Part shown: in pieces, positions 1 through 64,000 of the stretch | Layout: every line of letters starts with the position of its first letter | How positions within the stretch are numbered: the stretch's first letter is position 1 | Source: Microcella alkalica | GTDB lineage: Bacteria; Actinomycetota; Actinomycetes; Actinomycetales; Microbacteriaceae | Direction of reading: 5' to 3' | NCBI RefSeq assembly: GCF_014595885.1 | Contig: NZ_JABUKC010000004.1 | Coordinates: 62,001-126,000, forward strand | Length of the DNA stretch: 64,000 nt | Position numbers and translations under genes: made by a program | Notes under the pieces: generated by a model | What the model saw: the letters and a program-made list of their open reading frames with translations, nothing else | What the model was told of the DNA's origin: nothing | Database searches by the model: none

Positions 1-1
1 C

Positions 2-610
2 GGTTCCGAAGTGCTGCCCGCCCTCAACCGTGCCGAAGCAGCCGATCCGAAAGCGCGGAGTACCCGCCTGGTCGCTGAACTCGTGCGCGACGGTCAACTG
101 CGCGGCGGCCTGCGGATACCGGGTGCAGTGTCCGACCTCGCCGTTGTCGCCGACCTTCGCGCCGGCACCATCACCGCCTCGTTCGAGCTCGATGCCCCCA
201 AGGAAGGGCGGCCGACCACCCGAGTGAATTGGCTCGTGCGTCAGTTGAAGGACGCACCGCCGAGCGTTCGTATCGAGGCGACCCCCGTTCGCTCGAGTAG
301 CGGCCCGGCCGCGCTCTTGGGTGCCGTGCGCGAGACCCCTACATTGCTGGTTCCCGAGTCCGGACGGGACATCAAGACCTTCACCGTCGCGCGCTCAGTG
401 CCGATGGGCGCGAAGCGCGGAACCGGACGAGGCTCGTTCATCGACTCGATGGTCGACGCGATCGACTGCGCCTACCTCGAGATCGGCCAGGTCTTGAAGG
501 CGTGGGCAGCGACGCCGCCGAAGCTTCGTCCTACGCAGGTCGTCGAGACCGAGCCCGGTATCGACAGCGCGTTGCCGTCGGCCGCCCTCTCCTCACAAGA
601 CAACGAGTAA
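2..610 (+). CDS. C-terminal part of an unidentified protein (5' end outside window)
   Basis: The frame is open from the first bases of the window to a TAA at 608-610, so the true start lies upstream; the GTG at 11 is only the first internal start codon. About 200 residues are visible. I do not recognise the family. There is no signal peptide or membrane segment. The central part alternates charged and aliphatic residues in a beta-like way (DLRAGTITASFELDAP), and the last 40 residues are rich in Pro, Ser and Ala. Codon choice is looser than in the neighbours (AAT, AGT and TTG occur), which could mean a different origin. It converges on gatB. Confidence 0.6.
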   Translation, partial: GSEVLPALNRAEAADPKARSTRLVAELVRDGQLRGGLRIPGAVSDLAVVADLRAGTITASFELDAPKEGRPTTRVNWLVRQLKDAPPSVRIEATPVRSSSGPAALLGAVRETPTLLVPESGRDIKTFTVARSVPMGAKRGTGRGSFIDSMVDAIDCAYLEIGQVLKAWAATPPKLRPTQVVETEPGIDSALPSAALSSQDNE

Positions 611-628
611 CGGGCGGTCACGCAGAAT

Positions 629-658
629 GGCGTGTGTGCCACAACCGGCACACTCGCC
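629..658. terminator. hairpin between convergent genes
   Basis: GTGTGCC (634-640) and GGCACAC (647-653) form a 7-bp stem with a 6-base loop, with GGCG and CGCC just outside allowing an imperfect extension. It lies between the convergent ends of the first gene (610) and gatB (693), so it could terminate both. There is no T-tract, as is common in very GC-rich genomes, so this is an inference from structure and position. Confidence 0.4.
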
Positions 659-692
659 AATGAGAAACCATCCGCTCTGGGGAAGCCCGCGA

Positions 693-2207
693 CTACTGCG
701 CGGCGCGCTCAAGCACCAACTCGCGCACGCGAGCCGCATCAGCCTTGCCGCCCATCGCCTTCATCACCGCGCCGATGACAGCGCCAGCGGCCTGCACCTT
801 GCCGTCACGGATCTTCTCGAGAACATCCGGCTGCGAAGCGAGCGCAGTGTCGACGGCGGTGATGAGCGCGCCGTCGTCCGAGACGACCTCGAGACCACGA
901 GCCGCGACGACCTCGGCCGGCGAGCCCTCCCCCGCGATGACGCCCTCGACGACCTGTCGGGCGAGTCGGTCAGTGAGGGCTCCCGACTCGACGAGGGCGA
1001 CGATCTCGGCGACGTGGGCCGGTGAGATGAGCGACGCGGGCTCCGCGTCGGTCGCGTTGGCGATGCGGGCGATCTCACCCGTCCACCACTTGCGCGCCTG
1101 CTGGGGGGCGGCGCCCGCGGCGACCGTGTCGGCCACCTCGACGAGCAGGCCCGAGTTCACGACGTCGCGGAACTCGAGGTCGCTGAAGCCCCACTCCTCC
1201 TTCAGGCGGCGTCGGCGCGCGGCCGGAGCCTCGGGCAGAGCATCCCGCAGTTCTTCGATCAGGGCCGCAGTCGGCGTGACCGGCAGCAGGTCGGGCTCGG
1301 GGAAGTACCGGTAGTCGTCGGCGTCGCTCTTCGGGCGGCCGGGCGACGTCGTGCCGGTGTCTTCATGCCAGTGGCGCGTCTCTTGCGTGATCGTGCCGCC
1401 CGCCGCGAGGATCGCCGCCTGGCGCTGGATCTCGTACCGCACGGCCCGCTCGACGCTGCGCAGCGAGTTGACGTTCTTCGTCTCAGTGCGCGTGCCGAAC
1501 TGCTGCTGCCCGCGCGGCCGCAGCGACACGTTCGCGTCGCAGCGCAGGTTGCCGCGCTCCATGCGGGCCTCCGAGATGCCGAGAGCACGCACGATGTCGC
1601 GGATCGTCGACACGTAGGCCTTCGCGAGCTCCGGCGCGCGGTGCTCGGCGCCGACGATCGGCTTCGTCACGATCTCGACGAGCGGCACGCCGGCGCGGTT
1701 GTAGTCGACGAGCGAGTACTCGGCGCCCTGGATGCGGCCCGTCGAGCCGCCGACGTGCGTCAGCTTGCCGGCGTCCTCCTCCATGTGGGCGCGCTCGATC
1801 GGCACCTGCACGAGCGTGCCATCCTCCAGCTCGACCTCGAGAGATCCCTCGAAGGCGATCGGCTCGTCGTACTGGCTGATCTGGTAGTTCTTCGCGAGAT
1901 CCGGGTAGAAGTAGTTCTTGCGCGCGAAGCGGCTCGTCGGCGCGATCTGGCAGCCGAGCGCGAGACCCAGCGAGATCGAGTACCGCACGGCCTGCTCGTT
2001 GACGACCGGGAGCGAGCCCGGCAGGCCCAGGCACACGGGCGTGATCGCCGTGTTGGGCTCGGTGATCTCGTTGCCCGAGAACGCCGGGTTCGGCGCGTCG
2101 GAAAACATCTTCGTCTTCGTCGAGAGCTCGACGTGCACCTCGAAGCCGAGCACGGGCTCGAACAGCTCGAGCGCCTTGTCGAAGTCCATCAGCTGCGCCT
2201 TCGCCAT
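693..2207 (-). CDS. gatB: Asp-tRNA(Asn)/Glu-tRNA(Gln) amidotransferase subunit B
   Basis: GatB phosphorylates and amidates mischarged Glu-tRNA(Gln) or Asp-tRNA(Asn) in the cytosol, using ammonia channelled from GatA. The 504-residue product opens with [19 protein letters not shown] and has the GatB signatures [25 protein letters not shown] and [16 protein letters not shown] in the catalytic half, then a C-terminal YqeY-like tail. Length is normal. I chose the ATG at 2207 because it overlaps the gatA TGA by one base (TGATG), the usual coupling; a longer frame to 2279 would run deep into gatA. Last gene of the gatC-gatA-gatB operon. Confidence 0.97.
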
Positions 2208-3742
2208 CAGCGGGCCCCTCCGTTCGATCCGAGCGCCGTCGCAAGCGCAGGAGCCTGGCTCCACAGCGGCTGACCCCACTGACCCTCGAGCAGCTGCTCG
2301 ATCGCAGCGCCCACTTCGTAGAGGCGGGCGTCGTGGCGCGCGGGCGCCATGAGCTGCAGACCCGTCGGCAGGCCGTCCTCGGGCGCGAGGCCCATCGGCA
2401 GGCCCATGCCGGGCACGCCGGCGAGGTTCGCGGGAATCGTCGTGACGTCGTTGAGGTACATCGCCAGCGGGTCGGCGAGCTTCTCGCCGAACTTGAACGC
2501 CGTGGTGGGCGCCGAGGGCGAGACAAGGATGTCGGCCTGCTCGAACGCGGCGTCGAAATCCTGCTGGATGAGCGTGCGCACCTTCTGCGCGCTGCCGTAG
2601 TAGGCGTCGTAGTAGCCGGCGCTCAGCGCGTACGTGCCGAGGATGATGCGGCGCTTCACCTCCGGCCCGAAGCCCGCCTCCCGGGTCGCGCCCATGACGT
2701 CTTCGACCGTGCCGGTGACGTTCGCGCGCAGGCCGAAGCGCACCGAGTCGAACTTCGCGAGGTTGCTCGAGGCCTCCGCCGGCAGGATCAGGTAGTACGC
2801 GGCGACCGCGTACTCGAAGTGCGGGCAGCTGACCTCGACGATCTCGGCGCCGGCACCGGCCAGCAGGTCGAGGGTCTCGTGGTACCGCTGCTTGACGCCC
2901 GACTGGAAGCCGTCGCCCTCGAGCTCACGCACCACGCCGACGCGCAGACCCTTGAGCGCGTCACCGGTCAGCCCGCGGCGGGCGGCCTCGGCCATCGAGG
3001 GCCACTGGTCGGGGATGCTCGTGGCGTCGCGCGGATCATGGCCGCCGATGACGTCGTGCACGAGCGCAGCATCCAGCACCGTGCGCGACACGGGGCCCAC
3101 CTGGTCGAGGCTGCTCGCGAGGGCGATCGCGCCGTAGCGGCTCACGCCGCCGTACGTCGGCTTCACGCCGACCGTGCCCGTGACGGCGCCGGGCTGGCGG
3201 ATCGAGCCGCCCGTGTCGGAGCCGAGCGCGACGGGTGCCTCGAACGCGGCGACGGCCGCGGCCGAGCCGCCGCCCGAGCCGCCGGGGATGCGCTCGAGAT
3301 CCCACGGGTTCTTGGTGGGGCCGTACGCCGAGTGCTCGGTGGAGGAGCCCATCGCGAACTCGTCCATGTTGGTCTTGCCGAGCGGCACCATGCGGGCCGC
3401 CCGCAGGCGGGCGACGACCGTCGCGTCGTACGGCGGCACCCAGCCCTCGAGGATCTTCGAGCCCGACGTCGACGGCATGTCGAGCGTGCAGAGCACATCC
3501 TTGATCGCGATCGGCACGCCCGCGAGTTCGGGCAGCGCGAGGCCCGCGGCGCGGTCGGCGTCGACCTGACGGGCGGTGTCGAGCGCGTGCTCGGAGACGT
3601 GGAGGAAGGCGTGCACGTCGCCATCGACGGCGGCGATGCGGTCGAGGTGCGCCTGCGTGACCTCGACGCTCGAGACCTCTCCGGTGCTGAGGCGGTGCGC
3701 GAGGTCGGCGGCGGTGGCGCGGGTCAGGTCGGCGGCGCTCAC
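2207..3742 (-). CDS. gatA: Asp-tRNA(Asn)/Glu-tRNA(Gln) amidotransferase subunit A
   Basis: GatA is the glutaminase of the GatCAB complex and releases ammonia from glutamine. The 511-residue protein carries the amidase signature: Lys81 in VPIAIKDVL, cis-Ser156 in [10 protein letters not shown] and the nucleophile Ser180 in [11 protein letters not shown], so the Ser-cisSer-Lys triad is complete. It starts with GTG at 3742, overlapping the gatC stop by four bases (GTGA), which implies translational coupling. Confidence 0.97.
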
Positions 3743-4038
3743 TGCTCCTCCCCCAGGATCGCGGTGACGCGGAACCGGCTGCCGTCGTGGTCGGGCGCGC
3801 CGGCAAGGGCCTGCTCGGTCGTGAGCGTCTCGCCGACCACGTCGGGGCGCATGCCGCCCGTGAGCGGGATCGGGTGGCTCGTGGCGACGACGTCGGGCGT
3901 CGCGACCTGCTGCACCTTCGCCACGGAGTCGACGATCGCGCCGAGCTCACCCGTGAGCTTCTGAATCTCGTCGTCGGTCAGGGCGATGCGCGCGAGCATC
4001 GCCAGGTGGGCGACGCGCTCGGGCGTGATCTCAGACAT
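3739..4038 (-). CDS. gatC: Asp-tRNA(Asn)/Glu-tRNA(Gln) amidotransferase subunit C
   Basis: GatC is the small scaffold subunit that stabilises GatA on GatB. The product has 99 residues, the typical size, with the family pattern [20 protein letters not shown] at the N-terminus and an acidic C-terminus. It is the first gene of the operon. The ATG at 4038 has a TAGGGAG-type ribosome binding site, and a TAGACT hexamer about 35 bases upstream could be the -10 box of a leadered transcript. Confidence 0.95.
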
Positions 4039-4179
4039 GCAGCTCCCTAGGGGCCGTCGGTGGGGGATGCTCCCAGTCTAGTGAGGCGCGTGCGGGGCTC
4101 AGCGGGGCGCGGGGGCTGGCGCAGGCCGCGCGTTCGGAGCAGAGTGGGCGCAGCATCCGTCGACGAGGAGGGCTTCGCC

Positions 4180-4620
4180 ATGGTCACGCGCGCTCGCGCC
4201 CGAGGGCTCGCCGCCCTGGCCCTCGCGGCGGCCGCACTCGGCGCGCTCACCGCCTGCGCCGCCGACGCCACCGTCGAGCCGCTGCAGGGGTCGTGGGTGC
4301 TCGTGAGCGGCTCCGATGCCGACGGCGCCTTCATCGAGTCGGCGAGCCCGGTGACGCTGCGGGTCGAGGGCCGCGACTTCTCGGGTGACAGCCCGTGCAA
4401 CCTCTACAGCGGCACCCTCAGCGTCACGGGCGGCGGGCTGCGCTTCGGCGGCGAGGGCGGCGGCATCCAGACCACCGAGCGCGCCTGCGCCGACCCCGAG
4501 CAGATGCAGCTCGAGGGCCGCTACTACGACGCCCTCGTCGGCGTCTCGCGCGCCGAGTCGACCGGTGATGAGCTCGTACTCACCGGCCCGGGCGTCGAGC
4601 TCGTCTTCACCGCCGACTGA
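4180..4620 (+). CDS. META/HslJ-type lipoprotein
   Basis: Predicted lipoprotein of 146 residues. The signal peptide ends in the lipobox LTAC, with Cys26 as the lipidation site. The mature part fits the META domain: GSWVL near its start, PCNLYSG in the middle, and a paired Cys further on (ERACADP). META proteins are cell-envelope proteins of unclear biochemical role (HslJ is heat-inducible in E. coli). The ATG at 4180 follows a GAGGAGG ribosome binding site; longer in-frame starts lack one. It converges on another small lipoprotein. Confidence 0.8.
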   Translation: MVTRARARGLAALALAAAALGALTACAADATVEPLQGSWVLVSGSDADGAFIESASPVTLRVEGRDFSGDSPCNLYSGTLSVTGGGLRFGGEGGGIQTTERACADPEQMQLEGRYYDALVGVSRAESTGDELVLTGPGVELVFTAD

Positions 4621-4626
4621 GCGCGC

Positions 4627-5076
4627 TCAGTCGACCGGCCGGCACTCGCTTTCGCCCTGCAGCGTCGCCGCGCTGTCACTGAGGCGCAGGATGAACACCT
4701 CGCCGTGCTCGGAGGTCGCCGAGACCTCGAGCACATCGCCGACGGTCTGACGCTCCACGGTCATCCCGTCATCGAGCCACGACTGCTCGACGGCGTCGGC
4801 CGCGCGCTGCACGTCGCGCGGGGCGTCGCCCACGCGCAGGGCCGGGAATCGCTCGCCCGTCACCCACAGCGGAATGGTGCACTCGCGCGGCGTCGGGTCG
4901 TCATCGATCTGCCACGAGCCGCCCACCGTGCGCTGGGTGGCGTCGAGCACGGCCACGAACCGCTCGCGCGCCTCGGCGTCGGTCACCTCGCTCGGGCCCT
5001 CCAGGGCGCACCCGCTGAGCCCCAGCAGCGCCAGTGCCGCGAGGGGCGCGAATCGCGCCGCAGTGCGCATCGTCAT
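4627..5076 (-). CDS. small hypothetical lipoprotein
   Basis: 149-residue product with an N-terminal signal and lipobox LSGC (Cys23), so it should be anchored to the outer face of the membrane. The mature part is acidic with two further Cys (in PRECTIPL and the C-terminal ESECRPVD) that could form a disulfide. I do not recognise a named family. Start ATG 5076 was chosen to give an intact signal peptide; ATG 5070 is an alternative. It converges with the META lipoprotein, separated by six bases. Confidence 0.65.
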   Translation of the reverse strand: MTMRTAARFAPLAALALLGLSGCALEGPSEVTDAEARERFVAVLDATQRTVGGSWQIDDDPTPRECTIPLWVTGERFPALRVGDAPRDVQRAADAVEQSWLDDGMTVERQTVGDVLEVSATSEHGEVFILRLSDSAATLQGESECRPVD

Positions 5077-5210
5077 CCGATCGGTCGGTGTGCGCACGCA
5101 CAGTAACACCGAGCGGCGACGCGCCCGCTGAGCGGGACGTGCACCGACCTTTCCGCGCGGCGCGCGCGCGAGCATCCGATCGCGATCGATCATGCGGTGC
5201 GGGCGGATGC

Positions 5211-6632
5211 TCAGCGCGAGCCGAGCGCGAGAGCCAGTGTGCGCTCGCTGTCGCGCTCGGAGCCGTCGGTGACGAGCTCGGCCTGGTCGATGCCGATGAG
5301 CGCCATGTTGCGCATCGCCTCGGTGCCGGGGCTGAAGTACTCGTTGTGGCCGGTCGAGCCGACGAGCACCTCGTTGGTAACGACGTCGATGCCGCCGCGC
5401 ACACTCATCACCGCCGCGCCGAACTCGCCCGAGCCGGGGTCGCCGCCGAAGAAGGAGCTGTTCGAGATCGGATCCCACGCGGCCTCGCCGACGAAGATCG
5501 CGCCGCGCACGTGCAGGTCGTCGGCGCTCGTCACCGGTGAACCGGGCGAGCCGATCATGGCGAGGGCGTCGACCTCGACCTCGGTCTCGCTGAGGGCGAG
5601 CATCGCCGCGGTGGAGCCGTACGAGTGGGCCAGCAGGCTCACGTGCGGCGGGTCGTTGCGGCGCAGGGTCTCGAGCCCGACGAGCGCATCGGCGAGCGCG
5701 TCACGACCCTCGTAGGCGAGATCGAGGCTGCCGACGTTGAGCAGGTGGGGGGTCTGGTAGCCGATCCAGGCGACGGTCGCGACGGTACGCGTGCCCGGCT
5801 CGGCGCCCGCGTCGGCGAGCAGGTTGAGCCACGACACCTGCTCGTCGTAGAGGCGGGCCGCCGTGTCGGTCCACTCCACGATGTTGCCGCCGACCGAGAT
5901 GAACATGCCGGGAATCAGGTAGCTGACGTAGTCGGCGGTCTGCAGGTCGCCGAGCACGATCGCGGCCTTGCCGGCGTCCTGCGTGTCGAGGGTGATGAGG
6001 CTGCGCTGCGGGTTCGCGGTCGACGGGCCAAGCGCGTCGGCGACGGCGTAGAGCATCTGCAGCCGCTCGTTGCTCTGCGTCGCGAGCGCGCGCCCCACCT
6101 CGCCGGTGAGGCCGAGCTCGAGCTCGCGGATCGTGTCGCGCAGCACGCTGCGGTTCGCCTCGTTGCGGATGGCGAACGGCACGCCGTCGAGGTTGCCGAC
6201 GACCTCCGGCGCCGCCGCCGCGAGAGAGCGCTGCGCGCGGTCGTCGAGGTTGCGCCACCAGCTCTCGACCAGCCGAGGGGCCGGCGGCGAGGCGAGCAGC
6301 TGCCGCACCGCCTCGGGGTGACGGTCGGCGAGGCTCGCCGCGGTGATGGGCGCCGTCGCTGCGAGGCCGTGCAGCAGATCGGTGCCCTCGAGGGCGGCGA
6401 GCGTGGAGAGCGGCAGCGCCGCTCGCGGCACGGGAACGCTCACAGACGCGGGGTCGATGCGGGTCGCGAGATCATCGGAGTGGCCCGCCGGAGCGGTCAA
6501 CGCGACGGCGTGCTCGACGCTCTGCACGGCGGCTGGCGGAGGCTGCTCAGAGGTTCGGGGCGTGCCGAGGGGCCCCGCGACCGTCGCGACGGTCAGCGAG
6601 GTCAGCACGACTGCCGTGGCCTCGAGCAGCAA
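5211..6632 (-). CDS. secreted-type alpha/beta hydrolase (DUF1023 / Abhydrolase_8)
   Basis: 473-residue alpha/beta hydrolase of the actinobacterial DUF1023 family. The nucleophile elbow AHSYGS places the catalytic Ser at about residue 337, and the His is in TGHNEYF (about 429). The N-terminus is a hydrophobic stretch (about residues 4-22) consistent with export or a membrane anchor. An in-frame TGA at 6659 leaves TTG 6632 as the first possible start; an AGGGG sequence lies about ten bases upstream. The substrate is unknown, as for most of this family. Confidence 0.8.
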   Translation of the reverse strand: MLLEATAVVLTSLTVATVAGPLGTPRTSEQPPPAAVQSVEHAVALTAPAGHSDDLATRIDPASVSVPVPRAALPLSTLAALEGTDLLHGLAATAPITAASLADRHPEAVRQLLASPPAPRLVESWWRNLDDRAQRSLAAAAPEVVGNLDGVPFAIRNEANRSVLRDTIRELELGLTGEVGRALATQSNERLQMLYAVADALGPSTANPQRSLITLDTQDAGKAAIVLGDLQTADYVSYLIPGMFISVGGNIVEWTDTAARLYDEQVSWLNLLADAGAEPGTRTVATVAWIGYQTPHLLNVGSLDLAYEGRDALADALVGLETLRRNDPPHVSLLAHSYGSTAAMLALSETEVEVDALAMIGSPGSPVTSADDLHVRGAIFVGEAAWDPISNSSFFGGDPGSGEFGAAVMSVRGGIDVVTNEVLVGSTGHNEYFSPGTEAMRNMALIGIDQAELVTDGSERDSERTLALALGSR

Positions 6633-6737
6633 TTCGGGTATCCCCTGTCTTGGGCATCAATGGGCGACAGTTGGGGGAACGACCCCGAAACGGGGTCGAC
6701 TGACGCGTTTTCATGCTAGGGGAAATGCCCTCCGATC

Positions 6738-6761
6738 GGGGGGTTCGGTTTGGAATCCCCC
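6738..6761. repeat. 9-bp-stem hairpin upstream of the hydrolase
   Basis: GGGGGGTTC (6738-6746) pairs with GAATCCCCC (6753-6761) around the loop GGTTTG, with one G-T pair. It lies about 105 bases upstream of the hydrolase start, so it could be in its leader or be an operator. Terminator function for the upstream kinase gene is less likely because of the distance. Confidence 0.45.
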
Positions 6762-6821
6762 GCAATTCTCACAGTCCGCGACGCATTCCTGTCCACAAAA
6801 AGGGGGACATGAGGGCTCCAG

Positions 6822-6841
6822 ATCCGCGGAATTCCGCGGAT
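6822..6841. promoter_or_regulatory. perfect 20-bp palindrome, possible operator
   Basis: ATCCGCGGAATTCCGCGGAT reads identically on both strands over 20 bases. It is intergenic, about 190 bases upstream of the DUF1023 hydrolase gene. A perfect spacer-less palindrome of this size is what a homodimeric regulator would bind. No regulator gene is adjacent. Confidence 0.45.
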
Positions 6842-7031
6842 GTTGGCAGTGTTGCTGGTGGGGTCGATGGGGCTCGTGAGGGTCGGTCGCAGGCTCGGGA
6901 AGACCCGGCGGGTCTACCTGCGGAGGGCTCGCTCGAGGCTCCGGGTCGACCTCGAGCGAGCATCCTGGAGGTGTTCGGAGCCCTCGCCGGACCGGTTGGC
7001 GGCGTGTCGCGAGGGGTTCACGGCCGTTCGG

Positions 7032-7562
7032 TCAGGCGGGTGGAGCGGTCGTGCGCACGTCGTCGAGGTAGGTCAATGCGGCCCCGAGCAGGTCGGGGAT
7101 CGGCCTGACCGAGTCGAGCCGGAGTCGTCGGCCGGTCCACGAGCGCAGCGCCGGCTCGCGGTCGCGCACCTCCTGCCAGGTCGGCTCGGAGAAGCCGGGG
7201 ATCTCGCGACGACGTGACCGCAGCCGCTGCTCGTGCACGACGGGGTCGCTGCAGTGCACCTCGAGGAAGGCGATCGGAACCTCCGCCGTCGACGCGAGCG
7301 AGCGCCATTGCTCTCGCGCCTCCGCCGCGTCGTTGACCGCGTCGATGATGACGTCGTGGCCGAGGAGCAGCTGCTCGCGCGCGAGGTCTTCGGCGACCAC
7401 GTAGGCGGCGAGGCCCGTCGGTTCGGTGCGCGCGATGCCGGCTCGCCAGAGCGCCGCCTCGATCGGGTCGACTGACAGCACGGCGCAGCGCAGGGCGCGG
7501 GCGAGGGTCTCGGCGAGCGCGCTCTTACCCGACGCCGGGAGCCCGGCCATGACGATGAGCAT
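7032..7562 (-). CDS. AAA_33-type P-loop kinase/phosphotransferase
   Basis: 176 residues with a Walker A motif GLPASGKSA at about residues 7-15 and an Asp-containing second strand (HDVIIDAVND). This layout matches small P-loop kinases (AAA_33, gluconate-kinase or zeta-toxin-like fold) that phosphorylate a small molecule. The substrate cannot be told from the sequence. The gene follows ligA on the minus strand with a 32-bp gap. No antitoxin-like partner is next to it, so I do not call it a toxin. Confidence 0.75.
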   Translation of the reverse strand: MLIVMAGLPASGKSALAETLARALRCAVLSVDPIEAALWRAGIARTEPTGLAAYVVAEDLAREQLLLGHDVIIDAVNDAAEAREQWRSLASTAEVPIAFLEVHCSDPVVHEQRLRSRRREIPGFSEPTWQEVRDREPALRSWTGRRLRLDSVRPIPDLLGAALTYLDDVRTTAPPA

Positions 7563-7594
7563 GATCCGATCCTGTCGGTGCGGTCGAGCGCGGC

Positions 7595-9877
<2,283 letters not shown>

Positions 9878-9939
9878 GGAGCGACCACTGACGCTCGGCC
9901 GGGGGTTGCGCCGGGGCGCTTCCGGTGGCGAGGGCCCGC

Positions 9940-11118
9940 TCAGGATGCCGTGGCCGGCACCGCGCTCACGGTGCGGTCGATCGTGCACTGGCCCAGCACG
10001 CGCGTGCCCGAGTACAGCACCGCGGTCTGGCCGGGAGCCACCCCGAGCAGGGGCTCGTCGACCTCGACGACGAGCTCGGGGGCGGTGACGTCGGTGGTGC
10101 CGTCGGGGGTGGTGCTCGGCGCCAGGCGAGCCGTCGCCGCGACCGGGTCGGCGTGCGCGCGCACCTGCACCTGGCACGAGAACGGAGCCCAGGCATCCCC
10201 CTCAGCGGTCACGTGGGTGAGGCCGCTCGCCACCGGATCGAGGCCCGCCCACGAGAAGCGGGCGCCGGCGAGCTCGCGGATCGCGAGCGCCTCCTTCGGG
10301 CCGACGACGACCTCGTTCGTGCGCGGGCGCACCTCGAGCACGAAGCGCGGGCGGCCGTCGGGGGCCGGCACGCCGAGGTTCAGGCCGCGGCGCTGGCCGA
10401 CCGTGAAGCTCGTCGCGCCATCGTGCGAGCCGACCGGGGTGCCGTCGCGGTCGACGATCGCGCCCTGCTGCGGTGCGATGCGGTCGGCGAGCCAGCCGCG
10501 CGTGTCGCCGTCAGGGATGAAGCAGATGTCGTGGCTGTCGGGCTTCTGCGCGACCGTGAGCCCGCGCGCCGCGGCCTCGGCGCGCACGACCGCCTTCGAC
10601 GGCGTCGTGCCGAGCGGGAACATCGCGTGCGCGAGCTGCTCGGTCGTCAGCACGCCGAGCACGTACGACTGGTCTTTGGCCTCGTCGCTCGCGCGGTGCA
10701 GCTCGCGGTTGCCCTCGGCGTCGGTGACGATGTGGGCGTAGTGGCCGGTCGCGACCGCGTCGAAGCCGAGCGCGAGGGCCTTCTCGAGCACGGCCGCGAA
10801 CTTGATGCGCTCGTTGCAGCGCATGCACGGGTTCGGGGTGCGGCCGGCGGCGTACTCGCTGATGAAGTCGTCGACGACGTCGGCGCGGAAGCGCTCGGAG
10901 AAATCCCACACGTAGAAGGGGATGCCCAGCAGATCCGCCGCGCGGCGGGCATCGAGGCTGTCCTCGATCGTGCAGCAGCCGCGGCTGCCGGTGCGCAGCG
11001 TGCCGGGCATGCGGCTCAGCGCCAGGTGCACGCCGACGACGTCATGGCCTGCGTCGACCGCGCGCGCGGCGGCGACGGCGCTGTCGACGCCACCGCTCAT
11101 CGCTGCCAGGACTCGCAC
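9940..11118 (-). CDS. mnmA: tRNA-specific 2-thiouridylase
   Basis: MnmA activates U34 of Lys, Glu and Gln tRNAs with ATP and inserts sulfur passed on from a cysteine desulfurase. The 392-residue product has the PP-loop SGGVDS at residues 8-13, the first catalytic Cys in the NPCMRCN region and the second in [10 protein letters not shown]. Start GTG 11118 ([10 protein letters not shown]) was chosen because upstream codons give Arg/Pro-rich shadow sequence. The cysteine desulfurase gene lies just upstream on the same strand, a sensible donor-acceptor pair. Confidence 0.95.
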
Positions 11119-11125
11119 GGGTTCC

Positions 11126-11131
11126 AGGGTA
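11126..11131 (-). promoter_or_regulatory. -10 hexamer TACCCT of mnmA, leaderless type
   Basis: TACCCT on the minus strand ends seven bases before the mnmA GTG, in the 31-bp gap after the desulfurase gene. It would let mnmA be transcribed independently as a leaderless mRNA. Confidence 0.4.
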
Positions 11132-11149
11132 CGCGGGTGCGCCGGGCGG

Positions 11150-12415
11150 CTAACGACCGAGGCTCGGGGTGCGGGCCGCGAGACCCGCCGAGGTCGCGCG
11201 CTCGACGGCCGCCGGCAGGGCCGCGAGCAGCGCGTCGACCTCGGCCTCGGTCGTCTCGGGGCCCAGCGAGATGCGCAGCGCACCGCGCGCCGCCTGCTCG
11301 TCGAGGCCCATCGCGAGCAGCACGTGGCTCGGCTCGGGCACGCCGGCCTGGCACGCCGAGCCCGTCGAGACGGCGAAGCCGGCGAGATCGAGCAGCATGA
11401 GCAGCGAGTCGCCCTCGGCCCCCGGAACGGTCAGGTGCAGCGTGCCGGGCAGGGCGCGCGCGGCCCACTGCGCGGCCTCGGCGTCGCGGCCGGCCGCGCG
11501 TGCGACGGCCGCGCGGCCCGCGGCGCCGCGCAGCTCGACCTGCGGCAGAGCGGCGAGGATGCCCGCCGCCAGGCGGTCGCGCAGCTGCGCCTTGCGTGCG
11601 GCCCGCTCCGCGATCGCGGCGTGGGCCTCGGCGGAGGCGGCGGCGAAGGCGGCCGCTCCCGCGGCATCCATCGTGCCGGAGCGTCCGCGCTGCTGCGAGC
11701 CGCCGTGCAGGAGCGGCACGACGTCGGCGCCGCGGCGCAGCACGAGGGCTCCGACGCCGACGGGGCCGCCGAGCTTGTGGGCCGAGAGCGAGACCGCCGA
11801 GACGCCGGCGGGCAGGGGCGCGAGCGGCAGTTGCCCGTAGGCGGCGATCGCGTCCACATGCACGGGGACGCCCTGGGCGGCGGCGAGCGCCGCGGCCTCG
11901 GCGACGGGCTGCAGGGTGCCGACCTCGTTGTTGGCGGCGAGCATCGTGAGGAGGGCGACGTCGTCGGGGTTCTCGGCCAGCGCCGCTGCGAGGTCGCCGA
12001 GCCGCAGCGCACCCACCTCGTCGACCTCGAGCCAGCGCAGCACCGCGCCCTCGTGCGCGGCGAGCCACTCGACGGCATCGAGCGTCGCGTGGTGCTCGGC
12101 GCGCGGCACGAGGATGCGCGGGCGCGGGCGAGCGCTTGGCGTCGCCGAGCCGCCCTGCCGCTTCCAGAACAGCCCTTTCACCCCGAGGTTCACGGCCTCC
12201 GTGCCGCCGCCCGTGAAGACCATCTCGACCGCGTCGACGCCGAGGGTCGCCGCGAGGCGCTCGCGGGCATCCTCGAGCATGCCGCGCGCCGCCTGCCCGG
12301 CCGAATGGATCGACGACGGGTTGCCCACCGCCTCGAGCGCCGAGAGGTAGGCGCCGCGCACCGAGGCCGGCATGGGCGAACCGGCGGCGTGATCGAGGTA
12401 CACGGCCACGGGCAT
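11150..12415 (-). CDS. cysteine desulfurase (NifS/IscS family)
   Basis: PLP enzyme that removes sulfur from cysteine as a persulfide. 421 residues. N-terminal [12 protein letters not shown], the His of [10 protein letters not shown], the PLP-binding Lys in [10 protein letters not shown] and the active Cys in STGSACQAG are all present. The position next to mnmA suggests it supplies sulfur for tRNA thiolation, though Fe-S assembly is also possible. The ATG at 12415 follows GAGAGGGGG. Internal Ala-rich insertions are typical of this GC content. Confidence 0.92.
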
Positions 12416-12526
12416 CCCCCTCTCGCTGCGACGGCCCCGACGAGAACGGCACCCGCGGGCGAAACCGGACGTTCGCTCAGCGAGTGCGCCCCGGCGCGCG
12501 GGCGCAGAGCGCGAACCGGCGTCACC

Positions 12527-12532
12527 TACTCT
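12527..12532 (+). promoter_or_regulatory. -10 hexamer TACTCT of glgX, leaderless type
   Basis: TACTCT ends seven bases before the glgX ATG (12540), in a short A-rich patch. No ribosome binding site is present. The transcript would begin at about the A of ATG. Confidence 0.5.
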
Positions 12533-12539
12533 AAAACGC

Positions 12540-14705
12540 ATGTCAGCCGCCGAACCCCTCGGGCACCTCGCCCACCTGGGCCACCTCGGCGTCCAGCAGA
12601 CCCCCCACGGCGGGCGCCTGCGCGTCTACAGCCGCCACGCCACCCGCATGGAGCTGTGCCTCTTCGACCCCGACGACTCCCGCTGGGTCGCCACCACCGT
12701 CGAGATGCAGCCCAACCGCCACCACGTCTGGAGCGCCGAGCACCCCGAGCTGCGGCCCGGGGCGCGGTACTCGATCCGCGTCGACGGGCCCGACGGCCCC
12801 ACCCACGCCTACGACCCGCAGCGGCACCTCATCGACCCCTACGCGCGCGGCCTCGCCCGCACCACCGACGGCGACTGGCGCTCGTACGTGCAGCACGACG
12901 AGTTCGACTGGGGCGGGGTGGCGAAGCCGGGCATCCCGCTCGACCACACCGTGCTCTACGAGACCCACGTGCGCGGACTCACCAAGCTGCACCCCGCCAT
13001 CCCCGACGAGCTGCGCGGCACCTACGCCGGCCTCGCCCACCCCGAGACCATCGCCTACCTGCGCGACCTCGGCGTCACCACCGTGCAGCTGCTGCCCGTG
13101 CACCAGAGCGTCAGCGAGCAGCGCCTGCGCACGCAGGGCCTCACCAACTACTGGGGCTACAACACCCTGAACTTCTTCACCCCCGCCACCCACCTCGCCA
13201 CGCGCGCCGCCCAGACCGGCGGCACCGGCGCCGTGCTGCGCGAGTTCAAAGGCATGGTGCGCCTGCTGCACGAGGCCGGGCTCGAAGTCGTGCTCGACGT
13301 CGTCTACAACCACACCGCCGAAGAAGGCCGCGACGGCCCCACCACGAGCCTGCGCGGCATCGACAACGCCAGCTACTACCGGCAGACCCCCGACGGGCAG
13401 TACATCGACACCACCGGCTGCGGCAACACCATCGACTTCTCGCTGCCCGCCGCTCAGCGGCTCGTGCTCGACTCGCTGCGGTACTGGGCCAACGAGGTGC
13501 AGGTCGACGGGTTCCGCTTCGACCTCATGGCCACCCTCGGGCGCGACAAGCATGCTTCGTTCGATCCCGAGCACCCGCTCCTGCGGGCGATCCTCGACGA
13601 CCCGGCGCTGCAGGGCGTGAAGATGATCGCCGAGCCGTGGGACGTCGGGCTCGGGGGCTGGCAGGTCGGCAACTTCCCCGCCGGGTACTCCGAGTGGAAT
13701 GACGGGTTCCGCGACCGCGCCCGCGCCTTCTGGCTGACGGATGCTGCGGCCAGCCGACACGTCGGCTCGGCCCCCGAAGGCATCGGCTCGCTCGCACGGC
13801 GCATGACCGGCTCAGCCCACGTCTTCGCCGCCGACCGCGGGCCCCTCGCCAGCGTCAACTTCATCACCGCCCACGACGGGTTCACCCTCGCCGACCTCAC
13901 CGCCTACGACCACAAGCACAACATCGGCAACGGCGAAGACAACCGCGACGGCACCGACAACAACCGGTCGTACAACTTCGGCGTCGAAGGCCCCACCGGC
14001 GACGAGCGCGTGCTCGCCGACCGGCGCAAGGCCATGCGGAACCTGCTCGGAACCCTGCTGCTCAGCGCGGGCATCCCCATGATCACCGCCGGCGACGAAT
14101 GGGGCCGCACCCAGCGCGGCAACAACAACGCCTACTGCCACGACAGCGAACTGACCTGGCACACCTGGACGCGCGACGGCTGGCAGGAGGACCTGCACCG
14201 GGTGACGGCGCGGCTGCTGTCTCTGCGTCGGGAGAATCCCGCGCTGCGGCCCGTGCGGTACGGGCGCTGGGGCGAGACCGTGCCGAGCGCCACCCAGATG
14301 GACTGGTACAACAAAGACGGCCGCGCCATGACCATGGACGACTGGGACTCGCCCGCCGAGCGCACGCTGCAGTACCTCGCCGCCTCGACCCCCGAGTTCG
14401 AGGAGTTCAACCGCGTGCTGCTCATCGTGCACGGGCTCGAAGAATCCGTCACCGTGACGCTGCCCGAGCACGTCGGCGTCGACGGCTACACCCTGCAGTG
14501 GGATAGCTCGCACGACGACATCACCGGGCTCGAGGCGTGGCACGCTCCCGGGTCACGGCTCGAGGTCGGGCCGGCGTCGATGCTGCTGTTCAGGGCGCAC
14601 GGGGATGCGGCGGGGGCTGGGGCTGGGTTCGGTTCTGGGGCTGTTTCTGGTGCCGCGGTCGACAGCGGGCCGGGGGTCGTGTCGCCCGCGGACGGCGATG
14701 GCTAA
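12540..14705 (+). CDS. glgX: glycogen debranching enzyme GlgX
   Basis: Hydrolyses alpha-1,6 branches of glycogen limit dextrins in the cytosol. 721 residues: N-terminal CBM48-type domain, then a GH13 barrel with NYWGYNTLNFF, DVVYNHTAE, the nucleophile Asp in DGFRFDLMA, the acid Glu in MIAEPWDVG and the third Asp in TAHDGFTLADL. A Gly/Ala/Ser-rich tail of about 35 residues follows the C-terminal beta domain and overlaps the start of the next gene by eight bases. The start ATG has no Shine-Dalgarno. Confidence 0.95.
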   Translation: MSAAEPLGHLAHLGHLGVQQTPHGGRLRVYSRHATRMELCLFDPDDSRWVATTVEMQPNRHHVWSAEHPELRPGARYSIRVDGPDGPTHAYDPQRHLIDPYARGLARTTDGDWRSYVQHDEFDWGGVAKPGIPLDHTVLYETHVRGLTKLHPAIPDELRGTYAGLAHPETIAYLRDLGVTTVQLLPVHQSVSEQRLRTQGLTNYWGYNTLNFFTPATHLATRAAQTGGTGAVLREFKGMVRLLHEAGLEVVLDVVYNHTAEEGRDGPTTSLRGIDNASYYRQTPDGQYIDTTGCGNTIDFSLPAAQRLVLDSLRYWANEVQVDGFRFDLMATLGRDKHASFDPEHPLLRAILDDPALQGVKMIAEPWDVGLGGWQVGNFPAGYSEWNDGFRDRARAFWLTDAAASRHVGSAPEGIGSLARRMTGSAHVFAADRGPLASVNFITAHDGFTLADLTAYDHKHNIGNGEDNRDGTDNNRSYNFGVEGPTGDERVLADRRKAMRNLLGTLLLSAGIPMITAGDEWGRTQRGNNNAYCHDSELTWHTWTRDGWQEDLHRVTARLLSLRRENPALRPVRYGRWGETVPSATQMDWYNKDGRAMTMDDWDSPAERTLQYLAASTPEFEEFNRVLLIVHGLEESVTVTLPEHVGVDGYTLQWDSSHDDITGLEAWHAPGSRLEVGPASMLLFRAHGDAAGAGAGFGSGAVSGAAVDSGPGVVSPADGDG

Positions 14706-15192
14706 GCCGCGATCGCAGGGCGGGCCGGCGACCCCGGCGACGGTCGCGCTGACGGCGCTGGGCATCCCGTACACGCCGCGGGCGTACGAGCACGACCCGG
14801 CCGCCCCCTCGTACGGGCTCGAAGCGGCGACCGCGCTCGGCGTCGCGCCCGAGCGCGTGTTCAAGACGCTGCTCGCCGAAGCCGACGGGCGCCTCGTCGT
14901 CGGTGTCGTACCCGTGTCGACGATGCTCGACCTCAAGGCGCTCGCCGCGAGCGTCGGCGCGAAGCGCGCCGTCATGGCCGCGCCCGTGCTCGCCGAACGC
15001 AAGACCGGTTACGTCGTCGGCGGCATCTCGCCCATCGGGCAGAAGACGGCGCTGCCGACCATCGTCGACGAGAGCGCCGCCCTGTGGGAGACCGTGCTCG
15101 TCTCGGGCGGCCGGCGCGGCTTCGACCTCGAGCTCGCGCCCGACGACCTGCTGCGTGCGACGGGCGGGGCGTACGGCGACATCGCGCGGTAG
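14698..15192 (+). CDS. ybaK: Cys-tRNA(Pro)/Cys-tRNA(Cys) deacylase YbaK/EbsC family
   Basis: Hydrolyses misacylated Cys-tRNA(Pro) in the cytosol as an editing factor. 164 residues with the family landmarks VFKTLLAEADG (conserved Lys), VGVVPVSTMLDLKALA and the signature GGISPIGQKTALPTIVDE. Length matches the family. Start ATG 14698 overlaps the end of glgX by eight bases, so translation is probably coupled; longer starts fall inside glgX. Confidence 0.92.
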   Translation: MAKPRSQGGPATPATVALTALGIPYTPRAYEHDPAAPSYGLEAATALGVAPERVFKTLLAEADGRLVVGVVPVSTMLDLKALAASVGAKRAVMAAPVLAERKTGYVVGGISPIGQKTALPTIVDESAALWETVLVSGGRRGFDLELAPDDLLRATGGAYGDIAR

Positions 15193-15512
15193 GGGGCGCT
15201 GCGCGCGGTGGCGCTGCGCTGCGCTCGGCGGCTGCCGGGCTTCTGTCCCCGTGCGGTCGGCGGCCCTCGGCGGAGCGCCGCCGGCGAACGATCGATGCGC
15301 ACGCCTCTGCGGTGCCAGCGTCGTCCGAAATGCAGGATCGCACGCGGCTAGAGCACGCGATAGCCGCGACATCACGCCGTTCGGGCGCCGTCGAGCGCGG
15401 ACGAGTCCTGCACGTCGGACGCCGCGCCGCGACCCGCTGTTGGTCGCTCGACGACTCCACCGAAGCGCAGCACCGGCGCTCCTCGAGCCCCCTGAGGCCC
15501 GACGCTTCGGCC
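15193..15512. other. 320-bp gap containing a 100-bp inverted-arm element
   Basis: No gene is supported here. An open frame continuous with the next gene runs through the gap, but its translation has no family character. The gap contains repeat element A (15322-15421). Confidence 0.55.
15322..15421. repeat. 100-bp element A with inverted arms, left of the nuclease gene
   Basis: The left arm CGTCCGAAATGCAGGA (15322-15337) and right arm TCCTGCACGTCGGACG (15406-15421) are inverted copies matching at 14 of 16 positions, separated by 68 bases. The left arm is an exact inverted copy of the outer arm of element B at 16487-16502. Confidence 0.6.
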
Positions 15513-16370
15513 ATGGACGCGTGGAAGCACCTCGACCCGGCCCTCGGCGGCATCCTCTCGACGTCGACTCTCGCCGAGCACGGCATCGGACAGAGCGCGA
15601 TCCGGCGACTGCTGCGCGATGGAACGCTCGTGCGCGTGCGGCAGGGCTGGTACGCACGACCGGGCCTCGCCGACACGGTGGTGCGAGCCGCTCGCGTCGG
15701 CGGCGTCCTCACCTGCTCCACCGCGCTCGACTCCGCCGGGATCTGGACCATCGGCGACCGACGGCTGCACGTCGGGGTGCCCTCGACGGCGTCACGACTG
15801 AGGTCGGCGGACGACTCGAGCCGACGCCTCGGCCCTCGGTCGGACGTGCGGGTGCACTGGCTCGCTCGCGCCCCCGAGCCCGGGGCCCTCATCGCCGACC
15901 CGGTCTCGGCGCTCACGAGCCTGCGGTCCTGCGCGCCGACCGAGCTGTACCTCGCGAGCCTCGACGCGGCGTTGCACACGGCACCCGAGTTGTGGCACGA
16001 GCTCGAGCTTGCGGGTCACCCGGTCGGCCGTAGGGGCATCGACGGCACCTGCGAGTCCGGCATCGAGACGCTGTTCTGGCTCCGGCTCAGCCACCGACTG
16101 CCGATGCGGCGGCAGGTTCAGCTCCCGGGAGTCGGGCGAGTCGACATGCTCATCGGCACGGCTCTCGTGGTCGAGCTCGACGGGCGGGCCTTCCACGACA
16201 CGGCGAGCACGTTCGAGGAGGACCGCAGACGCGACGCTCTCCTCTCGACCCTGGGCTATCGGGTGCTGCGCTTCAGCTTCCGTCAGGTGATGCACGACTG
16301 GCCATCAGTGGAGGCCGCGGTGCTGGCCGCGGTCGCGCGAGGGGATGACTCGCGCGTGCCGAGGCGATGA
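15513..16370 (+). CDS. AbiEi-like winged-helix plus DUF559/Vsr-like endonuclease-domain protein
   Basis: 285 residues. Residues 1-60 resemble the winged-helix domain of AbiEi-type antitoxins (GILSTSTLAEHGIGQSAIRR, then LVRVRQGWYARPG). The last ~100 residues resemble the PDDEXK-fold DUF559/Vsr-like nuclease domain: Glu in CESGIETLFWLRL, Asp in VGRVDMLIG, Glu-Asp in VVELDGRAFH, and LGYRVLRFSF near the end. Start ATG 15513 gives MDAWKHLDPALGG, the expected beginning of the domain. No toxin partner is adjacent. Two inverted-arm repeats flank the gene. DNA recognition or cleavage is an inference from the fold. Confidence 0.75.
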   Translation: MDAWKHLDPALGGILSTSTLAEHGIGQSAIRRLLRDGTLVRVRQGWYARPGLADTVVRAARVGGVLTCSTALDSAGIWTIGDRRLHVGVPSTASRLRSADDSSRRLGPRSDVRVHWLARAPEPGALIADPVSALTSLRSCAPTELYLASLDAALHTAPELWHELELAGHPVGRRGIDGTCESGIETLFWLRLSHRLPMRRQVQLPGVGRVDMLIGTALVVELDGRAFHDTASTFEEDRRRDALLSTLGYRVLRFSFRQVMHDWPSVEAAVLAAVARGDDSRVPRR

Positions 16371-16401
16371 GGTTCGGCGTGCCCCCGGGCCACTGTGGGC
16401 A

Positions 16402-16502
16402 CGATCCAAGATGCAGGAGTCGAGAGGTGGACCGCCACGGACCCATGCTCGATGGTGCGCCGGCACGACTTCCGGCGCGCACGAGCTCCTGCATTTCGGA
16501 CG
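16402..16502. repeat. ~100-bp element B with inverted arms, right of the nuclease gene
   Basis: The left arm TCCAAGATGCAGGAG (16405-16419) and right arm CTCCTGCATTTCGGACG (16486-16502) are inverted copies matching at 13 of 15 positions, separated by 66 bases. Size and arm spacing match element A although the interior differs. Confidence 0.6.
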
Positions 16503-16599
16503 CCCGTGTGCGCAGACCACCCTGAGCCGGCCGCGGCAGGGCGGCCCGGGAGGGACACTCGGACGCCGAACTCCGGTAGGGCCGCCCACGCGAGGTGGG

Positions 16600-18981
16600 T
16601 CAAGAGGGCTCGAGCGCGAGGGAAGCATCGGTGTCGCGCTGCGCGAGCGACTGGGGCGCGACGAGCGCGAGCAGGCGACGCGGCCACGGCGTCGCGGCAC
16701 GCAGGGCACGCAGCAGCGGGCGGATGTCCGGCGCGGCGACGCGCGCGGCCGGCGCACCGTAGGCGCAGGCCTCGAGGGCGCGGCGCAGGTCGTCGAGGAG
16801 TGCGAGGTCGCCGGCCTCGGGCGCCTCCGCGCGCGGCGGGGTGGCGCCCGGCCCGCCACGGGCGGGCGTGGCTGCGCCGGCGGGCGCGGCCGCCGCCGCC
16901 ACGACCCCCGCCCACGCGGCGGCGAGCTCGCGGGGCGTGCGGGTCGCCTCCGCGGGCAGCCCCAGGTCGCGGGCCGTGTCGCGGAGTTCGCGCCAGGCGT
17001 CGAGCGGATCCGACGAGCGCAGTCGGCGCGCGCGCAGCATGCGCCGCCAGACGGCGGGCGCGGCGAGCAGGGCGACGAGCAGCAGCAGCGCCGCGCCGAG
17101 CACGAGGCGGGCATCCACCCCGCCGATGGTGCCGCCGAGCAGGCCGCGGTCGCCGCCCGCACCGCCGTCCGCCCCGCCCTCGACCTCCTCGTCGGGCAGG
17201 TCGGGGCCTCCCGATTGGCCGGGCGAGGGCGCTCCGGGCGAGGCGGTCGCGCTCGGCGAGGGCGGCTGCGAGGGCTCGGTCGAGGCCGACGGCGACGGCG
17301 CGTTCGAGGGCACGACGTCGTCGGCGGCGTACGCGGGCACGGTGCCGCGCGAGGGCGTCGGCTCGAAGCGCACCCAGCCGATGCCGTCGAAGTGCAGCTC
17401 TGGCCAGGTGTGCAGCTCGTCCGACGAGACGGTGTACTCGCTCGGGATGACGGGGTTGCGGGTGCCGGGCAGGAACCCGACCGCCATGCGGGTCGGGATG
17501 CCGAGCGTGCGCGCCATGAGCGTCATCGCCGACCCGAAGTGCACGCAGTACCCGGTGCGCGCCTCGAGGAAGGCGGCGACGATCGCCGCTCCCGAGCCGT
17601 CGAAACCCTGCTCGACGGGCGCCTCCTCCGAGTAGGTGAACTCGCCGCCGGTGAACCACCGCTGCAGCGCGAGCGCCTGCTCGTAGGGGTTGTCGAGCCC
17701 AGCGGTGACTTCGCGCGCGGTCTGCTCGACGATCGGGTCGAGGTCGGCGGGCAGCGTGCGGTACAGCTCTAGCCCGGGGTCGGCGACGGTGGCGGCGGCG
17801 AGCTGCGCGGGGGTGGGCTGCGCCACCCAGTTCTCGACCGTGTAGGTGCCGGCGCGGATGCTCCCCTCCTGCGTGCGGACGGTGACGCCGTCGCGGTCGA
17901 TGATCCACCCGCCCTCGAGGCCCGAGGTGCTGACGGGCGCCGGGGGCAGCGGCACCCACCGGGAGCGCACGTTGCGCAGCGTGATGGTCGATTCGACGAC
18001 GGTGCGCTCGACGGCAGGATCGAACCACGGCGGCGGCCCGAGCTCGCCGGCCTCCTCGCGCGAGCCCTCGAACGGCACGGGCAGCACCTCCTGCCCGCTG
18101 AACTCGGCGAGGTGCGAGAGCGTCAGGTACTGCCCGCCCTCGAGCTGCGTCGAGTAGCTGAGCACGGTGACGGGCGTCGGCCGGCGCAGGTCGTCGCCGA
18201 GCTCGACGACGGGGTTGATGCCCGTGACGATGCCGGCCGGGCCCGTGCCGGGCAGGCGCGAGCCTTCGAGCACCGAGGGCAGGGCGGGCGGCAGCACGAG
18301 CGCGACGACGAGCACGACGGCGCCCGCGGTGACGGCACGCGCGAGGCCGGCTCCTCCCCCGCTCGCGGCGGGCCGGTGCAGGGCGAGCATGAGCAGGTAG
18401 GCGCCGGCGGTGACGAGCACGGTCGGCAGCGGCAGGGCACCGGGGTCGAGCACGACGGGAACGGCGAGGATGCCCAGCACGGGCACGACGGCGAGCGCCG
18501 GTCGCCGACTGAGCGAGGCGAGCGAGTCGGTCGCGATGGCGAGCGCCCCGACCCCGAGCGCGAGCAGGAAGCGGATGCCCGCGTCGGCCTCGGCGGGCAG
18601 CGCCTGCTCGGCGATCGACAGCTCGCCCTCGGCGATGAGGGCCGCGAACCGCTCGGCGGTGTCGATGGTCGGGATCACGACGGCGATCGCGGTGTCGGCG
18701 GCGAAGAGGGCGATGAGGATGACCACGAGCCCCGCGCTCCCCCCGAGCACCGACCACAGGGGTCGCCACCTCGGCGCGCGCCAGCGGGCCAGCAGGCCGG
18801 CGCCCACCGCGGCCGCGGCGACTACGGTGGAGGTCAGCCACCACTGCCCCGGCTGCAGCAGCGCGGTGAAGCCGGTGAGGGCGACCGCGATCATGAGCAG
18901 CGCGGCGGCGGGCACGGCGACGGCGCCGCGCCCTCGAGCGCGGCCGACGCGCCGCACGAGCGGCCCCTCGGTCTCAGCCAC
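16600..18981 (-). CDS. TgpA-like membrane transglutaminase (DUF3488 plus transglutaminase core)
   Basis: About 793 residues. The N-terminal third has several membrane segments (TgpA_N/DUF3488), then an extracytoplasmic transglutaminase core with an intact triad: Cys479 in TGYCVHFGSAM, His524 in SDELHTWPEL and Asp in FDGIGWVRFEP. A Pro/Ser/Ala linker, another membrane segment and a cytoplasmic C-terminal domain follow. GTG 18981 (MAETEG) is preferred because GGGGG lies five bases upstream; GTG 18987 is also possible. Either overlaps the DUF58 gene. Third gene of a MoxR-DUF58-TgpA operon; substrate unknown. Confidence 0.85.
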   Translation of the reverse strand: MAETEGPLVRRVGRARGRGAVAVPAAALLMIAVALTGFTALLQPGQWWLTSTVVAAAAVGAGLLARWRAPRWRPLWSVLGGSAGLVVILIALFAADTAIAVVIPTIDTAERFAALIAEGELSIAEQALPAEADAGIRFLLALGVGALAIATDSLASLSRRPALAVVPVLGILAVPVVLDPGALPLPTVLVTAGAYLLMLALHRPAASGGGAGLARAVTAGAVVLVVALVLPPALPSVLEGSRLPGTGPAGIVTGINPVVELGDDLRRPTPVTVLSYSTQLEGGQYLTLSHLAEFSGQEVLPVPFEGSREEAGELGPPPWFDPAVERTVVESTITLRNVRSRWVPLPPAPVSTSGLEGGWIIDRDGVTVRTQEGSIRAGTYTVENWVAQPTPAQLAAATVADPGLELYRTLPADLDPIVEQTAREVTAGLDNPYEQALALQRWFTGGEFTYSEEAPVEQGFDGSGAAIVAAFLEARTGYCVHFGSAMTLMARTLGIPTRMAVGFLPGTRNPVIPSEYTVSSDELHTWPELHFDGIGWVRFEPTPSRGTVPAYAADDVVPSNAPSPSASTEPSQPPSPSATASPGAPSPGQSGGPDLPDEEVEGGADGGAGGDRGLLGGTIGGVDARLVLGAALLLLVALLAAPAVWRRMLRARRLRSSDPLDAWRELRDTARDLGLPAEATRTPRELAAAWAGVVAAAAAPAGAATPARGGPGATPPRAEAPEAGDLALLDDLRRALEACAYGAPAARVAAPDIRPLLRALRAATPWPRRLLALVAPQSLAQRDTDASLALEPS

Positions 18982-20359
18982 GGGCACCCCCCGCGCTCGC
19001 CGCTCCCGACCCGGCAACGCGCGCCGCGAGCGCCTCCACCCCGGTCAGCGCGGGCCCCACCCCGCTGAGCGCGAGCCACGCCTCGTCGGGCGGGGTGCCG
19101 AGCGGCACGGTCGCGACGATCCAGCCCGCGTCGCCGAAGGCGCGCTCGAGGGCGAGCTCGGCGTCGTCGGCGGGCCCGGCCGCGGCCGCGGGGCGCACGA
19201 GCAGGGCGATGGCGAGGGATCCGGGCGGGCGCTGGCCGAGCATCCACCGCACCGTGTCATCGTCGGGGCGACTGGCGACGGCGACGAGCGGCACGCTGCC
19301 CGGCGCCACCGACGCCGGCGGCAGGGCGCTGCGGTGCGCAAGCGGCAGCACGGCCAGCTCGCCCAGCAGCTCGCCGACCGGGCCGTCGGCGCGCGGCGTG
19401 CCGACCGGGCGGGTCGAGGGCGTCACGAGGTCGACGGCGTAGCCGCGCTCGGCGAGGTGCGCGCCCACCGAGGCGGCCATGCGCACGCACCACTCGAAGG
19501 TGCGCGAGCCGGAGGGGGCCGACCCGCCCGCGACCGCCCCGGGGCCGGCCGAGCCGGCGGCCGCCGTCGCGACGCGCAGATCGAGGTCCGGATGCCCGGG
19601 CCGCAGCGTGTCGACGATGAGGCGCGCGCGGGGCCCCGCCTGGGGTTCGTCCTGCCGCACCATGAGCTCGCCCTGTCGAGCCGAGACGCGCCAGTGCACG
19701 CGCCGCAGCGCGTCGCCCTGCCGGTACTCGCGCGTGATGACGTCGTCGGCGCTGCGCTCGCGCGAGCGCGTCGTGCGCGGGCCGCTCTCCGCCGCCGGGT
19801 CAGGCACGGGGCCTGGCGCGAGCAGCACCACCTCGGGCACGACGAGCTGCGTCGTCACCGCGACCGTGTCGGTGACGCGCACGGCGAGGGCGAAGGGGTC
19901 GCGATCCTCGATGAGCAGCGGGCCGACGGCGACGAGGCCGCGGTGGGCGGGCCAGTAGCGGTAGCCGAGCTGCCGCGGGCGCGAGCCGCGCACCTCCAGC
20001 AGTCGGCCGGGTCCCGCGAAGCCGGGGCGCATCGGCACGCGCTCGAGCCACTCGGCGGCGCGGGCGCGGCCGGCAACGGTGACCCCCACACGCACGGGCG
20101 AGCCCTCGACGGCGACGACCGGGTCGAGGTGGCGCGACACCCGCACGCGCGGGCGCGCGGCCGCGACGACGAGCAGCGCGACGACGGGGGCGCCGACCGC
20201 GATGACGGCGGCGGGGAGCAGCTCGGGGCGCTGCAGCCCGTAGGCGAGCGCGAACAGGTTGGCGCCGACGACGAGGAAGCCCCACCCGCGGCCGGTGAGC
20301 CGGGGAGCACCGGCGCCCGCGCGGCGTCGTCGCCGCGCGCGCTCGCGCCCCTCGCCCAC
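18974..20359 (-). CDS. DUF58 domain protein
   Basis: 461 residues. Two membrane segments lie in the first 70 residues. The DUF58 signature DVITREYRQGDALRRVHWR follows at about 215-235, then a VWA-like C-terminal region. DUF58 proteins nearly always pair with MoxR ATPases and may be assembly or maturation factors. GTG start at 20359, nine bases after the MoxR stop; the 3' end overlaps the TgpA gene. Confidence 0.88.
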   Translation of the reverse strand: MGEGRERARRRRRAGAGAPRLTGRGWGFLVVGANLFALAYGLQRPELLPAAVIAVGAPVVALLVVAAARPRVRVSRHLDPVVAVEGSPVRVGVTVAGRARAAEWLERVPMRPGFAGPGRLLEVRGSRPRQLGYRYWPAHRGLVAVGPLLIEDRDPFALAVRVTDTVAVTTQLVVPEVVLLAPGPVPDPAAESGPRTTRSRERSADDVITREYRQGDALRRVHWRVSARQGELMVRQDEPQAGPRARLIVDTLRPGHPDLDLRVATAAAGSAGPGAVAGGSAPSGSRTFEWCVRMAASVGAHLAERGYAVDLVTPSTRPVGTPRADGPVGELLGELAVLPLAHRSALPPASVAPGSVPLVAVASRPDDDTVRWMLGQRPPGSLAIALLVRPAAAAGPADDAELALERAFGDAGWIVATVPLGTPPDEAWLALSGVGPALTGVEALAARVAGSGAASAGGARG

Positions 20360-20368
20360 CGCGCGACC

Positions 20369-21394
20369 CTAGGAGCGCGGGGCCTGCGGCACCGGCACGG
20401 GCGTCGTGGCGATGATGCGCGCGACGACCTCGTCGACGCCGCGCACCGGCCGACCGTCGGGGTGCTGCGCGCGCGGCACGAGCACCATGCGGTGGGCGAG
20501 CACGGCGGTGGCGAGGGCGTCGATGTCGTCGGGCACGACGAAGTCGCGGCCGTCGAGCGCGGCGCGGGCGCGGGCGGCGCGCACGAGCTGCAGGGTCGAT
20601 CGGGGGCTCGCGCCGAGCCGCAGCGCCGAGTCGTCGCGCGTGGCCTGCACGATCGCGACGGCGTAGGTCTCGACGGCGGGGCTCACGTACACCTCGCGCA
20701 CGGTCGCGATCATGCGGCGCAGACCCGCCACGTCGACGATCGGGGTGAGGCGATCGAGGGGCGAGCCGTGCTCGCGGTCGCGCAGCATGCGCTGCTCGCT
20801 CTCGGCATCCGGGTACCCGATCGAGATGCGGGCCATGAAGCGGTCGCGCTGCGCCTCCGGCAGCGGGTAGGTGCCCTCCATCTCGACGGGGTTCTGCGTC
20901 GCGACGACGAGGAACGGCGCCTCGAGCCGGTGCGTGATGCCGTCGACGGTGACCTGGCCCTCCTCCATGCACTCCAGCAGCGCCGACTGGGTCTTGGGGC
21001 TCGCGCGGTTGATCTCGTCGCCGATGACGATGTGCGCGAAGACCGGGCCCGGCGTGAACTCGAAGGTGCCCAGCTGCTGGCGGAACACGCTCACGCCCGT
21101 GATGTCGGCCGGCAGCAGGTCGGGCGTGAACTGGATGCGGCTCACCGTGCCGTCGATGCACCGCGCGAGGGCGCGGGCGAGCACCGTCTTGCCGACGCCG
21201 GGAACATCCTCGATGAGCAGGTGCCCCTCGGCGAGCAGCACCGTCAGCGCCGTGTCGACCGCCTCGGGCTTGCCGTCGATGACGCCGTTCATCGCCCGTC
21301 GGATCGCGTCGCCGAGCTCTGCGAAGCGCTCCGGGTCGAGGGGCTGTCGGTCGAGGGGCTGCTCGGCGTGCGTCGGGCTCGTCGTCGTGCTCAC
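20369..21394 (-). CDS. MoxR-family AAA+ ATPase
   Basis: 341-residue AAA+ ATPase with Walker A EDVPGVGKTVLAR, Walker B IVIGDEINRASPKTQSALLE, sensor ATQNPVEMEGTYPLPEAQ and the arginine-finger region DRFMARISIGYP. MoxR proteins are chaperone-like and act with DUF58/VWA partners, which fits the two genes downstream. GTG start 21394. First gene of the operon 21394-16600. A paralogous set lies at 51086-46460. Confidence 0.92.
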   Translation of the reverse strand: MSTTTSPTHAEQPLDRQPLDPERFAELGDAIRRAMNGVIDGKPEAVDTALTVLLAEGHLLIEDVPGVGKTVLARALARCIDGTVSRIQFTPDLLPADITGVSVFRQQLGTFEFTPGPVFAHIVIGDEINRASPKTQSALLECMEEGQVTVDGITHRLEAPFLVVATQNPVEMEGTYPLPEAQRDRFMARISIGYPDAESEQRMLRDREHGSPLDRLTPIVDVAGLRRMIATVREVYVSPAVETYAVAIVQATRDDSALRLGASPRSTLQLVRAARARAALDGRDFVVPDDIDALATAVLAHRMVLVPRAQHPDGRPVRGVDEVVARIIATTPVPVPQAPRS

Positions 21395-21459
21395 TCGCTC
21401 ACACTGTCACGGCCTCGCGAAAAATGTGCCGTGAACCGCGCGCACCTGATGATCTTTCG

Positions 21460-22359
21460 TCAGGATGCTGCGCCGTCGCCGCGCGCCTCCGCCTGCCCCT
21501 CGGCGAACCCGTCGGCGTAGCCCTCCGCATAGCCCGCCTCGCGGCCGGCCGCGCGGCCCTCCTCGAACGCCTCGCGGTGCCCGAGCTGGAACAGGTCGTC
21601 GGCCGCCGGGCGGATCAGCGCGCGCCCGCCGGCCGCGGCCCCGTCGAGGTGACGGGAGAGGCCGCGCACGATCGCCACGGGCATCCCGCTGGTCTTGCCC
21701 TTCACGAGGTCGGCAGCGGCGGCGATCTCGTCGCCGATCGCCGGAGCCGTCACGCTCAGCAGCCGGCCGTGCGCGTCGTGCGCGCCGCGCAGGTCGTCGA
21801 GCAGCCGCACGCCGCTCGCGCCGATCGCGATGTCGGTCTGGCCCTCGCGCCACGCGCGCCCGGCCGTGTCGGTGATGACGACGCCGATCGGCGCGCCGAC
21901 GACCGCCTCGACGGATGCCCGGATGCGGGCCGCGCTGCCATCGGGGTCGACCGGCAGCAGCAGCACGGTGCCGTCGGCCGTGTTGCTCGCGTCGACGCCC
22001 GCGGCAGCCATCACGAGGCCAAGCCGGTTCTCGACGATGCGCGTGACACCGCCGAGGTGCTCGCGCGTCGCCACGACGCGCACCGTCTCGTCGGTGATCG
22101 CCTGCTCGCGGTCGTCGGCCTCGACGATGCGCCCCTCGGCCTTGCTGATGACCTTGCTCGTGACGGCGAGGATGTCGCCGGGCCGGGCGCCGGCGCGCGC
22201 GGCGGCTGCGGCGATGAGGGCGGGCAGGTCGTCGCCGGGCGCGATCTCGGGGATGCCGGGCACGCCGACCACGGTGAGCGGGTCGGGGGCGTCGGGCTGC
22301 GCGGCCCGCGCGAGCTGCGCGGCGTGCGCGGGCGTCGTCGCGTCGTCGGGCTGGGTCAT
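21460..22359 (-). CDS. cofE: coenzyme F420-0:L-glutamate ligase (CofE/FbiB N-domain type)
   Basis: Adds glutamate residues to coenzyme F420-0 using GTP. The 299-residue protein has the CofE landmarks [50 protein letters not shown] and [14 protein letters not shown]. Unlike typical actinobacterial FbiB it has no nitroreductase half; it ends in a repetitive tail of about 40 residues ([20 protein letters not shown]). No cofC or cofD is adjacent. ATG start, with a GAGAAT hexamer six bases upstream that may be a weak leaderless -10. Confidence 0.9.
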
Positions 22360-22363
22360 GCCG

Positions 22364-22771
22364 TCATTCTCGCGCGGCGGCGCCCTCGCCGGCGTCGTGG
22401 GCGCCGCGGCGGCGCTCGGCGAGCTCGGCCTCGAGGCGGCGGATGCGCGCGGCGGCCTCGGCCTCGGCGATCTCGGCGTCGAGGCGGGCGAGCTGCGCCT
22501 CCGTGCTCGCGGCCGACCGCGTGGCGAGCTCGCGCTCGACCCGCTCGGTGCGGCGCGGGTCGCCGAAGCTCGCCGGCATCTCGCGGGAGCGCTGCGGGTA
22601 CTCGCGCCCGATCGTCCACCACAGGATGCTGCCGACGACCGGCAGCAGGATCACGATGATGATCCAGAAGGTGCGGTTGAGGTGCCGCACGCGCTCCTCA
22701 CCGCCGGTGATGACGTCGGCGAGCGTGAGGATCATCACGAGGAGCGGCAGCGCGCTCAGCAGCAGGTACAC
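22364..22771 (-). CDS. PLDc_N-type small membrane protein with coiled-coil tail
   Basis: 135 residues: two membrane segments ([20 protein letters not shown] and [17 protein letters not shown]) with the RTFW...P.VGSILW...G pattern of the phospholipase D-nuclease N-terminal (PLDc_N) family, then a charged Glu/Arg/Ala-rich coiled coil over the last 60 residues. There is no catalytic HKD domain, so the name is structural only. Start GTG 22771; a TATGGT hexamer ends six bases upstream. Confidence 0.75.
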
Positions 22772-22777
22772 GGGCTC

Positions 22778-22783
22778 ACCATA
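22778..22783 (-). promoter_or_regulatory. -10 hexamer TATGGT, leaderless type
   Basis: TATGGT on the minus strand ends six bases before the GTG of the PLDc_N-type gene. Confidence 0.4.
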
Positions 22784-22940
22784 GTGAGGGTTGCCCAGGT
22801 TGCGCGAGGGCGTGCGCGAGATTCCGCGATCGGGCCGGAGTGGTGGCGCCGGCCGCCGCGTCCCGCTGGCCCGGAACGCGTGAGTGCCTGGCGCGGCACG
22901 TGGCAGCGGCGGCACACTGGCGAGAGCGTCGCCGTCACCT

Positions 22941-22990
22941 CGCACCGCCCCGCACCGCCTCGCACCGCTCCGCACCGCCCCGCCCCGCCC
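22941..22990 (+). repeat. five tandem copies of a C-rich decamer
   Basis: The 50 bases are five direct decamers, CGCACCGCCC, CGCACCGCCT, CGCACCGCTC, CGCACCGCCC and CGCCCCGCCC, ending 27 bases before the ATG of the next gene. The strict 10-base phase puts every copy on one face of the helix. Could be a multi-site regulator target or slippage product. Confidence 0.6.
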
Positions 22991-23017
22991 CCGCGCAGCA
23001 CCCCCACGGAGGACCGC

Positions 23018-23629
23018 ATGACCGAGAGCTCCGAACCCGCGAGCGCAGCATCCGCCGACCGCGACTGGGTCGCGCAGCCCGACCACGCCGACGCCCTCGT
23101 GCGCGAGAAGACTGGCCGCGGCTGGAACGACTGGGTCGCCGCGATCGACGCCGGCCCGGGCCGCGCCGCCGGGCACACCGCGATCGCCACGTGGCTCGTC
23201 GAACAGGGCGTCGACCCGTGGTGGGCGCAGGGCGTCACGGTCGGCCTCGAGCGCATCACGGGCCTGCGCCTGCCCGGGCAGATGCCCGACGGCACGTTCA
23301 CCGTGTCGCGCTCGCGCGTCGTGCCGATGAGCCGCCCCGACGTGCGCGAGCTGCTGCTCGACGACGCCTCGCGCGCCGCGCTGCTGCCCGACCACCAGAC
23401 GCCGATGCTGTCGAAGCCGGGCGTGAAGACGCCGCGCTTCGAGCTGCTGCGGGGCGATGAGCGGCTCGGCGTCGTCTCGTTCGCGGTGGATGCCGCGCCC
23501 GCCGACCGCACGCGCCTCACCGTCACGCACTCCCAGCTGGCGACCGCGGCCGACGCCGCCCGCTGGAAGCAGTTCTGGGGCGACTGGCTCGCCGCCCTCC
23601 CCGAGCCGCCGGCGAGCGAGCCCGCCTAG
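23018..23629 (+). CDS. DUF4287-like domain fused to an SRPBCC-like domain
   Basis: 203 residues. Residues 25-80 (VREKTGRGWNDWV, then HTAIATWLVEQG and VTVGLERITGLR) follow the DUF4287 pattern; the rest resembles an SRPBCC/START-like domain. The family is uncharacterised. ATG 23018 follows GGAGG at a good distance. Its TAG overlaps the stop codon of the opposing DUF4287 gene within a single CTAG (23626-23629). The decamer repeat at 22941 lies in its leader or promoter. Confidence 0.75.
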   Translation: MTESSEPASAASADRDWVAQPDHADALVREKTGRGWNDWVAAIDAGPGRAAGHTAIATWLVEQGVDPWWAQGVTVGLERITGLRLPGQMPDGTFTVSRSRVVPMSRPDVRELLLDDASRAALLPDHQTPMLSKPGVKTPRFELLRGDERLGVVSFAVDAAPADRTRLTVTHSQLATAADAARWKQFWGDWLAALPEPPASEPA

Positions 23630-23919
23630 CCCTGCGGCTTCGTCGCGACCCCGTCGAGCCAGAGGGTGTCGGTCTCGTCGCGGTGCACGCCGTCGCTGCC
23701 GACGTGCTTCGACGAGATCTGCGGCCCCTTCGTGATGACGTGCACCATCGCCATCGCGTGGCCGCGGCCGAGCCCGTACGCGTCGGCCAGCCACTGCACG
23801 ATGACGCCCGCCTTCACGCCGGACTGCTGGTATCCGCGCGCGATCGCCTCGTCGAGCAGCTGCCGCGGGGTGCGGCCCGTCTTCGCCTCGATCGCGTCGA
23901 GATAGGCCTGGAACGACAT
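23626..23919 (-). CDS. DUF4287 domain protein
   Basis: 97 residues, a stand-alone DUF4287 domain: FQAYLDAIEAKTGRTPRQLL, VKAGVIVQWLADAYGLGRGH, AMAMVHVITKG. Function unknown. ATG 23919 has an AGGAGG ribosome binding site. It converges on the larger DUF4287-like gene with shared stop bases and follows the F420-dependent oxidoreductase gene by eight bases on the same strand. Confidence 0.85.
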   Translation of the reverse strand: MSFQAYLDAIEAKTGRTPRQLLDEAIARGYQQSGVKAGVIVQWLADAYGLGRGHAMAMVHVITKGPQISSKHVGSDGVHRDETDTLWLDGVATKPQG

Positions 23920-23927
23920 CGCGCCTC

Positions 23928-24929
23928 CTAGCGCGTCAGCTTCGGCAGCACGTCGCGGCCGAAGACTTCGATGAAGGCGCGCTGGTCGCGGCCCACGTTG
24001 TGAAGGTAGACCTCGTCGAAGCCGAGGCCGAGGTGCGCCTGCACCGCGGCGCGGTGCACGTCGGGGTCGCTCGAGACGACCATGCGCGCCGACATGTCGT
24101 CGGGCCGCACGAGCTTCGCGATCTGCTCCAGATCGAACGGCGAGCGGATGTCGCTCTTCGCGAACCGCATGCCCCCGTTCGGCCATTCGGCGAGCGCGTT
24201 CGCCATCGCCTCCTCGTCGGTGGGCGCCCACGACAGGTGCAGGCGCAGAACCCTGGTCGTGGAGGCGAGGTCGCGACCCGCTTCGCGCGCGCCCTCATCG
24301 AAGCGCTGGAAGAGCATCCCGATGCGGTCGTACGGCGCGGCCTCGATGAGCAGACCGTCGGCGCTGCGCCCGGCCCGCTTCGCCGTCAGGGGGCCGGCCG
24401 TCTGAATGAGGATGCTCGGCGCGACCTCGGGCATCGTCCACAGCCGCGCCGTCTCGAGCCGCACGAACTCGCCGTCGTGCTTGGTGTCGCGGCCCGCGAG
24501 CGAAGCGGCGAAGAGCTTCGTGATGATCGACAGCGCCTCGAACATGCGCGCGATGCGCTCGGGCGCCTCCGGCCAGCGCTCGCCGACGATGTGGTCGCTG
24601 AGCGCCTCACCGCTGCCGAGCGCGAGCCAGTGCCGCCCCGGGTACATCGCGGCGAGCGTCGCCGCGGCCTGCGCGACCATCGCCGGGTGCCAGCGGAACG
24701 TCGGCGACACCGGCCCGACCCCGAGCGGGCCGGTCGTGCGCGCGCCGAGCGCCGAGACGACGTTCCAGACGAAGGGCGACTGGCCCTGCTGCGGTGTGAA
24801 CGGCTGGAAGCCCTCGCTCGCGACGGTGCCGACGAAGCCGTGCCGCTCGGCGAGGGCCGCGAGCTCGATCGCCTCGGTCGGGCCGAACTGCTCGAGCGAC
24901 GCCGCGTAGCCGATGCGTGCCTGGGTCAC
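23928..24929 (-). CDS. F420-dependent LLM-class oxidoreductase
   Basis: 333-residue luciferase-like TIM-barrel protein. IGYAASLEQFGPTEAIELA, GVGPVSPTFRWHPAMVAQAA, YPGRHWLALGSGEALSDHIV and GADGLL-like ADGLLIEAAP match the F420-dependent glucose-6-phosphate dehydrogenase-related group, so F420 is the probable cofactor and the substrate is unknown. GTG 24929 (MTQARIGYAA) removes eight residues of unlikely N-terminus; GTG 24953 is an alternative. Agrees with cofE 1.6 kb away. Divergent from the RraA-like gene. Confidence 0.85.
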   Translation of the reverse strand: MTQARIGYAASLEQFGPTEAIELAALAERHGFVGTVASEGFQPFTPQQGQSPFVWNVVSALGARTTGPLGVGPVSPTFRWHPAMVAQAAATLAAMYPGRHWLALGSGEALSDHIVGERWPEAPERIARMFEALSIITKLFAASLAGRDTKHDGEFVRLETARLWTMPEVAPSILIQTAGPLTAKRAGRSADGLLIEAAPYDRIGMLFQRFDEGAREAGRDLASTTRVLRLHLSWAPTDEEAMANALAEWPNGGMRFAKSDIRSPFDLEQIAKLVRPDDMSARMVVSSDPDVHRAAVQAHLGLGFDEVYLHNVGRDQRAFIEVFGRDVLPKLTR

Positions 24930-24976
24930 CGGCCCAGTCTGGCGCACGCGCACCCCGACAGGGCAGAGTCGAGCGC

Positions 24977-25690
24977 ATGAGCGACGCCCCCGACCTCTCC
25001 ACCGCGCTGCACCTCGCCGAGCCCGCGCTCGCCACCGGCCCCGTCGTCGATGCCCTCGTGCGGCTGCGCGTGCCCGCCCCAGCGTTCGCCCTGCGGCCGG
25101 TGCTGCCGGGTCGCATCGTGCAGGGCCCTGCGGCGCCGGTGACGCACCTGGGCAGCGTCGACGTGATTCTCGAGATCATCGGCGAGGCGCCGCCCGGAGC
25201 GGTGCTCGTCGTCGACAACGGCGGTCGCGACGACGAGGCGTGCGTCGGCGACCTGCTCGCGCTCGAGGCGCACCGCGCGGGCCTCGCGGGCATCGTCATC
25301 GACGGCTTCCACCGCGACACGGCGCAGCTGGTCGAGATCGGCATCCCGGTCTTCAGCCGCGGAGCCTTCCCGCGCGGCCCCGTGCGCATCCCGCCCGCCG
25401 CTCCCGCCATGCGCACCGCGACGATCGGCGGCACGACGATCCGGCCGGGCGACACGATCGTCGCCGACGATGACGGCGTGGTCGTCGTCGCCGCTGAGCA
25501 CGCAGAGGATGCGCTGCCGCTCGCCGCGCGCATCCAGGCCACCGAGCAGGCTCAGGCCGACCGCATGCGCGCTGGTTCGAGCCTGCGCGAGCAGCTCGCC
25601 TTCGACGAGTACCTCGCCCTCCGCGCGGAGAACCCCGGCTACTCGCTGCGCGACCACCTCGCCGCTCGCGGCGGCGCGATCGAGACCTGA
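24977..25690 (+). CDS. RraA/HMG-aldolase-like family protein
   Basis: 237 residues of the RraA-like fold. GDLLALEAHRAGLAGIVIDG followed by FHRDTAQLVEIGIPVF is the family core, including the Asp-Gly-x-x-Arg-Asp metal and substrate site. Members are either RNase E inhibitors or 4-hydroxy-4-methyl-2-oxoglutarate aldolases; with no aromatic-degradation genes nearby and no RNase E context, the activity is open. The last ~50 residues are helical and charged. ATG start. Confidence 0.82.
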   Translation: MSDAPDLSTALHLAEPALATGPVVDALVRLRVPAPAFALRPVLPGRIVQGPAAPVTHLGSVDVILEIIGEAPPGAVLVVDNGGRDDEACVGDLLALEAHRAGLAGIVIDGFHRDTAQLVEIGIPVFSRGAFPRGPVRIPPAAPAMRTATIGGTTIRPGDTIVADDDGVVVVAAEHAEDALPLAARIQATEQAQADRMRAGSSLREQLAFDEYLALRAENPGYSLRDHLAARGGAIET

Positions 25691-25718
25691 GCGGCGCTGC
25701 CGTGCGCGGGTCGGCTCC

Positions 25719-26291
25719 TCAGATCGGCGACTCGCCCCGCTCGAGCTGCTCGACATAGCCGCGCAGCTTGCGCTCGCGCGTCTCGGCGCGTTTCACGCCG
25801 TCGAGCCGGAAGACGATGCCGAAGCGCTGCTGCGCCGTCAGCGCGGCGAAGGTCGCCGCGGCGCGCGGTGCGGCGTCGAGCGCTGCCCGCAGGTCGTCGG
25901 GCACGACCATGCCCTTCTGCCGGTAGGCGGCCTCCCACCGGCCGTCGGCCTTCGCGCGCTCGACCTGGGCGAGGCCGGCCGCGCGCATCCGCCCCTCGTG
26001 GATGAGTCGCTCGACGATGCCGACGTTGCGCTGCGACCACACCGAGCGCGGTCGGCGCGGCGTGAAGACCTGCAGCGAGTAGTCGTCGTCGAAGCCGTAG
26101 ATCTGCCCGTCGATCCAGCCGAAGCACAGGGCTGACTCGAGCGCCTCGTCGTACGTGATGCCGGGTGCGGTCGACCGCTTCTTGCGCGTCTGCAGCCGCA
26201 CGCCCTCGTGCTCGGGGTTCGCCTCGAGGAACGCCTCCCACTCGGTGGTCGAGGCGAACAGCAGGATCGGCTTCTCGGCGTTGGCGCCCAT
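25719..26291 (-). CDS. YdeI/OmpD-associated family protein
   Basis: 190 residues. GITYDEALESALCFGWIDGQ, then FTPRRPRSVWSQRNV and RLIHEGRMRAAG are the hallmarks of the YdeI/OmpD-associated (Bacteriocin_II-protection) family. The C-terminal TFAALTAQQRFGIVFRL fits the usual tail. Molecular function is not established. The start MGANAEKPILLF at 26291 has a TAGGGT hexamer seven bases upstream rather than a Shine-Dalgarno. Confidence 0.85.
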   Translation of the reverse strand: MGANAEKPILLFASTTEWEAFLEANPEHEGVRLQTRKKRSTAPGITYDEALESALCFGWIDGQIYGFDDDYSLQVFTPRRPRSVWSQRNVGIVERLIHEGRMRAAGLAQVERAKADGRWEAAYRQKGMVVPDDLRAALDAAPRAAATFAALTAQQRFGIVFRLDGVKRAETRERKLRGYVEQLERGESPI

Positions 26292-26298
26292 GCGGGCA

Positions 26299-26304
26299 AC
26301 CCTA
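26299..26304 (-). promoter_or_regulatory. -10 hexamer TAGGGT, leaderless type
   Basis: TAGGGT on the minus strand, seven bases before the YdeI-family ATG. Its TAG is also the stop codon of the upstream oxidoreductase gene. Confidence 0.4.
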
Positions 26305-27273
26305 GGCGGCGTCGATCGCGAGCAGGATCTTGCCGCGCGCGCGACGCGACTCGGAGCGCGCGACGGCGACCGCGACATCGTCGAGGTCGTGCACGCCGTC
26401 GACGACGACGCGCAGCGCGGTGGTCGCGAGCCAGTCGGCGAGGCGCTGCAGGTCGGCCCGGTCGCGCTCGGCGAGGAGGGCGATCGTGCGGCGCCGGGTG
26501 AGCCGCGTGCTCAGCGCCGCACCTGCGAAGGCGAGGAGCGGGCCGATCCACTGGCCGCGCGGTTCGCCGCAGCGCACGAGCGTTCCGGTGGGCGTGAGCA
26601 CGCTGCGCAGCTCGCGCGGCGAGCGGCCCCCGGCGACGTCGAGCACGACGTCGAAGCGCGGGATGCCGCGCGTGACGTCGTCGACCGTGTAGTCGACGAG
26701 GTCGTCGGCGCCGAGCCGAGCGACGAGCGAGAGGTTGGGCGTGCTCGTGACCGCCGTGACGTGGGCACCGAGCAGCTTCGCCAGCTGCACCGCGAAGGTG
26801 CCGACACCGCCTGAGGCGCCGACGATGAGCACTCGGTGCCCGGCGCCGACCTCGGCCCGCTCGAGCGCCTGCAGCGCTGTGATGCCAGCGACGCCGACGC
26901 CGCCGGCGTCGAGCGCGTCGAGCGAGGCGGGCCTGCGCACCACGCCCTCGGCCGAGACCACGACGCGCTCGGCCCACGCGCCCCGGCCGAAGCCGAACAC
27001 CTCGTCGCCCGGCACGAGACCGGTCACGCCCGGGCCCACCGACTCGACGACGCCCGAGATGTCGCTGCCCATGCGCTGCTCGCGCGGGCGCGGCAGCCCA
27101 CGCGCGAGTCGCACGAGGTACGGCTTGCCCCGCAGTTCATGCCAGTCGAGCGGGTTCACCGAGCTCGCCTGCTGCCGCACGACGACCTGGCCGACGCCGG
27201 CCACCGGGGCGTCCGTCACCACGACCTCGAGTCGTTCCGGCCCACCGTACGATCGCCGTTCTATCGCTCTCAT
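26302..27273 (-). CDS. zinc-independent MDR-family NAD(P)H quinone/alcohol oxidoreductase
   Basis: 323-residue medium-chain dehydrogenase/reductase: catalytic domain with SSVNPLDWHELRG and GSDISGVVESVGPGV, Rossmann motif VLIVGASGGVGTFAVQLAKL. The structural and catalytic zinc Cys clusters of alcohol dehydrogenases are absent, so it belongs to the quinone-reductase-like branch. ATG 27273 has an AAGGAG site. Divergent from a TetR regulator across a 77-bp gap holding a palindromic operator, so it is probably the regulated target. Confidence 0.88.
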   Translation of the reverse strand: MRAIERRSYGGPERLEVVVTDAPVAGVGQVVVRQQASSVNPLDWHELRGKPYLVRLARGLPRPREQRMGSDISGVVESVGPGVTGLVPGDEVFGFGRGAWAERVVVSAEGVVRRPASLDALDAGGVGVAGITALQALERAEVGAGHRVLIVGASGGVGTFAVQLAKLLGAHVTAVTSTPNLSLVARLGADDLVDYTVDDVTRGIPRFDVVLDVAGGRSPRELRSVLTPTGTLVRCGEPRGQWIGPLLAFAGAALSTRLTRRRTIALLAERDRADLQRLADWLATTALRVVVDGVHDLDDVAVAVARSESRRARGKILLAIDAA

Positions 27274-27280
27274 CTCGCTC

Positions 27281-27306
27281 CTTACGGTGTATACTTACAG
27301 CGTAAG
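27281..27306. promoter_or_regulatory. palindromic operator and promoter between TetR and oxidoreductase genes
   Basis: CTTACG (27281-27286) and CGTAAG (27301-27306) are perfect inverted arms around an A/T-rich centre with GTATAC. TATACT at 27290-27295 is a near-consensus -10 box for the TetR gene. A dimeric TetR protein bound here would block both divergent promoters. Operator use is inferred from position and symmetry. Confidence 0.65.
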
Positions 27307-27350
27307 GGTGCCGTGTCGACGTCGCCCTGTCAAGGGGAAGGACCATTCGC

Positions 27351-28025
27351 ATGCCCACGAGCCCTCGCGCTCCGCTCTCGCGCGAGCGGATCCTCTCCGC
27401 CGCGCTGAGCGTCGCTGACCGCGACGGCCTCCCCGCGCTGTCGATGCGTCGCCTCGGGGCTGCCCTCGGCGTCGAGGCGATGTCGCTCTACGGCCACGTG
27501 CGCGACAAGGGCGACCTGCTCGACGGCCTCGTCGACCACGTCGTCGGGATGTGGGCGGACCCGCTCCCCGACGAGTCGGACTGGCGCGTCGTCGCCCGCA
27601 CCACGATGGCGCGCGCCCACGAGGTGCTCCTCGCCCGCCCGTGGGCGTGCGAGCTCGTCGCCGCACGCCCCACGGTCGGCCGGAACCGTCTGCGCTACGC
27701 CGAGGCGCTGCAACGGCGGATGCTCGACGCCGGCTTCTCGCCCCAGCTCGCGCACCACGGCCTCCACCTCGTCGACGGCACCATCATGGGCTTCACCCTG
27801 CAGGAGCTGCGCCGCCCGACCCTGCAGCAGCTCGGCGAGGAGGTCGCGGCCGTCGCTCGTGGCGAGCGCGCCGATGAGTTCCCGGCGATCACCGCCGTCC
27901 TCGCCGACTCCGCGCACGACCACGCCGCCGAGTTCGCGCTCATGACCGAATTGATTCTCGATGGCCTGGAGCGCCTGCACGCCCGCGAGACCGCCGAGCG
28001 GCGCACCACCGACGCGCCGAGCTAG
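27351..28025 (+). CDS. TetR-family transcriptional repressor
   Basis: 224 residues. N-terminal helix-turn-helix LSMRRLGAALGVEAMSLYGH and VRDKGDLLDGLVDHV match TetR/AcrR repressors with the TetR_C-type ligand domain (residues 80-215). ATG 27351 follows GGGGAAGGA. It probably controls itself and the divergent oxidoreductase through the palindrome at 27281. The ligand is unknown. Its stop overlaps that of the opposing small gene in a CTAG. Confidence 0.9.
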   Translation: MPTSPRAPLSRERILSAALSVADRDGLPALSMRRLGAALGVEAMSLYGHVRDKGDLLDGLVDHVVGMWADPLPDESDWRVVARTTMARAHEVLLARPWACELVAARPTVGRNRLRYAEALQRRMLDAGFSPQLAHHGLHLVDGTIMGFTLQELRRPTLQQLGEEVAAVARGERADEFPAITAVLADSAHDHAAEFALMTELILDGLERLHARETAERRTTDAPS

Positions 28026-28225
28026 GCGGCGTCCTCCCGCAGCGCATGGGCGATCGCCTCGGCGTGCTCCGGGCCGAGGTCGTAGTCGTCCTCGAGCCAG
28101 GCGGCGATCTCGTCGAGCGTCGCCGTCGGGCACGCGAACCCGCGATCGCGAGCCGCGGCGATCAGCTGGCCGGCGGTCAGTCCGGTGAGCGTCTCGATCG
28201 ACGCGAAGCGGGCCGTGAACGGCAT
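28022..28225 (-). CDS. small DUF4287-like protein
   Basis: 67 residues: TLTGLTAGQLIAAARDRGF then LDEIAAWLEDDYDLGPEHAE and AIAHAL. The W-L...D-Y-x-LG-x-x-HA-x-A pattern matches the DUF4287 proteins at 23626 and 23018. ATG 28225 has a GAGGAG site. The stop codon shares bases with the TetR stop (CTAG, 28022-28025). Confidence 0.65.
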   Translation of the reverse strand: MPFTARFASIETLTGLTAGQLIAAARDRGFACPTATLDEIAAWLEDDYDLGPEHAEAIAHALREDAA

Positions 28226-28769
28226 GGGTCGAACTCCTCGGTGGTCGTGGGCAACGCTAGGTCGCGCCGGCCGCGATCGACAAGACCCCCGATCGCGCAT
28301 CGGCACCCCCAGAAGGGGGGCAGATGATGCTTGCGCGGCACTCCGGTCGACCGCTACTGTTCACGAGGCCCACTCACCGTGAGGGGCCCTGACACGCCGA
28401 GAGGAGGCCGACATGTTGATCATCAAGACGACGGGAATCACCCGTCTCCGTGCCGGCTTCGTCGGCGCCTTCACCGCCTAGCCGCGACGGTCAGCACGCC
28501 GCCGGTCAGACGGTGGCGGCGCTGAAGAAGCCCGACCCGGGCACCGCGCGCTCGCGCTGCGGCTCTCCTGCCGCCGACCGTCGAGCACCGTGCATCTGCG
28601 GGTCATCGCCCCGTTCACGGCGAGTCACCGCGCTCCTCCATTGTGAGGATGCGCCGACGCCGCCGCTCCCCCTCCGCCGCCAGAAGCGGCATCCCCCGGG
28701 AACGTCCTCCGTCGCGCGACCACGCGCGCCTGAATCGCTTCCCCGCGCAGTGAAGGAACACCACCACTC
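28226..28769. other. 544-bp region with a possible leader ORF and a C/G hairpin
   Basis: No long gene is supported. It contains CCCCC-AGAA-GGGGGG (28306-28320), a compact hairpin, and the 22-codon ORF at 28413. After that ORF about 290 bases hold no frame with a ribosome binding site until 28770. The base composition is that of the genome average. Confidence 0.5.
28413..28481 (+). CDS. possible 22-residue small ORF with strong ribosome binding site
   Basis: ATG 28413 is preceded by GAGAGGAGG at ideal spacing and followed by 22 codons to TAG: MLIIKTTGITRLRAGFVGAF ending Thr-Ala. A strong ribosome site before so short a frame suggests a real small protein or a leader peptide for the gene at 28770. 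Family unknown. Confidence 0.35.
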   Translation: MLIIKTTGITRLRAGFVGAFTA

Positions 28770-29033
28770 ATGAACACCACCACGACTCGACCGAGTCACT
28801 CCGCCCCGGTGCGCTCGTCGCACCCGAGCAGCCGCAGCGTGCCGGCGCGCCGCGTCAGCCTCGTCGACCGCATCGCCCTGCACCTCGGCGTCGCACTCGT
28901 GCAGTGGAGCCGCCGCTCCACCGTGGCCGTGCAGCACGAGCGCCGCGCGCGACGCGTGCAGCACGAGCTCAGCCTCGAGCAGCGCGAGCGACTGCTGCAG
29001 CGCCAGCTGCTGCTCACGCTGCCGCCGCGCTGA
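28770..29033 (+). CDS. small basic hypothetical protein
   Basis: 87 residues, rich in Arg, Ser and Leu. Centre VSLVDRIALHLGVALVQWSRR, then a charged helix with many Arg/Glu/Gln. It resembles small actinobacterial proteins of unknown function with an amphipathic or membrane-associated central helix. ATG 28770 has a GAAGGA site. It converges on coaD. Confidence 0.6.
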   Translation: MNTTTTRPSHSAPVRSSHPSSRSVPARRVSLVDRIALHLGVALVQWSRRSTVAVQHERRARRVQHELSLEQRERLLQRQLLLTLPPR

Positions 29034-29091
29034 TCGGCGACGATCGTGCGCCGAGCATCCGCCCCCGCAGCATCGGGGGGCATCGTCAGGA

Positions 29092-29124
29092 GGCCGTCAC
29101 CGGAGGTTCGCCCCGGTGGCGGCC
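29092..29124. terminator. 12-bp-stem hairpin between convergent genes
   Basis: GGCCGTCACCGG (29092-29103) pairs with CCGGTGGCGGCC (29113-29124), one wobble pair, around a 9-base loop. It lies midway between the convergent ends of the small basic protein (29033) and coaD (29159). Confidence 0.5.
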
Positions 29125-29158
29125 TTCCGCCATTCCGGGCGCCGGTGGGCGGCAGCGG

Positions 29159-29647
29159 TCAGTCTTCGAGCGAGAGCAGGAACTCGGCGACCGCGCGCGG
29201 CACGTACGGCGCGACGTCGCCGCCGAGGGAGGCGACCTGCCGCACGAGCGAGCTCGACACGTGGGCGTGCGCCGGGTCGGGCAGCATGAACACCGTCTCG
29301 ACGCCAGCGAGGTTGCGGTTCACGATCGCCATGGGCGTCTCGTAGGCGACGTCGACCTGGCTGCGGATGCCCTTCACGAGCACGCTCGCCCCGACGTCGG
29401 TGCAGTAGTCGACGAGCAGCCCGACGCTCCAGCCGGTGACGACGATGTTCGAGGGCAGCGCGCGGTCGGCGATCGCCTGCTCGATGAGCGAGACTCGCTG
29501 CGCGATCGGCAGCATGGCGGTCTTGCCGGGGTTGTGCACGACGACGACGTGCACCTCGTCGAAGATGCGCGCGGCGCGCTCGATGACGTCGAGGTGGCCC
29601 AGGGTGATCGGGTCGTACGAACCCGGGACGACGGCGACTCTGCTCAC
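29159..29647 (-). CDS. coaD: phosphopantetheine adenylyltransferase
   Basis: Converts 4'-phosphopantetheine and ATP to dephospho-CoA, the penultimate CoA step. 162 residues with the nucleotidyltransferase motif [12 protein letters not shown] at 9-20, [14 protein letters not shown] and [17 protein letters not shown] near the end. Typical length. GTG 29647 has a TAGGCT hexamer seven bases upstream. The next gene upstream on the strand (29725) is an unrelated phosphatase-family protein. Confidence 0.96.
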
Positions 29648-29654
29648 GGCTCCC

Positions 29655-29660
29655 AGCCTA
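29655..29660 (-). promoter_or_regulatory. -10 hexamer TAGGCT of coaD, leaderless type
   Basis: TAGGCT on the minus strand ends seven bases before the coaD GTG. GGGAG overlaps the spacer, so a very short leader with a ribosome site is also possible. Confidence 0.4.
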
Positions 29661-29724
29661 GTGGGGCTCGCTCGGCGCGGTCCGGGCGCGCGACCGGGTC
29701 GAAGGTCCTGATCGTGCGGGGCGG

Positions 29725-30414
29725 TCAGGCCGCGGCCTCGGCGCGCGCGGCGTAGTCGGCGGCGACGAGGATCGGCAGGTGGTCGCTGACGCCCTGCGGC
29801 AGGGTGCGCACGCTCGCGATGTCGAGACCGATCGAGGTCGCGAAGTCGAAGTGGCCGCGGAAGAACTTGTAGCGCGTGTAGGTGCGGGCGTCGCTGAGCG
29901 TGAGCTCGTAGCCGCTGTCGCGCACGTCGGCGTGCAGGAAGTCCTTGAACACGGGGTAGTTGAAGTCGCCCACCATGAGGGTGGGCAGGTTCGGGCCGAA
30001 CCCGCGCAGCGCCTCGTGGGCGGCGTGGATCTGCTTGCGCCGCAGCGAGTTCAGGGCGGTCAGCGGCGCCGCGTGGAACGAGGCCACGACGAGCTCGCGG
30101 CTCGACTCGAGGTCGATGAGGTGCGTGCCGAGCACGCGCTCGTGCGCGGGAGCCGCGATGCGATCGTGCAGCGACTTCTTCAGCTGAAACGCCGCGGTCG
30201 CCTTCGACTCGAACCGCTCGCGGTCGTAGTACACGGCGAGCCCCAGCCGGTTGCGCTTGGTCGCGTCGGCGAGGTGCAGCGGGCCGAGCTCGGCGGGCAG
30301 CTGCGAGGTGTCGATCTCTTGCAGGCACACCAGCTGCGGGTCGTGCGCGGTGACGAGGTCGGCGAGCTCGCCGACCGCCGCATGCTTGCGGAGGTTGTAG
30401 CTGATGACCCTCAT
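29725..30414 (-). CDS. endonuclease/exonuclease/phosphatase family protein
   Basis: 229 residues with the metal-dependent EEP fold: Asn in ISYNLRKH, Glu in [11 protein letters not shown], Asp and Asn in VGDFNYPVF and the C-terminal SDHLPILV catalytic Asp-His. It could act on nucleic acid or a phosphoester; there is no signal peptide. ATG 30414 has two GGGGAGGA-type sites in a row (a short direct duplication), and TAGCGT about 35 bases upstream as a plausible -10. Confidence 0.87.
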
Positions 30415-30491
30415 GCGTCCTCCCCCGGGTCCTCCCCGGTGACCACGCTAGTCGACCGCGCGAAGCTGGTGAGCGGCTTGACGCGCCGCGA

Positions 30492-32696
30492 CTAGTTCTT
30501 CTCGAGGTACGCGCGCGCCTCGTCGTCGAGGCGGCGATCGAGCGCGTCGCGCAGGCCAGGATGCCCGGCGAGGGTCGGGTCGCGCTCGAGCAGCTCGGCC
30601 GCCGCCACGCGCGCGTCGCCGATCACGTCGCCGTCATTCGCGACCCGCAGCAGCCGCAGGCTCGAGCGCCCGCCGCTCTGCGTCGCGCCCAGCACGTCGC
30701 CCTCGCGCCGCAGCTCGAGGTCGATCGTGGCGAGCTCGAAGCCGTCGAGCGTCGACGCGACCGCCTCGACGCGCTCGCGCGCGAGGCTGCCCTGCTCGGC
30801 GCTCGTGACGAACAGGCACAGGCCCGGCACGCCGCCACGGCCGACGCGACCGCGCAGCTGGTGCAGCTGGCTGACGCCGAAGCGGTCGGCCTCGACGACG
30901 ACCATCGTCGAGGCGTTCGGCACGTCGACGCCGACCTCGATGACGGTCGTCGCGACGAGCACGTCGATGTCGCCGGCCGCGAACGCGCGCATGACGGCGT
31001 CTTTCTCGTCGGTCGACATGCGGCCGTGCAGCGGCTCGACTCGACGCCCGGCGAGCGCGGGGTGCGATCGCAGCAGGGGCGTCAGCTCGGTGACGGAGGC
31101 GGGCGGGCGGCGCGCAGCATCCGCCCCCTGCCCGGAGGGCGCCGCACCGCCGGCGCCGGCCTCGTCGGCGTCGGGCTCGAGGGCGTCGGGGTCGTCCTCC
31201 GGCGTGGTGGCGTCGATCGCGGGCACGACGACGAAGCCCTGGCGGCCCTGCGCGAGCTCTTCGCCGAGGCGCTGCCAGGCGCGGTGCCAGAGCTCCTGCC
31301 GCTCGGCGAGCGGCACGACGTGGCTCACGATCGGGATGCGCCCGGCCGGCAGCGTCGCGATCGTCGAGACGTCGAGGTCGCCGAAGACCGTCATCGCGAC
31401 CGTGCGCGGGATCGGCGTCGCCGTGAGCACGAGCACGTGCGGCGGCACGCTGCCCTTCCGGCGCAGGGTCTCGCGCTGCTCGACCCCGAAGCGGTGCTGC
31501 TCGTCGACGACGACGAGGCCGAGGTCAGCGAACTGCACTTTGTCGCCGAGCAGCGCGTGGGTGCCGACGACGATGCGGGATGCTCCGCTCGCGATGCTCA
31601 GCAGCGTCGAGCGCCGCTCGGCCTGGCTCAGCTGGCCGGTCAGCAGCACCGGCCGAAGGCGCGCGGCGCGGTCGGGGCCGAGCGTGGCGACGATCGAGCG
31701 CAGGTGCTGGGCGGCGAGCACCTCCGTCGGTGCGAGCAGGGCGCTCTGGCCGCCCGACTCGGCGACCGTGAGCATCGCGCGCACCGCGACGAGCGTCTTG
31801 CCCGAGCCGACCTCGCCCTGCACGAGCCGGTTCATCGGCACGGGCGAGGCGAGGTCGCGCGCGATCTCCTCCCCCACGAGCCGCTGGTCGGCGGTGAGCT
31901 CGAACGGCAGCTGCGCGTCGAAGCCCGCGAGCTCGGCGCCGGGCGTGCGCGGCGTGGCCGGCTGCTCGCGCAACTGGGCGCGCCGCTGCAGCAGGGCGAC
32001 CTGCAGCAGGAATGCCTCGTGGAACCGCAGGGTGTCGCGCGCGCGGCGCCACTGCCTGTCGTCGTCGGGCCGGTGCACCCACTCGAGCGCCTGCCGGTGG
32101 TCGAGCAGCTCGCGCTCGGCGCGCACCTCGGCCGGGATCGGGTCGTCGAGCGGGCCGAGCGTGTCGAGTGCGACCGCGACCGCCTTCTGCACCTGCCAGC
32201 TCGCGACGGTGGAGGTCGCCGGGTAGATCGGGATCGGCTGCATCGCCCACTGCTGCGCCTGCGGCCCGGTGTCGCGCTCGTCGCCCGCCTCGAACAGCTC
32301 GTAGTCGGGGTGCGCGAGCTGGCGGATGCCCCGGTACTCGCCGACCTTGCCGGCGAAGATGCCGCGGCGACCCTTCACGAGGTCGGCCTTGCGCCACGCC
32401 TGGTTGAAGAACGTCAGGGCGAGGACGCCCCGGCCGTCGCCGATCGTGACCTCGAGGATGCTGCCGCGCCTGGCCCGCATCGTGCGCTCGGTGACGCTGA
32501 GGATCTCGGCGACGATCGTCACCGACTCGCCCACCTGCAGCTCGCTCAGCGCCGTCAGCTCACCGCGGCGGGCGTAGCGGCGCGGCACGTGCGCGAGCAG
32601 GTCACCGACCGTCGCCATGCCGAACGCCTTCGCGAGGGCCTTCGCGCTGCGATCGCCGAGCACGCTCGCGAGCTTGACGTCGAGAGGGCCGGTCAC
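30492..32696 (-). CDS. recG: ATP-dependent DNA helicase RecG
   Basis: Branch-migrates stalled forks and Holliday junctions. 734 residues: N-terminal wedge/OB domain, Walker [20 protein letters not shown] box [34 protein letters not shown], and the C-terminal helicase half with [13 protein letters not shown]. An acidic/Ala-rich insertion of about 40 residues (near [19 protein letters not shown]) interrupts the second RecA-like domain. GTG start 32696, with a TACCGT hexamer seven bases upstream. Divergent from rsmD. Confidence 0.96.
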
Positions 32697-32703
32697 GGTG
32701 ACT

Positions 32704-32709
32704 ACGGTA
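32704..32709 (-). promoter_or_regulatory. -10 hexamer TACCGT of recG, leaderless type
   Basis: TACCGT on the minus strand ends seven bases before the recG GTG. It mirrors the rsmD hexamer 31 bases away on the other strand. Confidence 0.5.
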
Positions 32710-32734
32710 GCCGCGGGCTGCGACGCCGCCGCAC

Positions 32735-32740
32735 TACCGT
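32735..32740 (+). promoter_or_regulatory. -10 hexamer TACCGT of rsmD, leaderless type
   Basis: TACCGT ends six bases before the rsmD GTG at 32747; no Shine-Dalgarno is present. Confidence 0.5.
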
Positions 32741-32746
32741 GGACGC

Positions 32747-33391
32747 GTGACGCGCATCATCGCCGGATTCGCCGGCTCCCTCACGCTCAAGGTGCCGGGG
32801 GCGGGCACCCGCCCCACCTCCGACCGCGTGCGCGAGGCGATCTTCAGCGCGCTCGAGGCCCGCGACCTCGTCGACGGCGCGCGCGTGCTCGACCTGTACG
32901 CCGGCAGCGGGGCCCTCGGGCTCGAGGCGGCGTCGCGCGGGGCCTCCTCCGTGATGCTCGTGGAGCGCAGCCACGCCGCCGTGCAGGTCTGCAAGCGCAA
33001 TGCCCAGCTCGTGCAGCAGCGGGCGCCGCGCGGGTCTGCGCCGAGCATCCACGTCTCGGGCAAGCCCGTGCAGTCGTACCTGACCTCGATGCCGGGGCAG
33101 TGGGATCTCGTCTTCGTCGACCCGCCGTACGAGCTCGGCGGGCTCGAGCTCGACCACGTGCTCGCCGCGCTCGTGCCCCGATTGGCGACGGATGCGGTGG
33201 TCGTGCTCGAGCGCTCGTCGCGGTCGCCGGCGCCCGAGTGGCCCGCCGGGCTCGCGCTCGCGCGACGCAGCGACTACGGCGAGACGGCCGTGTACTGGCT
33301 CGAGGCGGAGGGCGCGAGCGAGGCCGACGCGGGCGACGACGGCGCGAGCGCGGCCGACGCGGGCGACGACGGCGCGGGCGCGGACGACTAA
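32747..33391 (+). CDS. rsmD: 16S rRNA (guanine(966)-N(2))-methyltransferase
   Basis: Methylates G966 of 16S rRNA with SAM. 214 residues: RIIAGFAGSLTLKVPGAGTR with RPTSDRVREAIFSAL, SAM-binding VLDLYAGSGALGLEAASRGA and the catalytic VFVDPPYE. The C-terminal ~25 residues are an acidic Ala/Asp/Gly tail encoded by a 30-bp tandem repeat and are not part of the fold. Start GTG 32747 is apparently leaderless. The TAA overlaps the stop of the opposing gene at 33388. Confidence 0.95.
   Translation: MTRIIAGFAGSLTLKVPGAGTRPTSDRVREAIFSALEARDLVDGARVLDLYAGSGALGLEAASRGASSVMLVERSHAAVQVCKRNAQLVQQRAPRGSAPSIHVSGKPVQSYLTSMPGQWDLVFVDPPYELGGLELDHVLAALVPRLATDAVVVLERSSRSPAPEWPAGLALARRSDYGETAVYWLEAEGASEADAGDDGASAADAGDDGAGADD
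33311..33388 (+). repeat. 30-bp tandem repeat encoding the acidic RsmD tail
   Basis: Bases 33311-33340 and 33341-33370 differ at one position, and a partial third copy follows. The repeat unit encodes a (A/S)-G-A-S-(E/A)-A-D-A-G-D-D-type decapeptide. Being in-frame, it can expand or contract without breaking the gene. Confidence 0.6.
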
Positions 33392-33810
33392 GCCGGCTGG
33401 CGGTCGAGGTCGCGCTGCGACTGGCGCGCGACCTGCTCGAGCAGCTCGGCGTCGATGATCGACCGCTGCCAGCAGCGCTCGTCGGCGGGGTCGGCGGCGG
33501 CGCGGGCCGCGTAGTCGGCGGCGTGCGCGGCGTGTGTGACGACGTGCGCGACGGCGGCGGCGTGCCCGGCGGCGCGGGCCGCGGCGACGGCCTCCGCACC
33601 GACGGCCTCGCGCGCGGCGGCGTGGGCGAGGAACGAGATCTCGCGCGCCGCCTCGGTCGTGATCGCGCCGCTCGCCCAGGCGCGGGCCGCGGCGATGGCG
33701 GCGCGGGGGCGCGGATCCTGCTCGCGCTCGCCCTCGAACACGGCCAGCGCGCGCTCGGCGCAGAGGGCGGCCCACCGGGCGAGCTCACGGTGCTGGTGGG
33801 GAGTGATCAT
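33388..33810 (-). CDS. Imm5-like putative immunity-family protein
   Basis: 140 residues, all-alpha and very rich in Ala, with HHR-type motifs: CAERALAVFE, DPRPRAAIAAARAW, AAREISFLAHAAAREA, then [15 protein letters not shown]. This matches the small helical family annotated as putative immunity protein (Imm5-like), found widely as stand-alone genes. No toxin gene is adjacent, so an immunity role is unproven. ATG 33810. The stop overlaps that of rsmD. Confidence 0.6.
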   Translation of the reverse strand: MITPHQHRELARWAALCAERALAVFEGEREQDPRPRAAIAAARAWASGAITTEAAREISFLAHAAAREAVGAEAVAAARAAGHAAAVAHVVTHAAHAADYAARAAADPADERCWQRSIIDAELLEQVARQSQRDLDRQPA

Positions 33811-33913
33811 GCTGCCTGCCCTCTGCTGCGGCGCCCGACCCCCGATGGTGGGCGACTCTTCACGGGGATTATGTCGAGGGTTCCGCGGTTCTTACACGCG
33901 GCGCGCGACGACT

Positions 33914-34948
33914 TCAGTCGGCGAGACCGCTCCACTCCGCGAACGGGTCCCAGCCGCCCCGCTCGTCGACGACGTGCCCGTCGACGAGCACCGCCGGTCG
34001 CCCGCCGTGCCGATCGTCGACGGCCGCGACGACGCCGATCGCGCGGAAGCCGCCCGGCAGCGCGACGTGCGGCGGGAAGGTCGCGAGCAGCGAGTGGTCC
34101 TCGCCGCCGGTGAGCGCGAGGGGGCCCGTGCCCTCCTCGGCGAGCGCGCGGGCGTCGAGGTCGATGACGACACCGCTCGCGCGGGCCACGCGCCGGGCGT
34201 CGAGCGCGAGCCCGTCGCTGAGGTCGAGCATCGCGGTGGCGCCGGCGAGGGCGGCGGCCACGCCGTCCGCGATCGGCGGGTGCGGGGTGAGCTGGGCGGC
34301 GACCGGCAGCGGATGCTCGGCGCGCGCTCGAGCGGCCGCCGCGGCATCCGGCGCCCCCGTGGAGTCGACGCCGAGCTCGAACAGCAGGGCCAGGCCCTGC
34401 GCCGCGAGCCCCAGCGGGCCGGAGACCGCGACGACGTCGCCCGGCCGCGCGCCGTCGCGCCGCACCGGCTCGCGCCCCTCGAGGTCGCCGAACGCCGTCA
34501 CCGCGATCGTGAGGGTGTGCGACACGCTGAGGTCGCCGCCGACGACGCCGCAGCCCGGCGCGAGCGTGGCGCAGGCCTCGGCGAGACCGTCGGCGAAGGC
34601 CTCGAGGTCGGCGACCGGCGTCTCGGCGGGAGCCGCGAGCGCGACCACGAGGCTCGTCGGGCGGGCGCCCATCGCGGCGACGTCGCTGAGGTTCGTGGCG
34701 GCGGCCTTCCAGCCGAGGTCGTGCGGGCTCGACCACGCGCGCCGGAAGTCGGGGCCGTGGATCATCATGTCGGTCGTCACGACGTACCGGCCGTCGGGAG
34801 CGGCGAGCACCGCGGCGTCGTCGCCGGGGCCGAGCACGGCGGCCTCGCTCGCCGGCAGCCGGGGGATGATGCGGGCGAGCGCCGCGAGCTCGCCGACCGC
34901 GCCGAGCGTGTCGACCGGGTCGACCGGGTCGGGCTCGGGAGCGGTCAT
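33914..34948 (-). CDS. thiL: thiamine-monophosphate kinase
   Basis: Phosphorylates thiamine monophosphate to the active diphosphate. 344 residues: GPGDDAAVLAAPDGRYVVTT, the metal and substrate region DMMIHGPDFRRAWSSP, NLSDVAAMGARP, VVGGDLSVSHTLTIAVTAFG and LDLSDGLALDARRVA, with LTGGEDHSLLATFP near the end. ATG 34948 has no ribosome site but a TAGCGT hexamer seven bases upstream. Confidence 0.95.
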   Translation of the reverse strand: MTAPEPDPVDPVDTLGAVGELAALARIIPRLPASEAAVLGPGDDAAVLAAPDGRYVVTTDMMIHGPDFRRAWSSPHDLGWKAAATNLSDVAAMGARPTSLVVALAAPAETPVADLEAFADGLAEACATLAPGCGVVGGDLSVSHTLTIAVTAFGDLEGREPVRRDGARPGDVVAVSGPLGLAAQGLALLFELGVDSTGAPDAAAAARARAEHPLPVAAQLTPHPPIADGVAAALAGATAMLDLSDGLALDARRVARASGVVIDLDARALAEEGTGPLALTGGEDHSLLATFPPHVALPGGFRAIGVVAAVDDRHGGRPAVLVDGHVVDERGGWDPFAEWSGLAD

Positions 34949-34955
34949 GGCCACC

Positions 34956-34961
34956 ACGCTA
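34956..34961 (-). promoter_or_regulatory. -10 hexamer TAGCGT of thiL, leaderless type
   Basis: TAGCGT on the minus strand ends seven bases before the thiL ATG, within the 75-bp gap shared with a divergent gene. Confidence 0.45.
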
Positions 34962-35023
34962 GCCTGGGCCGCCGGTGCCGGACCCCTCGAGCGCCGCCGA
35001 GCCCGCCTACCGAGAGGAGCACC

Positions 35024-35389
35024 GTGACCCCGCACCGCCTGCGCGCCGCGTCGCGAGCGCTGCTGACGATCGCCGCGATCGCCGCGGTGCTCGTGCTCGG
35101 AGCGCAGCTCGTGGCCCCACCGCTCGCCGTGACCGCGCCGGTGCGCGCGGCGATCGACGCGCTGCGCTTCGTCGGGCCCCCGCTCGCCGCCGTGCTCGGA
35201 GTGCTCGCGCTGCTGCGGGCCCGCCGGCTGGAGCGGCGCGCCCGCACGGGCGCCGCGGCACCAGAGCGCGACCGGGGCGACGCCGTGTTCCGCGGCCTCA
35301 TCGGCGTCGCGCTCGTGCTCATGGCGGTCGGGCTGCTGAGCGGCCTGTGGACGACGCTCGTGCTCACCCTCGGCTCGCTGCTGCCCTGA
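35024..35389 (+). CDS. small membrane protein, unidentified
   Basis: 121 residues with three membrane segments: about 12-34, 45-63 and 90-118, separated by a basic loop (RARRLERRARTG). I do not recognise a family. GTG 35024 has GAGAGGAGC at good spacing. Divergent from thiL and 80 bases before the DUF3515 gene. Confidence 0.6.
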   Translation: MTPHRLRAASRALLTIAAIAAVLVLGAQLVAPPLAVTAPVRAAIDALRFVGPPLAAVLGVLALLRARRLERRARTGAAAPERDRGDAVFRGLIGVALVLMAVGLLSGLWTTLVLTLGSLLP

Positions 35390-35455
35390 CCGCGGCGGGC
35401 TCGCGGCCGGCGCCGAGCGCGACGGGCTCGCGGCCGGCGCCGAGCCCCGCCGCGA

Positions 35456-35461
35456 TAGCGT
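35456..35461 (+). promoter_or_regulatory. -10 hexamer TAGCGT of the DUF3515 gene
   Basis: TAGCGT ends eight bases before ATG 35470, so the transcript would be leaderless or carry one or two leader bases. Confidence 0.4.
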
Positions 35462-35469
35462 GGTGACCG

Positions 35470-35982
35470 ATGTCGCACCGCACTCGCCCCGCCCGCGCGC
35501 GCCGGGCATCCGCCGCCGCGCTCGCCCTCGTGCCGCTCGCGCTCGCGGGCTGCGCCGGCACCGTCAACCTCGAGGCGGCTCCGGAGGCGAACGCGTACTC
35601 GTGCGCCGAGATCTCGGTGCGGCTGCCCGACGAGATCGCCGGATTCGAGCGCCGGTCGACCAACGCGCAGGCGACAGCGGCGTGGGGTGACCCGGCGGCG
35701 ATCATCTACCGCTGCGGGCTGCCGGAGGTCGGCCCGAGCGAGCTGCCGTGCTTCACCGTCGACGGCGTCGACTGGCTGCTGGACGAGTCGGATGCTCCGC
35801 GCTACGTCTTCACAACCTACGGCCGCTCGCCCGCGACCGAGGTGATCGTCGACAACGACGTCGTGCGCGGGCCCGACGCGCTGCGCCCCATCAGCGCGAG
35901 CGTCGCGGTCACCGAGGCGACCGGGCAGTGCCTCGACGCGACCGACGTGTTCGGCGGCGGCAGCGTCGCCCCGCAGGACTAG
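35470..35982 (+). CDS. DUF3515 lipoprotein
   Basis: 170 residues with a signal peptide ending in the lipobox LAGC (about Cys28). The body has the DUF3515 pattern: LPDEIAGFERRSTNAQATAAW, PAAIIYRCGLPE, then FTVDGVDWLLDES. This actinobacterial envelope family of unknown function is typically next to ddl and thiL, as here, but in this window it is on the opposite strand to both. Confidence 0.85.
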   Translation: MSHRTRPARARRASAAALALVPLALAGCAGTVNLEAAPEANAYSCAEISVRLPDEIAGFERRSTNAQATAAWGDPAAIIYRCGLPEVGPSELPCFTVDGVDWLLDESDAPRYVFTTYGRSPATEVIVDNDVVRGPDALRPISASVAVTEATGQCLDATDVFGGGSVAPQD

Positions 35983-36054
35983 CGGGAGGGGGCCGCGCTC
36001 AGCGGCCGCACTCGGGCGGCGGCGCCGGCGACCGGCGAGGCCGCCCGCGATCGC

Positions 36055-37209
36055 CTACGCGCGCGGGCCGTCGAGCCCGACGAGCTTGCCCGCGATGCCG
36101 CCCGCGGCGCGCAGCGCGGCCCCGCCGCCGAAGCCGGCCTGCGGGAAGACGACGCGCTGGTCGCGCGCCTCGACGATCGCGTCGACGAGCACCTCGGCCG
36201 CGGGGCGCTGCGGCGCCCACAGGTAGAGCGACAGGGCCCCGGGGATCGAGTTGACCTCGTTGACGTACAGCTCGCCCGTCGCCTCGTCGAGCAGCAGGTC
36301 GACGCGCACGATGCCCGTGAGGCGCGTGACGTCGGCGACGCGGGCTGCGAGGTCGCGCGCGGCCTCGTGCACGCTCTCGGCGACCTGCGCGGGGAACTCG
36401 CGCGGCGCGCTCGTGAGCCCGGCATCCGACCCGGCACCGCCGGCGAGGTACTTCTCGGCGTACGAGTAGAGGGCGCTCTGCCCCTCGCCGCGCAGCGGCT
36501 TCTCGAGCTGCGTGATCTCCAGCTGCGGATGCGTGCGGAACGAGATGTTGAGGTCGACGAGCTCGGGGCGGTACGGCTCGAGCACGGCGCCGTTGCGCAG
36601 GTGCACGCTCGCGCCGGTGAGGGCGCGCGCGGCGTCGATGTCGTCGGCGATCTCGATGCCGATCGACGAGCCGCCGAAGCGCGGCTTGACGATGTACGGG
36701 CCCGCGAACGAGGGCTCGCGCAGCGTCGACACGGCCTCACGCGGCAGCGAGGGGATGCCCGCGGCCGTCATGAGGCCGCCGAACGCGAGCTTGTCCATGC
36801 CCACGGCGCCCGCGAACAGGGTCGACCCGGTGGCGGGGATGCCCAGCAGCGAGAACAGCGCGGCGGCTCCGCCGCCCTCGCCCACGCCGCCGTGCAGGCA
36901 CAGCAGGGCCGCCTCGATCTCGAGCTTCTCAGCGCCCAGCCGCTTGCGGCGGTAGAGCCCCGCCTCACCCGAGACGCGCACCTCGAGCGCGACCGACTCG
37001 CGCGGCGCGCCCTCGAGGTAGTCCTTCGCCTCGGTCGCGTCGGGAACCCGGTACCACTCCCCCGTCGGAGCCCAGTAGATCGGCACCACGCGGTGGCCGG
37101 CGGCGACGAGCACGCGCTCGGCCTGCAGACCCGTGAGGATCGAGATCTCGTGCTCGGGGCTCGGCCCGCCGAAGACGACGGCCCACGGTGCGGACTGCGC
37201 AGCGCTCAT
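36055..37209 (-). CDS. D-alanine--D-alanine ligase family ATP-grasp enzyme, divergent
   Basis: 384-residue ATP-grasp ligase of the Ddl family. Recognisable: FGGPSPEHEISILTGLQAER, LLCLHGGVGEGGGAAALFSL, YIVKPRFGGSSIGIEI, LYSYAEKYLAGG, VRVDLLLDEATGELYVNEVN. Departures from the usual Ddl: FGGRSSEH is FGGPSPEH, and the segment after NEVN reads SIPGALSLYLW rather than the usual (T/S)xPGFTxxS. It sits at the normal ddl position (between gpsA and thiL) but directly after a MurF-like gene. It probably makes a D-Ala-D-X dipeptide for peptidoglycan. Confidence 0.85.
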   Translation of the reverse strand: MSAAQSAPWAVVFGGPSPEHEISILTGLQAERVLVAAGHRVVPIYWAPTGEWYRVPDATEAKDYLEGAPRESVALEVRVSGEAGLYRRKRLGAEKLEIEAALLCLHGGVGEGGGAAALFSLLGIPATGSTLFAGAVGMDKLAFGGLMTAAGIPSLPREAVSTLREPSFAGPYIVKPRFGGSSIGIEIADDIDAARALTGASVHLRNGAVLEPYRPELVDLNISFRTHPQLEITQLEKPLRGEGQSALYSYAEKYLAGGAGSDAGLTSAPREFPAQVAESVHEAARDLAARVADVTRLTGIVRVDLLLDEATGELYVNEVNSIPGALSLYLWAPQRPAAEVLVDAIVEARDQRVVFPQAGFGGGAALRAAGGIAGKLVGLDGPRA

Positions 37210-37261
37210 GATTCCCCTGTCAGGTCGTGCGCCGCGGCCTGCGCCCCGCCCGGGCGGCGAC

Positions 37262-38851
37262 TCACGGGTAGTGGTCGGGCAGGTCGTTCTCGTAGAGGAT
37301 AACGCCCCGGTCACCGGCCTTCCGGACGGCCTCGGCGACGGCGGCCTCGCGGCCGTCGACCGCGTGCGCGCCCTCGCCGTAGCCGGCAAGCAGCGCCGCA
37401 CGGTTGGTGCGGCCGACCGCGTAGAGCGTCGCGCCGGCCTGCTTGATCGCGGCACCGAAGGCGCGGTTGCGCTCGACCTGCACGGGGCCGAGCTCGACCA
37501 TGCCGGGGGTCACGACGACGAGCTCGCCGCCGCGCTCGGCCGCGAGCCGCGCCGCGCCCTCGAGGGCGCGGTGCGCGCCGACGGGGTTCGAGTTGTAGGT
37601 GTCGTCCACGACGAGCGCGCCGCTCGGCGCCTGCTGCACCTCGGCGCGGTGCTGCGAGCCGGGAAGATCGGCCAGGCGGCCGGCGATCGTGGCGACCGGC
37701 ACATCCGCCGCGAACGCGATGCCCGCGGCGACGGCGACGTTGACGGCGTGGCCGGTGCTCGAGATCGCGACCGGCACCGGCTGCGCCTCGCGCCCGATGC
37801 GGATCGTGGCGGCACCCGGGGCACCCGGCTCGTCGGCACCCGTCGCGTCGAGCACGACGTCGGCGTCGACTCCGGGCTGCAGCGACACCGTCACCACCCG
37901 CTTGCCCTTCGCCGCGCACTCCTCGGCCAGGCGCGCCAGCCGCGGGTCGTCGATCGGCAGCACGACGGTGCGCGCCTGCTCGGTGATCTCGGCCTTCGCG
38001 CGGAAGATCGTGTCGGTCGTACGCATGCGCTGCAGGTGGGCCTCGCCGATGACCGTGATCGCTGCGATGTCGGGCGGGAAGTGCGTCGACAGCTCGCGGA
38101 TCTCGCCGGCGCCGAAGATGCCCATCTCGGCCACGAAGATCTCGGTGCCCGGCACGAGCCTGTCGTTGACGGCGCGCGAGAGGCCGAGGCGGTTGTTGAA
38201 GGATGCGGGGCTCGCGACGGTCGTGTACGTGGCCGACAGCAGGTGCGCGACGTAGTTCTTCGTGCTCGTCTTGCCGTATGACCCGGTGATCGCGACCACA
38301 CGCGGCTTCACCTGGTCGAGGCGCTTCTTGGCCTGGTCGACGAACTTCTTCGAGCCGGCCTTCTCGATCGGCGCGGTGATCGCGAGCGCGAGGTCGGTGA
38401 TCGGCGCGCTCAGCAGAAGCACGAGGGCCGGGCCGGCCGCCCCGAGCAGCGCGGCGAGGGCCAGGGCGAGGCCCAGGTGCAGCACGATCCAGACCACGAG
38501 CAGGCGCTTGACCCGCGCCGTGATGGCGAACTTCGCCGAGGTGCCGCGCGGCTTCAGCCCGAGCGGCAGGAACGCGAGCAGCACGACGGCGGCGACGGCG
38601 GCGAGCGCGAGCGGAGCATCCGCCCCCGACGACACGACCGCGATCGCGGCGACCACGACGAGCAGCGACGCGACGGCGAAGCCCAGCAGCGTCGCCGGCT
38701 CGCGCGTCAGCCACAGCCCGGCCATGCGCGAGACCCACGTGGGCACGTAGTGCTCGCGCTGGGCGACGCGCAGCCAGCGGGCGGCGACGGGCACGGCGGC
38801 GAGGGCCGCGAGCCCCAGCGCCACGAGCGTGAAGGGGGCGAGCAGGGTCAT
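37262..38851 (-). CDS. membrane-anchored MurF-like Mur ligase
   Basis: 529 residues. The first ~150 residues hold four predicted membrane segments instead of the MurF substrate-binding domain. The Mur ligase core follows: P-loop VVAITGSYGKTSTKNYVAHL, FNNRLGLSRAVND, EMGIFGAGEI, and the C-terminal domain VVDDTYNSNPVGAHRALEG. The NSNP motif is MurF-like. It may add a dipeptide, perhaps that of the next Ddl-family enzyme, to a lipid-linked or cytosolic muropeptide. ATG 38851 overlaps the hydrolase stop (ATGA). Confidence 0.8.
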   Translation of the reverse strand: MTLLAPFTLVALGLAALAAVPVAARWLRVAQREHYVPTWVSRMAGLWLTREPATLLGFAVASLLVVVAAIAVVSSGADAPLALAAVAAVVLLAFLPLGLKPRGTSAKFAITARVKRLLVVWIVLHLGLALALAALLGAAGPALVLLLSAPITDLALAITAPIEKAGSKKFVDQAKKRLDQVKPRVVAITGSYGKTSTKNYVAHLLSATYTTVASPASFNNRLGLSRAVNDRLVPGTEIFVAEMGIFGAGEIRELSTHFPPDIAAITVIGEAHLQRMRTTDTIFRAKAEITEQARTVVLPIDDPRLARLAEECAAKGKRVVTVSLQPGVDADVVLDATGADEPGAPGAATIRIGREAQPVPVAISSTGHAVNVAVAAGIAFAADVPVATIAGRLADLPGSQHRAEVQQAPSGALVVDDTYNSNPVGAHRALEGAARLAAERGGELVVVTPGMVELGPVQVERNRAFGAAIKQAGATLYAVGRTNRAALLAGYGEGAHAVDGREAAVAEAVRKAGDRGVILYENDLPDHYP

Positions 38852-39588
38852 GCGGTGCGATCCAGTTCGTCGAGGAAGGTCAGCAGCTCTTCGCGCACGG
38901 CGAGCTCGAGGTCGCCGGTGAGCAGGTGCTCGGTGCCGCCGACGACGCGGAAGCTCGCGCCGCAGCGCTCGGCGGCGACGCGACCGGCGTCGGTCGGGGC
39001 GGCGGTATCGTGCTCGCCCCACACCATGCGGATCGGGCAGGTCAGCGCGGCGAGATCGTCGTCGTAGTTCTCGCCGACGGCCTTCACGAGGATGCCGCGC
39101 ATGACGCCCTGGGCGGCGCGATAGTCGGCGGAGCCGCGCTGGTTGCGCAGGTCATCCATGCGCGCGTCGCTCAGCAGGCCTGCCCGGTTCGCCCAGCGGG
39201 CCAGGCGGAACGACAGCGGCGGCGCGCTCGGCGCGGCGAGGCGCACGAGCGGGGCCCCGGTGAGCAGCAGGCCGCGCACGAGCTCCGGGCGGCGCGCGGC
39301 GAGGCGCACGGCGACGCGGCCGCCGAACGAGTGGCCGACGATGACGACGGGCGCGTAGGCGGCGATCGCGTCGGCGACGAGCTCGGCGTACTGCTCGGTG
39401 CCCCACACGTCGTCGGGAGCGGGCGCCGGCCCGAACCCGGGCAGGTGGATGCTCACCGCGTCGAGCCCGCTCAGGATCGTCGCGAAGTCGGAGCCATCGC
39501 GGCCCCAGCCGTGCAGCGCGACGACGCGCGGCGGGGTCGAGCCGAACTTCTCGGCCAGGACGCGGCCTCCCGCGAGAGTCGTGATCAC
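38848..39588 (-). CDS. alpha/beta hydrolase
   Basis: 246 residues with a complete triad: nucleophile in VIVGHSFGGRVA, Asp in MVWGEHDTAAPT and His in VVGGTEHLL; oxyanion region VVALHGWGRDGSD. It is translationally coupled to the MurF-like gene, which is followed by the ddl-like gene, so the three probably serve one cell-wall-related pathway. GTG 39588 has a TAGGCT hexamer six bases upstream. Confidence 0.85.
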   Translation of the reverse strand: MITTLAGGRVLAEKFGSTPPRVVALHGWGRDGSDFATILSGLDAVSIHLPGFGPAPAPDDVWGTEQYAELVADAIAAYAPVVIVGHSFGGRVAVRLAARRPELVRGLLLTGAPLVRLAAPSAPPLSFRLARWANRAGLLSDARMDDLRNQRGSADYRAAQGVMRGILVKAVGENYDDDLAALTCPIRMVWGEHDTAAPTDAGRVAAERCGASFRVVGGTEHLLTGDLELAVREELLTFLDELDRTA

Positions 39589-39594
39589 GCGTTC

Positions 39595-39600
39595 AGCCTA
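39595..39600 (-). promoter_or_regulatory. -10 hexamer TAGGCT, leaderless type, of the hydrolase-MurF-Ddl operon
   Basis: TAGGCT on the minus strand ends six bases before the hydrolase GTG. As the hydrolase and MurF-like genes overlap and ddl follows 52 bases on, this may drive all three. Confidence 0.42.
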
Positions 39601-39670
39601 CCGTCAGGCATCCCCCGAACAGGGGTCAGGATGCTCGGTGCGCGCCGCGCGCCCGGCCGGCGTCGCCCGC

Positions 39671-40768
39671 TCACTCGCCCTGCGGCTCGTCGCTGTCGGT
39701 GGCCAGGTGCGGTGCCAGCTCGCGCGGGTCGAGTGTGCCCTCGAGCACCTGCGCGACCTGCGCGACGATCGGCATCGTCACCCCGCGCTGCGCGGCGAGC
39801 TCGAGGATCGGCCCGACCGACGACAGACCCTCGGCGGTCTGGTTCATCTGCGCGATGACCTCGGTGAAGGCGTAGCCCTGCCCGAGCAGGCGACCCGCGG
39901 TGTTGTTGCGCGACAGCTTCGACTCGCACGTGGCGATGAGGTCGCCCAGGCCCGCGAGGCCCGACATCGTCTCGGGTCGGGCGCCGTAGGCGACGGCGAA
40001 GTGGGTCAGCTCGACGAGGCCGCGGGTGATGATCGAGGCCTTCGTGTTCTCGCCGTAGCCCACGCCGTCGGCAATGCCGACCGCGACGGCGATGAGGTTC
40101 TTCAGCACGCCGCCGAACTCGGTGCCGATGACGTCGGTGTTGACGAACGAGCGGAAGTAGTCGTTCGTCGCCGCGGCGGCGACCGCGACGGCCGTGTCGC
40201 GGCTCGAGCTCGCCACAACGGCCGCGGTCGGCTGCTTCTTGGCGATCTCGAGCGCCAGGTTCGGGCCGCTCACGACGGCGATGCGGTCGACGTCGATCGC
40301 GAGCTCGGCGGCGATGACCTCGCTCATGCGCAGGCCCGTGCCCCGCTCGACGCCCTTCATGAGGCTCACGACCGGCACGTCGGGCGGCACGATGTCGCGG
40401 ATCGAGTGCAGGTTCGAGCGCAGCGACTGGCTCGGCACCGAGAGGTAGACCTGCTGCGCGCCCGCGAGCACGCGCTCGAGCGAATCGTGCGCGCGCAGGT
40501 TCGGCGGCAGGTTGATGCCGGGCAGGTAGTCGCTGTTGCGGTGGGTCTCGGTGATCTCCTGCGCGACCTCGCGGCGACGGGCCCACAGCACGACGTCGCT
40601 GCCGCCGTCGGCGAGCAGCTTCGCGAACGTCGTGCCCCACGAGCCCGCGCCCAGCACGGCGATGCGCAGGGCATCCGGTTCGATGTCGGTCAGCGGCAGG
40701 CGCAGGGCCTCGGTCAGCGGCGGATGCTCGCGCGCGGGCTGCACGCCGGCCGCGGTCAACTCACTCAA
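39671..40768 (-). CDS. gpsA: NAD(P)-dependent glycerol-3-phosphate dehydrogenase
   Basis: Reduces dihydroxyacetone phosphate to sn-glycerol-3-phosphate for phospholipids. 365 residues: Rossmann motif IAVLGAGSWGTTFAKLLAD, VSGPNLALEIAKKQPTAAVV, the catalytic Lys in GGVLKNLIAVAVGIADG, and GLGDLIATCESKLSRNN. The first ~34 residues are an extension before the Rossmann fold. TTG start 40768, overlapping the plsC stop by eight bases and served by AAGGAG inside plsC. Confidence 0.95.
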   Translation of the reverse strand: MSELTAAGVQPAREHPPLTEALRLPLTDIEPDALRIAVLGAGSWGTTFAKLLADGGSDVVLWARRREVAQEITETHRNSDYLPGINLPPNLRAHDSLERVLAGAQQVYLSVPSQSLRSNLHSIRDIVPPDVPVVSLMKGVERGTGLRMSEVIAAELAIDVDRIAVVSGPNLALEIAKKQPTAAVVASSSRDTAVAVAAAATNDYFRSFVNTDVIGTEFGGVLKNLIAVAVGIADGVGYGENTKASIITRGLVELTHFAVAYGARPETMSGLAGLGDLIATCESKLSRNNTAGRLLGQGYAFTEVIAQMNQTAEGLSSVGPILELAAQRGVTMPIVAQVAQVLEGTLDPRELAPHLATDSDEPQGE

Positions 40769-41537
40769 AGCGGCCCGTCTCCTTCTGGTTGTTCTTCACA
40801 GGATCCCACCGCTCGGCCGGCGGCTGCTCGCCGCGCAGGTCGCCGAGCAGAGCCGCGATGGCGTTCATGACGCGCGTCGTGCCCTCGGTGAGCACCGCCT
40901 GGTCGATGGGCCGGCCCATGAGGTCGCTCAGGTCGACGGGGTCGCCGATCTTGCACACGATGCGCTTGCGCGGGAAGAAGCTGATCTTCTTCGAGTAGCG
41001 CGCCATGATCTGCTGCGTGCCCCAGTGGGCCGCCGGGATGATCGGCACGCCGGCCTGCAGCGCCATGCGCACCGCGCCGGACTTGCCGCGCATCGGCCAC
41101 AGGTCGGGGTCGCGCGTGAGGGTGCCCTCGGGGTAGATGATCACGGCGAGCTCGTTGTCGACGAGCTGCTGCGCGGCCTTGAGCGGCGCGTCGGAGCGCC
41201 CGCCGCCCTCGCGGTCGACCGGGATCTGACCGCTCGCGCGCAGGATCGCCCCCAGCACGGGGTTCTTGAACACGCTCGCCTTCGCCAGGAACCGCGGCAC
41301 CCGCCCGAGGCCCCACACGAAGCGGCCCATGATGACCGGGTCGATCTCGCTGTAGTGGTTCGGCGCAAGGATGAAGGCGCCCTGCTTGGGCAGCTTGTGG
41401 CCGTCGATCGTCACGTACTTCGCCATGAGGGTGAGGATCGGCAGCAGCAGCGCGGCGATGAGGTGCCAGAGCAGCGTCTTCTCGCGGCGACGTCGGGCGG
41501 GGCGGGGCTGCGCACTCGCAGGGGTGGCGTCGGTCAC
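40761..41537 (-). CDS. plsC: 1-acyl-sn-glycerol-3-phosphate acyltransferase
   Basis: Makes phosphatidic acid at the membrane. 258 residues: hydrophobic N-terminal segment LLWHLIAALLLPILTLMAKY, acyltransferase HX4D motif in APNHYSEIDPVI, PVDREGGG, and IIYPEGTLTRDPDLWPM. GTG 41537 was chosen because a TACCCT hexamer lies six bases upstream and the upstream codons look non-coding. Coupled with gpsA, which supplies the glycerol-3-phosphate backbone. Confidence 0.93.
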   Translation of the reverse strand: MTDATPASAQPRPARRRREKTLLWHLIAALLLPILTLMAKYVTIDGHKLPKQGAFILAPNHYSEIDPVIMGRFVWGLGRVPRFLAKASVFKNPVLGAILRASGQIPVDREGGGRSDAPLKAAQQLVDNELAVIIYPEGTLTRDPDLWPMRGKSGAVRMALQAGVPIIPAAHWGTQQIMARYSKKISFFPRKRIVCKIGDPVDLSDLMGRPIDQAVLTEGTTRVMNAIAALLGDLRGEQPPAERWDPVKNNQKETGRFE

Positions 41538-41543
41538 CGCACC

Positions 41544-41549
41544 AGGGTA
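41544..41549 (-). promoter_or_regulatory. -10 hexamer TACCCT of plsC-gpsA, leaderless type
   Basis: TACCCT on the minus strand ends six bases before the plsC GTG, just after the murA stop. Confidence 0.42.
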
Positions 41550-41594
41550 GTCGCTGGCGTGCGAGCGGGCCGCGGCGCGACCCGCCCGCACCGA

Positions 41595-42971
41595 CTACTG
41601 CACGAGCTCGAAATCGGCGCCGAGCTGGGCGAGCTTGTCGATGAAGAGCTCGTAGCCGCGGCTGATGATGCCGACGTTGCTGATCGTCGAGGTGCCCTCG
41701 GCGGCGAGCGCCGCGATGAGGTGGCTGAAGCCGCCGCGCAGGTCGGGCACGCGCACGTCGGCGCCGTGCAGCGGGGTGGGCCCGGTGATGACGGCGGCCT
41801 GCTCGAGCGGGCGGCGCGGCACGCGGCGGGTGATCGAGGCGATGCCGCTCTTGTACACGACGATGTCGGCGCCCATCTCGTTGAGGGCGTCGGTGAAGCC
41901 GAAACGATTCTCGTACACGGTCTCGTGCACGACCGACTGCCCCTCAGCCTGCGTGAGGGCGACGATGAGCGGCTGCTGCCAGTCGGTCATGAAGCCGGGG
42001 TGCACGTCGGTCTCGACCATGACGGGCTTGAGCGGGGTGCCGGGGTGCCAGAAGCGGATGCCGTCCTCCAGCACCTCGAACTCGCCACCGACCTTGCGGT
42101 AGACGTTGAGGAACGTCATGAGCTCCTGCTGCTTCGCCCCGCCGACGACGATGTCGCCGCGCGTGGCGAGGGCCGCGGAGGCCCAGCTCGCGGCCTCGTT
42201 GCGGTCGAAGATCGCCGAGTGCAGGTAGCCGCGCAGCGTCTCGACGCCCTCGATGACGATGACGCGGTTCGGCTCGACCGAGATGATCGCGCCCATCTTC
42301 TGCAGGATCGCGATGAGATCCATGATCTCGGGCTCGATCGCGGCGTTCTTCAGCTCGGTCGTGCCCGTCGCGCGCACGGCCGACAGCAGCACCTGCTCGG
42401 TCGCGCCGACGCTCGGGTAGGGCAGCTCGATGCGGGCGCCGGACAGCCCGTTCGGGGCGGTGAGACGGATGCCGTCGGGCAGCTTCTCGACCGTCGCGCC
42501 GAGGGCGCGCAGCGCGTTGAGGTGGAAGTCGATGGGGCGGTCGCCGATCTTGCAGCCGCCGAGGTCGGGGATGAACGCCTCTCCGAGCTGGTGCAGCAGC
42601 GGCCCGCAGAACAGGATCGGGATGCGGCTGGAGCCGGCGTGCGCGTTGATCTCGGCGATGTGGGCGGTCTGCACGTTCGTCGGGTCGAGCTCGAGCGTGC
42701 CCGCCTCGGTCTCGGTCACGGCCACGCCGTGCGCCTCGAGCAGGCCGCGCACCACGTGCACGTCGCTGATCTCCGGCACGCCCTTGAGCGTGCTCGGGGT
42801 GTCGGCGAGCAGCGCGGCGACCATCGCCTTGGTGACGAGGTTCTTCGCCCCGCGCACCTCGATGCGACCCGTGAGCGGCTTGCCGCCGCGGATGACGATC
42901 GTGTCGGAGGCGAGGCCGACGCGCTCGGCCGCCTTCTGCGAGTCGAGGTCGAGCGTGCTGGTGGTGGTCAT
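41595..42971 (-). CDS. murA: UDP-N-acetylglucosamine 1-carboxyvinyltransferase
   Basis: First committed step of peptidoglycan synthesis: transfers enolpyruvate from PEP to UDP-GlcNAc. 458 residues, inside-out alpha/beta barrel with the catalytic pair in VRGAKNLVTKA (Lys-Asn), the active Cys in DLGGCKIGDRPIDFHLNALR, and the C-terminal DLRGGFSHLIAALAAEGTS. The flexible Cys loop reads GGCKIG rather than the common GGCAIG, but the fosfomycin-reactive Cys is kept. ATG 42971 with GGAAGAGG; 26 bases after leuD. Confidence 0.94.
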   Translation of the reverse strand: MTTTSTLDLDSQKAAERVGLASDTIVIRGGKPLTGRIEVRGAKNLVTKAMVAALLADTPSTLKGVPEISDVHVVRGLLEAHGVAVTETEAGTLELDPTNVQTAHIAEINAHAGSSRIPILFCGPLLHQLGEAFIPDLGGCKIGDRPIDFHLNALRALGATVEKLPDGIRLTAPNGLSGARIELPYPSVGATEQVLLSAVRATGTTELKNAAIEPEIMDLIAILQKMGAIISVEPNRVIVIEGVETLRGYLHSAIFDRNEAASWASAALATRGDIVVGGAKQQELMTFLNVYRKVGGEFEVLEDGIRFWHPGTPLKPVMVETDVHPGFMTDWQQPLIVALTQAEGQSVVHETVYENRFGFTDALNEMGADIVVYKSGIASITRRVPRRPLEQAAVITGPTPLHGADVRVPDLRGGFSHLIAALAAEGTSTISNVGIISRGYELFIDKLAQLGADFELVQ

Positions 42972-42997
42972 GCGGACCTCTTCCGGTCGGCCCGGGG

Positions 42998-43594
42998 TCA
43001 CCGGGCGGGGAGCGTGCGGGGCCGCCAGGATTCGCGGCGGGCCTCGAAGTCGGTGATCGCCTGCTCGTCACGGAGGGTCAGCCCGATGTCGTCGAGCCCC
43101 TCCAGCAGGCGCCACCGCGTGTAGTCGTCGATGTCGAAGGAGGCAACGATACTCCCGACCGTGACATTCCTCGCATTCAGGTCGACGGTCGCCTCCAGGC
43201 CCGGGTTCGCCTCGATCTCGGCCCACATGCGCTCGACCGTCTCCTCGTCGACGGTGCCGGCGAGCAGGCCCTGCTTGCCGGCGTTGCCGCGGAAGATGTC
43301 GGCGAACCGAGGGCTGATCACGGCACGGAAGCCGAAGTCGCGCAGCGCCCAGACGGCGTGCTCGCGGCTGGAGCCCGTGCCGAAGTCGGGGCCGGCGATG
43401 AGCACGCGCGGGTTGGCGTACGCGGGCTGGTTGAGCACGAACTCCGGATCCTGGCGCCAGGCGGAGAACAGCCCATCGTCGTAGCCGGTCTTTGTCACGC
43501 GCTTGAGGTAGACGGCCGGGATGATCTGGTCGGTGTCGACGTTCGAGCGGCGCAGCGGCACCGCGACGCCCGTGATGGTGCTGATCTTCTCCAT
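42998..43594 (-). CDS. leuD: 3-isopropylmalate dehydratase small subunit
   Basis: With LeuC isomerises 2-isopropylmalate to 3-isopropylmalate in leucine synthesis. 198 residues: [40 protein letters not shown]-type motif, [15 protein letters not shown]. The ATG at 43594 overlaps the leuC TAA by one base (TAATG). Normal length. Confidence 0.96.
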
Positions 43595-45075
43595 TACGCG
43601 CTCACTCCCTCGATGCCGGTGTAGGCGGGGTCGACCTCGATGCCGAGCTCGATGAGATCGGCGGGGCTCGAGAGCGTGCCGCGGATCGCCGTCGCCGCGG
43701 CGACGAGCGGGCTCACGAGGTGCGTGCGGCCGCCCTTGCCCTGGCGACCCTCGAAGTTGCGGTTGCTCGTCGAGGCGCAGCGCTCGCCGGGCGCGAGCTG
43801 GTCGGGGTTCATGCCGAGGCACATCGAGCACCCGGCGAAGCGCCACTCGCCGCCGAACTCCTCGACGATCTTGTCCAGGCCCTCGGCCTCCGCCTCGAGG
43901 CGCACGCGCGCCGAGCCGGGCACGACCATGACGCGCACGCCGTCGGCCTTCTTCTGCCCCCTGATGATCGAGGTGAAGGCGCGCAGGTCGTCGAGGCGGC
44001 TGTTCGTGCACGAGCCCATGAAGACGGCGTCGACGGGGATCTGCTTCATCGGCGTGCCCGCCTGCAGGTCCATGTACTCCAGCGCCCGCTCGGCGGCGGC
44101 GCGCTCGTTCGGGTCGATGATCGTCGACGGGTCGGGCACCGAGTCGTTGAGGTTCACGCCCTGGCCGGGGTTCGTGCCCCAGGTGACGAACGGCTCGAGC
44201 TCGTCGGCGTCGATGAAGACCTCCGCGTCGAAGACGGCGTCGTCGTCGGTGCGCAGCGTGTTCCAGTACTCGACGGCCGTCTCCCAGTCGGCGCCCTGCG
44301 GCGCGTGCGGGCGGCCCTGCAGGTAGGCGTAGGTGGTCTCGTCGGGCGCGACCATGCCGGCGCGCGCTCCCGCCTCGATCGACATGTTGCAGATCGTCAT
44401 GCGGCCATCCATCGACAGCGCCCGGATCGCCGAGCCGCGGTACTCGAGCACGTAGCCCTGCCCGCCGCCCGTGCCGATCTTCGCGATGACGGCGAGGATG
44501 ATGTCCTTCGCGGTGACACCGGGCCGCAGCGTGCCCTCGACGGTGATCGCCATCGTCTTGAACGGCTTCAGCGGCAGCGTCTGCGTGGCGAGCACGTGCT
44601 CGACCTCGCTCGTGCCGATGCCCATCGCGAGCGCGCCGAACGCGCCGTGCGTGGAGGTGTGCGAGTCGCCGCAGACGACCGTGATGCCCGGCATCGTCAG
44701 GCCCAGCTGCGGGCCGACGACGTGCACGATGCCCTGCTCGACGTCGCCGAGCGAGTGCAGGCGCACGCCGAACTCGGCGCAGTTCTTGCGCAGGGTCTCG
44801 ATCTGGATGCGGCTCGTCGGCTCGGCGATCGGCTTGTCGATGTCGAGCGTCGGGGTGTTGTGGTCCTCCGTCGCGATCGTCAGATCGGGGCGGCGCACCG
44901 GGCGGCCGGCGAGGCGGAGGCCGTCGAAGGCCTGCGGGCTCGTGACCTCGTGCACGAGGTGCAGGTCGATGTAGAGCAGATCGGGCTCGCCGTTCTCACC
45001 GCGCTTCACGAGGTGGGCATCCCACACCTTCTCGGCGAGGGTGCGCGGGCGGGGCGATGCGGTGTCAGCGGTCAT
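43594..45075 (-). CDS. leuC: 3-isopropylmalate dehydratase large subunit
   Basis: 493-residue aconitase-family subunit holding the 4Fe-4S cluster: Cys in FMGSCTNSR and the pair in [13 protein letters not shown]-terminal [43 protein letters not shown] 45075 with AAGGAAG 12 bases upstream. The 182-bp gap to the divergent DUF2200 gene contains the palindrome TCGCCGCGGCGA (45158-45169), a possible operator; no regulator gene is adjacent. Confidence 0.96.
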
Positions 45076-45245
45076 GACGCGTGCGTCTTCCTTCTTCGTT
45101 CAAGGGCTCCGGCCGATGGCGGACTCCGCGACGAGAGGGGCCTGGAGGAATCAGGACTCGCCGCGGCGACGAAGGAGGAGCCGACCGGGAAGCATCTGCT
45201 CAGAATATCACCGGGATGCCCTGCCCTCCGCCGCGCGGGCGGGTC

Positions 45246-45251
45246 TACACT
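45246..45251 (+). promoter_or_regulatory. -10 hexamer TACACT of the DUF2200 gene, leaderless type
   Basis: TACACT ends six bases before ATG 45258; the spacer is CCCGCC, with no ribosome site. Confidence 0.48.
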
Positions 45252-45257
45252 CCCGCC

Positions 45258-45602
45258 ATGAGCCGCGTCTTCCAGATGCCCGTCGCGAGCGTCTACCCGC
45301 TCTACGTCACCAAGGTGGAGCGCAAGGGCCGCACGCGCGCCGAGCTCGACGAGGTCATCACGTGGCTCACCGGCTACGACCACGACGCCCTGCAGCGCCA
45401 CCTCGACGAGGGCTCGACGTTCGAGCGGTTCTTCGCCGAGGCCGACCTCAACCCGGCCGCCTCGAGCATCACGGGCGTCATCTGCGGTGTGCGGGTGGAG
45501 CAGATCGAGGATCCGCTCATGCAGCGTATCCGCTACCTCGACAAGCTCGTTGACGAGCTCGCGCGCGGCAAGGCGCTGCAGAAGGTGCTGCGGCAGGGCT
45601 GA
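45258..45602 (+). CDS. DUF2200 family protein
   Basis: 114 residues. VYPLYVTKVERKGRTRAELD, then EVITWLTGYD and the C-terminal YLDKLVDELARGKALQKVL are the family pattern; the domain is DUF1801/YdhG-like in character and uncharacterised. ATG start with an apparent leaderless promoter. It converges on the FHA gene at 45639. Confidence 0.88.
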   Translation: MSRVFQMPVASVYPLYVTKVERKGRTRAELDEVITWLTGYDHDALQRHLDEGSTFERFFAEADLNPAASSITGVICGVRVEQIEDPLMQRIRYLDKLVDELARGKALQKVLRQG

Positions 45603-45638
45603 GATCGGGCCGGGGCGGTCGTCGGCGGCCGGGGCAGG

Positions 45639-46373
45639 TCAGCCGACCGCGAGCACGAGCACCCGGAACGACCCGAGGTGCAGCACGTCGCCGGCCTCCA
45701 CCCGCTGCGGGTGGCCAGGAGCGACAGGCGCCGATTCGCCCGCCGCGGTGACCCGCTCGGTGCCGTTCGTCGAGGCGAGGTCGTGCACGAGCAGCGACTC
45801 CTGGTCGGGCTCGATCGCGGCGTGCGTCTTCGACACCGACCGACCCGGGTCGGCCAGGCGCACGCGCTCGGCACCGCGCCAGCCGTCGAGCTCGCCCGGG
45901 TCGCGGCCGAGCAGCATGCGACCGGTGACGGGCAGGCGCGAGCCGTCGGGCAGCTCGAGGGCGAGCAGTGTCGTAGCCGGGGAGGCGGTCGGCGGGGCGG
46001 GCGGCACCGCGGGCGGGGCGGGCTCCGCCGCGGGCGGGGCGGGCGGAGCGACGGGCGGGACGGGCGGCGCCGCAGGCGGGGTCGGCGGCGCCGCCGGCAT
46101 GCCCGGCGTCGCGGGGAAGAAGGCGGGCATGCGAGGGCGGTCGGGCGACGCGGGGGCGTGATTGGGGGCCGCGGGTCTCGGGGCGGCGACGGGTGTCGGG
46201 CGAGGCGATGCGGGCATCCGCACGGTGCCGGAGTCGGCGAGGCCCGCCGGCAGGTCGATGCGGCCCCGCGTCGCCGCGGGCGGCTCGGGGGTGGTATCGG
46301 GCGGTTCGGTCTGCGGGATCAGCCCGGGCGGCGGGGTGATCCGAGCGGGCCGCTCGGCGTCGTGGTCGGTCAC
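45639..46373 (-). CDS. FHA-domain protein with proline-rich linker
   Basis: 244 residues. A Pro/Ala-rich disordered region fills residues 15-150. The C-terminal FHA domain is complete: GRMLLGRDPGELDGW, the Ser-x-x-His motif VSKTHAAIE and STNGTERV, so it should bind phosphothreonine. GTG 46373 has GAGGAGG upstream. Last gene of the kinase/phosphatase cluster, 86 bases after the TgpA-like gene. A likely reader of phosphorylation by the kinase at 57513. Confidence 0.87.
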   Translation of the reverse strand: MTDHDAERPARITPPPGLIPQTEPPDTTPEPPAATRGRIDLPAGLADSGTVRMPASPRPTPVAAPRPAAPNHAPASPDRPRMPAFFPATPGMPAAPPTPPAAPPVPPVAPPAPPAAEPAPPAVPPAPPTASPATTLLALELPDGSRLPVTGRMLLGRDPGELDGWRGAERVRLADPGRSVSKTHAAIEPDQESLLVHDLASTNGTERVTAAGESAPVAPGHPQRVEAGDVLHLGSFRVLVLAVG

Positions 46374-46459
46374 CGCACCTCCTCGTCGGTCGCGAGCGAT
46401 CCTAGCCTTCCGTCGCCCGTCGCGAGAACGGGGTGGACACCGGCGGCGGAGCGACTCCG

Positions 46460-48766
46460 TCAGTCGCGTCGCACGCGCTCGGCGCGCTCCACGAGGCGGC
46501 GCGCCCGGGCCCGCAGGCTCGCGAGCCGGAAGCGGCTGCGCAGCCGCTCGCCCCGCGGGGCGGCCGCCGTCGCGCGCTCGATCGCGGCGAGCGCCCCCTG
46601 CCAGGCGCGATCGACCTCGTCGGCATCGACCGCGCGGCCGGAGAACACCGCCTCGTCGGCCGTGCGGGCGAGCGCGGGAAGCTCCTCCGGCGCGTGCGCG
46701 GCGAGGCCCGCCGCGACGAGGGGGCGCGTCTGGCGGGCGGGGATGCTCGCCCCCAGCTCGGCGAGCCGGTCGACGAGCTCGTCCCACGCGCCGGCGACGG
46801 CGAGGTGACCCTCGGCCGCGCGGCGACGGCGCTCGAGGCGGCGGCGCTTGATCGCGGCGATGAGCAGCATCGGGCCGAGCACCAGCAGCAGCGGCACGCC
46901 CGCGGCGAGCATCGCCCCGACGAGCCAGCCGGGCAGGGCAGCGGCGTCGCGCTCCTCGTCGTCGGAGTCGTCGATCTCGACGCTCGTGACGAGGTCGTCC
47001 TGCTCGGTGTCGGTGCGCGGCGGCTGCCGCACCTGCGGCTGCGGCTCGGTGCGCGGCTCGGGGATCTGATCCTGCGGCACGTCGGTCTCGTCGGGCACGG
47101 GGAAGAACGGCACCCAGCCGACCTCGTCGAACGCGACCTCGACCCACGCCGTGACGTCGTCGCCCGTGACGACGACCTCGCCGCCGTCGTCGTCGACCTC
47201 GGGCGCGAAGCCCATGACCACGCGCGTCGGGTAGTCGAGGCTGCGCGCCATGAGCGCGAACAGCGAGGCGTACTGCTCCTCGTCGCCGACCATGCTCGGC
47301 AGCGTCACCATGTCGTTCATGCGGTCGGCGGCGTGCCCGGCGCGCGAGGGCACCTGGTCGTTCGCGGTGCCGCGGCTGTAGTAGCCGGTGGTGGCGAGGT
47401 GCTGCTCGAGGGCGCGCAGCTGCTCGATGGGCGACTCCGCGGTCGCGGTCAGCTCGGCCGCGAGCGCGACGACCGTGTCGGGCACGCCGACGACGGGGGC
47501 CGGCGCGAACGGCGCGATGGGAGCATCCGCGAGCGAGGCGTCGTCGGGCACGCTCTGGCGCGCCGTCGCGATGCGGTAGCCGAGGGCGTCGGTCGCGCCG
47601 CTCGTGACGACGGTCGAGCCGGTCGCGGCGTTGTAGCGCACGTCGGCGCGGTCGGGGGCGCCGTCGGCGCCGGTGAAGTCGATGCGTCGGGCGTAGCCGG
47701 CAGTCGGCAGCCACACGTCGTCGTAGGCGACGACGTCGACCTCGACGGTGCTCGTCGGCTCGGTCGTGGCGAGCGGCGGCTCGGGGATCGTCCGGCCCAC
47801 GAGCCGGAACCGCCCCGAGCCCTCGAGCGCCTCGGCGGCGCCGGCGACGTTCCATGTGACGCCGTCGTAGACATCCATGGTGGCCAGGCGCAGGCGGTCG
47901 CCGGGGCGCAGCCCCTCGACGCGCAGCAGCTCGGTGTCGACCAGATCCTTCGTGTACTCGCGGAACCCGGCGAGCGGGCTCGGCACCTCCAGCGGCTCGA
48001 ACGGCGGCTCGACCTGCTCGCGCAGCACGAAGCGGTCGTCGGTGCGCGGGGCGAGCGCGGCCGCCGCGACGGTGCCGAGCGCGAGGGCCGCGACGACGAC
48101 GATCGCGGTGCCGACGAGCTTGCGCCGCACCATCGGGCGAGCGGCGGATGCGGTGGCCGCCGCCTCGGGGCGCCGCCGCCACCCGAGCCAGACGAGCGCG
48201 ATCGCGGCGAAGGCTCCCCCGCGCGCGAGCGCGAGCACCGGCTCGTCGGTGCCGAGCAGCACGCCGACCGCGTACAGCGCCGCGGGGCCGACGAGCAGGA
48301 GGGCGGCGCGGGCGGGCGTGCGGCGGCGGGTCAGCCAGCGCACCGCGAGGGTGGTGCTCGTGAAGGCGACGATGACCGCGGCGACGTACGGCACGGCGGT
48401 GACGTAGGCGGGCAGGCTCAGCGGCGCCTGCAGCGTGAGGATGTCGGCCCAGCCGAGCACCGGGCCGAGGGCGAGGGCGGCAAGCGAGACGAACGACGGC
48501 AGCGCGATCAGCAGCCCGTCGGCGGGGGCGACGAACGGCGTGCCGAGCAGCACGTACGCCGCGACGAACACCCCGGTGGAGCCGAGCACGCCGAGCCGCA
48601 GTCGCGCGGCGAGGATCGCCGCGGCGGCGCCCACGAGCAGCCCTCCCCCGCCGGCGAGCGCGTAGGCGGCGGAGTCGAAGGCGGCGGCGAAGCCGAGCAG
48701 GCCGATCGCGGCGAGCACGAGTGGCACGAGCACATCGGCGATCGTGCGCGGGGCGAGCGTCGTCAC
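46460..48766 (-). CDS. TgpA-like membrane protein with catalytically dead transglutaminase core
   Basis: 768 residues: N-terminal half with multiple membrane segments, then an extracytoplasmic transglutaminase-like core, a C-terminal membrane segment and a cytoplasmic tail. In the core the usual G-x-C-E-Q-F reads MVGDEEQYASL (Glu496 at the Cys position), and the usual D-x-H-A-W reads DDVTAWVEV (Thr539 at the His position). The surrounding fold is well kept (MARSLDYPTRVVMGF), so this is a pseudoenzyme rather than a decayed gene. GTG 48766 overlaps the DUF58 stop (GTGA). Confidence 0.85.
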   Translation of the reverse strand: MTTLAPRTIADVLVPLVLAAIGLLGFAAAFDSAAYALAGGGGLLVGAAAAILAARLRLGVLGSTGVFVAAYVLLGTPFVAPADGLLIALPSFVSLAALALGPVLGWADILTLQAPLSLPAYVTAVPYVAAVIVAFTSTTLAVRWLTRRRTPARAALLLVGPAALYAVGVLLGTDEPVLALARGGAFAAIALVWLGWRRRPEAAATASAARPMVRRKLVGTAIVVVAALALGTVAAAALAPRTDDRFVLREQVEPPFEPLEVPSPLAGFREYTKDLVDTELLRVEGLRPGDRLRLATMDVYDGVTWNVAGAAEALEGSGRFRLVGRTIPEPPLATTEPTSTVEVDVVAYDDVWLPTAGYARRIDFTGADGAPDRADVRYNAATGSTVVTSGATDALGYRIATARQSVPDDASLADAPIAPFAPAPVVGVPDTVVALAAELTATAESPIEQLRALEQHLATTGYYSRGTANDQVPSRAGHAADRMNDMVTLPSMVGDEEQYASLFALMARSLDYPTRVVMGFAPEVDDDGGEVVVTGDDVTAWVEVAFDEVGWVPFFPVPDETDVPQDQIPEPRTEPQPQVRQPPRTDTEQDDLVTSVEIDDSDDEERDAAALPGWLVGAMLAAGVPLLLVLGPMLLIAAIKRRRLERRRRAAEGHLAVAGAWDELVDRLAELGASIPARQTRPLVAAGLAAHAPEELPALARTADEAVFSGRAVDADEVDRAWQGALAAIERATAAAPRGERLRSRFRLASLRARARRLVERAERVRRD

Positions 48767-50121
48767 GAGAGCCTCCGGATGAGTCGCGGCAGGTCGGCGA
48801 GCGAGCCGACGGTCGCGACGCGCAGCCCGTCGACGACGGAGACGGCGCTCGGCTCGTCGAGCGCGGCGCGCAGCCCGAGGGTCGTGGTGTCGATGCTGAA
48901 GAGCGAACGCACGGCGCGCACGTCGGCGACGGTAAGGCCCGAGCCGCCGACGACGACGAGCAGGCTCGGCGGGGCGAGCCGTCGGGTCGCGGCGCGGGCC
49001 GCCTCGCGCAGGGTCGCGTGGGGCGAGTCGCGCTGCTCGAGCCGGCAGGTGTCGTCGAGCAGCGCGGTCGGCGTCGCCGTGCGCAGCGCACCCGATTCGG
49101 TGACGAGCGCGGCGCTCGTGCCGTCGCGCAGCGCCTGCACGCCGATCGAGGCGGCGATCGAGACGGCGAGCTCGAACTCGTCGTCGCTCGCGCACCGCGC
49201 GCGGTCGACGTCGAGCACGAGCGCCAGCTGCGAGCGCCGGGTCTCTTCGAACTGCCGCACCATGAGCTGGCCGGTGCGCGCCGAGGTGCGCCAGTGCACG
49301 GTGCGACGGTCATCGCCCGGCTCGTAGGCCCGCAGCGCGTGGAAGGTGATGTCGTCGTTCGTGATCGTCGGGGTCGTGGCGCCCTCGAGGTCGCGCGTCA
49401 GCCCTGCGGCGCTCGGCGACAGCCGCGCCGTGCGGGGGTGCACGAAGAGCTCGACGGCATCGCCCCACGCTACGGTGCGGCGCAGCATCCCCAGCTGGTC
49501 GCCGCGCACGGAGAGCGCGGGGCCGGCGACGATGACGGCGCGGCGCTCGGTGGGCACGGCGAAGAGCTCGTCGTGCTCGTCACCGGGGCCGAGCGCCGGG
49601 ATCTCGAACTCGGCGGCGCCCGCGCCGACCGGCAGCTCGAGGCGCGACGGCGACGAGCGGCGCCCGCTCGCGCCCGTGACCACGAGGCGCCCGAGCGCGC
49701 GGTCGCCCGCGACGACGCGGCGGGGCTCGAGCTCGATGCGCACGCGGTAGGCGGTGCGACCGACGAGGAAGGCGCCGCTCACGACAAGGGCGGCGAGCAG
49801 CACCGCACCGAGGGCGGTGAACTCGAGCCAGCCCAGCAGAGCCCCGGCGAGCAGGGAGGCCAGACCGGAGCCGAGCACGATCCAGCCGAGGGCGGTGACG
49901 ACGCCGACGACGGGGCCGAGCGCCCGGCGCACGGCCGACGCGGCCAGGAGGACGGCCGCCCCGACCGCGCTGGTGCGCCGAGCCCTGGCAGGTCGCGGCG
50001 CGCTCGAGCCGCGGCGACGGGGCCGCAGCCGTCTCACCCAGGAGCGCGCGCTCGCACGACGCCGAGCCGGCCGCACGACGCGGCGGGCTCGACGGCCGTC
50101 GGGCTCGGCGGAGGCGGTCAT
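48763..50121 (-). CDS. DUF58 domain protein
   Basis: 452 residues: basic N-terminus of 50 residues, two membrane segments (about 50-115), then DUF58 with the signature LRAYEPGDDRRTVHWRTSARTG at about 268-289 (first and last residues shown in part) and a VWA-like end. Partner of the MoxR ATPase immediately upstream, whose stop it overlaps (ATGA). Paralogue of 18974-20359. Confidence 0.87.
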   Translation of the reverse strand: MTASAEPDGRRARRVVRPARRRASARSWVRRLRPRRRGSSAPRPARARRTSAVGAAVLLAASAVRRALGPVVGVVTALGWIVLGSGLASLLAGALLGWLEFTALGAVLLAALVVSGAFLVGRTAYRVRIELEPRRVVAGDRALGRLVVTGASGRRSSPSRLELPVGAGAAEFEIPALGPGDEHDELFAVPTERRAVIVAGPALSVRGDQLGMLRRTVAWGDAVELFVHPRTARLSPSAAGLTRDLEGATTPTITNDDITFHALRAYEPGDDRRTVHWRTSARTGQLMVRQFEETRRSQLALVLDVDRARCASDDEFELAVSIAASIGVQALRDGTSAALVTESGALRTATPTALLDDTCRLEQRDSPHATLREAARAATRRLAPPSLLVVVGGSGLTVADVRAVRSLFSIDTTTLGLRAALDEPSAVSVVDGLRVATVGSLADLPRLIRRLS

Positions 50122-51086
50122 GCCGCGCGGTAGGCGGGCGGCTCGATGTCGGCGAGCAGCCCCTCGACGATCTGCTCGGCGCGCACGCCGGCGAACGCGC
50201 TCTCGGGGTCGACGATGAGGCGGTGCGCCAGCACGGGCACCGCGAGCTCGCGCACGTCGTCGGGGGTCGCGTAGGTGCGGCCCGCGGCGATCGCCCAGGT
50301 CTTGATCGCGCGGGCGAGCGCCATCGCCCCGCGCATGCTGACGCCGAGCACGACGTCGGCGTGCTCGCGCGTGGCCGCGACGATGTCGCTCACGTAGCCG
50401 ACGACCGAGGGGTCGACGTGCACGTCGGCGGCGAGCCTGGCCATCGTCGTGATCGCGTCGCCGCCGATGAGCGGCTGCACGGCCGAGGCGCGCGCCCGGT
50501 TGGAGGCGTCGAGCAGCAGCGTGACGCTCGTGTCGCGGTCGGGGTAGCCGAGCGAGGTCTTGATGAGGAACCGGTCGAGCTGCGCCTCCGGCAGCGAGTA
50601 GGTGCCGGCCTGCTCGACGGGGTTCTGCGTCGCGATGACCATGAAGGGCGCGCCGACGGCGTAGCCGACGCCGTCGACGGTCACGACCCCCTCCTCCATG
50701 ACCTCCAGCAGCGCGCTCTGGGTCTTGGGGCTCGCGCGGTTGATCTCGTCGGCGAGCACGATCGAGGCGAAGATCGGCCCCTTGTGGAACTCGAACACGC
50801 CCTTGCCCTGGTCGTAGATCGTGACGCCCGTGACGTCGGAGGGCAGCAGGTCGGGCGTGAACTGGATGCGCGAGTGCGTGCCGTCGAGCGTGTTGGCGAG
50901 CGCCTTGGCGAGCACGGTCTTGCCCGTGCCCGGGTAGTCCTCCAGGAGCACGTGTCCGTCGGAGAGCATCGCCGCGACGATGAGACGGATCACGTGGCGC
51001 TTGCCGAGGATCGCCTGGTCGATGTTGCCGACGAGCCGGTCGAAGGCGTCGGCGAACCAGGCCGCCTGCTCGGTGGTGACGGTCAT
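50118..51086 (-). CDS. MoxR-family AAA+ ATPase
   Basis: 322 residues: ILGKRHVIRLIVAAMLSDGH, Walker A EDYPGTGKTVLAKALA, Walker B SIVLADEINRASPKTQSALL, sensor ATQNPVEQAGTYSLPEAQ. Chaperone-like ATPase expected to work with the DUF58 and TgpA-like proteins downstream, perhaps in maturation of the giant surface protein upstream. ATG 51086, 43 bases after the giant gene. Confidence 0.92.
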   Translation of the reverse strand: MTVTTEQAAWFADAFDRLVGNIDQAILGKRHVIRLIVAAMLSDGHVLLEDYPGTGKTVLAKALANTLDGTHSRIQFTPDLLPSDVTGVTIYDQGKGVFEFHKGPIFASIVLADEINRASPKTQSALLEVMEEGVVTVDGVGYAVGAPFMVIATQNPVEQAGTYSLPEAQLDRFLIKTSLGYPDRDTSVTLLLDASNRARASAVQPLIGGDAITTMARLAADVHVDPSVVGYVSDIVAATREHADVVLGVSMRGAMALARAIKTWAIAAGRTYATPDDVRELAVPVLAHRLIVDPESAFAGVRAEQIVEGLLADIEPPAYRAA

Positions 51087-51129
51087 GCGGTCTTCGCCTC
51101 TCGATTCGTGAAGGGATGCTGATGCCGGG

Positions 51130-54100
51130 TCATCGCGGTCGCAGGTTGTTCCACTGCTCGCCGCTGATGGTGTTCGACCAGAACACTTGGCCGGTCGCGA
51201 CCGAGACGATCCGCACCCGGATCTGGCTGTCGCGCCGCGTGCCGAGCGCGTTGTCGATCAGCCGGGAGCCGCTGGCGCCCAGCGAGTAGACGTTGTCGGT
51301 CAGACCGCCGTTGCTGCCGTCGAGGAAGGTCGTGATGCGGTAGTTGCCCGGCGTGAAGTCGCGGTAGTCGATGCCGACCGAGTTGCAGCACGGGGCGTAG
51401 GGCGAGATGCCGCCCTTGTAGATCGTCGCGCTCGGGGCCGGCGGCGGCAGCACGTCGCGGGGCGTCACGGTGTTCGACGTCGTCGAGGCGCCCGTGGCGC
51501 CGTTGTCGACGGCGCGGACCTGGAAGCGGTAGTTCGAGCCGAACGCGCCCTGGAAGGTGTGGCGGCGGTCGCTGCCCACGCGCTGCCAGCCCCAGTTGCG
51601 GCCGTCTTCGGAGATGTTGATCTCCCAGCGGTCGATCTCACCCGTGCTCGGCGCGTTTCCCCACGTGAGCGTCAGGGTGCGATCGCCGCGCGCGCCGACG
51701 GCGGCCTCGGCCCAGTTCGGCGCTCCCGGCTCCGGAGTGGCGGCGCCCGCGCTCCTCGTCGGGGGGCTCTGCAGGCCGGAGGGGCCGATGGCGACGACAT
51801 CGACGGTGTAGCCGTTGCCGACGACGCCGACCGCCGAGCTGGAGAGCGTCGTGCCGCTGACGCGCCCGGTCTGGCCGTCGCTCAGGCGCCACTCGTACTC
51901 GGCGACGTCGCGGCCGTTGCCGTTCGCGGCGCTCCAGCTGAAGTTCACGCGCCCCGAGCCGTTACTCGTGGCCGAGATGGAGACCGAGCCCGGCGCGCTC
52001 GGGGTGCCGAAGGGGCGCGCCGCGGCGCTCTCCGGTGACGTCGTGCTCGAGCCGAGCACGTTGCGGGCGCTCACGCGGAAGGTGTACGCGGTGCCGTTGG
52101 TGAGGCCGCCGATCGTCGCCTGGGCGGCCCCGGCGCCCACAGTGGTCGAGCCGCCCTGCCAGGTGATCGTGTAGTCGAGGATGGGCTCGCCGTTCGTGGC
52201 GGGCGCCTGCCAGCCGATGACGACGGCCTGATCCTGCTCGCTCACGATCGCGGGCGGGGCGGGCTGGTCGGGCACGTCGCGCACCGTGAGCAGCAGTCGA
52301 CCCTGCACGTGCCTGCTCGGATCCTGGGTGGCGTCCTGCACCGTGTACACGACGCTCACGACGCCGATGAAGGAGGCGTCGGGGTCGACCGTCACCGCTC
52401 CCTCGGCCGTGAAGCGCACCTGGGCGCTGGTCTCGGCGGCGTTCTCGACGACGGCGTCGATGACCTCCAGCGACTCGCCCGCGAAGGGGTTGAAGTCGTT
52501 GGCGAGCACGTCGACCGTCGTCGTCACGCTGCGTTGCCCCTTCGCCTCGTCGGTGACCGCCTGCACGAGGGGCCGCTGGGAGGCGACGACCGTCACCGTG
52601 ATCTGGCCGGGCACGACGAAGTCGCGGTAGCGAAGCTCGACGGCGAGGGTGGTGCTCGTGCCGGGCTGCACGCCGAACGGCGCCGAGACCGTGAGCTGCG
52701 AGCCGCCGAGCGATGCCTCGATGCCGTTTGACGGCGTCGAGAGGCCGCCGTACGCGACGTCGGCGATGACGGCGCGGTTCGGGTGGGCCGTCGAGTCGCG
52801 CAGGTCCACCGTCTGGGCCGCCTCCCCCGCCTCGATCTCGAGCGAGAGCGCGGTGAACTCCGGCGGCGCGTCGCGGAAGTCGGGGTCGCCGACCGTCACC
52901 GGCAGTGTCAGCAGCGCGGTGTTGCCGTTCGGGTCGTCGGCCGAGGCGCCGTCGGTGACCTCGAACACGATCGAGGCCTGCCCGCGGAAGCCCTCTGCGG
53001 GCGCGTAGCGCAGCGTGTCGCCGTCGACGACAAGGCTCGAGCCGTCGGCGTCACTGGCCCGGACGTTCTCGGGCCCTGTGAGGATCGCGGGGCGGCCGGT
53101 CGGGACGACGACGATGTCCGCGAGATCCCACTGGATCTCGCCGTCCATCTCGACGATCTGCTGCTCGAGGTCGGGTCGCAGGTACGGCGGCGATTCGCGC
53201 TCCTCCGTCACCGCGGGCGGCACGACGATGAAGGCCGTCGCCGTGAGCGTGTCGTCGTCGGGGTCGGTGACGCGGTAGGCGATCGCGTGGCGCTCGTCCC
53301 CCGGCGTGACCGTGACGGTGCCGGAGGACTGGTCGACCCCGGCGCGGTCGGCGTTCGGCCCCTCGGTCGAGAGCAGCAGGTCGCTGTCGCGACCGTTGGG
53401 GTTGTCGATGAGGTCGCTCACGTCGACCACGACCGGGTCGGTGCCCTCGAGCTCGGAGTCGAGCACGTAGTGGTCGTCGGCGGAGGGGAAGGGGATCTCG
53501 GCCGAGGAGGTGACCTCCACCTGCACGAAGGCGCTGTCGACGCCGCCATTGCCGTTGGTCATCTCGTAGCGCAGCGCGTAGCCGCCCTCGACCTCGGGTG
53601 CGCTGATGATGATCTTCGCGCCGTCGAGCTCCGCTTCGAGTCCGTCGTCGACCTCGAGCAGCTCGCGCGACACGCTCAGCGGGTAGCCGTTGGGGTCGGA
53701 GTCGTTCAGCAGCACCTCGACGGAGGCGGTGCGTCCGGGCCTGACCTGGATGCGGTCGTCGACCGCCGTGGGCTGCGCCTGCACCTCCGGCCGCGGGACG
53801 ACGCCGACGACGATCTCGCCGGTCGCGCGCTCGCCCAGCGCGTCCTCCACCTCGTAGGAGAAGCGGTCGGTGCCGCGCGAGTTGGCGTAGGCCTCGTAGA
53901 CGAACCAGGTGGGCCCGCTGTCGACGATCGCTCCGAGGCCCGGCGGCGCGGCGAGCCCCGCGAGCACGACCGAGTCGCCGTCGGGGTCCACGTCGTCGAG
54001 GGGCACGTCGATGCGCACGGACGAACCGGCGAAGGTGCGGGCGGTCTGCTGCGCGAGCACCGGCGGCTCGTTCGACTCGGCGTCACGCGGCGTCACGACG

Positions 54101-56706
54101 AAGGTCGCCCGCGCGGTCGCCGACTCGCCGAACTGGTCGGAGATGCGGTACACGACCGAGTACTCGCCGGGAGTCTCCGGCGCCTGGAACCGGACGGCGT
54201 CGCCCTGCGTGAACGCGAGCCCCTCGCCCACGCCCTCGACCTCGGCGAGCTGCGGGTCGAGCGTGATGCGGGCGCGATCGGGATGGATGTCGTTGTCGAG
54301 CACCGGCACGCTCGTGAAGTCGCCCGCGCGCACCGTGCGCCGATCATCCACCGCGATCGGGGGCTGCCGGTTCACGATCGGCGGCACGGGCACGATCGTG
54401 ACGCCCGCGACGGCCGTCGCCGCGCCGTCGGAGATGGTGTAGCTCACCTGCGTCTGCTCGGTCACGGCGGCCGAGGCGGTGATGCGGATGATCGTGTTGT
54501 TGAGCAGCTCGACCGAGACGCCCTCGGCGGTCGCCTCCGTCGAGACCGACTGCACGGCCAGCACCGAGCCAGACGGCGACACGTCGTTGCTCAGCACGCG
54601 CACGGAGGTCGGCTCGCCGGCGCGCAGGTAGGCGACGTCGGCGACGGCGACCGGGGCGAGCGGCTCGTCGGGCCGCGGCCTGGCCTCGATGCGGATGAGG
54701 CCGACGCTCGTCGCGGCCTCCGCTCCGAGCCCGTACTTCAGGTACACCGCACCGGGCTCGGTCGGCGTCACGGAGACCCGCCCCGACTCCGGGTTGATCT
54801 CGGCCGTCACCGACTCGGGCACCTCGTCGATCGACAGCAGCCGCAGCGCCGCCCCTGACGGCGAGAGGTCGTTCAGCAGCGGCTCGATCACGACGGTCTC
54901 GCCGACGATGACCTCGGCGAAGTCTGGCGTGCCGACGGGGGTGAGCGTGCCCGCCGCGACGACCTCGATCTCGAGCTCGCCGCTCGCGCTCGCGCGGCCG
55001 TCGGAGACCACGAACGAGATCGTCTTCGCCCCGAGCTCGCCCGAGCGATGCCGGAAGGTGATGAAGCCGTCGGGCGTGAAGCTGAGCTCGTCGGAGGTCG
55101 TCGCCGCGGCGCTGTCGAGGAAGATCTCGTCGCCGTCGGGGTCGCGGAAGTTCGGCAGCACGTTGTAGGTGATCGACTGCCCGGTCTCGACGGCGGTGCG
55201 ACTCGATCGCAGCTGCTCGGGCGCGCCGTTGGCCTCGGCGCTCGTGATGGCGAGCGCGACGGTCGACTCGGCGACGCCTCCCGAGCGGCCGTCGCTCACG
55301 GTGTAGCGGAAGCTCGCCCCGCCGGCGGCGTTCGCGGCGGGGGTGAACTGCAGCGCGCGACCGCCGTCGATGAGGTCGAGGCGGCCGACGGTCTCCGGCA
55401 CGGGGCTGACGTTGGTGACGACGAGCACGTCGCCGTCGGGGTCGGTGTCGTTGTCGAGCACGGGCAGGATCGTCGTGCGACCCGCGCGCACGCCGAACTC
55501 GTCGGGTCGGGCGATCGGGGGCCGGTTCTCCTCCGTGCGCTCGGCGAGCGTGTCCTCGAACGACTCCTCCGAGGCCTCCTCGTCACCCTCCTCGCTCTCC
55601 TCCAGCTGCGGTGGCGTGATCTCGTCCCAGTTGTCGACGAGGCGCAGCGAGCTCTCGAGCACCCAGGCGTTGCCGGTGAGCAGGTCGTTGAGCGCGATGA
55701 CCTGGCGGTTGACGCGGAACTCGAGCCGAGAGCCGCTCGTCGGCTGCTCGATGTCGAGCACGCGCGGCTCGGCGCCGTCGCAGGCGTAGAGGTAGGCGCG
55801 ACCCTCGGGGAAGGCGGCGTGGATGCACCCCGCGAGCTGCACGGGCGCCGCCACCTGCTCGGGCGTGCGTGCCGCGGCCGAGGTCGCCTCGAGGCGCTCG
55901 ACCTCGCCGCCCTCGAGCGGCACCCGGAGCACTCCCTCGCCCGTCGCGACGACGACCGCGCTCGACTCGTCGCTCGGCTGCTGCAGGCGCAGCGCGTCGT
56001 GCTCGAGCTCGATGCGTCGCCCCTCGCCCGTCACGATCACGTCGGCGGCGTCGTCGAGCACGACGGCTGTCGAGCCGACGACCGTCAGCTCGTGCTCGCG
56101 CGGCAGGTCGATCGACGACTCGACGGGCGCGAACCCGGGGCCGTCGATGCGGTACAGCAGACCCTGCTCGGGCGAGGTGGCGTGCACGACGCCGTCGCGG
56201 CCCACGACGGCGCGCGCGTCGTCGCCGAGCTCGAGGTCGGGCTCGCGCGCCGCCGCGTCGAAGCTCAGCTCGTTGGCGACGTCGACGACCCAGAGCGAGC
56301 CGGTCGCGGGGTCGAGCACCGACAGCGTCTCGCGGCCAAGGCTCACGCGCGCGCCGGTGGGCAGGTCGGTGCGCTCGATGAGCGTCGCGCGCGCCTGATC
56401 GATGCGCTCGAGCGTGCTGGCCTGCCGATCGTGCAGCAGCACGGTGCGGCCGTGCTGCAGCACGTCGATGTCGTTGCCGGCGGTGCGCACGCCCGCGGTG
56501 AGCTCGTCGATCTGCCGGTTGAGGCGCCCGGCGAGCGATTCCTCGCCGTTGGTGACCCACACGTCGCGCGAGTCGAGATCGACCTCGCTCACGGGGAAGC
56601 CCTCGTAGGCGATCGCGAGCCCGACGGGAACGCCTGCCAGGAGGGCGACCGCGAGCGAGGATGCGAGGGTGCGGCGAGAGCGCGTCCATCCGCCCAGCAG
56701 CGTCAC
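51130..56706 (-). CDS. giant surface protein with Ig-like repeats and fibronectin type III domains
   Basis: 1858 residues. One N-terminal membrane segment (about 14-34) with a basic start; residues ~45-370 contain short repeated beta motifs suggestive of a propeller; an acidic linker (EESEEGDEEASEESFEDTLA); then about ten Ig/cadherin-like repeats from ~395 to 1450, each marked by ND-type loops such as LDNDTDPDGD, LSNDVSPSG, LDNDIHPD, LNDSDPNG; three fibronectin III domains ~1480-1750; and a C-terminal domain with SPYAPCCNSVG. No LPxTG. The topology suggests an anchored extracellular protein. GTG start. Confidence 0.85.
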   Translation of the reverse strand: MTLLGGWTRSRRTLASSLAVALLAGVPVGLAIAYEGFPVSEVDLDSRDVWVTNGEESLAGRLNRQIDELTAGVRTAGNDIDVLQHGRTVLLHDRQASTLERIDQARATLIERTDLPTGARVSLGRETLSVLDPATGSLWVVDVANELSFDAAAREPDLELGDDARAVVGRDGVVHATSPEQGLLYRIDGPGFAPVESSIDLPREHELTVVGSTAVVLDDAADVIVTGEGRRIELEHDALRLQQPSDESSAVVVATGEGVLRVPLEGGEVERLEATSAAARTPEQVAAPVQLAGCIHAAFPEGRAYLYACDGAEPRVLDIEQPTSGSRLEFRVNRQVIALNDLLTGNAWVLESSLRLVDNWDEITPPQLEESEEGDEEASEESFEDTLAERTEENRPPIARPDEFGVRAGRTTILPVLDNDTDPDGDVLVVTNVSPVPETVGRLDLIDGGRALQFTPAANAAGGASFRYTVSDGRSGGVAESTVALAITSAEANGAPEQLRSSRTAVETGQSITYNVLPNFRDPDGDEIFLDSAAATTSDELSFTPDGFITFRHRSGELGAKTISFVVSDGRASASGELEIEVVAAGTLTPVGTPDFAEVIVGETVVIEPLLNDLSPSGAALRLLSIDEVPESVTAEINPESGRVSVTPTEPGAVYLKYGLGAEAATSVGLIRIEARPRPDEPLAPVAVADVAYLRAGEPTSVRVLSNDVSPSGSVLAVQSVSTEATAEGVSVELLNNTIIRITASAAVTEQTQVSYTISDGAATAVAGVTIVPVPPIVNRQPPIAVDDRRTVRAGDFTSVPVLDNDIHPDRARITLDPQLAEVEGVGEGLAFTQGDAVRFQAPETPGEYSVVYRISDQFGESATARATFVVTPRDAESNEPPVLAQQTARTFAGSSVRIDVPLDDVDPDGDSVVLAGLAAPPGLGAIVDSGPTWFVYEAYANSRGTDRFSYEVEDALGERATGEIVVGVVPRPEVQAQPTAVDDRIQVRPGRTASVEVLLNDSDPNGYPLSVSRELLEVDDGLEAELDGAKIIISAPEVEGGYALRYEMTNGNGGVDSAFVQVEVTSSAEIPFPSADDHYVLDSELEGTDPVVVDVSDLIDNPNGRDSDLLLSTEGPNADRAGVDQSSGTVTVTPGDERHAIAYRVTDPDDDTLTATAFIVVPPAVTEERESPPYLRPDLEQQIVEMDGEIQWDLADIVVVPTGRPAILTGPENVRASDADGSSLVVDGDTLRYAPAEGFRGQASIVFEVTDGASADDPNGNTALLTLPVTVGDPDFRDAPPEFTALSLEIEAGEAAQTVDLRDSTAHPNRAVIADVAYGGLSTPSNGIEASLGGSQLTVSAPFGVQPGTSTTLAVELRYRDFVVPGQITVTVVASQRPLVQAVTDEAKGQRSVTTTVDVLANDFNPFAGESLEVIDAVVENAAETSAQVRFTAEGAVTVDPDASFIGVVSVVYTVQDATQDPSRHVQGRLLLTVRDVPDQPAPPAIVSEQDQAVVIGWQAPATNGEPILDYTITWQGGSTTVGAGAAQATIGGLTNGTAYTFRVSARNVLGSSTTSPESAAARPFGTPSAPGSVSISATSNGSGRVNFSWSAANGNGRDVAEYEWRLSDGQTGRVSGTTLSSSAVGVVGNGYTVDVVAIGPSGLQSPPTRSAGAATPEPGAPNWAEAAVGARGDRTLTLTWGNAPSTGEIDRWEINISEDGRNWGWQRVGSDRRHTFQGAFGSNYRFQVRAVDNGATGASTTSNTVTPRDVLPPPAPSATIYKGGISPYAPCCNSVGIDYRDFTPGNYRITTFLDGSNGGLTDNVYSLGASGSRLIDNALGTRRDSQIRVRIVSVATGQVFWSNTISGEQWNNLRPR

Positions 56707-56787
56707 CCGGTCATCCCATTCACATCGTCATCGGTCGAGTCCAGCGGTCACGGTAACACGGGGAAAAATCAGCTGCGATGGGGAGCG

Positions 56788-57516
56788 CTACCCCTGTGCA
56801 TCGAGCAGCGGCAGGTCGTCGGCGCTGACCAGGCGCGTGACGACCGCGTACTCGACGAGCCGCGCGCGGCGCTGCGTCGCGAGCTTGCCGGGCCCGCCGC
56901 GCAGCCCCTGCACCCCGATGCGGTCGAGCTTGTCGCAGACGTTGTCGAGCTTGCGGTTGAAGGTCGTGAGCGGCCAGCCGAGCCGCGCGGCGGCGTCGGC
57001 CGAGGTCGGGATCGCGCCGCGGCCCGGCACGCTCTGCCGCAGCACGTCCTCCGCGAGGGCGATGATGAGCAGGCGCTGGCTGGAGGTGAAGCTGATCGGC
57101 ATGCGCGTCGTCGAACCGGGGTCGGTGTCGAGCGTCGGTGCGGTGGCGAAGTAGTCGTCCTCCGTGTGCACGGTGAAGTCGTACGTCGTCGAGCCCGCCG
57201 TGAACAGCACGTGCAGGGTCGGGAAGACGATGGGCAGGCGTGCACCCGGCCCGAGCCAGGCCTGCACGGCGCCGGAGGAGTCGGAGATCGTCGCCGAGAG
57301 GGCGCTGCCGACGTTGGCGAGCCACCACAGGCCGTGCTCGGCGTGCACGCGCAGGAAGACGCGGTGCAGGAACGGGTTGTCGTCGATCGTCAGGTCGGCC
57401 TCGCGGCCGATGCCGAGACCCGTCGCGGGGTCCACGTCGAACCACTCGCCGCAGAACTCCACGCGCGGGGCGGCGAGCGCCGCGGCGGTCATCGGCTCGG
57501 TCACGGATTCATTCAT
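56788..57516 (-). CDS. FHA-like domain fused to a helix-turn-helix domain
   Basis: 242 residues. The first ~115 residues form an FHA-like beta domain (LGIGREADLTIDDN, then HRVFLRVHAEHGLWWLANVG), but the usual Ser-x-x-His and Asn-Gly residues are missing (NPFLHR; no S-x-NG). The C-terminal 100 residues are helical with an HTH-like TSADAAARLGWPLTTFNRKL. This suggests a DNA-binding output regulator of the kinase system. ATG 57516 overlaps the kinase stop (ATGA). A GC-rich 81-bp gap separates it from the giant gene. Confidence 0.7.
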   Translation of the reverse strand: MNESVTEPMTAAALAAPRVEFCGEWFDVDPATGLGIGREADLTIDDNPFLHRVFLRVHAEHGLWWLANVGSALSATISDSSGAVQAWLGPGARLPIVFPTLHVLFTAGSTTYDFTVHTEDDYFATAPTLDTDPGSTTRMPISFTSSQRLLIIALAEDVLRQSVPGRGAIPTSADAAARLGWPLTTFNRKLDNVCDKLDRIGVQGLRGGPGKLATQRRARLVEYAVVTRLVSADDLPLLDAQG

Positions 57517-59243
57517 GCGGGGTAGCAGCTCTCGAGAGGGGCCGCGGAGGCGCGACCGGCGCGGATGATCTCGGCCTCGATGCACACGCGCGCGCCGGGC
57601 GCCGTGAGCGGCACGACGATGCGATCGCCCTCGACTGGTCGACGGTCGCCCGGCTGCTCGGCGCGGGCCCAGCGCAGCTGATCGCCCTCCTCCGGCTCGG
57701 GGTTGGCGATCTCGAAGACGGCGGCCGAGCCGTCGTCGCTCGGGCCGGCGGAGACGAGCACGGGGCTCGGCACGGTCTCGACCGGGATGGCGATGCCGGG
57801 CTCGTCGGAGGGCTGGGCGGTCGCGTCGGGGCGATCGCGCACGACGCCGCCGCCGACGATGACGCCGACGACCACGGCGGCGACGAGCAGGAGCGCGCCC
57901 GCGGCGACGAGCACGCGCACGCCGCGCCGCGCGCGGGGCCCGGTCGGCGGGGCCTCGGGGCTGCCTGCGGCCTCGGGCACCTCGGCGCCGTGCCCCGTGG
58001 TGTCGTCGCGAGCCGGAGACGACGGGCGGGTCGCCGCGGGGGCAGCTACTCCGGGCGCGGCGCCCGACGGGGCCGCGCCGCGGACGACCGTCGCGTCGAG
58101 GGCGGGGGCGAGCCCGCTCGCGGGCGCGGCGTCGCGCACGACGGTCGCCTCGAGCGCCGGCGTGGTCGGCGTCGCAGGCGGTGCCGACGCAGCCGGCGCG
58201 GCCGGCGGCACGGGCACCGCAGCGGCGGGTGCGGGAGCCGCGTCGATGACAGTGACACCGCGCACGCGCGTCTCATCGGCGTTCGCCTCCTCCCCCTGCG
58301 GGGCGCGCGGCGGCTCGGCAGCGAGGGAGGTGGGCACGTCGAGGGGCGTGGCGGCGTAGCCGAGCTCGAGCTCGACGCGCTGCAGGGCCCGCCCGAACTC
58401 GACGGCGCTCGCGTAGCGCTGCTCGCGCGCGGTCGCCATGCCGCGTCGCAGCACGGCCGCGAGCGAGGCGGGCACATCGCTGCGGGTGAGCGGCGTGATG
58501 GCACCGCGCTCGATGCGCCCGATGAGGTCGAGCGCCCCGTTGGGGCGACCCGGGATCTCGAAGGGGGTGCGCCCGGCGAGCAGCGTGTGCAGGGTCGCCG
58601 CGAGCGAGAAGACGTCGGAGCGGACATCCGGGTCGGGGCGATCGGCGAACATCTCGGGAGGCGACCACGGCACGCTCATGCCGACCGACTCGCCCTCGGT
58701 GCTCGAGCCGCCGCGCAGCTCGCTGAGCGTCGTCGTGATCGACACGGGCTCGTCGACGACGCTCGACGAGATGCCGAAGTCGGTCAGCGCCGGCCACCCG
58801 TAGGCGTTGGTGAGCACGTTCGCCGGCTTGATGTCGCGGTGCAGGATGCCCGCCTCGTGCGCCGTCGCGATCGCACCCGCGAGGCGCACGCCAGTGCGCA
58901 GCGCGTCGGCCACGGCGAAGGGGCCGCGCTTGACCTGCTCGCCGAGGCTGGGGCCGGAGCAGAACTCCATCACGAGGTACGGCCGGTCGTCGGCGGCGAT
59001 GTCGGCGTGGAAGATCGTGACGATCGAAGGATGCGCGCTCAAGCGGGCCATGAGGTTCGCCTCGTCGACGAACGCCTGCCGCGCTCGCGGCTCGAGCCCG
59101 TCGGTCAGCAGCACCTTCACGGCCACCGGTCGGCTCGGCAGTCGCTGCTCGTACAGGAACACGTCGCTGAACCCGCCCGAGCCGAGCAGGCGCACGTGCT
59201 CGTAGCCCGGCAGGGCGGGCGGGGTGCTGGGGGCGCGGCGCAT
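57513..59243 (-). CDS. Hanks-type Ser/Thr protein kinase, single-pass membrane
   Basis: 576 residues. Kinase domain 14-290: glycine loop LLGSGGFSDVFL, Lys43 in VAVKVL, catalytic Asp137 in HRDIKPANVL, DFG at 155-157. Linker 300-440 is Pro/Ala-rich and carries three (D/E)xTxVR motifs with Thr at 325, 367 and 385. One membrane segment at about 443-467, then a ~105-residue extracellular domain with two Cys and no PASTA repeats. ATG 59243 overlaps the FHA gene stop (TGATG). The extracellular ligand is unknown. Confidence 0.92.
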   Translation of the reverse strand: MRRAPSTPPALPGYEHVRLLGSGGFSDVFLYEQRLPSRPVAVKVLLTDGLEPRARQAFVDEANLMARLSAHPSIVTIFHADIAADDRPYLVMEFCSGPSLGEQVKRGPFAVADALRTGVRLAGAIATAHEAGILHRDIKPANVLTNAYGWPALTDFGISSSVVDEPVSITTTLSELRGGSSTEGESVGMSVPWSPPEMFADRPDPDVRSDVFSLAATLHTLLAGRTPFEIPGRPNGALDLIGRIERGAITPLTRSDVPASLAAVLRRGMATAREQRYASAVEFGRALQRVELELGYAATPLDVPTSLAAEPPRAPQGEEANADETRVRGVTVIDAAPAPAAAVPVPPAAPAASAPPATPTTPALEATVVRDAAPASGLAPALDATVVRGAAPSGAAPGVAAPAATRPSSPARDDTTGHGAEVPEAAGSPEAPPTGPRARRGVRVLVAAGALLLVAAVVVGVIVGGGVVRDRPDATAQPSDEPGIAIPVETVPSPVLVSAGPSDDGSAAVFEIANPEPEEGDQLRWARAEQPGDRRPVEGDRIVVPLTAPGARVCIEAEIIRAGRASAAPLESCYPA

Positions 59244-60289
59244 CAGCGGCTCCGCACCGTGAGGGTCGTGCCGCCGAGGTCGACGACGGTGCCGTCGAGC
59301 ACGGCGGTGGCCTCGCCGGCACGCAGCAGCTGCGGCGGCTTGCCCGGCAGTCGCACGCTCGTGCCGTTGCGCGAGTGCAGGTCGGTGACGACGACGGTGT
59401 CGCCCTCGAGCGCGATGCGCACGTGGGTGCGCGAGATGTCGGGGTTGTCGCGGATCACGATGAGCCTCGGCACGGCGCCGCTCGCGACCTGGCTGGCGCT
59501 CGGCGAGCGACCGACGATGACGGCGGGGGCGAGCGGCTCGACGACGCCCTGGTCGGTCTCGACGACGAAGCGGGGCGCGGCGGGCGCCGCCGGAGCCTCG
59601 ACCGCTGCGGGGCGCGCGCGCTCCGCGAAGCCGGGGATGCTCGCGCCGACGACCGTGAGCCCGTCATGGTCGCCGATCAGCTCGGCCTCGGTGACCGAGC
59701 GCACGATCGTCGCCTCGAACAGCTGCTCGGCCAGCGCGTGCTGCACGAGCGTCTCGCTGGAGAGCGGCACGAGCGTGGGGGCGGTGAGCGGCGAGGAATC
59801 GGGGCTCGCGACCGCCCCATGCTCGACGTTCCGCTCGCCGTTCGGCTCCACCGACCCGGGAGCGCCCAGCTCGACCCCGCGGGCCCGCACGACGCCGGCC
59901 TCGAGGGGCAGCCCGTCGCCCACCGGCGAGCCGATGCGCAGCACGTCGAAGGCGGGCACGAGCGACTCGCGCCAGGTGGCGACCCCTGCCCCGTCGAGCT
60001 CGTCGTGGGCGCCGGAGCGCTCGACCGCGACGGTGAGCGCACCGCGGACGACGACGCGCGCGGCGGGGCCGTCGAGCTCGACGATCGCGAACTCCGGGGC
60101 GTCGGCGAGCCCTGCGCTCGTCAGGTGCTCGAGCACGCGGGTGAGCGGCTGCGGCTCGGCGAGCGCGGCCCAGAGCGCCGCGGCGCTCACGGCGGTGCGA
60201 CCCGGCGCCTCGGCGACGAGCACTGCGAGGCCGCCGCGGACGGCGAGCAGGGCATCCGCCGCCTCGCCGAGCGCGTACCGGGCCGTCAT
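59243..60289 (-). CDS. FHA-domain protein
   Basis: 348 residues. The C-terminal FHA domain (about 253-345) is complete: VIVGRSPSASQ (Gly-Arg 260-261), ISRTHVRI (Ser287, His290 region) and HSRNGTSVR. The N-terminal 180 residues are an alpha/beta domain I do not recognise. FEATIVRSV puts Thr194 in the same (D/E)xTxVR motif as the kinase linker, a likely phosphorylation site. ATG 60289 overlaps the phosphatase stop (ATGA), so phosphatase, reader and kinase are made together. Confidence 0.88.
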   Translation of the reverse strand: MTARYALGEAADALLAVRGGLAVLVAEAPGRTAVSAAALWAALAEPQPLTRVLEHLTSAGLADAPEFAIVELDGPAARVVVRGALTVAVERSGAHDELDGAGVATWRESLVPAFDVLRIGSPVGDGLPLEAGVVRARGVELGAPGSVEPNGERNVEHGAVASPDSSPLTAPTLVPLSSETLVQHALAEQLFEATIVRSVTEAELIGDHDGLTVVGASIPGFAERARPAAVEAPAAPAAPRFVVETDQGVVEPLAPAVIVGRSPSASQVASGAVPRLIVIRDNPDISRTHVRIALEGDTVVVTDLHSRNGTSVRLPGKPPQLLRAGEATAVLDGTVVDLGGTTLTVRSR

Positions 60290-61164
60290 CGGGCGGGCTC
60301 CGGGGCGCGCGGCAGCGTGTCCTCCGCGTCGGCCTCGAGCCGGTCGCGGGTCGAGGCGAGGCCGGGATCGCTCGCCTCCGGCGCACCGGGGCTCGACGCC
60401 TCGACGACGATCGCCGTGACGTTGTCGGAGCCACCCGCCGCGACCGCCGCGTCGACGAGCGCCTGCGCGATCGTCGGCCGCTCGCCGTGCGCGCCGTGCT
60501 CGCGCAGCAGCGCCGCGATGTCGGCGTCGCTGAGCTCGCGGGTCAGCCCGTCGGAGCACAGCAGGAAGACCTGGTCGCCCACGACCGGCAGCAGCCAGAC
60601 GTCGGCGCTCACCTCGGGGCGCACCCCCACGGCGCGCGTGATCACGTTGCGGTCGGGGTGGGAGGCGGCGTCGGCGACGCTGAGCGTGCCGGCATCGACG
60701 AGCTCCTGCACGAGCGAGTGGTCGACGGTGAGCTGGCGGAGGTCGCGGCCGCTCCAGGCGTAGAGGCGCGAGTCGCCGATGTTCGCCGCGAGCCAGTAGG
60801 CCGAGCCCTCGCTGTCGCCGCGCACGAGCCCGAGCACGACGAGCGTCGTGCCCGAGACGCCCGTCACGCCGTCGCGCTCGGAGCGCTCGCGCACCGCGTC
60901 GTTCGCGGCGCCGATCGCGGCGAGCAGCTCGTCGACCGTCGGCGTCGAGCCCTCGGGAACGCGATCGGCGATCGCCGCGATCGCCGTGCGGCTGGCGACG
61001 TCGCCCCGCTCGTGACCGCCCATCCCATCGGCGACGACGAAGAGCGGCGGGGCTGCCCGGAAGGAGTCCTCGTTGAGGGGTCGCACGGCACCGGCCGAGG
61101 TCTCGGCGGAGACGACGATGCGGGTTGCAGCCGACCCGACGGTCACCTCCGTCTGCGCGCGCAC
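60286..61164 (-). CDS. PP2C-family Ser/Thr phosphatase
   Basis: 292 residues, cytosolic. Motifs: VRPLNEDSF (31-34 NEDS), VADGMGGHERGD (46-51), AANIGDSRLYAW, TRAVGV, FLLCSDGLT and GGSDNVTAIVV, giving the full metal-binding set of PrpC/Stp-type phosphatases. A ~30-residue acidic tail follows. It should reverse the action of the kinase two genes on. GTG 61164 with GAGGGGGG upstream; longer starts would be less well served. Confidence 0.9.
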   Translation of the reverse strand: MRAQTEVTVGSAATRIVVSAETSAGAVRPLNEDSFRAAPPLFVVADGMGGHERGDVASRTAIAAIADRVPEGSTPTVDELLAAIGAANDAVRERSERDGVTGVSGTTLVVLGLVRGDSEGSAYWLAANIGDSRLYAWSGRDLRQLTVDHSLVQELVDAGTLSVADAASHPDRNVITRAVGVRPEVSADVWLLPVVGDQVFLLCSDGLTRELSDADIAALLREHGAHGERPTIAQALVDAAVAAGGSDNVTAIVVEASSPGAPEASDPGLASTRDRLEADAEDTLPRAPEPAR

Positions 61165-61202
61165 GCCATCGCCCCCCTCAGCACTCGACCCGTCGGTGCA
61201 CC

Positions 61203-61231
61203 ACCCTACAGAATCGTTGAGCAGCACTCAG
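61203..61231 (-). promoter_or_regulatory. candidate promoter of the kinase/phosphatase cluster
   Basis: On the minus strand CTGAGT (61226-61231) and TAGGGT (61203-61208) are 17 bases apart, a plausible -35/-10 pair giving a short leader before GTG 61164. The -35 matches consensus only partly. Confidence 0.35.
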
Positions 61232-61244
61232 TGCCGGAACGGCG

Positions 61245-61280
61245 ACGCCCCGCCGCTCGCGCGAGGCGAGGGCGGGGCGT
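61245..61280 (-). terminator. hairpin after the TerC gene
   Basis: ACGCCCCGCC (61245-61254) pairs with GGCGGGGCGT (61271-61280); the 16-base interval can pair further inside. It lies 29 bases downstream of the TerC stop and upstream of the promoter of the phosphatase cluster, so it would separate the two units. Confidence 0.5.
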
Positions 61281-61308
61281 GCGGGGGCGGCCGCTGGCCG
61301 TCGGGTGA

Positions 61309-62391
61309 CTAGCGATCGCGCGCGTCGCCGGGCGCCGCGACCGTGGGCTCGCCCTCGGCCGTGGCCTCGACGACCGCGGGAGCGTCGTCGTCGCTCGGGC
61401 CCGTCAGGCTCGGGATGTAGCGGTGCTCGCGGCGGATCTTGATGAGGCTCGCCACCACAGCGACCGCCATCGAGGCGATGATGACCGCGAGCGAGGTCCA
61501 CGTGTCGATCTCGGGCACGTTGACGTGCTCGCCGCCATTGATGAACGGCAGCTCGTTCTCGTGCAGGGCGTGCAGCACGAGCTTCACGCCGATGAAGGCG
61601 AGGATGAACGCGATGCCGTACTTCAGGTACTCGAGCTTGTCGACCAGGTGGCCGAGCAGGAAGTACAGCTGGCGCAGCCCCATGAGCGCGAAGACGTTCG
61701 CGGTGAAGACGATGAACGGGCTCTGCGTGATGCCGAAGATCGCCGGGATCGAGTCGAGCGCGAAGATCAGGTCGGTCGTGCCGATCGCGATGAAGACGAT
61801 GAGCAGGGGCGTGAAGAAGGTCTTGCCGTCGACGCGCGTGCGGATCTTCATGCCGTCGAACTCGTCGGTGATCGCGATGCGCTTGCGCAGGAAGCCGATG
61901 AGCTTCGACTCGCGCTCCTCGTCGTCCTCGCGGCCCGAGAACGCCTGCTGCGCGGCCGTGACGAGCAGGAACGCGCCGAAGATGTAGAAGACCCAGCTGA
62001 AGTTCTCGATGAGCGCGGCGCCGAGCAGGATGAACACGCCGCGGAAGATCAGCGCCAGGATGATGCCGACCATCAGCACCTCCTGCTGCATCTTCTTGGG
62101 CACCGCGAACTGGGCCATGATGATGACGAACACGAAGAGGTTGTCGATCGAGAGGCTGTACTCGGTCAGCCAGCCGGCGACGAACTCGCCGCCCGCGTCG
62201 GGGCCCACGAAGGCGAACATCATGCCGGCGAAGACGAGCGCGAGCGCCACGTAGAAGGCGACCCAGAGACCCGACTCCTTCGGGCTCGGCACGTGCGGCC
62301 GCTTGACGACGAGCAGCAGATCGGCGAGCAGGATCAGGCTCAGCACGACGAACGAGCCGATCTCGAACCAGACGGGGATGACGTAGTCCAC
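61309..62391 (-). CDS. TerC-family integral membrane protein
   Basis: 360 residues with about nine membrane segments. Signatures WLTEYSLSIDNLFVFVIIMA and DLIFALDSIPAIFGI contain the conserved acidic residues of TerC/Alx proteins, which are linked to tellurite resistance and metal (Mn or Ca) export. No other ter genes are nearby. GTG 62391 has GGAAGG upstream; a longer frame to 62541 is Pro/Arg-rich and unlikely. Confidence 0.93.
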   Translation of the reverse strand: MDYVIPVWFEIGSFVVLSLILLADLLLVVKRPHVPSPKESGLWVAFYVALALVFAGMMFAFVGPDAGGEFVAGWLTEYSLSIDNLFVFVIIMAQFAVPKKMQQEVLMVGIILALIFRGVFILLGAALIENFSWVFYIFGAFLLVTAAQQAFSGREDDEERESKLIGFLRKRIAITDEFDGMKIRTRVDGKTFFTPLLIVFIAIGTTDLIFALDSIPAIFGITQSPFIVFTANVFALMGLRQLYFLLGHLVDKLEYLKYGIAFILAFIGVKLVLHALHENELPFINGGEHVNVPEIDTWTSLAVIIASMAVAVVASLIKIRREHRYIPSLTGPSDDDAPAVVEATAEGEPTVAAPGDARDR

Positions 62392-62572
62392 GAAGGCCTT
62401 CCGGGGGGGTGGTGACGGAGCCGCGGGGGGCGGCGAACTGGGCGAGTCTACCCGCGCGAGCGGCGCGCGCTCTGGGCGGGCGTCCGGGAAGCGCGCGGCG
62501 AGCATCCGCCCCCGCGGCCGCGCCGCACGCGCACCGCGCACGCGCTGGGCCCGTGCCGCGCCGGCGAGAATG

Positions 62573-62603
62573 ACGAAACCCCCGGCATGACCGGGGGTTT
62601 CGT
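62573..62603. terminator. bidirectional 13-bp-stem terminator after tRNA-Glu
   Basis: ACGAAACCCCCGG (62573-62585) and CCGGGGGTTTCGT (62591-62603) form a perfect 13-bp stem with a 5-base loop. The A- and T-runs make it work in both directions. It lies three bases beyond the tRNA 3' end. Confidence 0.8.
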
Positions 62604-62606
62604 GTC

Positions 62607-62682
62607 TGGTGACCCCAGCGGGATTCGAACCCGCGTTACCGCCGTGAGAGGGCGGCGTACTAGGCCGCTATACGATGGGGCC
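62607..62682 (-). tRNA. tRNA-Glu (CTC)
   Basis: Minus strand: acceptor stem GGCCCCA pairs with TGGGGTC, D arm GTATAGCGGCCTAGTAC, anticodon stem CCGCC/GGCGG with loop CTCTCAC (anticodon CTC at 62646-62648), T arm CGCGGGTTCGAATCCCGC, discriminator A, and an encoded CCA at 62607-62609. 76 bases including CCA. Confidence 0.96.
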
Positions 62683-62769
62683 GTTCGCGACTGGACGAGT
62701 ATGGCATAGGTGCCGAGCGGATTCCAAAACGACTGCCTCGGCACGCGACCCCCTCTCCTCCGCGGCCGC

Positions 62770-63744
62770 TCAGGGCGCCGGAGCGAGCACGCGCAGCGCC
62801 CCCGGCTCGACCGTGACGTCGATCGGCAGCGGCGCGATGCGCTCGCCGTCGGCGTACGCGACGATGCCGTCGGCCTCGATGCGGATGCTGCGCCCGCGCC
62901 GCATGATCACGCGCGGGTCGGTCACGTGCGTGCCCGCGAACACGCGCGGGAAGATGCGCAGGAACGCCAGCCGCCCGAGGGGGCGCACGATCATGACGTC
63001 GAGCAGGCCGTCGTCGAGCAGCGCGTCCGGTGTGACGCGCATGCCGCCGCCGAGCGAGGTGTTGTTGCCGACTGAGACGAGCAGCGCGCGCTCGCGCAGC
63101 TCCTCCCCGTCGATCACGAGCCGGTACGCGATCGGGCGCAGCCGGGCGAGCTCGATGAGCAGCGCGACCGTGTAGCGGCTGCGGCCGCGCGGGCGGCGCA
63201 GGCGGTTCGCGCGCTCGTTGACGATCGCGTCGAAGCCGGCCGAGAGCACGCACGCGAAGCGGCGGGAGCCGCCGGGGCGGCCGGCCCCGCCGATCGAGGC
63301 GGTTCCGGCGGTGCCGGTGGTGCCGGCGGGCGACGCGGTGCCGTGATCGATGCGGGCCGCGTCGATGACGCGGGGGCCGTGATCGAGGGCGTCGAGCATC
63401 CGCTCGATCGCCGCCTCGGGGTCGTTGAGGGGGATGCCCAGCCCGCGCGCCATGTCGTTGCCGGTGCCGCTCGGCACGATGCCCAGCCGGGTGCCCGTGC
63501 CGGCGGTGAGCTCGACGCCGAGGTTGACCATGCCGTCGCCGCCGACCACGACGAGGGCGTCGACTCCGGAGGCGAGCCTGGCCGCGGCGGCAGCCCGCAC
63601 CGCCTCGAGGCTCGGCTCGACGAGCTCGTGCACGACGTGCCCGCGCTCGCGCAGGAGGGCGACCACGCGAGGGCCGACCTCGCGGCCGCGACCGAAGGAG
63701 GCCGTGGGGTTGATCGCCACCGCGAGCGTGCGCACCGTCGTCAC
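62770..63744 (-). CDS. diacylglycerol kinase-family lipid kinase
   Basis: 324 residues. INPTASFGRGREVGPRVVAL, the nucleotide-binding VVVGGDGMVNLGVEL and IVPSGTGNDMARGLG are the DAGK/YegS signatures; the C-terminal part (LDVMIVRPLGRLAFL, then IRIEADGIVAYADGE) completes the beta-rich domain. It could phosphorylate diacylglycerol or a related lipid such as a sphingoid base. A Gly/Thr/Ala insertion near residue 140 is unusual. GTG 63744 is the longest start; GTG 63735 is possible. Confidence 0.9.
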   Translation of the reverse strand: MTTVRTLAVAINPTASFGRGREVGPRVVALLRERGHVVHELVEPSLEAVRAAAAARLASGVDALVVVGGDGMVNLGVELTAGTGTRLGIVPSGTGNDMARGLGIPLNDPEAAIERMLDALDHGPRVIDAARIDHGTASPAGTTGTAGTASIGGAGRPGGSRRFACVLSAGFDAIVNERANRLRRPRGRSRYTVALLIELARLRPIAYRLVIDGEELRERALLVSVGNNTSLGGGMRVTPDALLDDGLLDVMIVRPLGRLAFLRIFPRVFAGTHVTDPRVIMRRGRSIRIEADGIVAYADGERIAPLPIDVTVEPGALRVLAPAP

Positions 63745-63820
63745 ACCTGCCGATTATGGGGGCGGAACGGTCGTGCGCGGCGCGCGGCGGGCATCCGCCC
63801 GGTCGGCGCGTCGCGGCGCG

Positions 63821-64000
63821 TCAGCTGCCGCGGTTGTTCTGCAGCTCGAAGACGGCGAGCAGCTCGGCGACGGCCCTCTCGCGCTCGTCGCCGCCGGCGT
63901 CGAACATGTCGGTCACGTGCGTGCGCAGGTGGTTCTCGACGAGCAGCTTGTTGAGGCTGCGCAGGCTCTTCTGGATGGCGAGCGACTGCGTGATGATGTC
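63821..64000 (-). CDS. CsoR/DUF156-family transcriptional repressor (C-terminal part; rest outside window)
   Basis: The last 59 codons and a TGA at 63821-63823 are visible; the start lies beyond 64000. DIITQSLAIQKSLRSLNKLL and VENHLRTHVTDMF match the C-terminal helices of CsoR/FrmR-type repressors. The second metal- or thiol-binding Cys after the HL motif is absent in the visible part (HLRTHV rather than HLRHC), so ligand specificity may differ. Sub-family cannot be set from the fragment. Confidence 0.7.
   Translation of the reverse strand, partial: DIITQSLAIQKSLRSLNKLLVENHLRTHVTDMFDAGGDERERAVAELLAVFELQNNRGS

Follow-up and report, generated by a model that had tools for sequence, protein, structure and literature searches.

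A PFNA-type gene cluster of Micrococcales with an FHA-like/HTH protein, a candidate operator and a possible link to type VII secretion

Within the 64,000-nucleotide stretch of the Microcella alkalica genome analysed here (the window), nine minus-strand genes at 45639-61164 bring together a kinase, a phosphatase, FHA proteins, a MoxR ATPase and a giant surface protein. A counterpart exists in Bifidobacterium, where the PFNA cluster is given, in the portions of the paper drawn on here, as pkb2-fn3-aaa-atp-duf58-tgm, with prpC, a hypothetical gene and fha added in some species; among the eight genes of the B. longum cluster are one for a phosphatase and one for an FHA protein, and Pkb2 is reported to phosphorylate MoxR (PMC8430577). 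The same limited portions of text call the cluster unique to bifidobacteria (PMC8430577, PMC10688814), and part of a further article describes a mycobacterial moxR operon as resembling PFNA (PMC12067865).

An earlier note, made from the DNA letters alone, took the nine genes to be a PFNA-like cluster in which phospho-signalling controls assembly of the giant protein. That interpretation is supported in part, and it contained no link to type VII secretion. We lean, on balance, towards the view that the PFNA cluster, in its Micrococcales form, may serve a type VII secretion system of the EssC/WXG100 kind as its signalling and surface arm, a proposal drawn from comparison of sequences.

The nine genes and their recurrence in actinobacteria

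Open reading frames and Pfam agree with the gene order of the earlier note (Table 1). The mostly overlapping junctions that it described are found at five of the eight, where neighbours share 1 or 4 bases (PP2C/FHA1, FHA1/kinase, kinase/FHTH, MoxR/DUF58 and DUF58/Tgm, FHTH being the FHA-like/HTH protein and Tgm the TgpA-like protein); gaps lie between FHTH and the giant gene (81 bp), the giant gene and MoxR (43 bp), and Tgm and FHA2 (86 bp, counted from an inferred GTG start). By Pfam the products contain, in order and leaving FHTH aside, PP2C, FHA, Pkinase, nine Big_9 with two fn3, AAA_3/MoxR, DUF58, TgpA_N with Transglut_core, and FHA, the query range having started 3 bases upstream of the gene for FHA1 and upstream of the inferred GTG start for FHA2. 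An alternative start of the PP2C gene is a GTG at 61227.

Table 1. Features of the nine-gene cluster and of the control trio, in window positions
Feature	Position	Strand	Remarks
PP2C-type Ser/Thr phosphatase, 292 aa	60286..61164	-	Pfam PP2C_2 1.1e-9; NCBIfam Stp1 6.6e-61, below cut-off
FHA protein 1 (FHA1), 348 aa	59243..60289	-	Pfam FHA 6.5e-8; ATGA overlap with PP2C
Hanks-type kinase	57513..59243	-	Pfam Pkinase 1.1e-31; single TM 444-462 (hydropathy), then C-terminal domain
FHTH, 242 aa, FHA-like domain with altered phosphate pocket and HTH-like C-terminus	56788..57516	-	Alignment A3
Candidate operator, window dyad copy	56778..56795	-	2 mismatches; overlaps FHTH stop
Extended -10-like element TGTTACCGT	56750..56758	-	19 nt past candidate dyad
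Giant protein, 1858 aa	51130..56706	-	N-terminal TM, weak beta-propeller-like domain, 9 Big_9 Ig, 2 fn3, C-terminal domain
MoxR AAA+ ATPase	50118..51086	-	Pfam AAA_3 4.6e-61; Walker A and B intact
DUF58 protein	48763..50121	-	Pfam DUF58 7.4e-15; 3 TM (hydropathy)
TgpA-like pseudo-transglutaminase (Tgm)	46460..48766	-	Pfam Transglut_core 7.1e-18, TgpA_N 1e-9
FHA protein 2 (FHA2), inferred GTG start	45639..46373	-	Pfam FHA 7.1e-7
MoxR of control trio	20369-21394		DUF58 match lies between MoxR and TgpA, DUF58 ends not resolved
Stand-alone canonical TgpA, control outside cluster	16600..19017	-	Cys and His present

Key residues are retained in five of these proteins: the metal-site Asp (DGMGG) of the phosphatase in 69/69 rows, the HRD and DFG Asp of the kinase in 90/90, GTGKT and DE of MoxR in 80/80, and, in FHA1 and FHA2, all of the phosphothreonine-binding residues (GR, Ser, His and Asn-Gly). 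The giant has one transmembrane segment by hydropathy, at its N-terminus, and its N-terminal domain gave weak matches (E 3.1e-5 and 1.3e-3) to Pizza proteins, which are designed beta-propellers, and to a surface-layer protein.

The description as PFNA-like holds. The five core families (kinase, Fn3 giant, MoxR, DUF58 and Tgm) stand in the identical order, the giants are homologous (31% over about 1,600 residues) and share the N-terminal transmembrane segment and two Fn3 domains close to the C-terminus, and Tgm lacks its cysteine in both. Two FHA proteins and an HTH fusion had been listed as additions to PFNA; since the B. longum cluster already includes genes for a phosphatase and a single FHA protein (PMC8430577, in the part cited above), the additions reduce to the second FHA protein and the HTH protein.

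The earlier note had set a comparison of gene order across genomes as its test, and the families do remain together in relatives. The same PFNA core is present in many other actinobacterial genera, the cluster order is found in, for example, Agromyces, Cryobacterium, Leifsonia, Plantibacter and Brachybacterium, and 9/9 loci read on both sides show the same nine genes in a circularly permuted order; recurrence across genera argues for a gene order beyond chance. The cluster is not restricted to Bifidobacterium, which corrects the printed claim that it is unique to that group, and the portions of open-licence PMC full text that were searched yielded no mention of giant-bearing PFNA clusters in other bacteria.

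The claim that such a cluster has no described function did not stand, as adhesion and cytokine binding have been proposed for the bifidobacterial one, and the partial sources used here report that the FN3 protein of B. longum binds TNF-alpha (PMC8430577, PMC10688814). A host-immune or adhesion role of this kind would suit the matching architecture and the homologous giant. However, the genera named above are soil, plant and cold-habitat bacteria, and because the cluster is widespread in such environmental genera host cytokines are hardly its general ligand, so that we consider this role very improbable.

A TgpA-like protein without its catalytic cysteine

The transglutaminase had been called dead, which is right for the window copy, where the triad columns hold Glu in place of Cys, Thr in place of His and Phe in place of Asp, but wrong as a local trait, as the catalytic cysteine is missing family-wide, in 71 of 71 giant-linked copies, those of bifidobacteria included. 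Its position is taken by D, S, E, A, G or Q, and the histidine is retained in only 12/71. Local decay of the gene is ruled out, all readable linked copies being without the cysteine, and a compensating cysteine elsewhere was sought without success, no other conserved Cys column existing among the linked copies.

Stand-alone MoxR-DUF58-TgpA trios, which match the cluster in these three families and their order, serve as the control, and one of them lies within the window (Table 1). Unlike Tgm, the trio TgpA retains Cys and His, the catalytic cysteine being present in 30/31 trios, and the cluster MoxR forms a group separate from the trio MoxR in a quick tree (SH-aLRT 97; one trio-labelled row, L122, falls on the cluster side).

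Tgm looks, from these alignments, to have lost enzyme activity across the family. Next to the cysteine position, the flanking G and EQ show no variation among 12 aligned members, which suggests that the site is under selection and would favour an enzyme in which Asp, Glu or Ser replaces Cys; against this, the position varies among six residues, the histidine is mostly gone and the linked copies share no other cysteine, and we give such an enzyme scarcely any credence. A pseudo-transglutaminase throughout the family, with a cysteine-bearing control in the same window, corrects the printed view of the PFNA Tgm as a presumed cysteine enzyme; the open-licence PMC full text, in the portions searched, held no statement of the cysteine loss.

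The FHA-like/HTH protein and an 18-bp dyad

The label 'FHA-like/HTH' of the earlier note stands on weak sequence similarity. In a 30-member alignment (A3) the FHTH family has invariant LHR.FL and FNRKLDNVC motifs and 31 of its 50 invariant columns in the C-terminal half. HTH_8 of Pfam matches 7/30 members at E up to 0.1 (best 0.011), Pfam FHA matches 0/30, a single hhalign comparison with the FHA domains of the cluster gave E 7.8e-4 at 25% probability, and FHTH stays below the cut-off of every curated HTH or FHA family. The phosphothreonine pocket keeps GR, whereas Ser is replaced by His and His by Phe in 30/30 and, under the hhalign alignment, Asn-Gly is absent; with these residues missing, FHTH was rejected as a plain FHA reader, a simple phospho-reading role being unlikely. 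Three matches to solved structures (E 0.27 to 0.38) were judged to be chance.

An 18-bp dyad, ATGGGGA-N4-TCCCCAT, is found ahead of genes for the giant, PP2C and WXG100 proteins. With at most one mismatch it occurs in 29/33 genomes with FHTH (111 sites) and in 5/66 without (5 sites, one in each genome); a reversed-pattern control occurs in 9/99 genomes, as frequent as the dyad in genomes lacking FHTH. Within the genus of the window the counts are 8/8 and 2/18. Among distinct dyad sites at fetched loci, 95/107 are followed at a short distance by a giant, PP2C or WXG100-type gene, compared with 0 for the reversed control. Where a cluster bears FHTH, the region upstream of its giant gene contains the dyad in only about half of cases (12/24 and 44/86), and in permuted clusters it stands (at most 2 mismatches) before the giant, distant from the FHTH gene, in 3/9. 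A k-mer search ahead of PP2C, coding sequence included, returned no clear motif.

The window's own copy has 2 mismatches and is weak by itself: it is the sole site in the window with up to 3 mismatches, 0.84 being expected by chance, and it was left out of the genome-wide counts. Two relatives (L067 and L136) have a 2-mismatch dyad at the same place, and on another contig of the window genome a 1-mismatch dyad lies 82 nt ahead of a Pfam WXG100 gene, with GTTAGCGT at the usual spacing. Since the dyad and a -10-like element precede the giant gene, an internal promoter is suggested there.

The dyad before the giant gene tracks the FHTH gene, and the HTH protein probably acts on transcription, as the earlier note had it. 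Were FHTH instead a cytoplasmic adaptor and the dyad read by another regulator, its failure to reach the cut-off of any curated HTH or FHA family would be accounted for, as would the single dyads in 5/66 genomes without FHTH, though the reversed control is equally frequent. Yet no DNA-binding-like protein other than FHTH was recognised in the cluster, the invariant columns of FHTH concentrate in its C-terminal half, and its presence matches that of the dyad, so that we think another regulator unlikely.

EssC, WXG100 and comparison with known systems

An EssC-like ATPase (at least 1100 bits) is found in 27/33 genomes with FHTH and 2/66 without, and in 7/8 and 0/18 within the genus of the window; at 400 bits, with at most five candidates scored per genome, the counts are 30/33 and 15/66. 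Of the 27 FHTH-bearing genomes with EssC at the stricter threshold, 15 have it, by coordinates, immediately behind FHTH or Tgm. The ATPase (NCBIfam EssC match 2.6e-156, below cut-off) carries its own FHA domain, the phosphothreonine site of which is intact in 3/4 sequences read, these being from other genomes. In the window genome the EssC-like match is on another contig and the Pfam WXG100 gene likewise lies outside the window contig; a BLAST comparison of its WXG100 protein with a WXG100 protein of a permuted cluster gave nothing meaningful (E 0.89). The PMC full text under open licence, as far as the searched parts go, contained no statement tying PFNA to type VII secretion.

If the cluster is an arm of this secretion system, FHTH would bind the dyad, which lies some 20 or 30 nt before an extended -10, and would jointly switch the giant gene, the PP2C-FHA-kinase-FHTH unit and the WXG100 genes. 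FHA1, FHA2 and the FHA domain of EssC may read kinase marks, by which the machine would be assembled or gated. MoxR and DUF58, whose assistance in giant assembly the earlier note had inferred, could with the pseudo-transglutaminase place or mature the giant by binding and not by cross-linking, and the giant may reach across the wall, serving as a conduit, a support or a stalk for target recognition. More tentatively, we entertain a Micrococcales type VII subtype in which the giant would be the wall-spanning part, MoxR-DUF58-pseudo-transglutaminase would place it, kinase and PP2C would gate through the FHA proteins and the EssC FHA domain, and a new class of FHA-like/HTH regulator would hold all in a single regulon at the 18-bp dyad, the bifidobacterial PFNA being a relative that lost or never had the link.

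The cluster could instead be a self-contained system for surface-protein assembly, FHTH regulating the giant alongside an independent type VII system because both answer to one envelope signal, without their forming a single machine. The Microcella alkalica genome holds a second copy of the core cluster, and this copy, like the bifidobacterial clusters, has neither FHTH nor a dyad before the giant, which means that the secretion link is not common to all PFNA clusters; the absence of an EssC match at 1100 bits from three bifidobacterial and 18 same-genus genomes without FHTH, and the separate contig of EssC in the window genome, also suit two systems. Against them stand the adjacency of EssC to FHTH or Tgm and their co-occurrence within one genus, and we rate this arrangement as rather unlikely. 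With the secretion arm as our preferred reading, environmental actinobacteria would offer a directly testable candidate operator and regulon that connect type VII secretion with a surface cluster based on phospho-signalling.

Among described systems, T7SSd (Garrett, Higginson and Palmer 2024) was compared for its EssC-type ATPase, WXG100 and TsdI architecture, from parts of the article (PMC11217815). It too is found in Actinomycetota and has EssC with a conserved-site FHA domain, WXG100, a Ser/Thr kinase and a large Ig-like envelope protein. In contrast, TsdI combines a Sec signal with a transmembrane segment at its C-terminus, where the window giant has only an N-terminal one, and the five-component core is without PP2C, MoxR, DUF58 and Tgm; MoxR, transglutaminase and 'Microbacteri' give no hit in the main text of the article. 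The EssC of T7SSb likewise joins FHA to an FtsK/SpoIIIE ATPase with WXG100 partners, but its FHA lacks the phosphothreonine site (PMC11217815, same parts), which here is intact in most sequences read. Finally, the window cluster differs from bifidobacterial PFNA in placing FHTH between kinase and giant, in having two FHA proteins and PP2C first, and, for its type, in the dyad, the EssC link and its occurrence outside Bifidobacterium.

Anatomy and distribution of the cluster

The earlier note had read nine minus-strand genes here, and this is borne out by our gene and domain reading, which gives, in order, PP2C, an FHA protein (FHA1), a kinase, an FHA-like/HTH protein (FHTH), a 1858-residue Ig/Fn3 protein (the giant), MoxR, DUF58, a TgpA-like pseudo-transglutaminase (Tgm) and a second FHA protein (FHA2). 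Five of the eight junctions overlap, the remaining three being gaps of 81, 43 and 86 bp. Its upstream neighbours are a TerC-family gene and a predicted tRNA-Glu; its downstream neighbours belong to the aconitase and EPSP-synthase families, and we read them as leuC and murA. An ARAGORN tRNA-Ala call within the giant gene, on the opposite strand, is probably false. Judged from sequence, the cluster is of the PFNA type (the kinase, Fn3 giant, MoxR, DUF58 and Tgm cluster of Bifidobacterium), and a probable regulator, FHTH, with a probable operator, the dyad ATGGGGA-N4-TCCCCAT, connects it with type VII secretion.

Coordinates of the features discussed
Feature	Sequence	Position	Strand
Nine-gene cluster	window	45639-61164	minus
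Dyad, window's own copy	window	56778-56795	minus
Canonical MoxR-DUF58-TgpA trio	window	16600-21394	
Canonical TgpA	window	16600-19017	
tRNA-Ala call	window	53313-53399	
EssC-like ATPase, window's genome	contig C1	208822-213078	
Type A-like Tgm in two frames	G023:C1	142376-144653	
Prepilin-like protein, window's genome	L335	1590-2174	

The relatives set numbers 99 genomes, that of the window among them; 33 carry FHTH (own genome counted), as 34 genes. Twenty of these stand in the window's gene order (type A), where two loci end at a contig edge and the terminal FHA gene is visible in 8 of the 20, the window included, and ten in a circular permutation (giant-MoxR-DUF58-Tgm-FHA-PP2C-FHA-kinase-FHTH); one of the remaining four is a second copy in tandem to a type A cluster, and in three (L120, L121 and L122) the stretch fetched contains no giant. 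The window's genome carries a second cluster without FHTH (L065/L134, G000:C2; FHA-PP2C-kinase-giant-MoxR-DUF58-Tgm-FHA), a PFNA-type paralogue with no dyad upstream of its giant gene.

A scan of named genomes gave at least 582 confirmed stretches (of at least 593). The best 80 of these at least 582 come from Agromyces, Cryobacterium, Leifsonia, Plantibacter, Salinibacterium, Microcella, Brachybacterium and other genera, and in 40 of the 80 the part fetched has exactly PP2C-FHA-kinase-FHTH-giant-MoxR-DUF58-Tgm, the others being cut shorter, permuted, rearranged or provided with two giants, and one (L326) showing FHA and FHTH only. Two giant genes stand in tandem in 13 of the best 80 (L255, L256, L258, L260, L265, L270, L272, L275, L278, L283, L296, L300 and L308); the dyad lies between the giants in six. 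Passages of PMC8430577 and PMC10688814 call the PFNA cluster unique to bifidobacteria; since it is found in Agromyces, Leifsonia, Brachybacterium and other genera, that statement is incorrect.

Several loci depart from these arrangements. L066/L286 is a tandem double cluster in whose upstream unit PP2C, FHA and a separate FHTH, but no kinase, were seen; in L130 the cluster is broken into two divergent halves, and the PP2C and giant genes flank a perfect dyad; and L071 (G064:C11) has a 2030-residue giant gene with no other cluster gene found within the 20 kb fetched. An FHTH gene 61% identical occurs in a Bacillota assembly, Sporosarcina beigongshangi (L325), through contamination or transfer. 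In genome G023, which has no FHTH match, a type A-like Tgm is split between two frames (79% and 72% identity), perhaps a decaying cluster.

Loss of catalytic residues in Tgm and the state of the other proteins

Giant-linked Tgm copies were compared with those of stand-alone MoxR-DUF58-Tgm trios, after leaving out copies that lack the region (five linked, three at the end of a locus and one trio fragment) and duplicates; the L069/L070 cluster, with Asp at the nucleophile column, was tallied separately under its own label. Cys occupies this column in none of the 71 distinct giant-linked copies (Asp 33, Ser 15, Glu 13, Ala 6, Gly 2, Gln 2), and these have no alternative conserved Cys column, whereas Cys and His are each found in 30 of the 31 trio copies. 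The trio exception, L206, may be a divergent cluster rather than a trio, because its neighbours are a kinase and a 1788-residue ORF that weakly matches the giant, and its MoxR falls with those of clusters. Within the window itself, the dead copy is accompanied by a canonical MoxR-DUF58-TgpA trio, whose TgpA retains both Cys and His (GYCVHFGS and DELHTW).

Bifidobacteriaceae contribute 15 distinct copies from 16 loci to the linked set, with GDSEQYAS, Cys to Ser. The family was identified by two genus-specific 16S primers: the first matched 15 genomes among the order's 297, and those 15 belong to two genera of a single family; the second matched 16 of the 20 genomes of that family. Not every family member that contributes to the 16 loci has a primer match.

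A quick MoxR tree separates trios from clusters (SH-aLRT 97), the single trio-labelled row among the clusters being L122, whose locus has FHTH; a quick Tgm tree also places one trio-labelled row among the clusters. The simplest reading is one ancestral loss of Cys, and a Fisher value for the linked/trio table therefore overstates independence.

Key residues of the other proteins were counted over rows that were not deduplicated. The HRD and DFG Asp of the kinase are kept in 90/90 rows, DG(M/L)GG of PP2C in 69/69, GTGKT and DE of MoxR in 80/80, and Ser and His of the FHA proteins, by two overlapping profiles, in 113/113 and 116/116 (Asn in 108/113 and 110/115); by these residues all four look intact. 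In DUF58 the first Asp of the vWA-like motif is kept in 39 of 82 clusters versus 30 of 31 trios. The relation of FHTH to FHA is weak (hhalign E 7.8e-4, 25%): across a 30-member alignment the FHA GR is kept, Ser is replaced by His and His by Phe in 30/30, and the hhalign alignment shows no Asn-Gly. Its C-terminal half has an invariant FNRKLDNVC and 31 of the 50 invariant columns.

The dyad as candidate operator

The dyad lies upstream of giant genes with a spacer of constant length. At two mismatches or fewer it precedes the giant in 12/24 type A, 3/9 permuted and 44/86 named FHTH clusters, the last set sharing some genomes with type A. In fetched stretches without FHTH (status from the fetched stretch only) it was found in 0/20 with a kinase upstream and in 2/11 without, both of permuted order; in Bifidobacteriaceae giant upstream regions it was found in 0/15, and shuffled upstream regions gave 0 to 0.1. 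Allowing three mismatches, its distance to an extended -10 is 19-21 nt in 38 cases, 29-30 nt in 13 and 129-130 nt in 2; one helical turn separates the two main classes.

Of 107 distinct sites in the fetched loci, 51 are giant-linked (38-196 nt upstream), 17 PP2C-linked (60-189 nt upstream), 2 precede a WXG-like ORF under a strict rule and 24 more an ORF with a WXG-type motif; a Pfam WXG100 gene follows one site, and 12 have no assigned target. Since these loci were gathered around clusters, the genome-wide count is less biased: at one mismatch or fewer the dyad occurs in 29/33 genomes with FHTH versus 5/66 without (111 versus 5 sites), and a reversed-pattern control in 9/99. The window's genome scores here through a site on another contig; the window's own copy has two mismatches and alone is within chance, and as a putative operator it is argued for by its position and by its relatives. 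G070 and G087 have 13 sites each at one mismatch or fewer, a larger predicted regulon. The association of dyad and FHTH is established; DNA binding and activation are inferred.

Type VII secretion and the nearest known system

In the permuted clusters read, an EssC/EccC-like ATPase and WXG100-type proteins are the next genes. The ATPase in L149 and L153 is FHA plus FtsK_SpoIIIE, and that of L153 matches NCBIfam EssC at 2.6e-156, below the family cut-off. Coordinates place such an ATPase immediately behind FHTH in 11 genomes and immediately behind Tgm in 4. With the cut-off set, after viewing of the list, at 1100 bits or more, an EssC-like ATPase is found in 27/33 genomes with FHTH versus 2/66 without; a recount at 400 bits, scoring at most five candidates per genome, gave 30/33 versus 15/66. 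Above 1100 bits without FHTH are G053, with one dyad, and G068, with none.

After its EssC-like ATPase the window's genome has a two-mismatch dyad before a small WxG-motif ORF with no Pfam WXG100 match and, 82 nt upstream of a Pfam WXG100 gene, a one-mismatch dyad. A prepilin-like protein (GFTLIELLVVVAIIGILAAIAIPVF) directly follows the dyad-linked WXG100 gene. The FHA residues of EssC are intact in three of four sequences, all from other genomes; the fourth, L147, has NG changed to HG. Like the anatomy of the cluster, its distribution and the loss of Cys in Tgm, the association with EssC is established from sequence, whereas phospho-gating and a role for the giant are putative parts of the proposed link.

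The nearest published system is the type VII secretion subtype T7SSd, as PMC11217815 describes it. There, as here, EssC-FHA occurs together with WXG100, a kinase and a large Ig protein; by that description T7SSd lacks MoxR-DUF58-Tgm, and the topology of its Ig protein differs from that of the giant.
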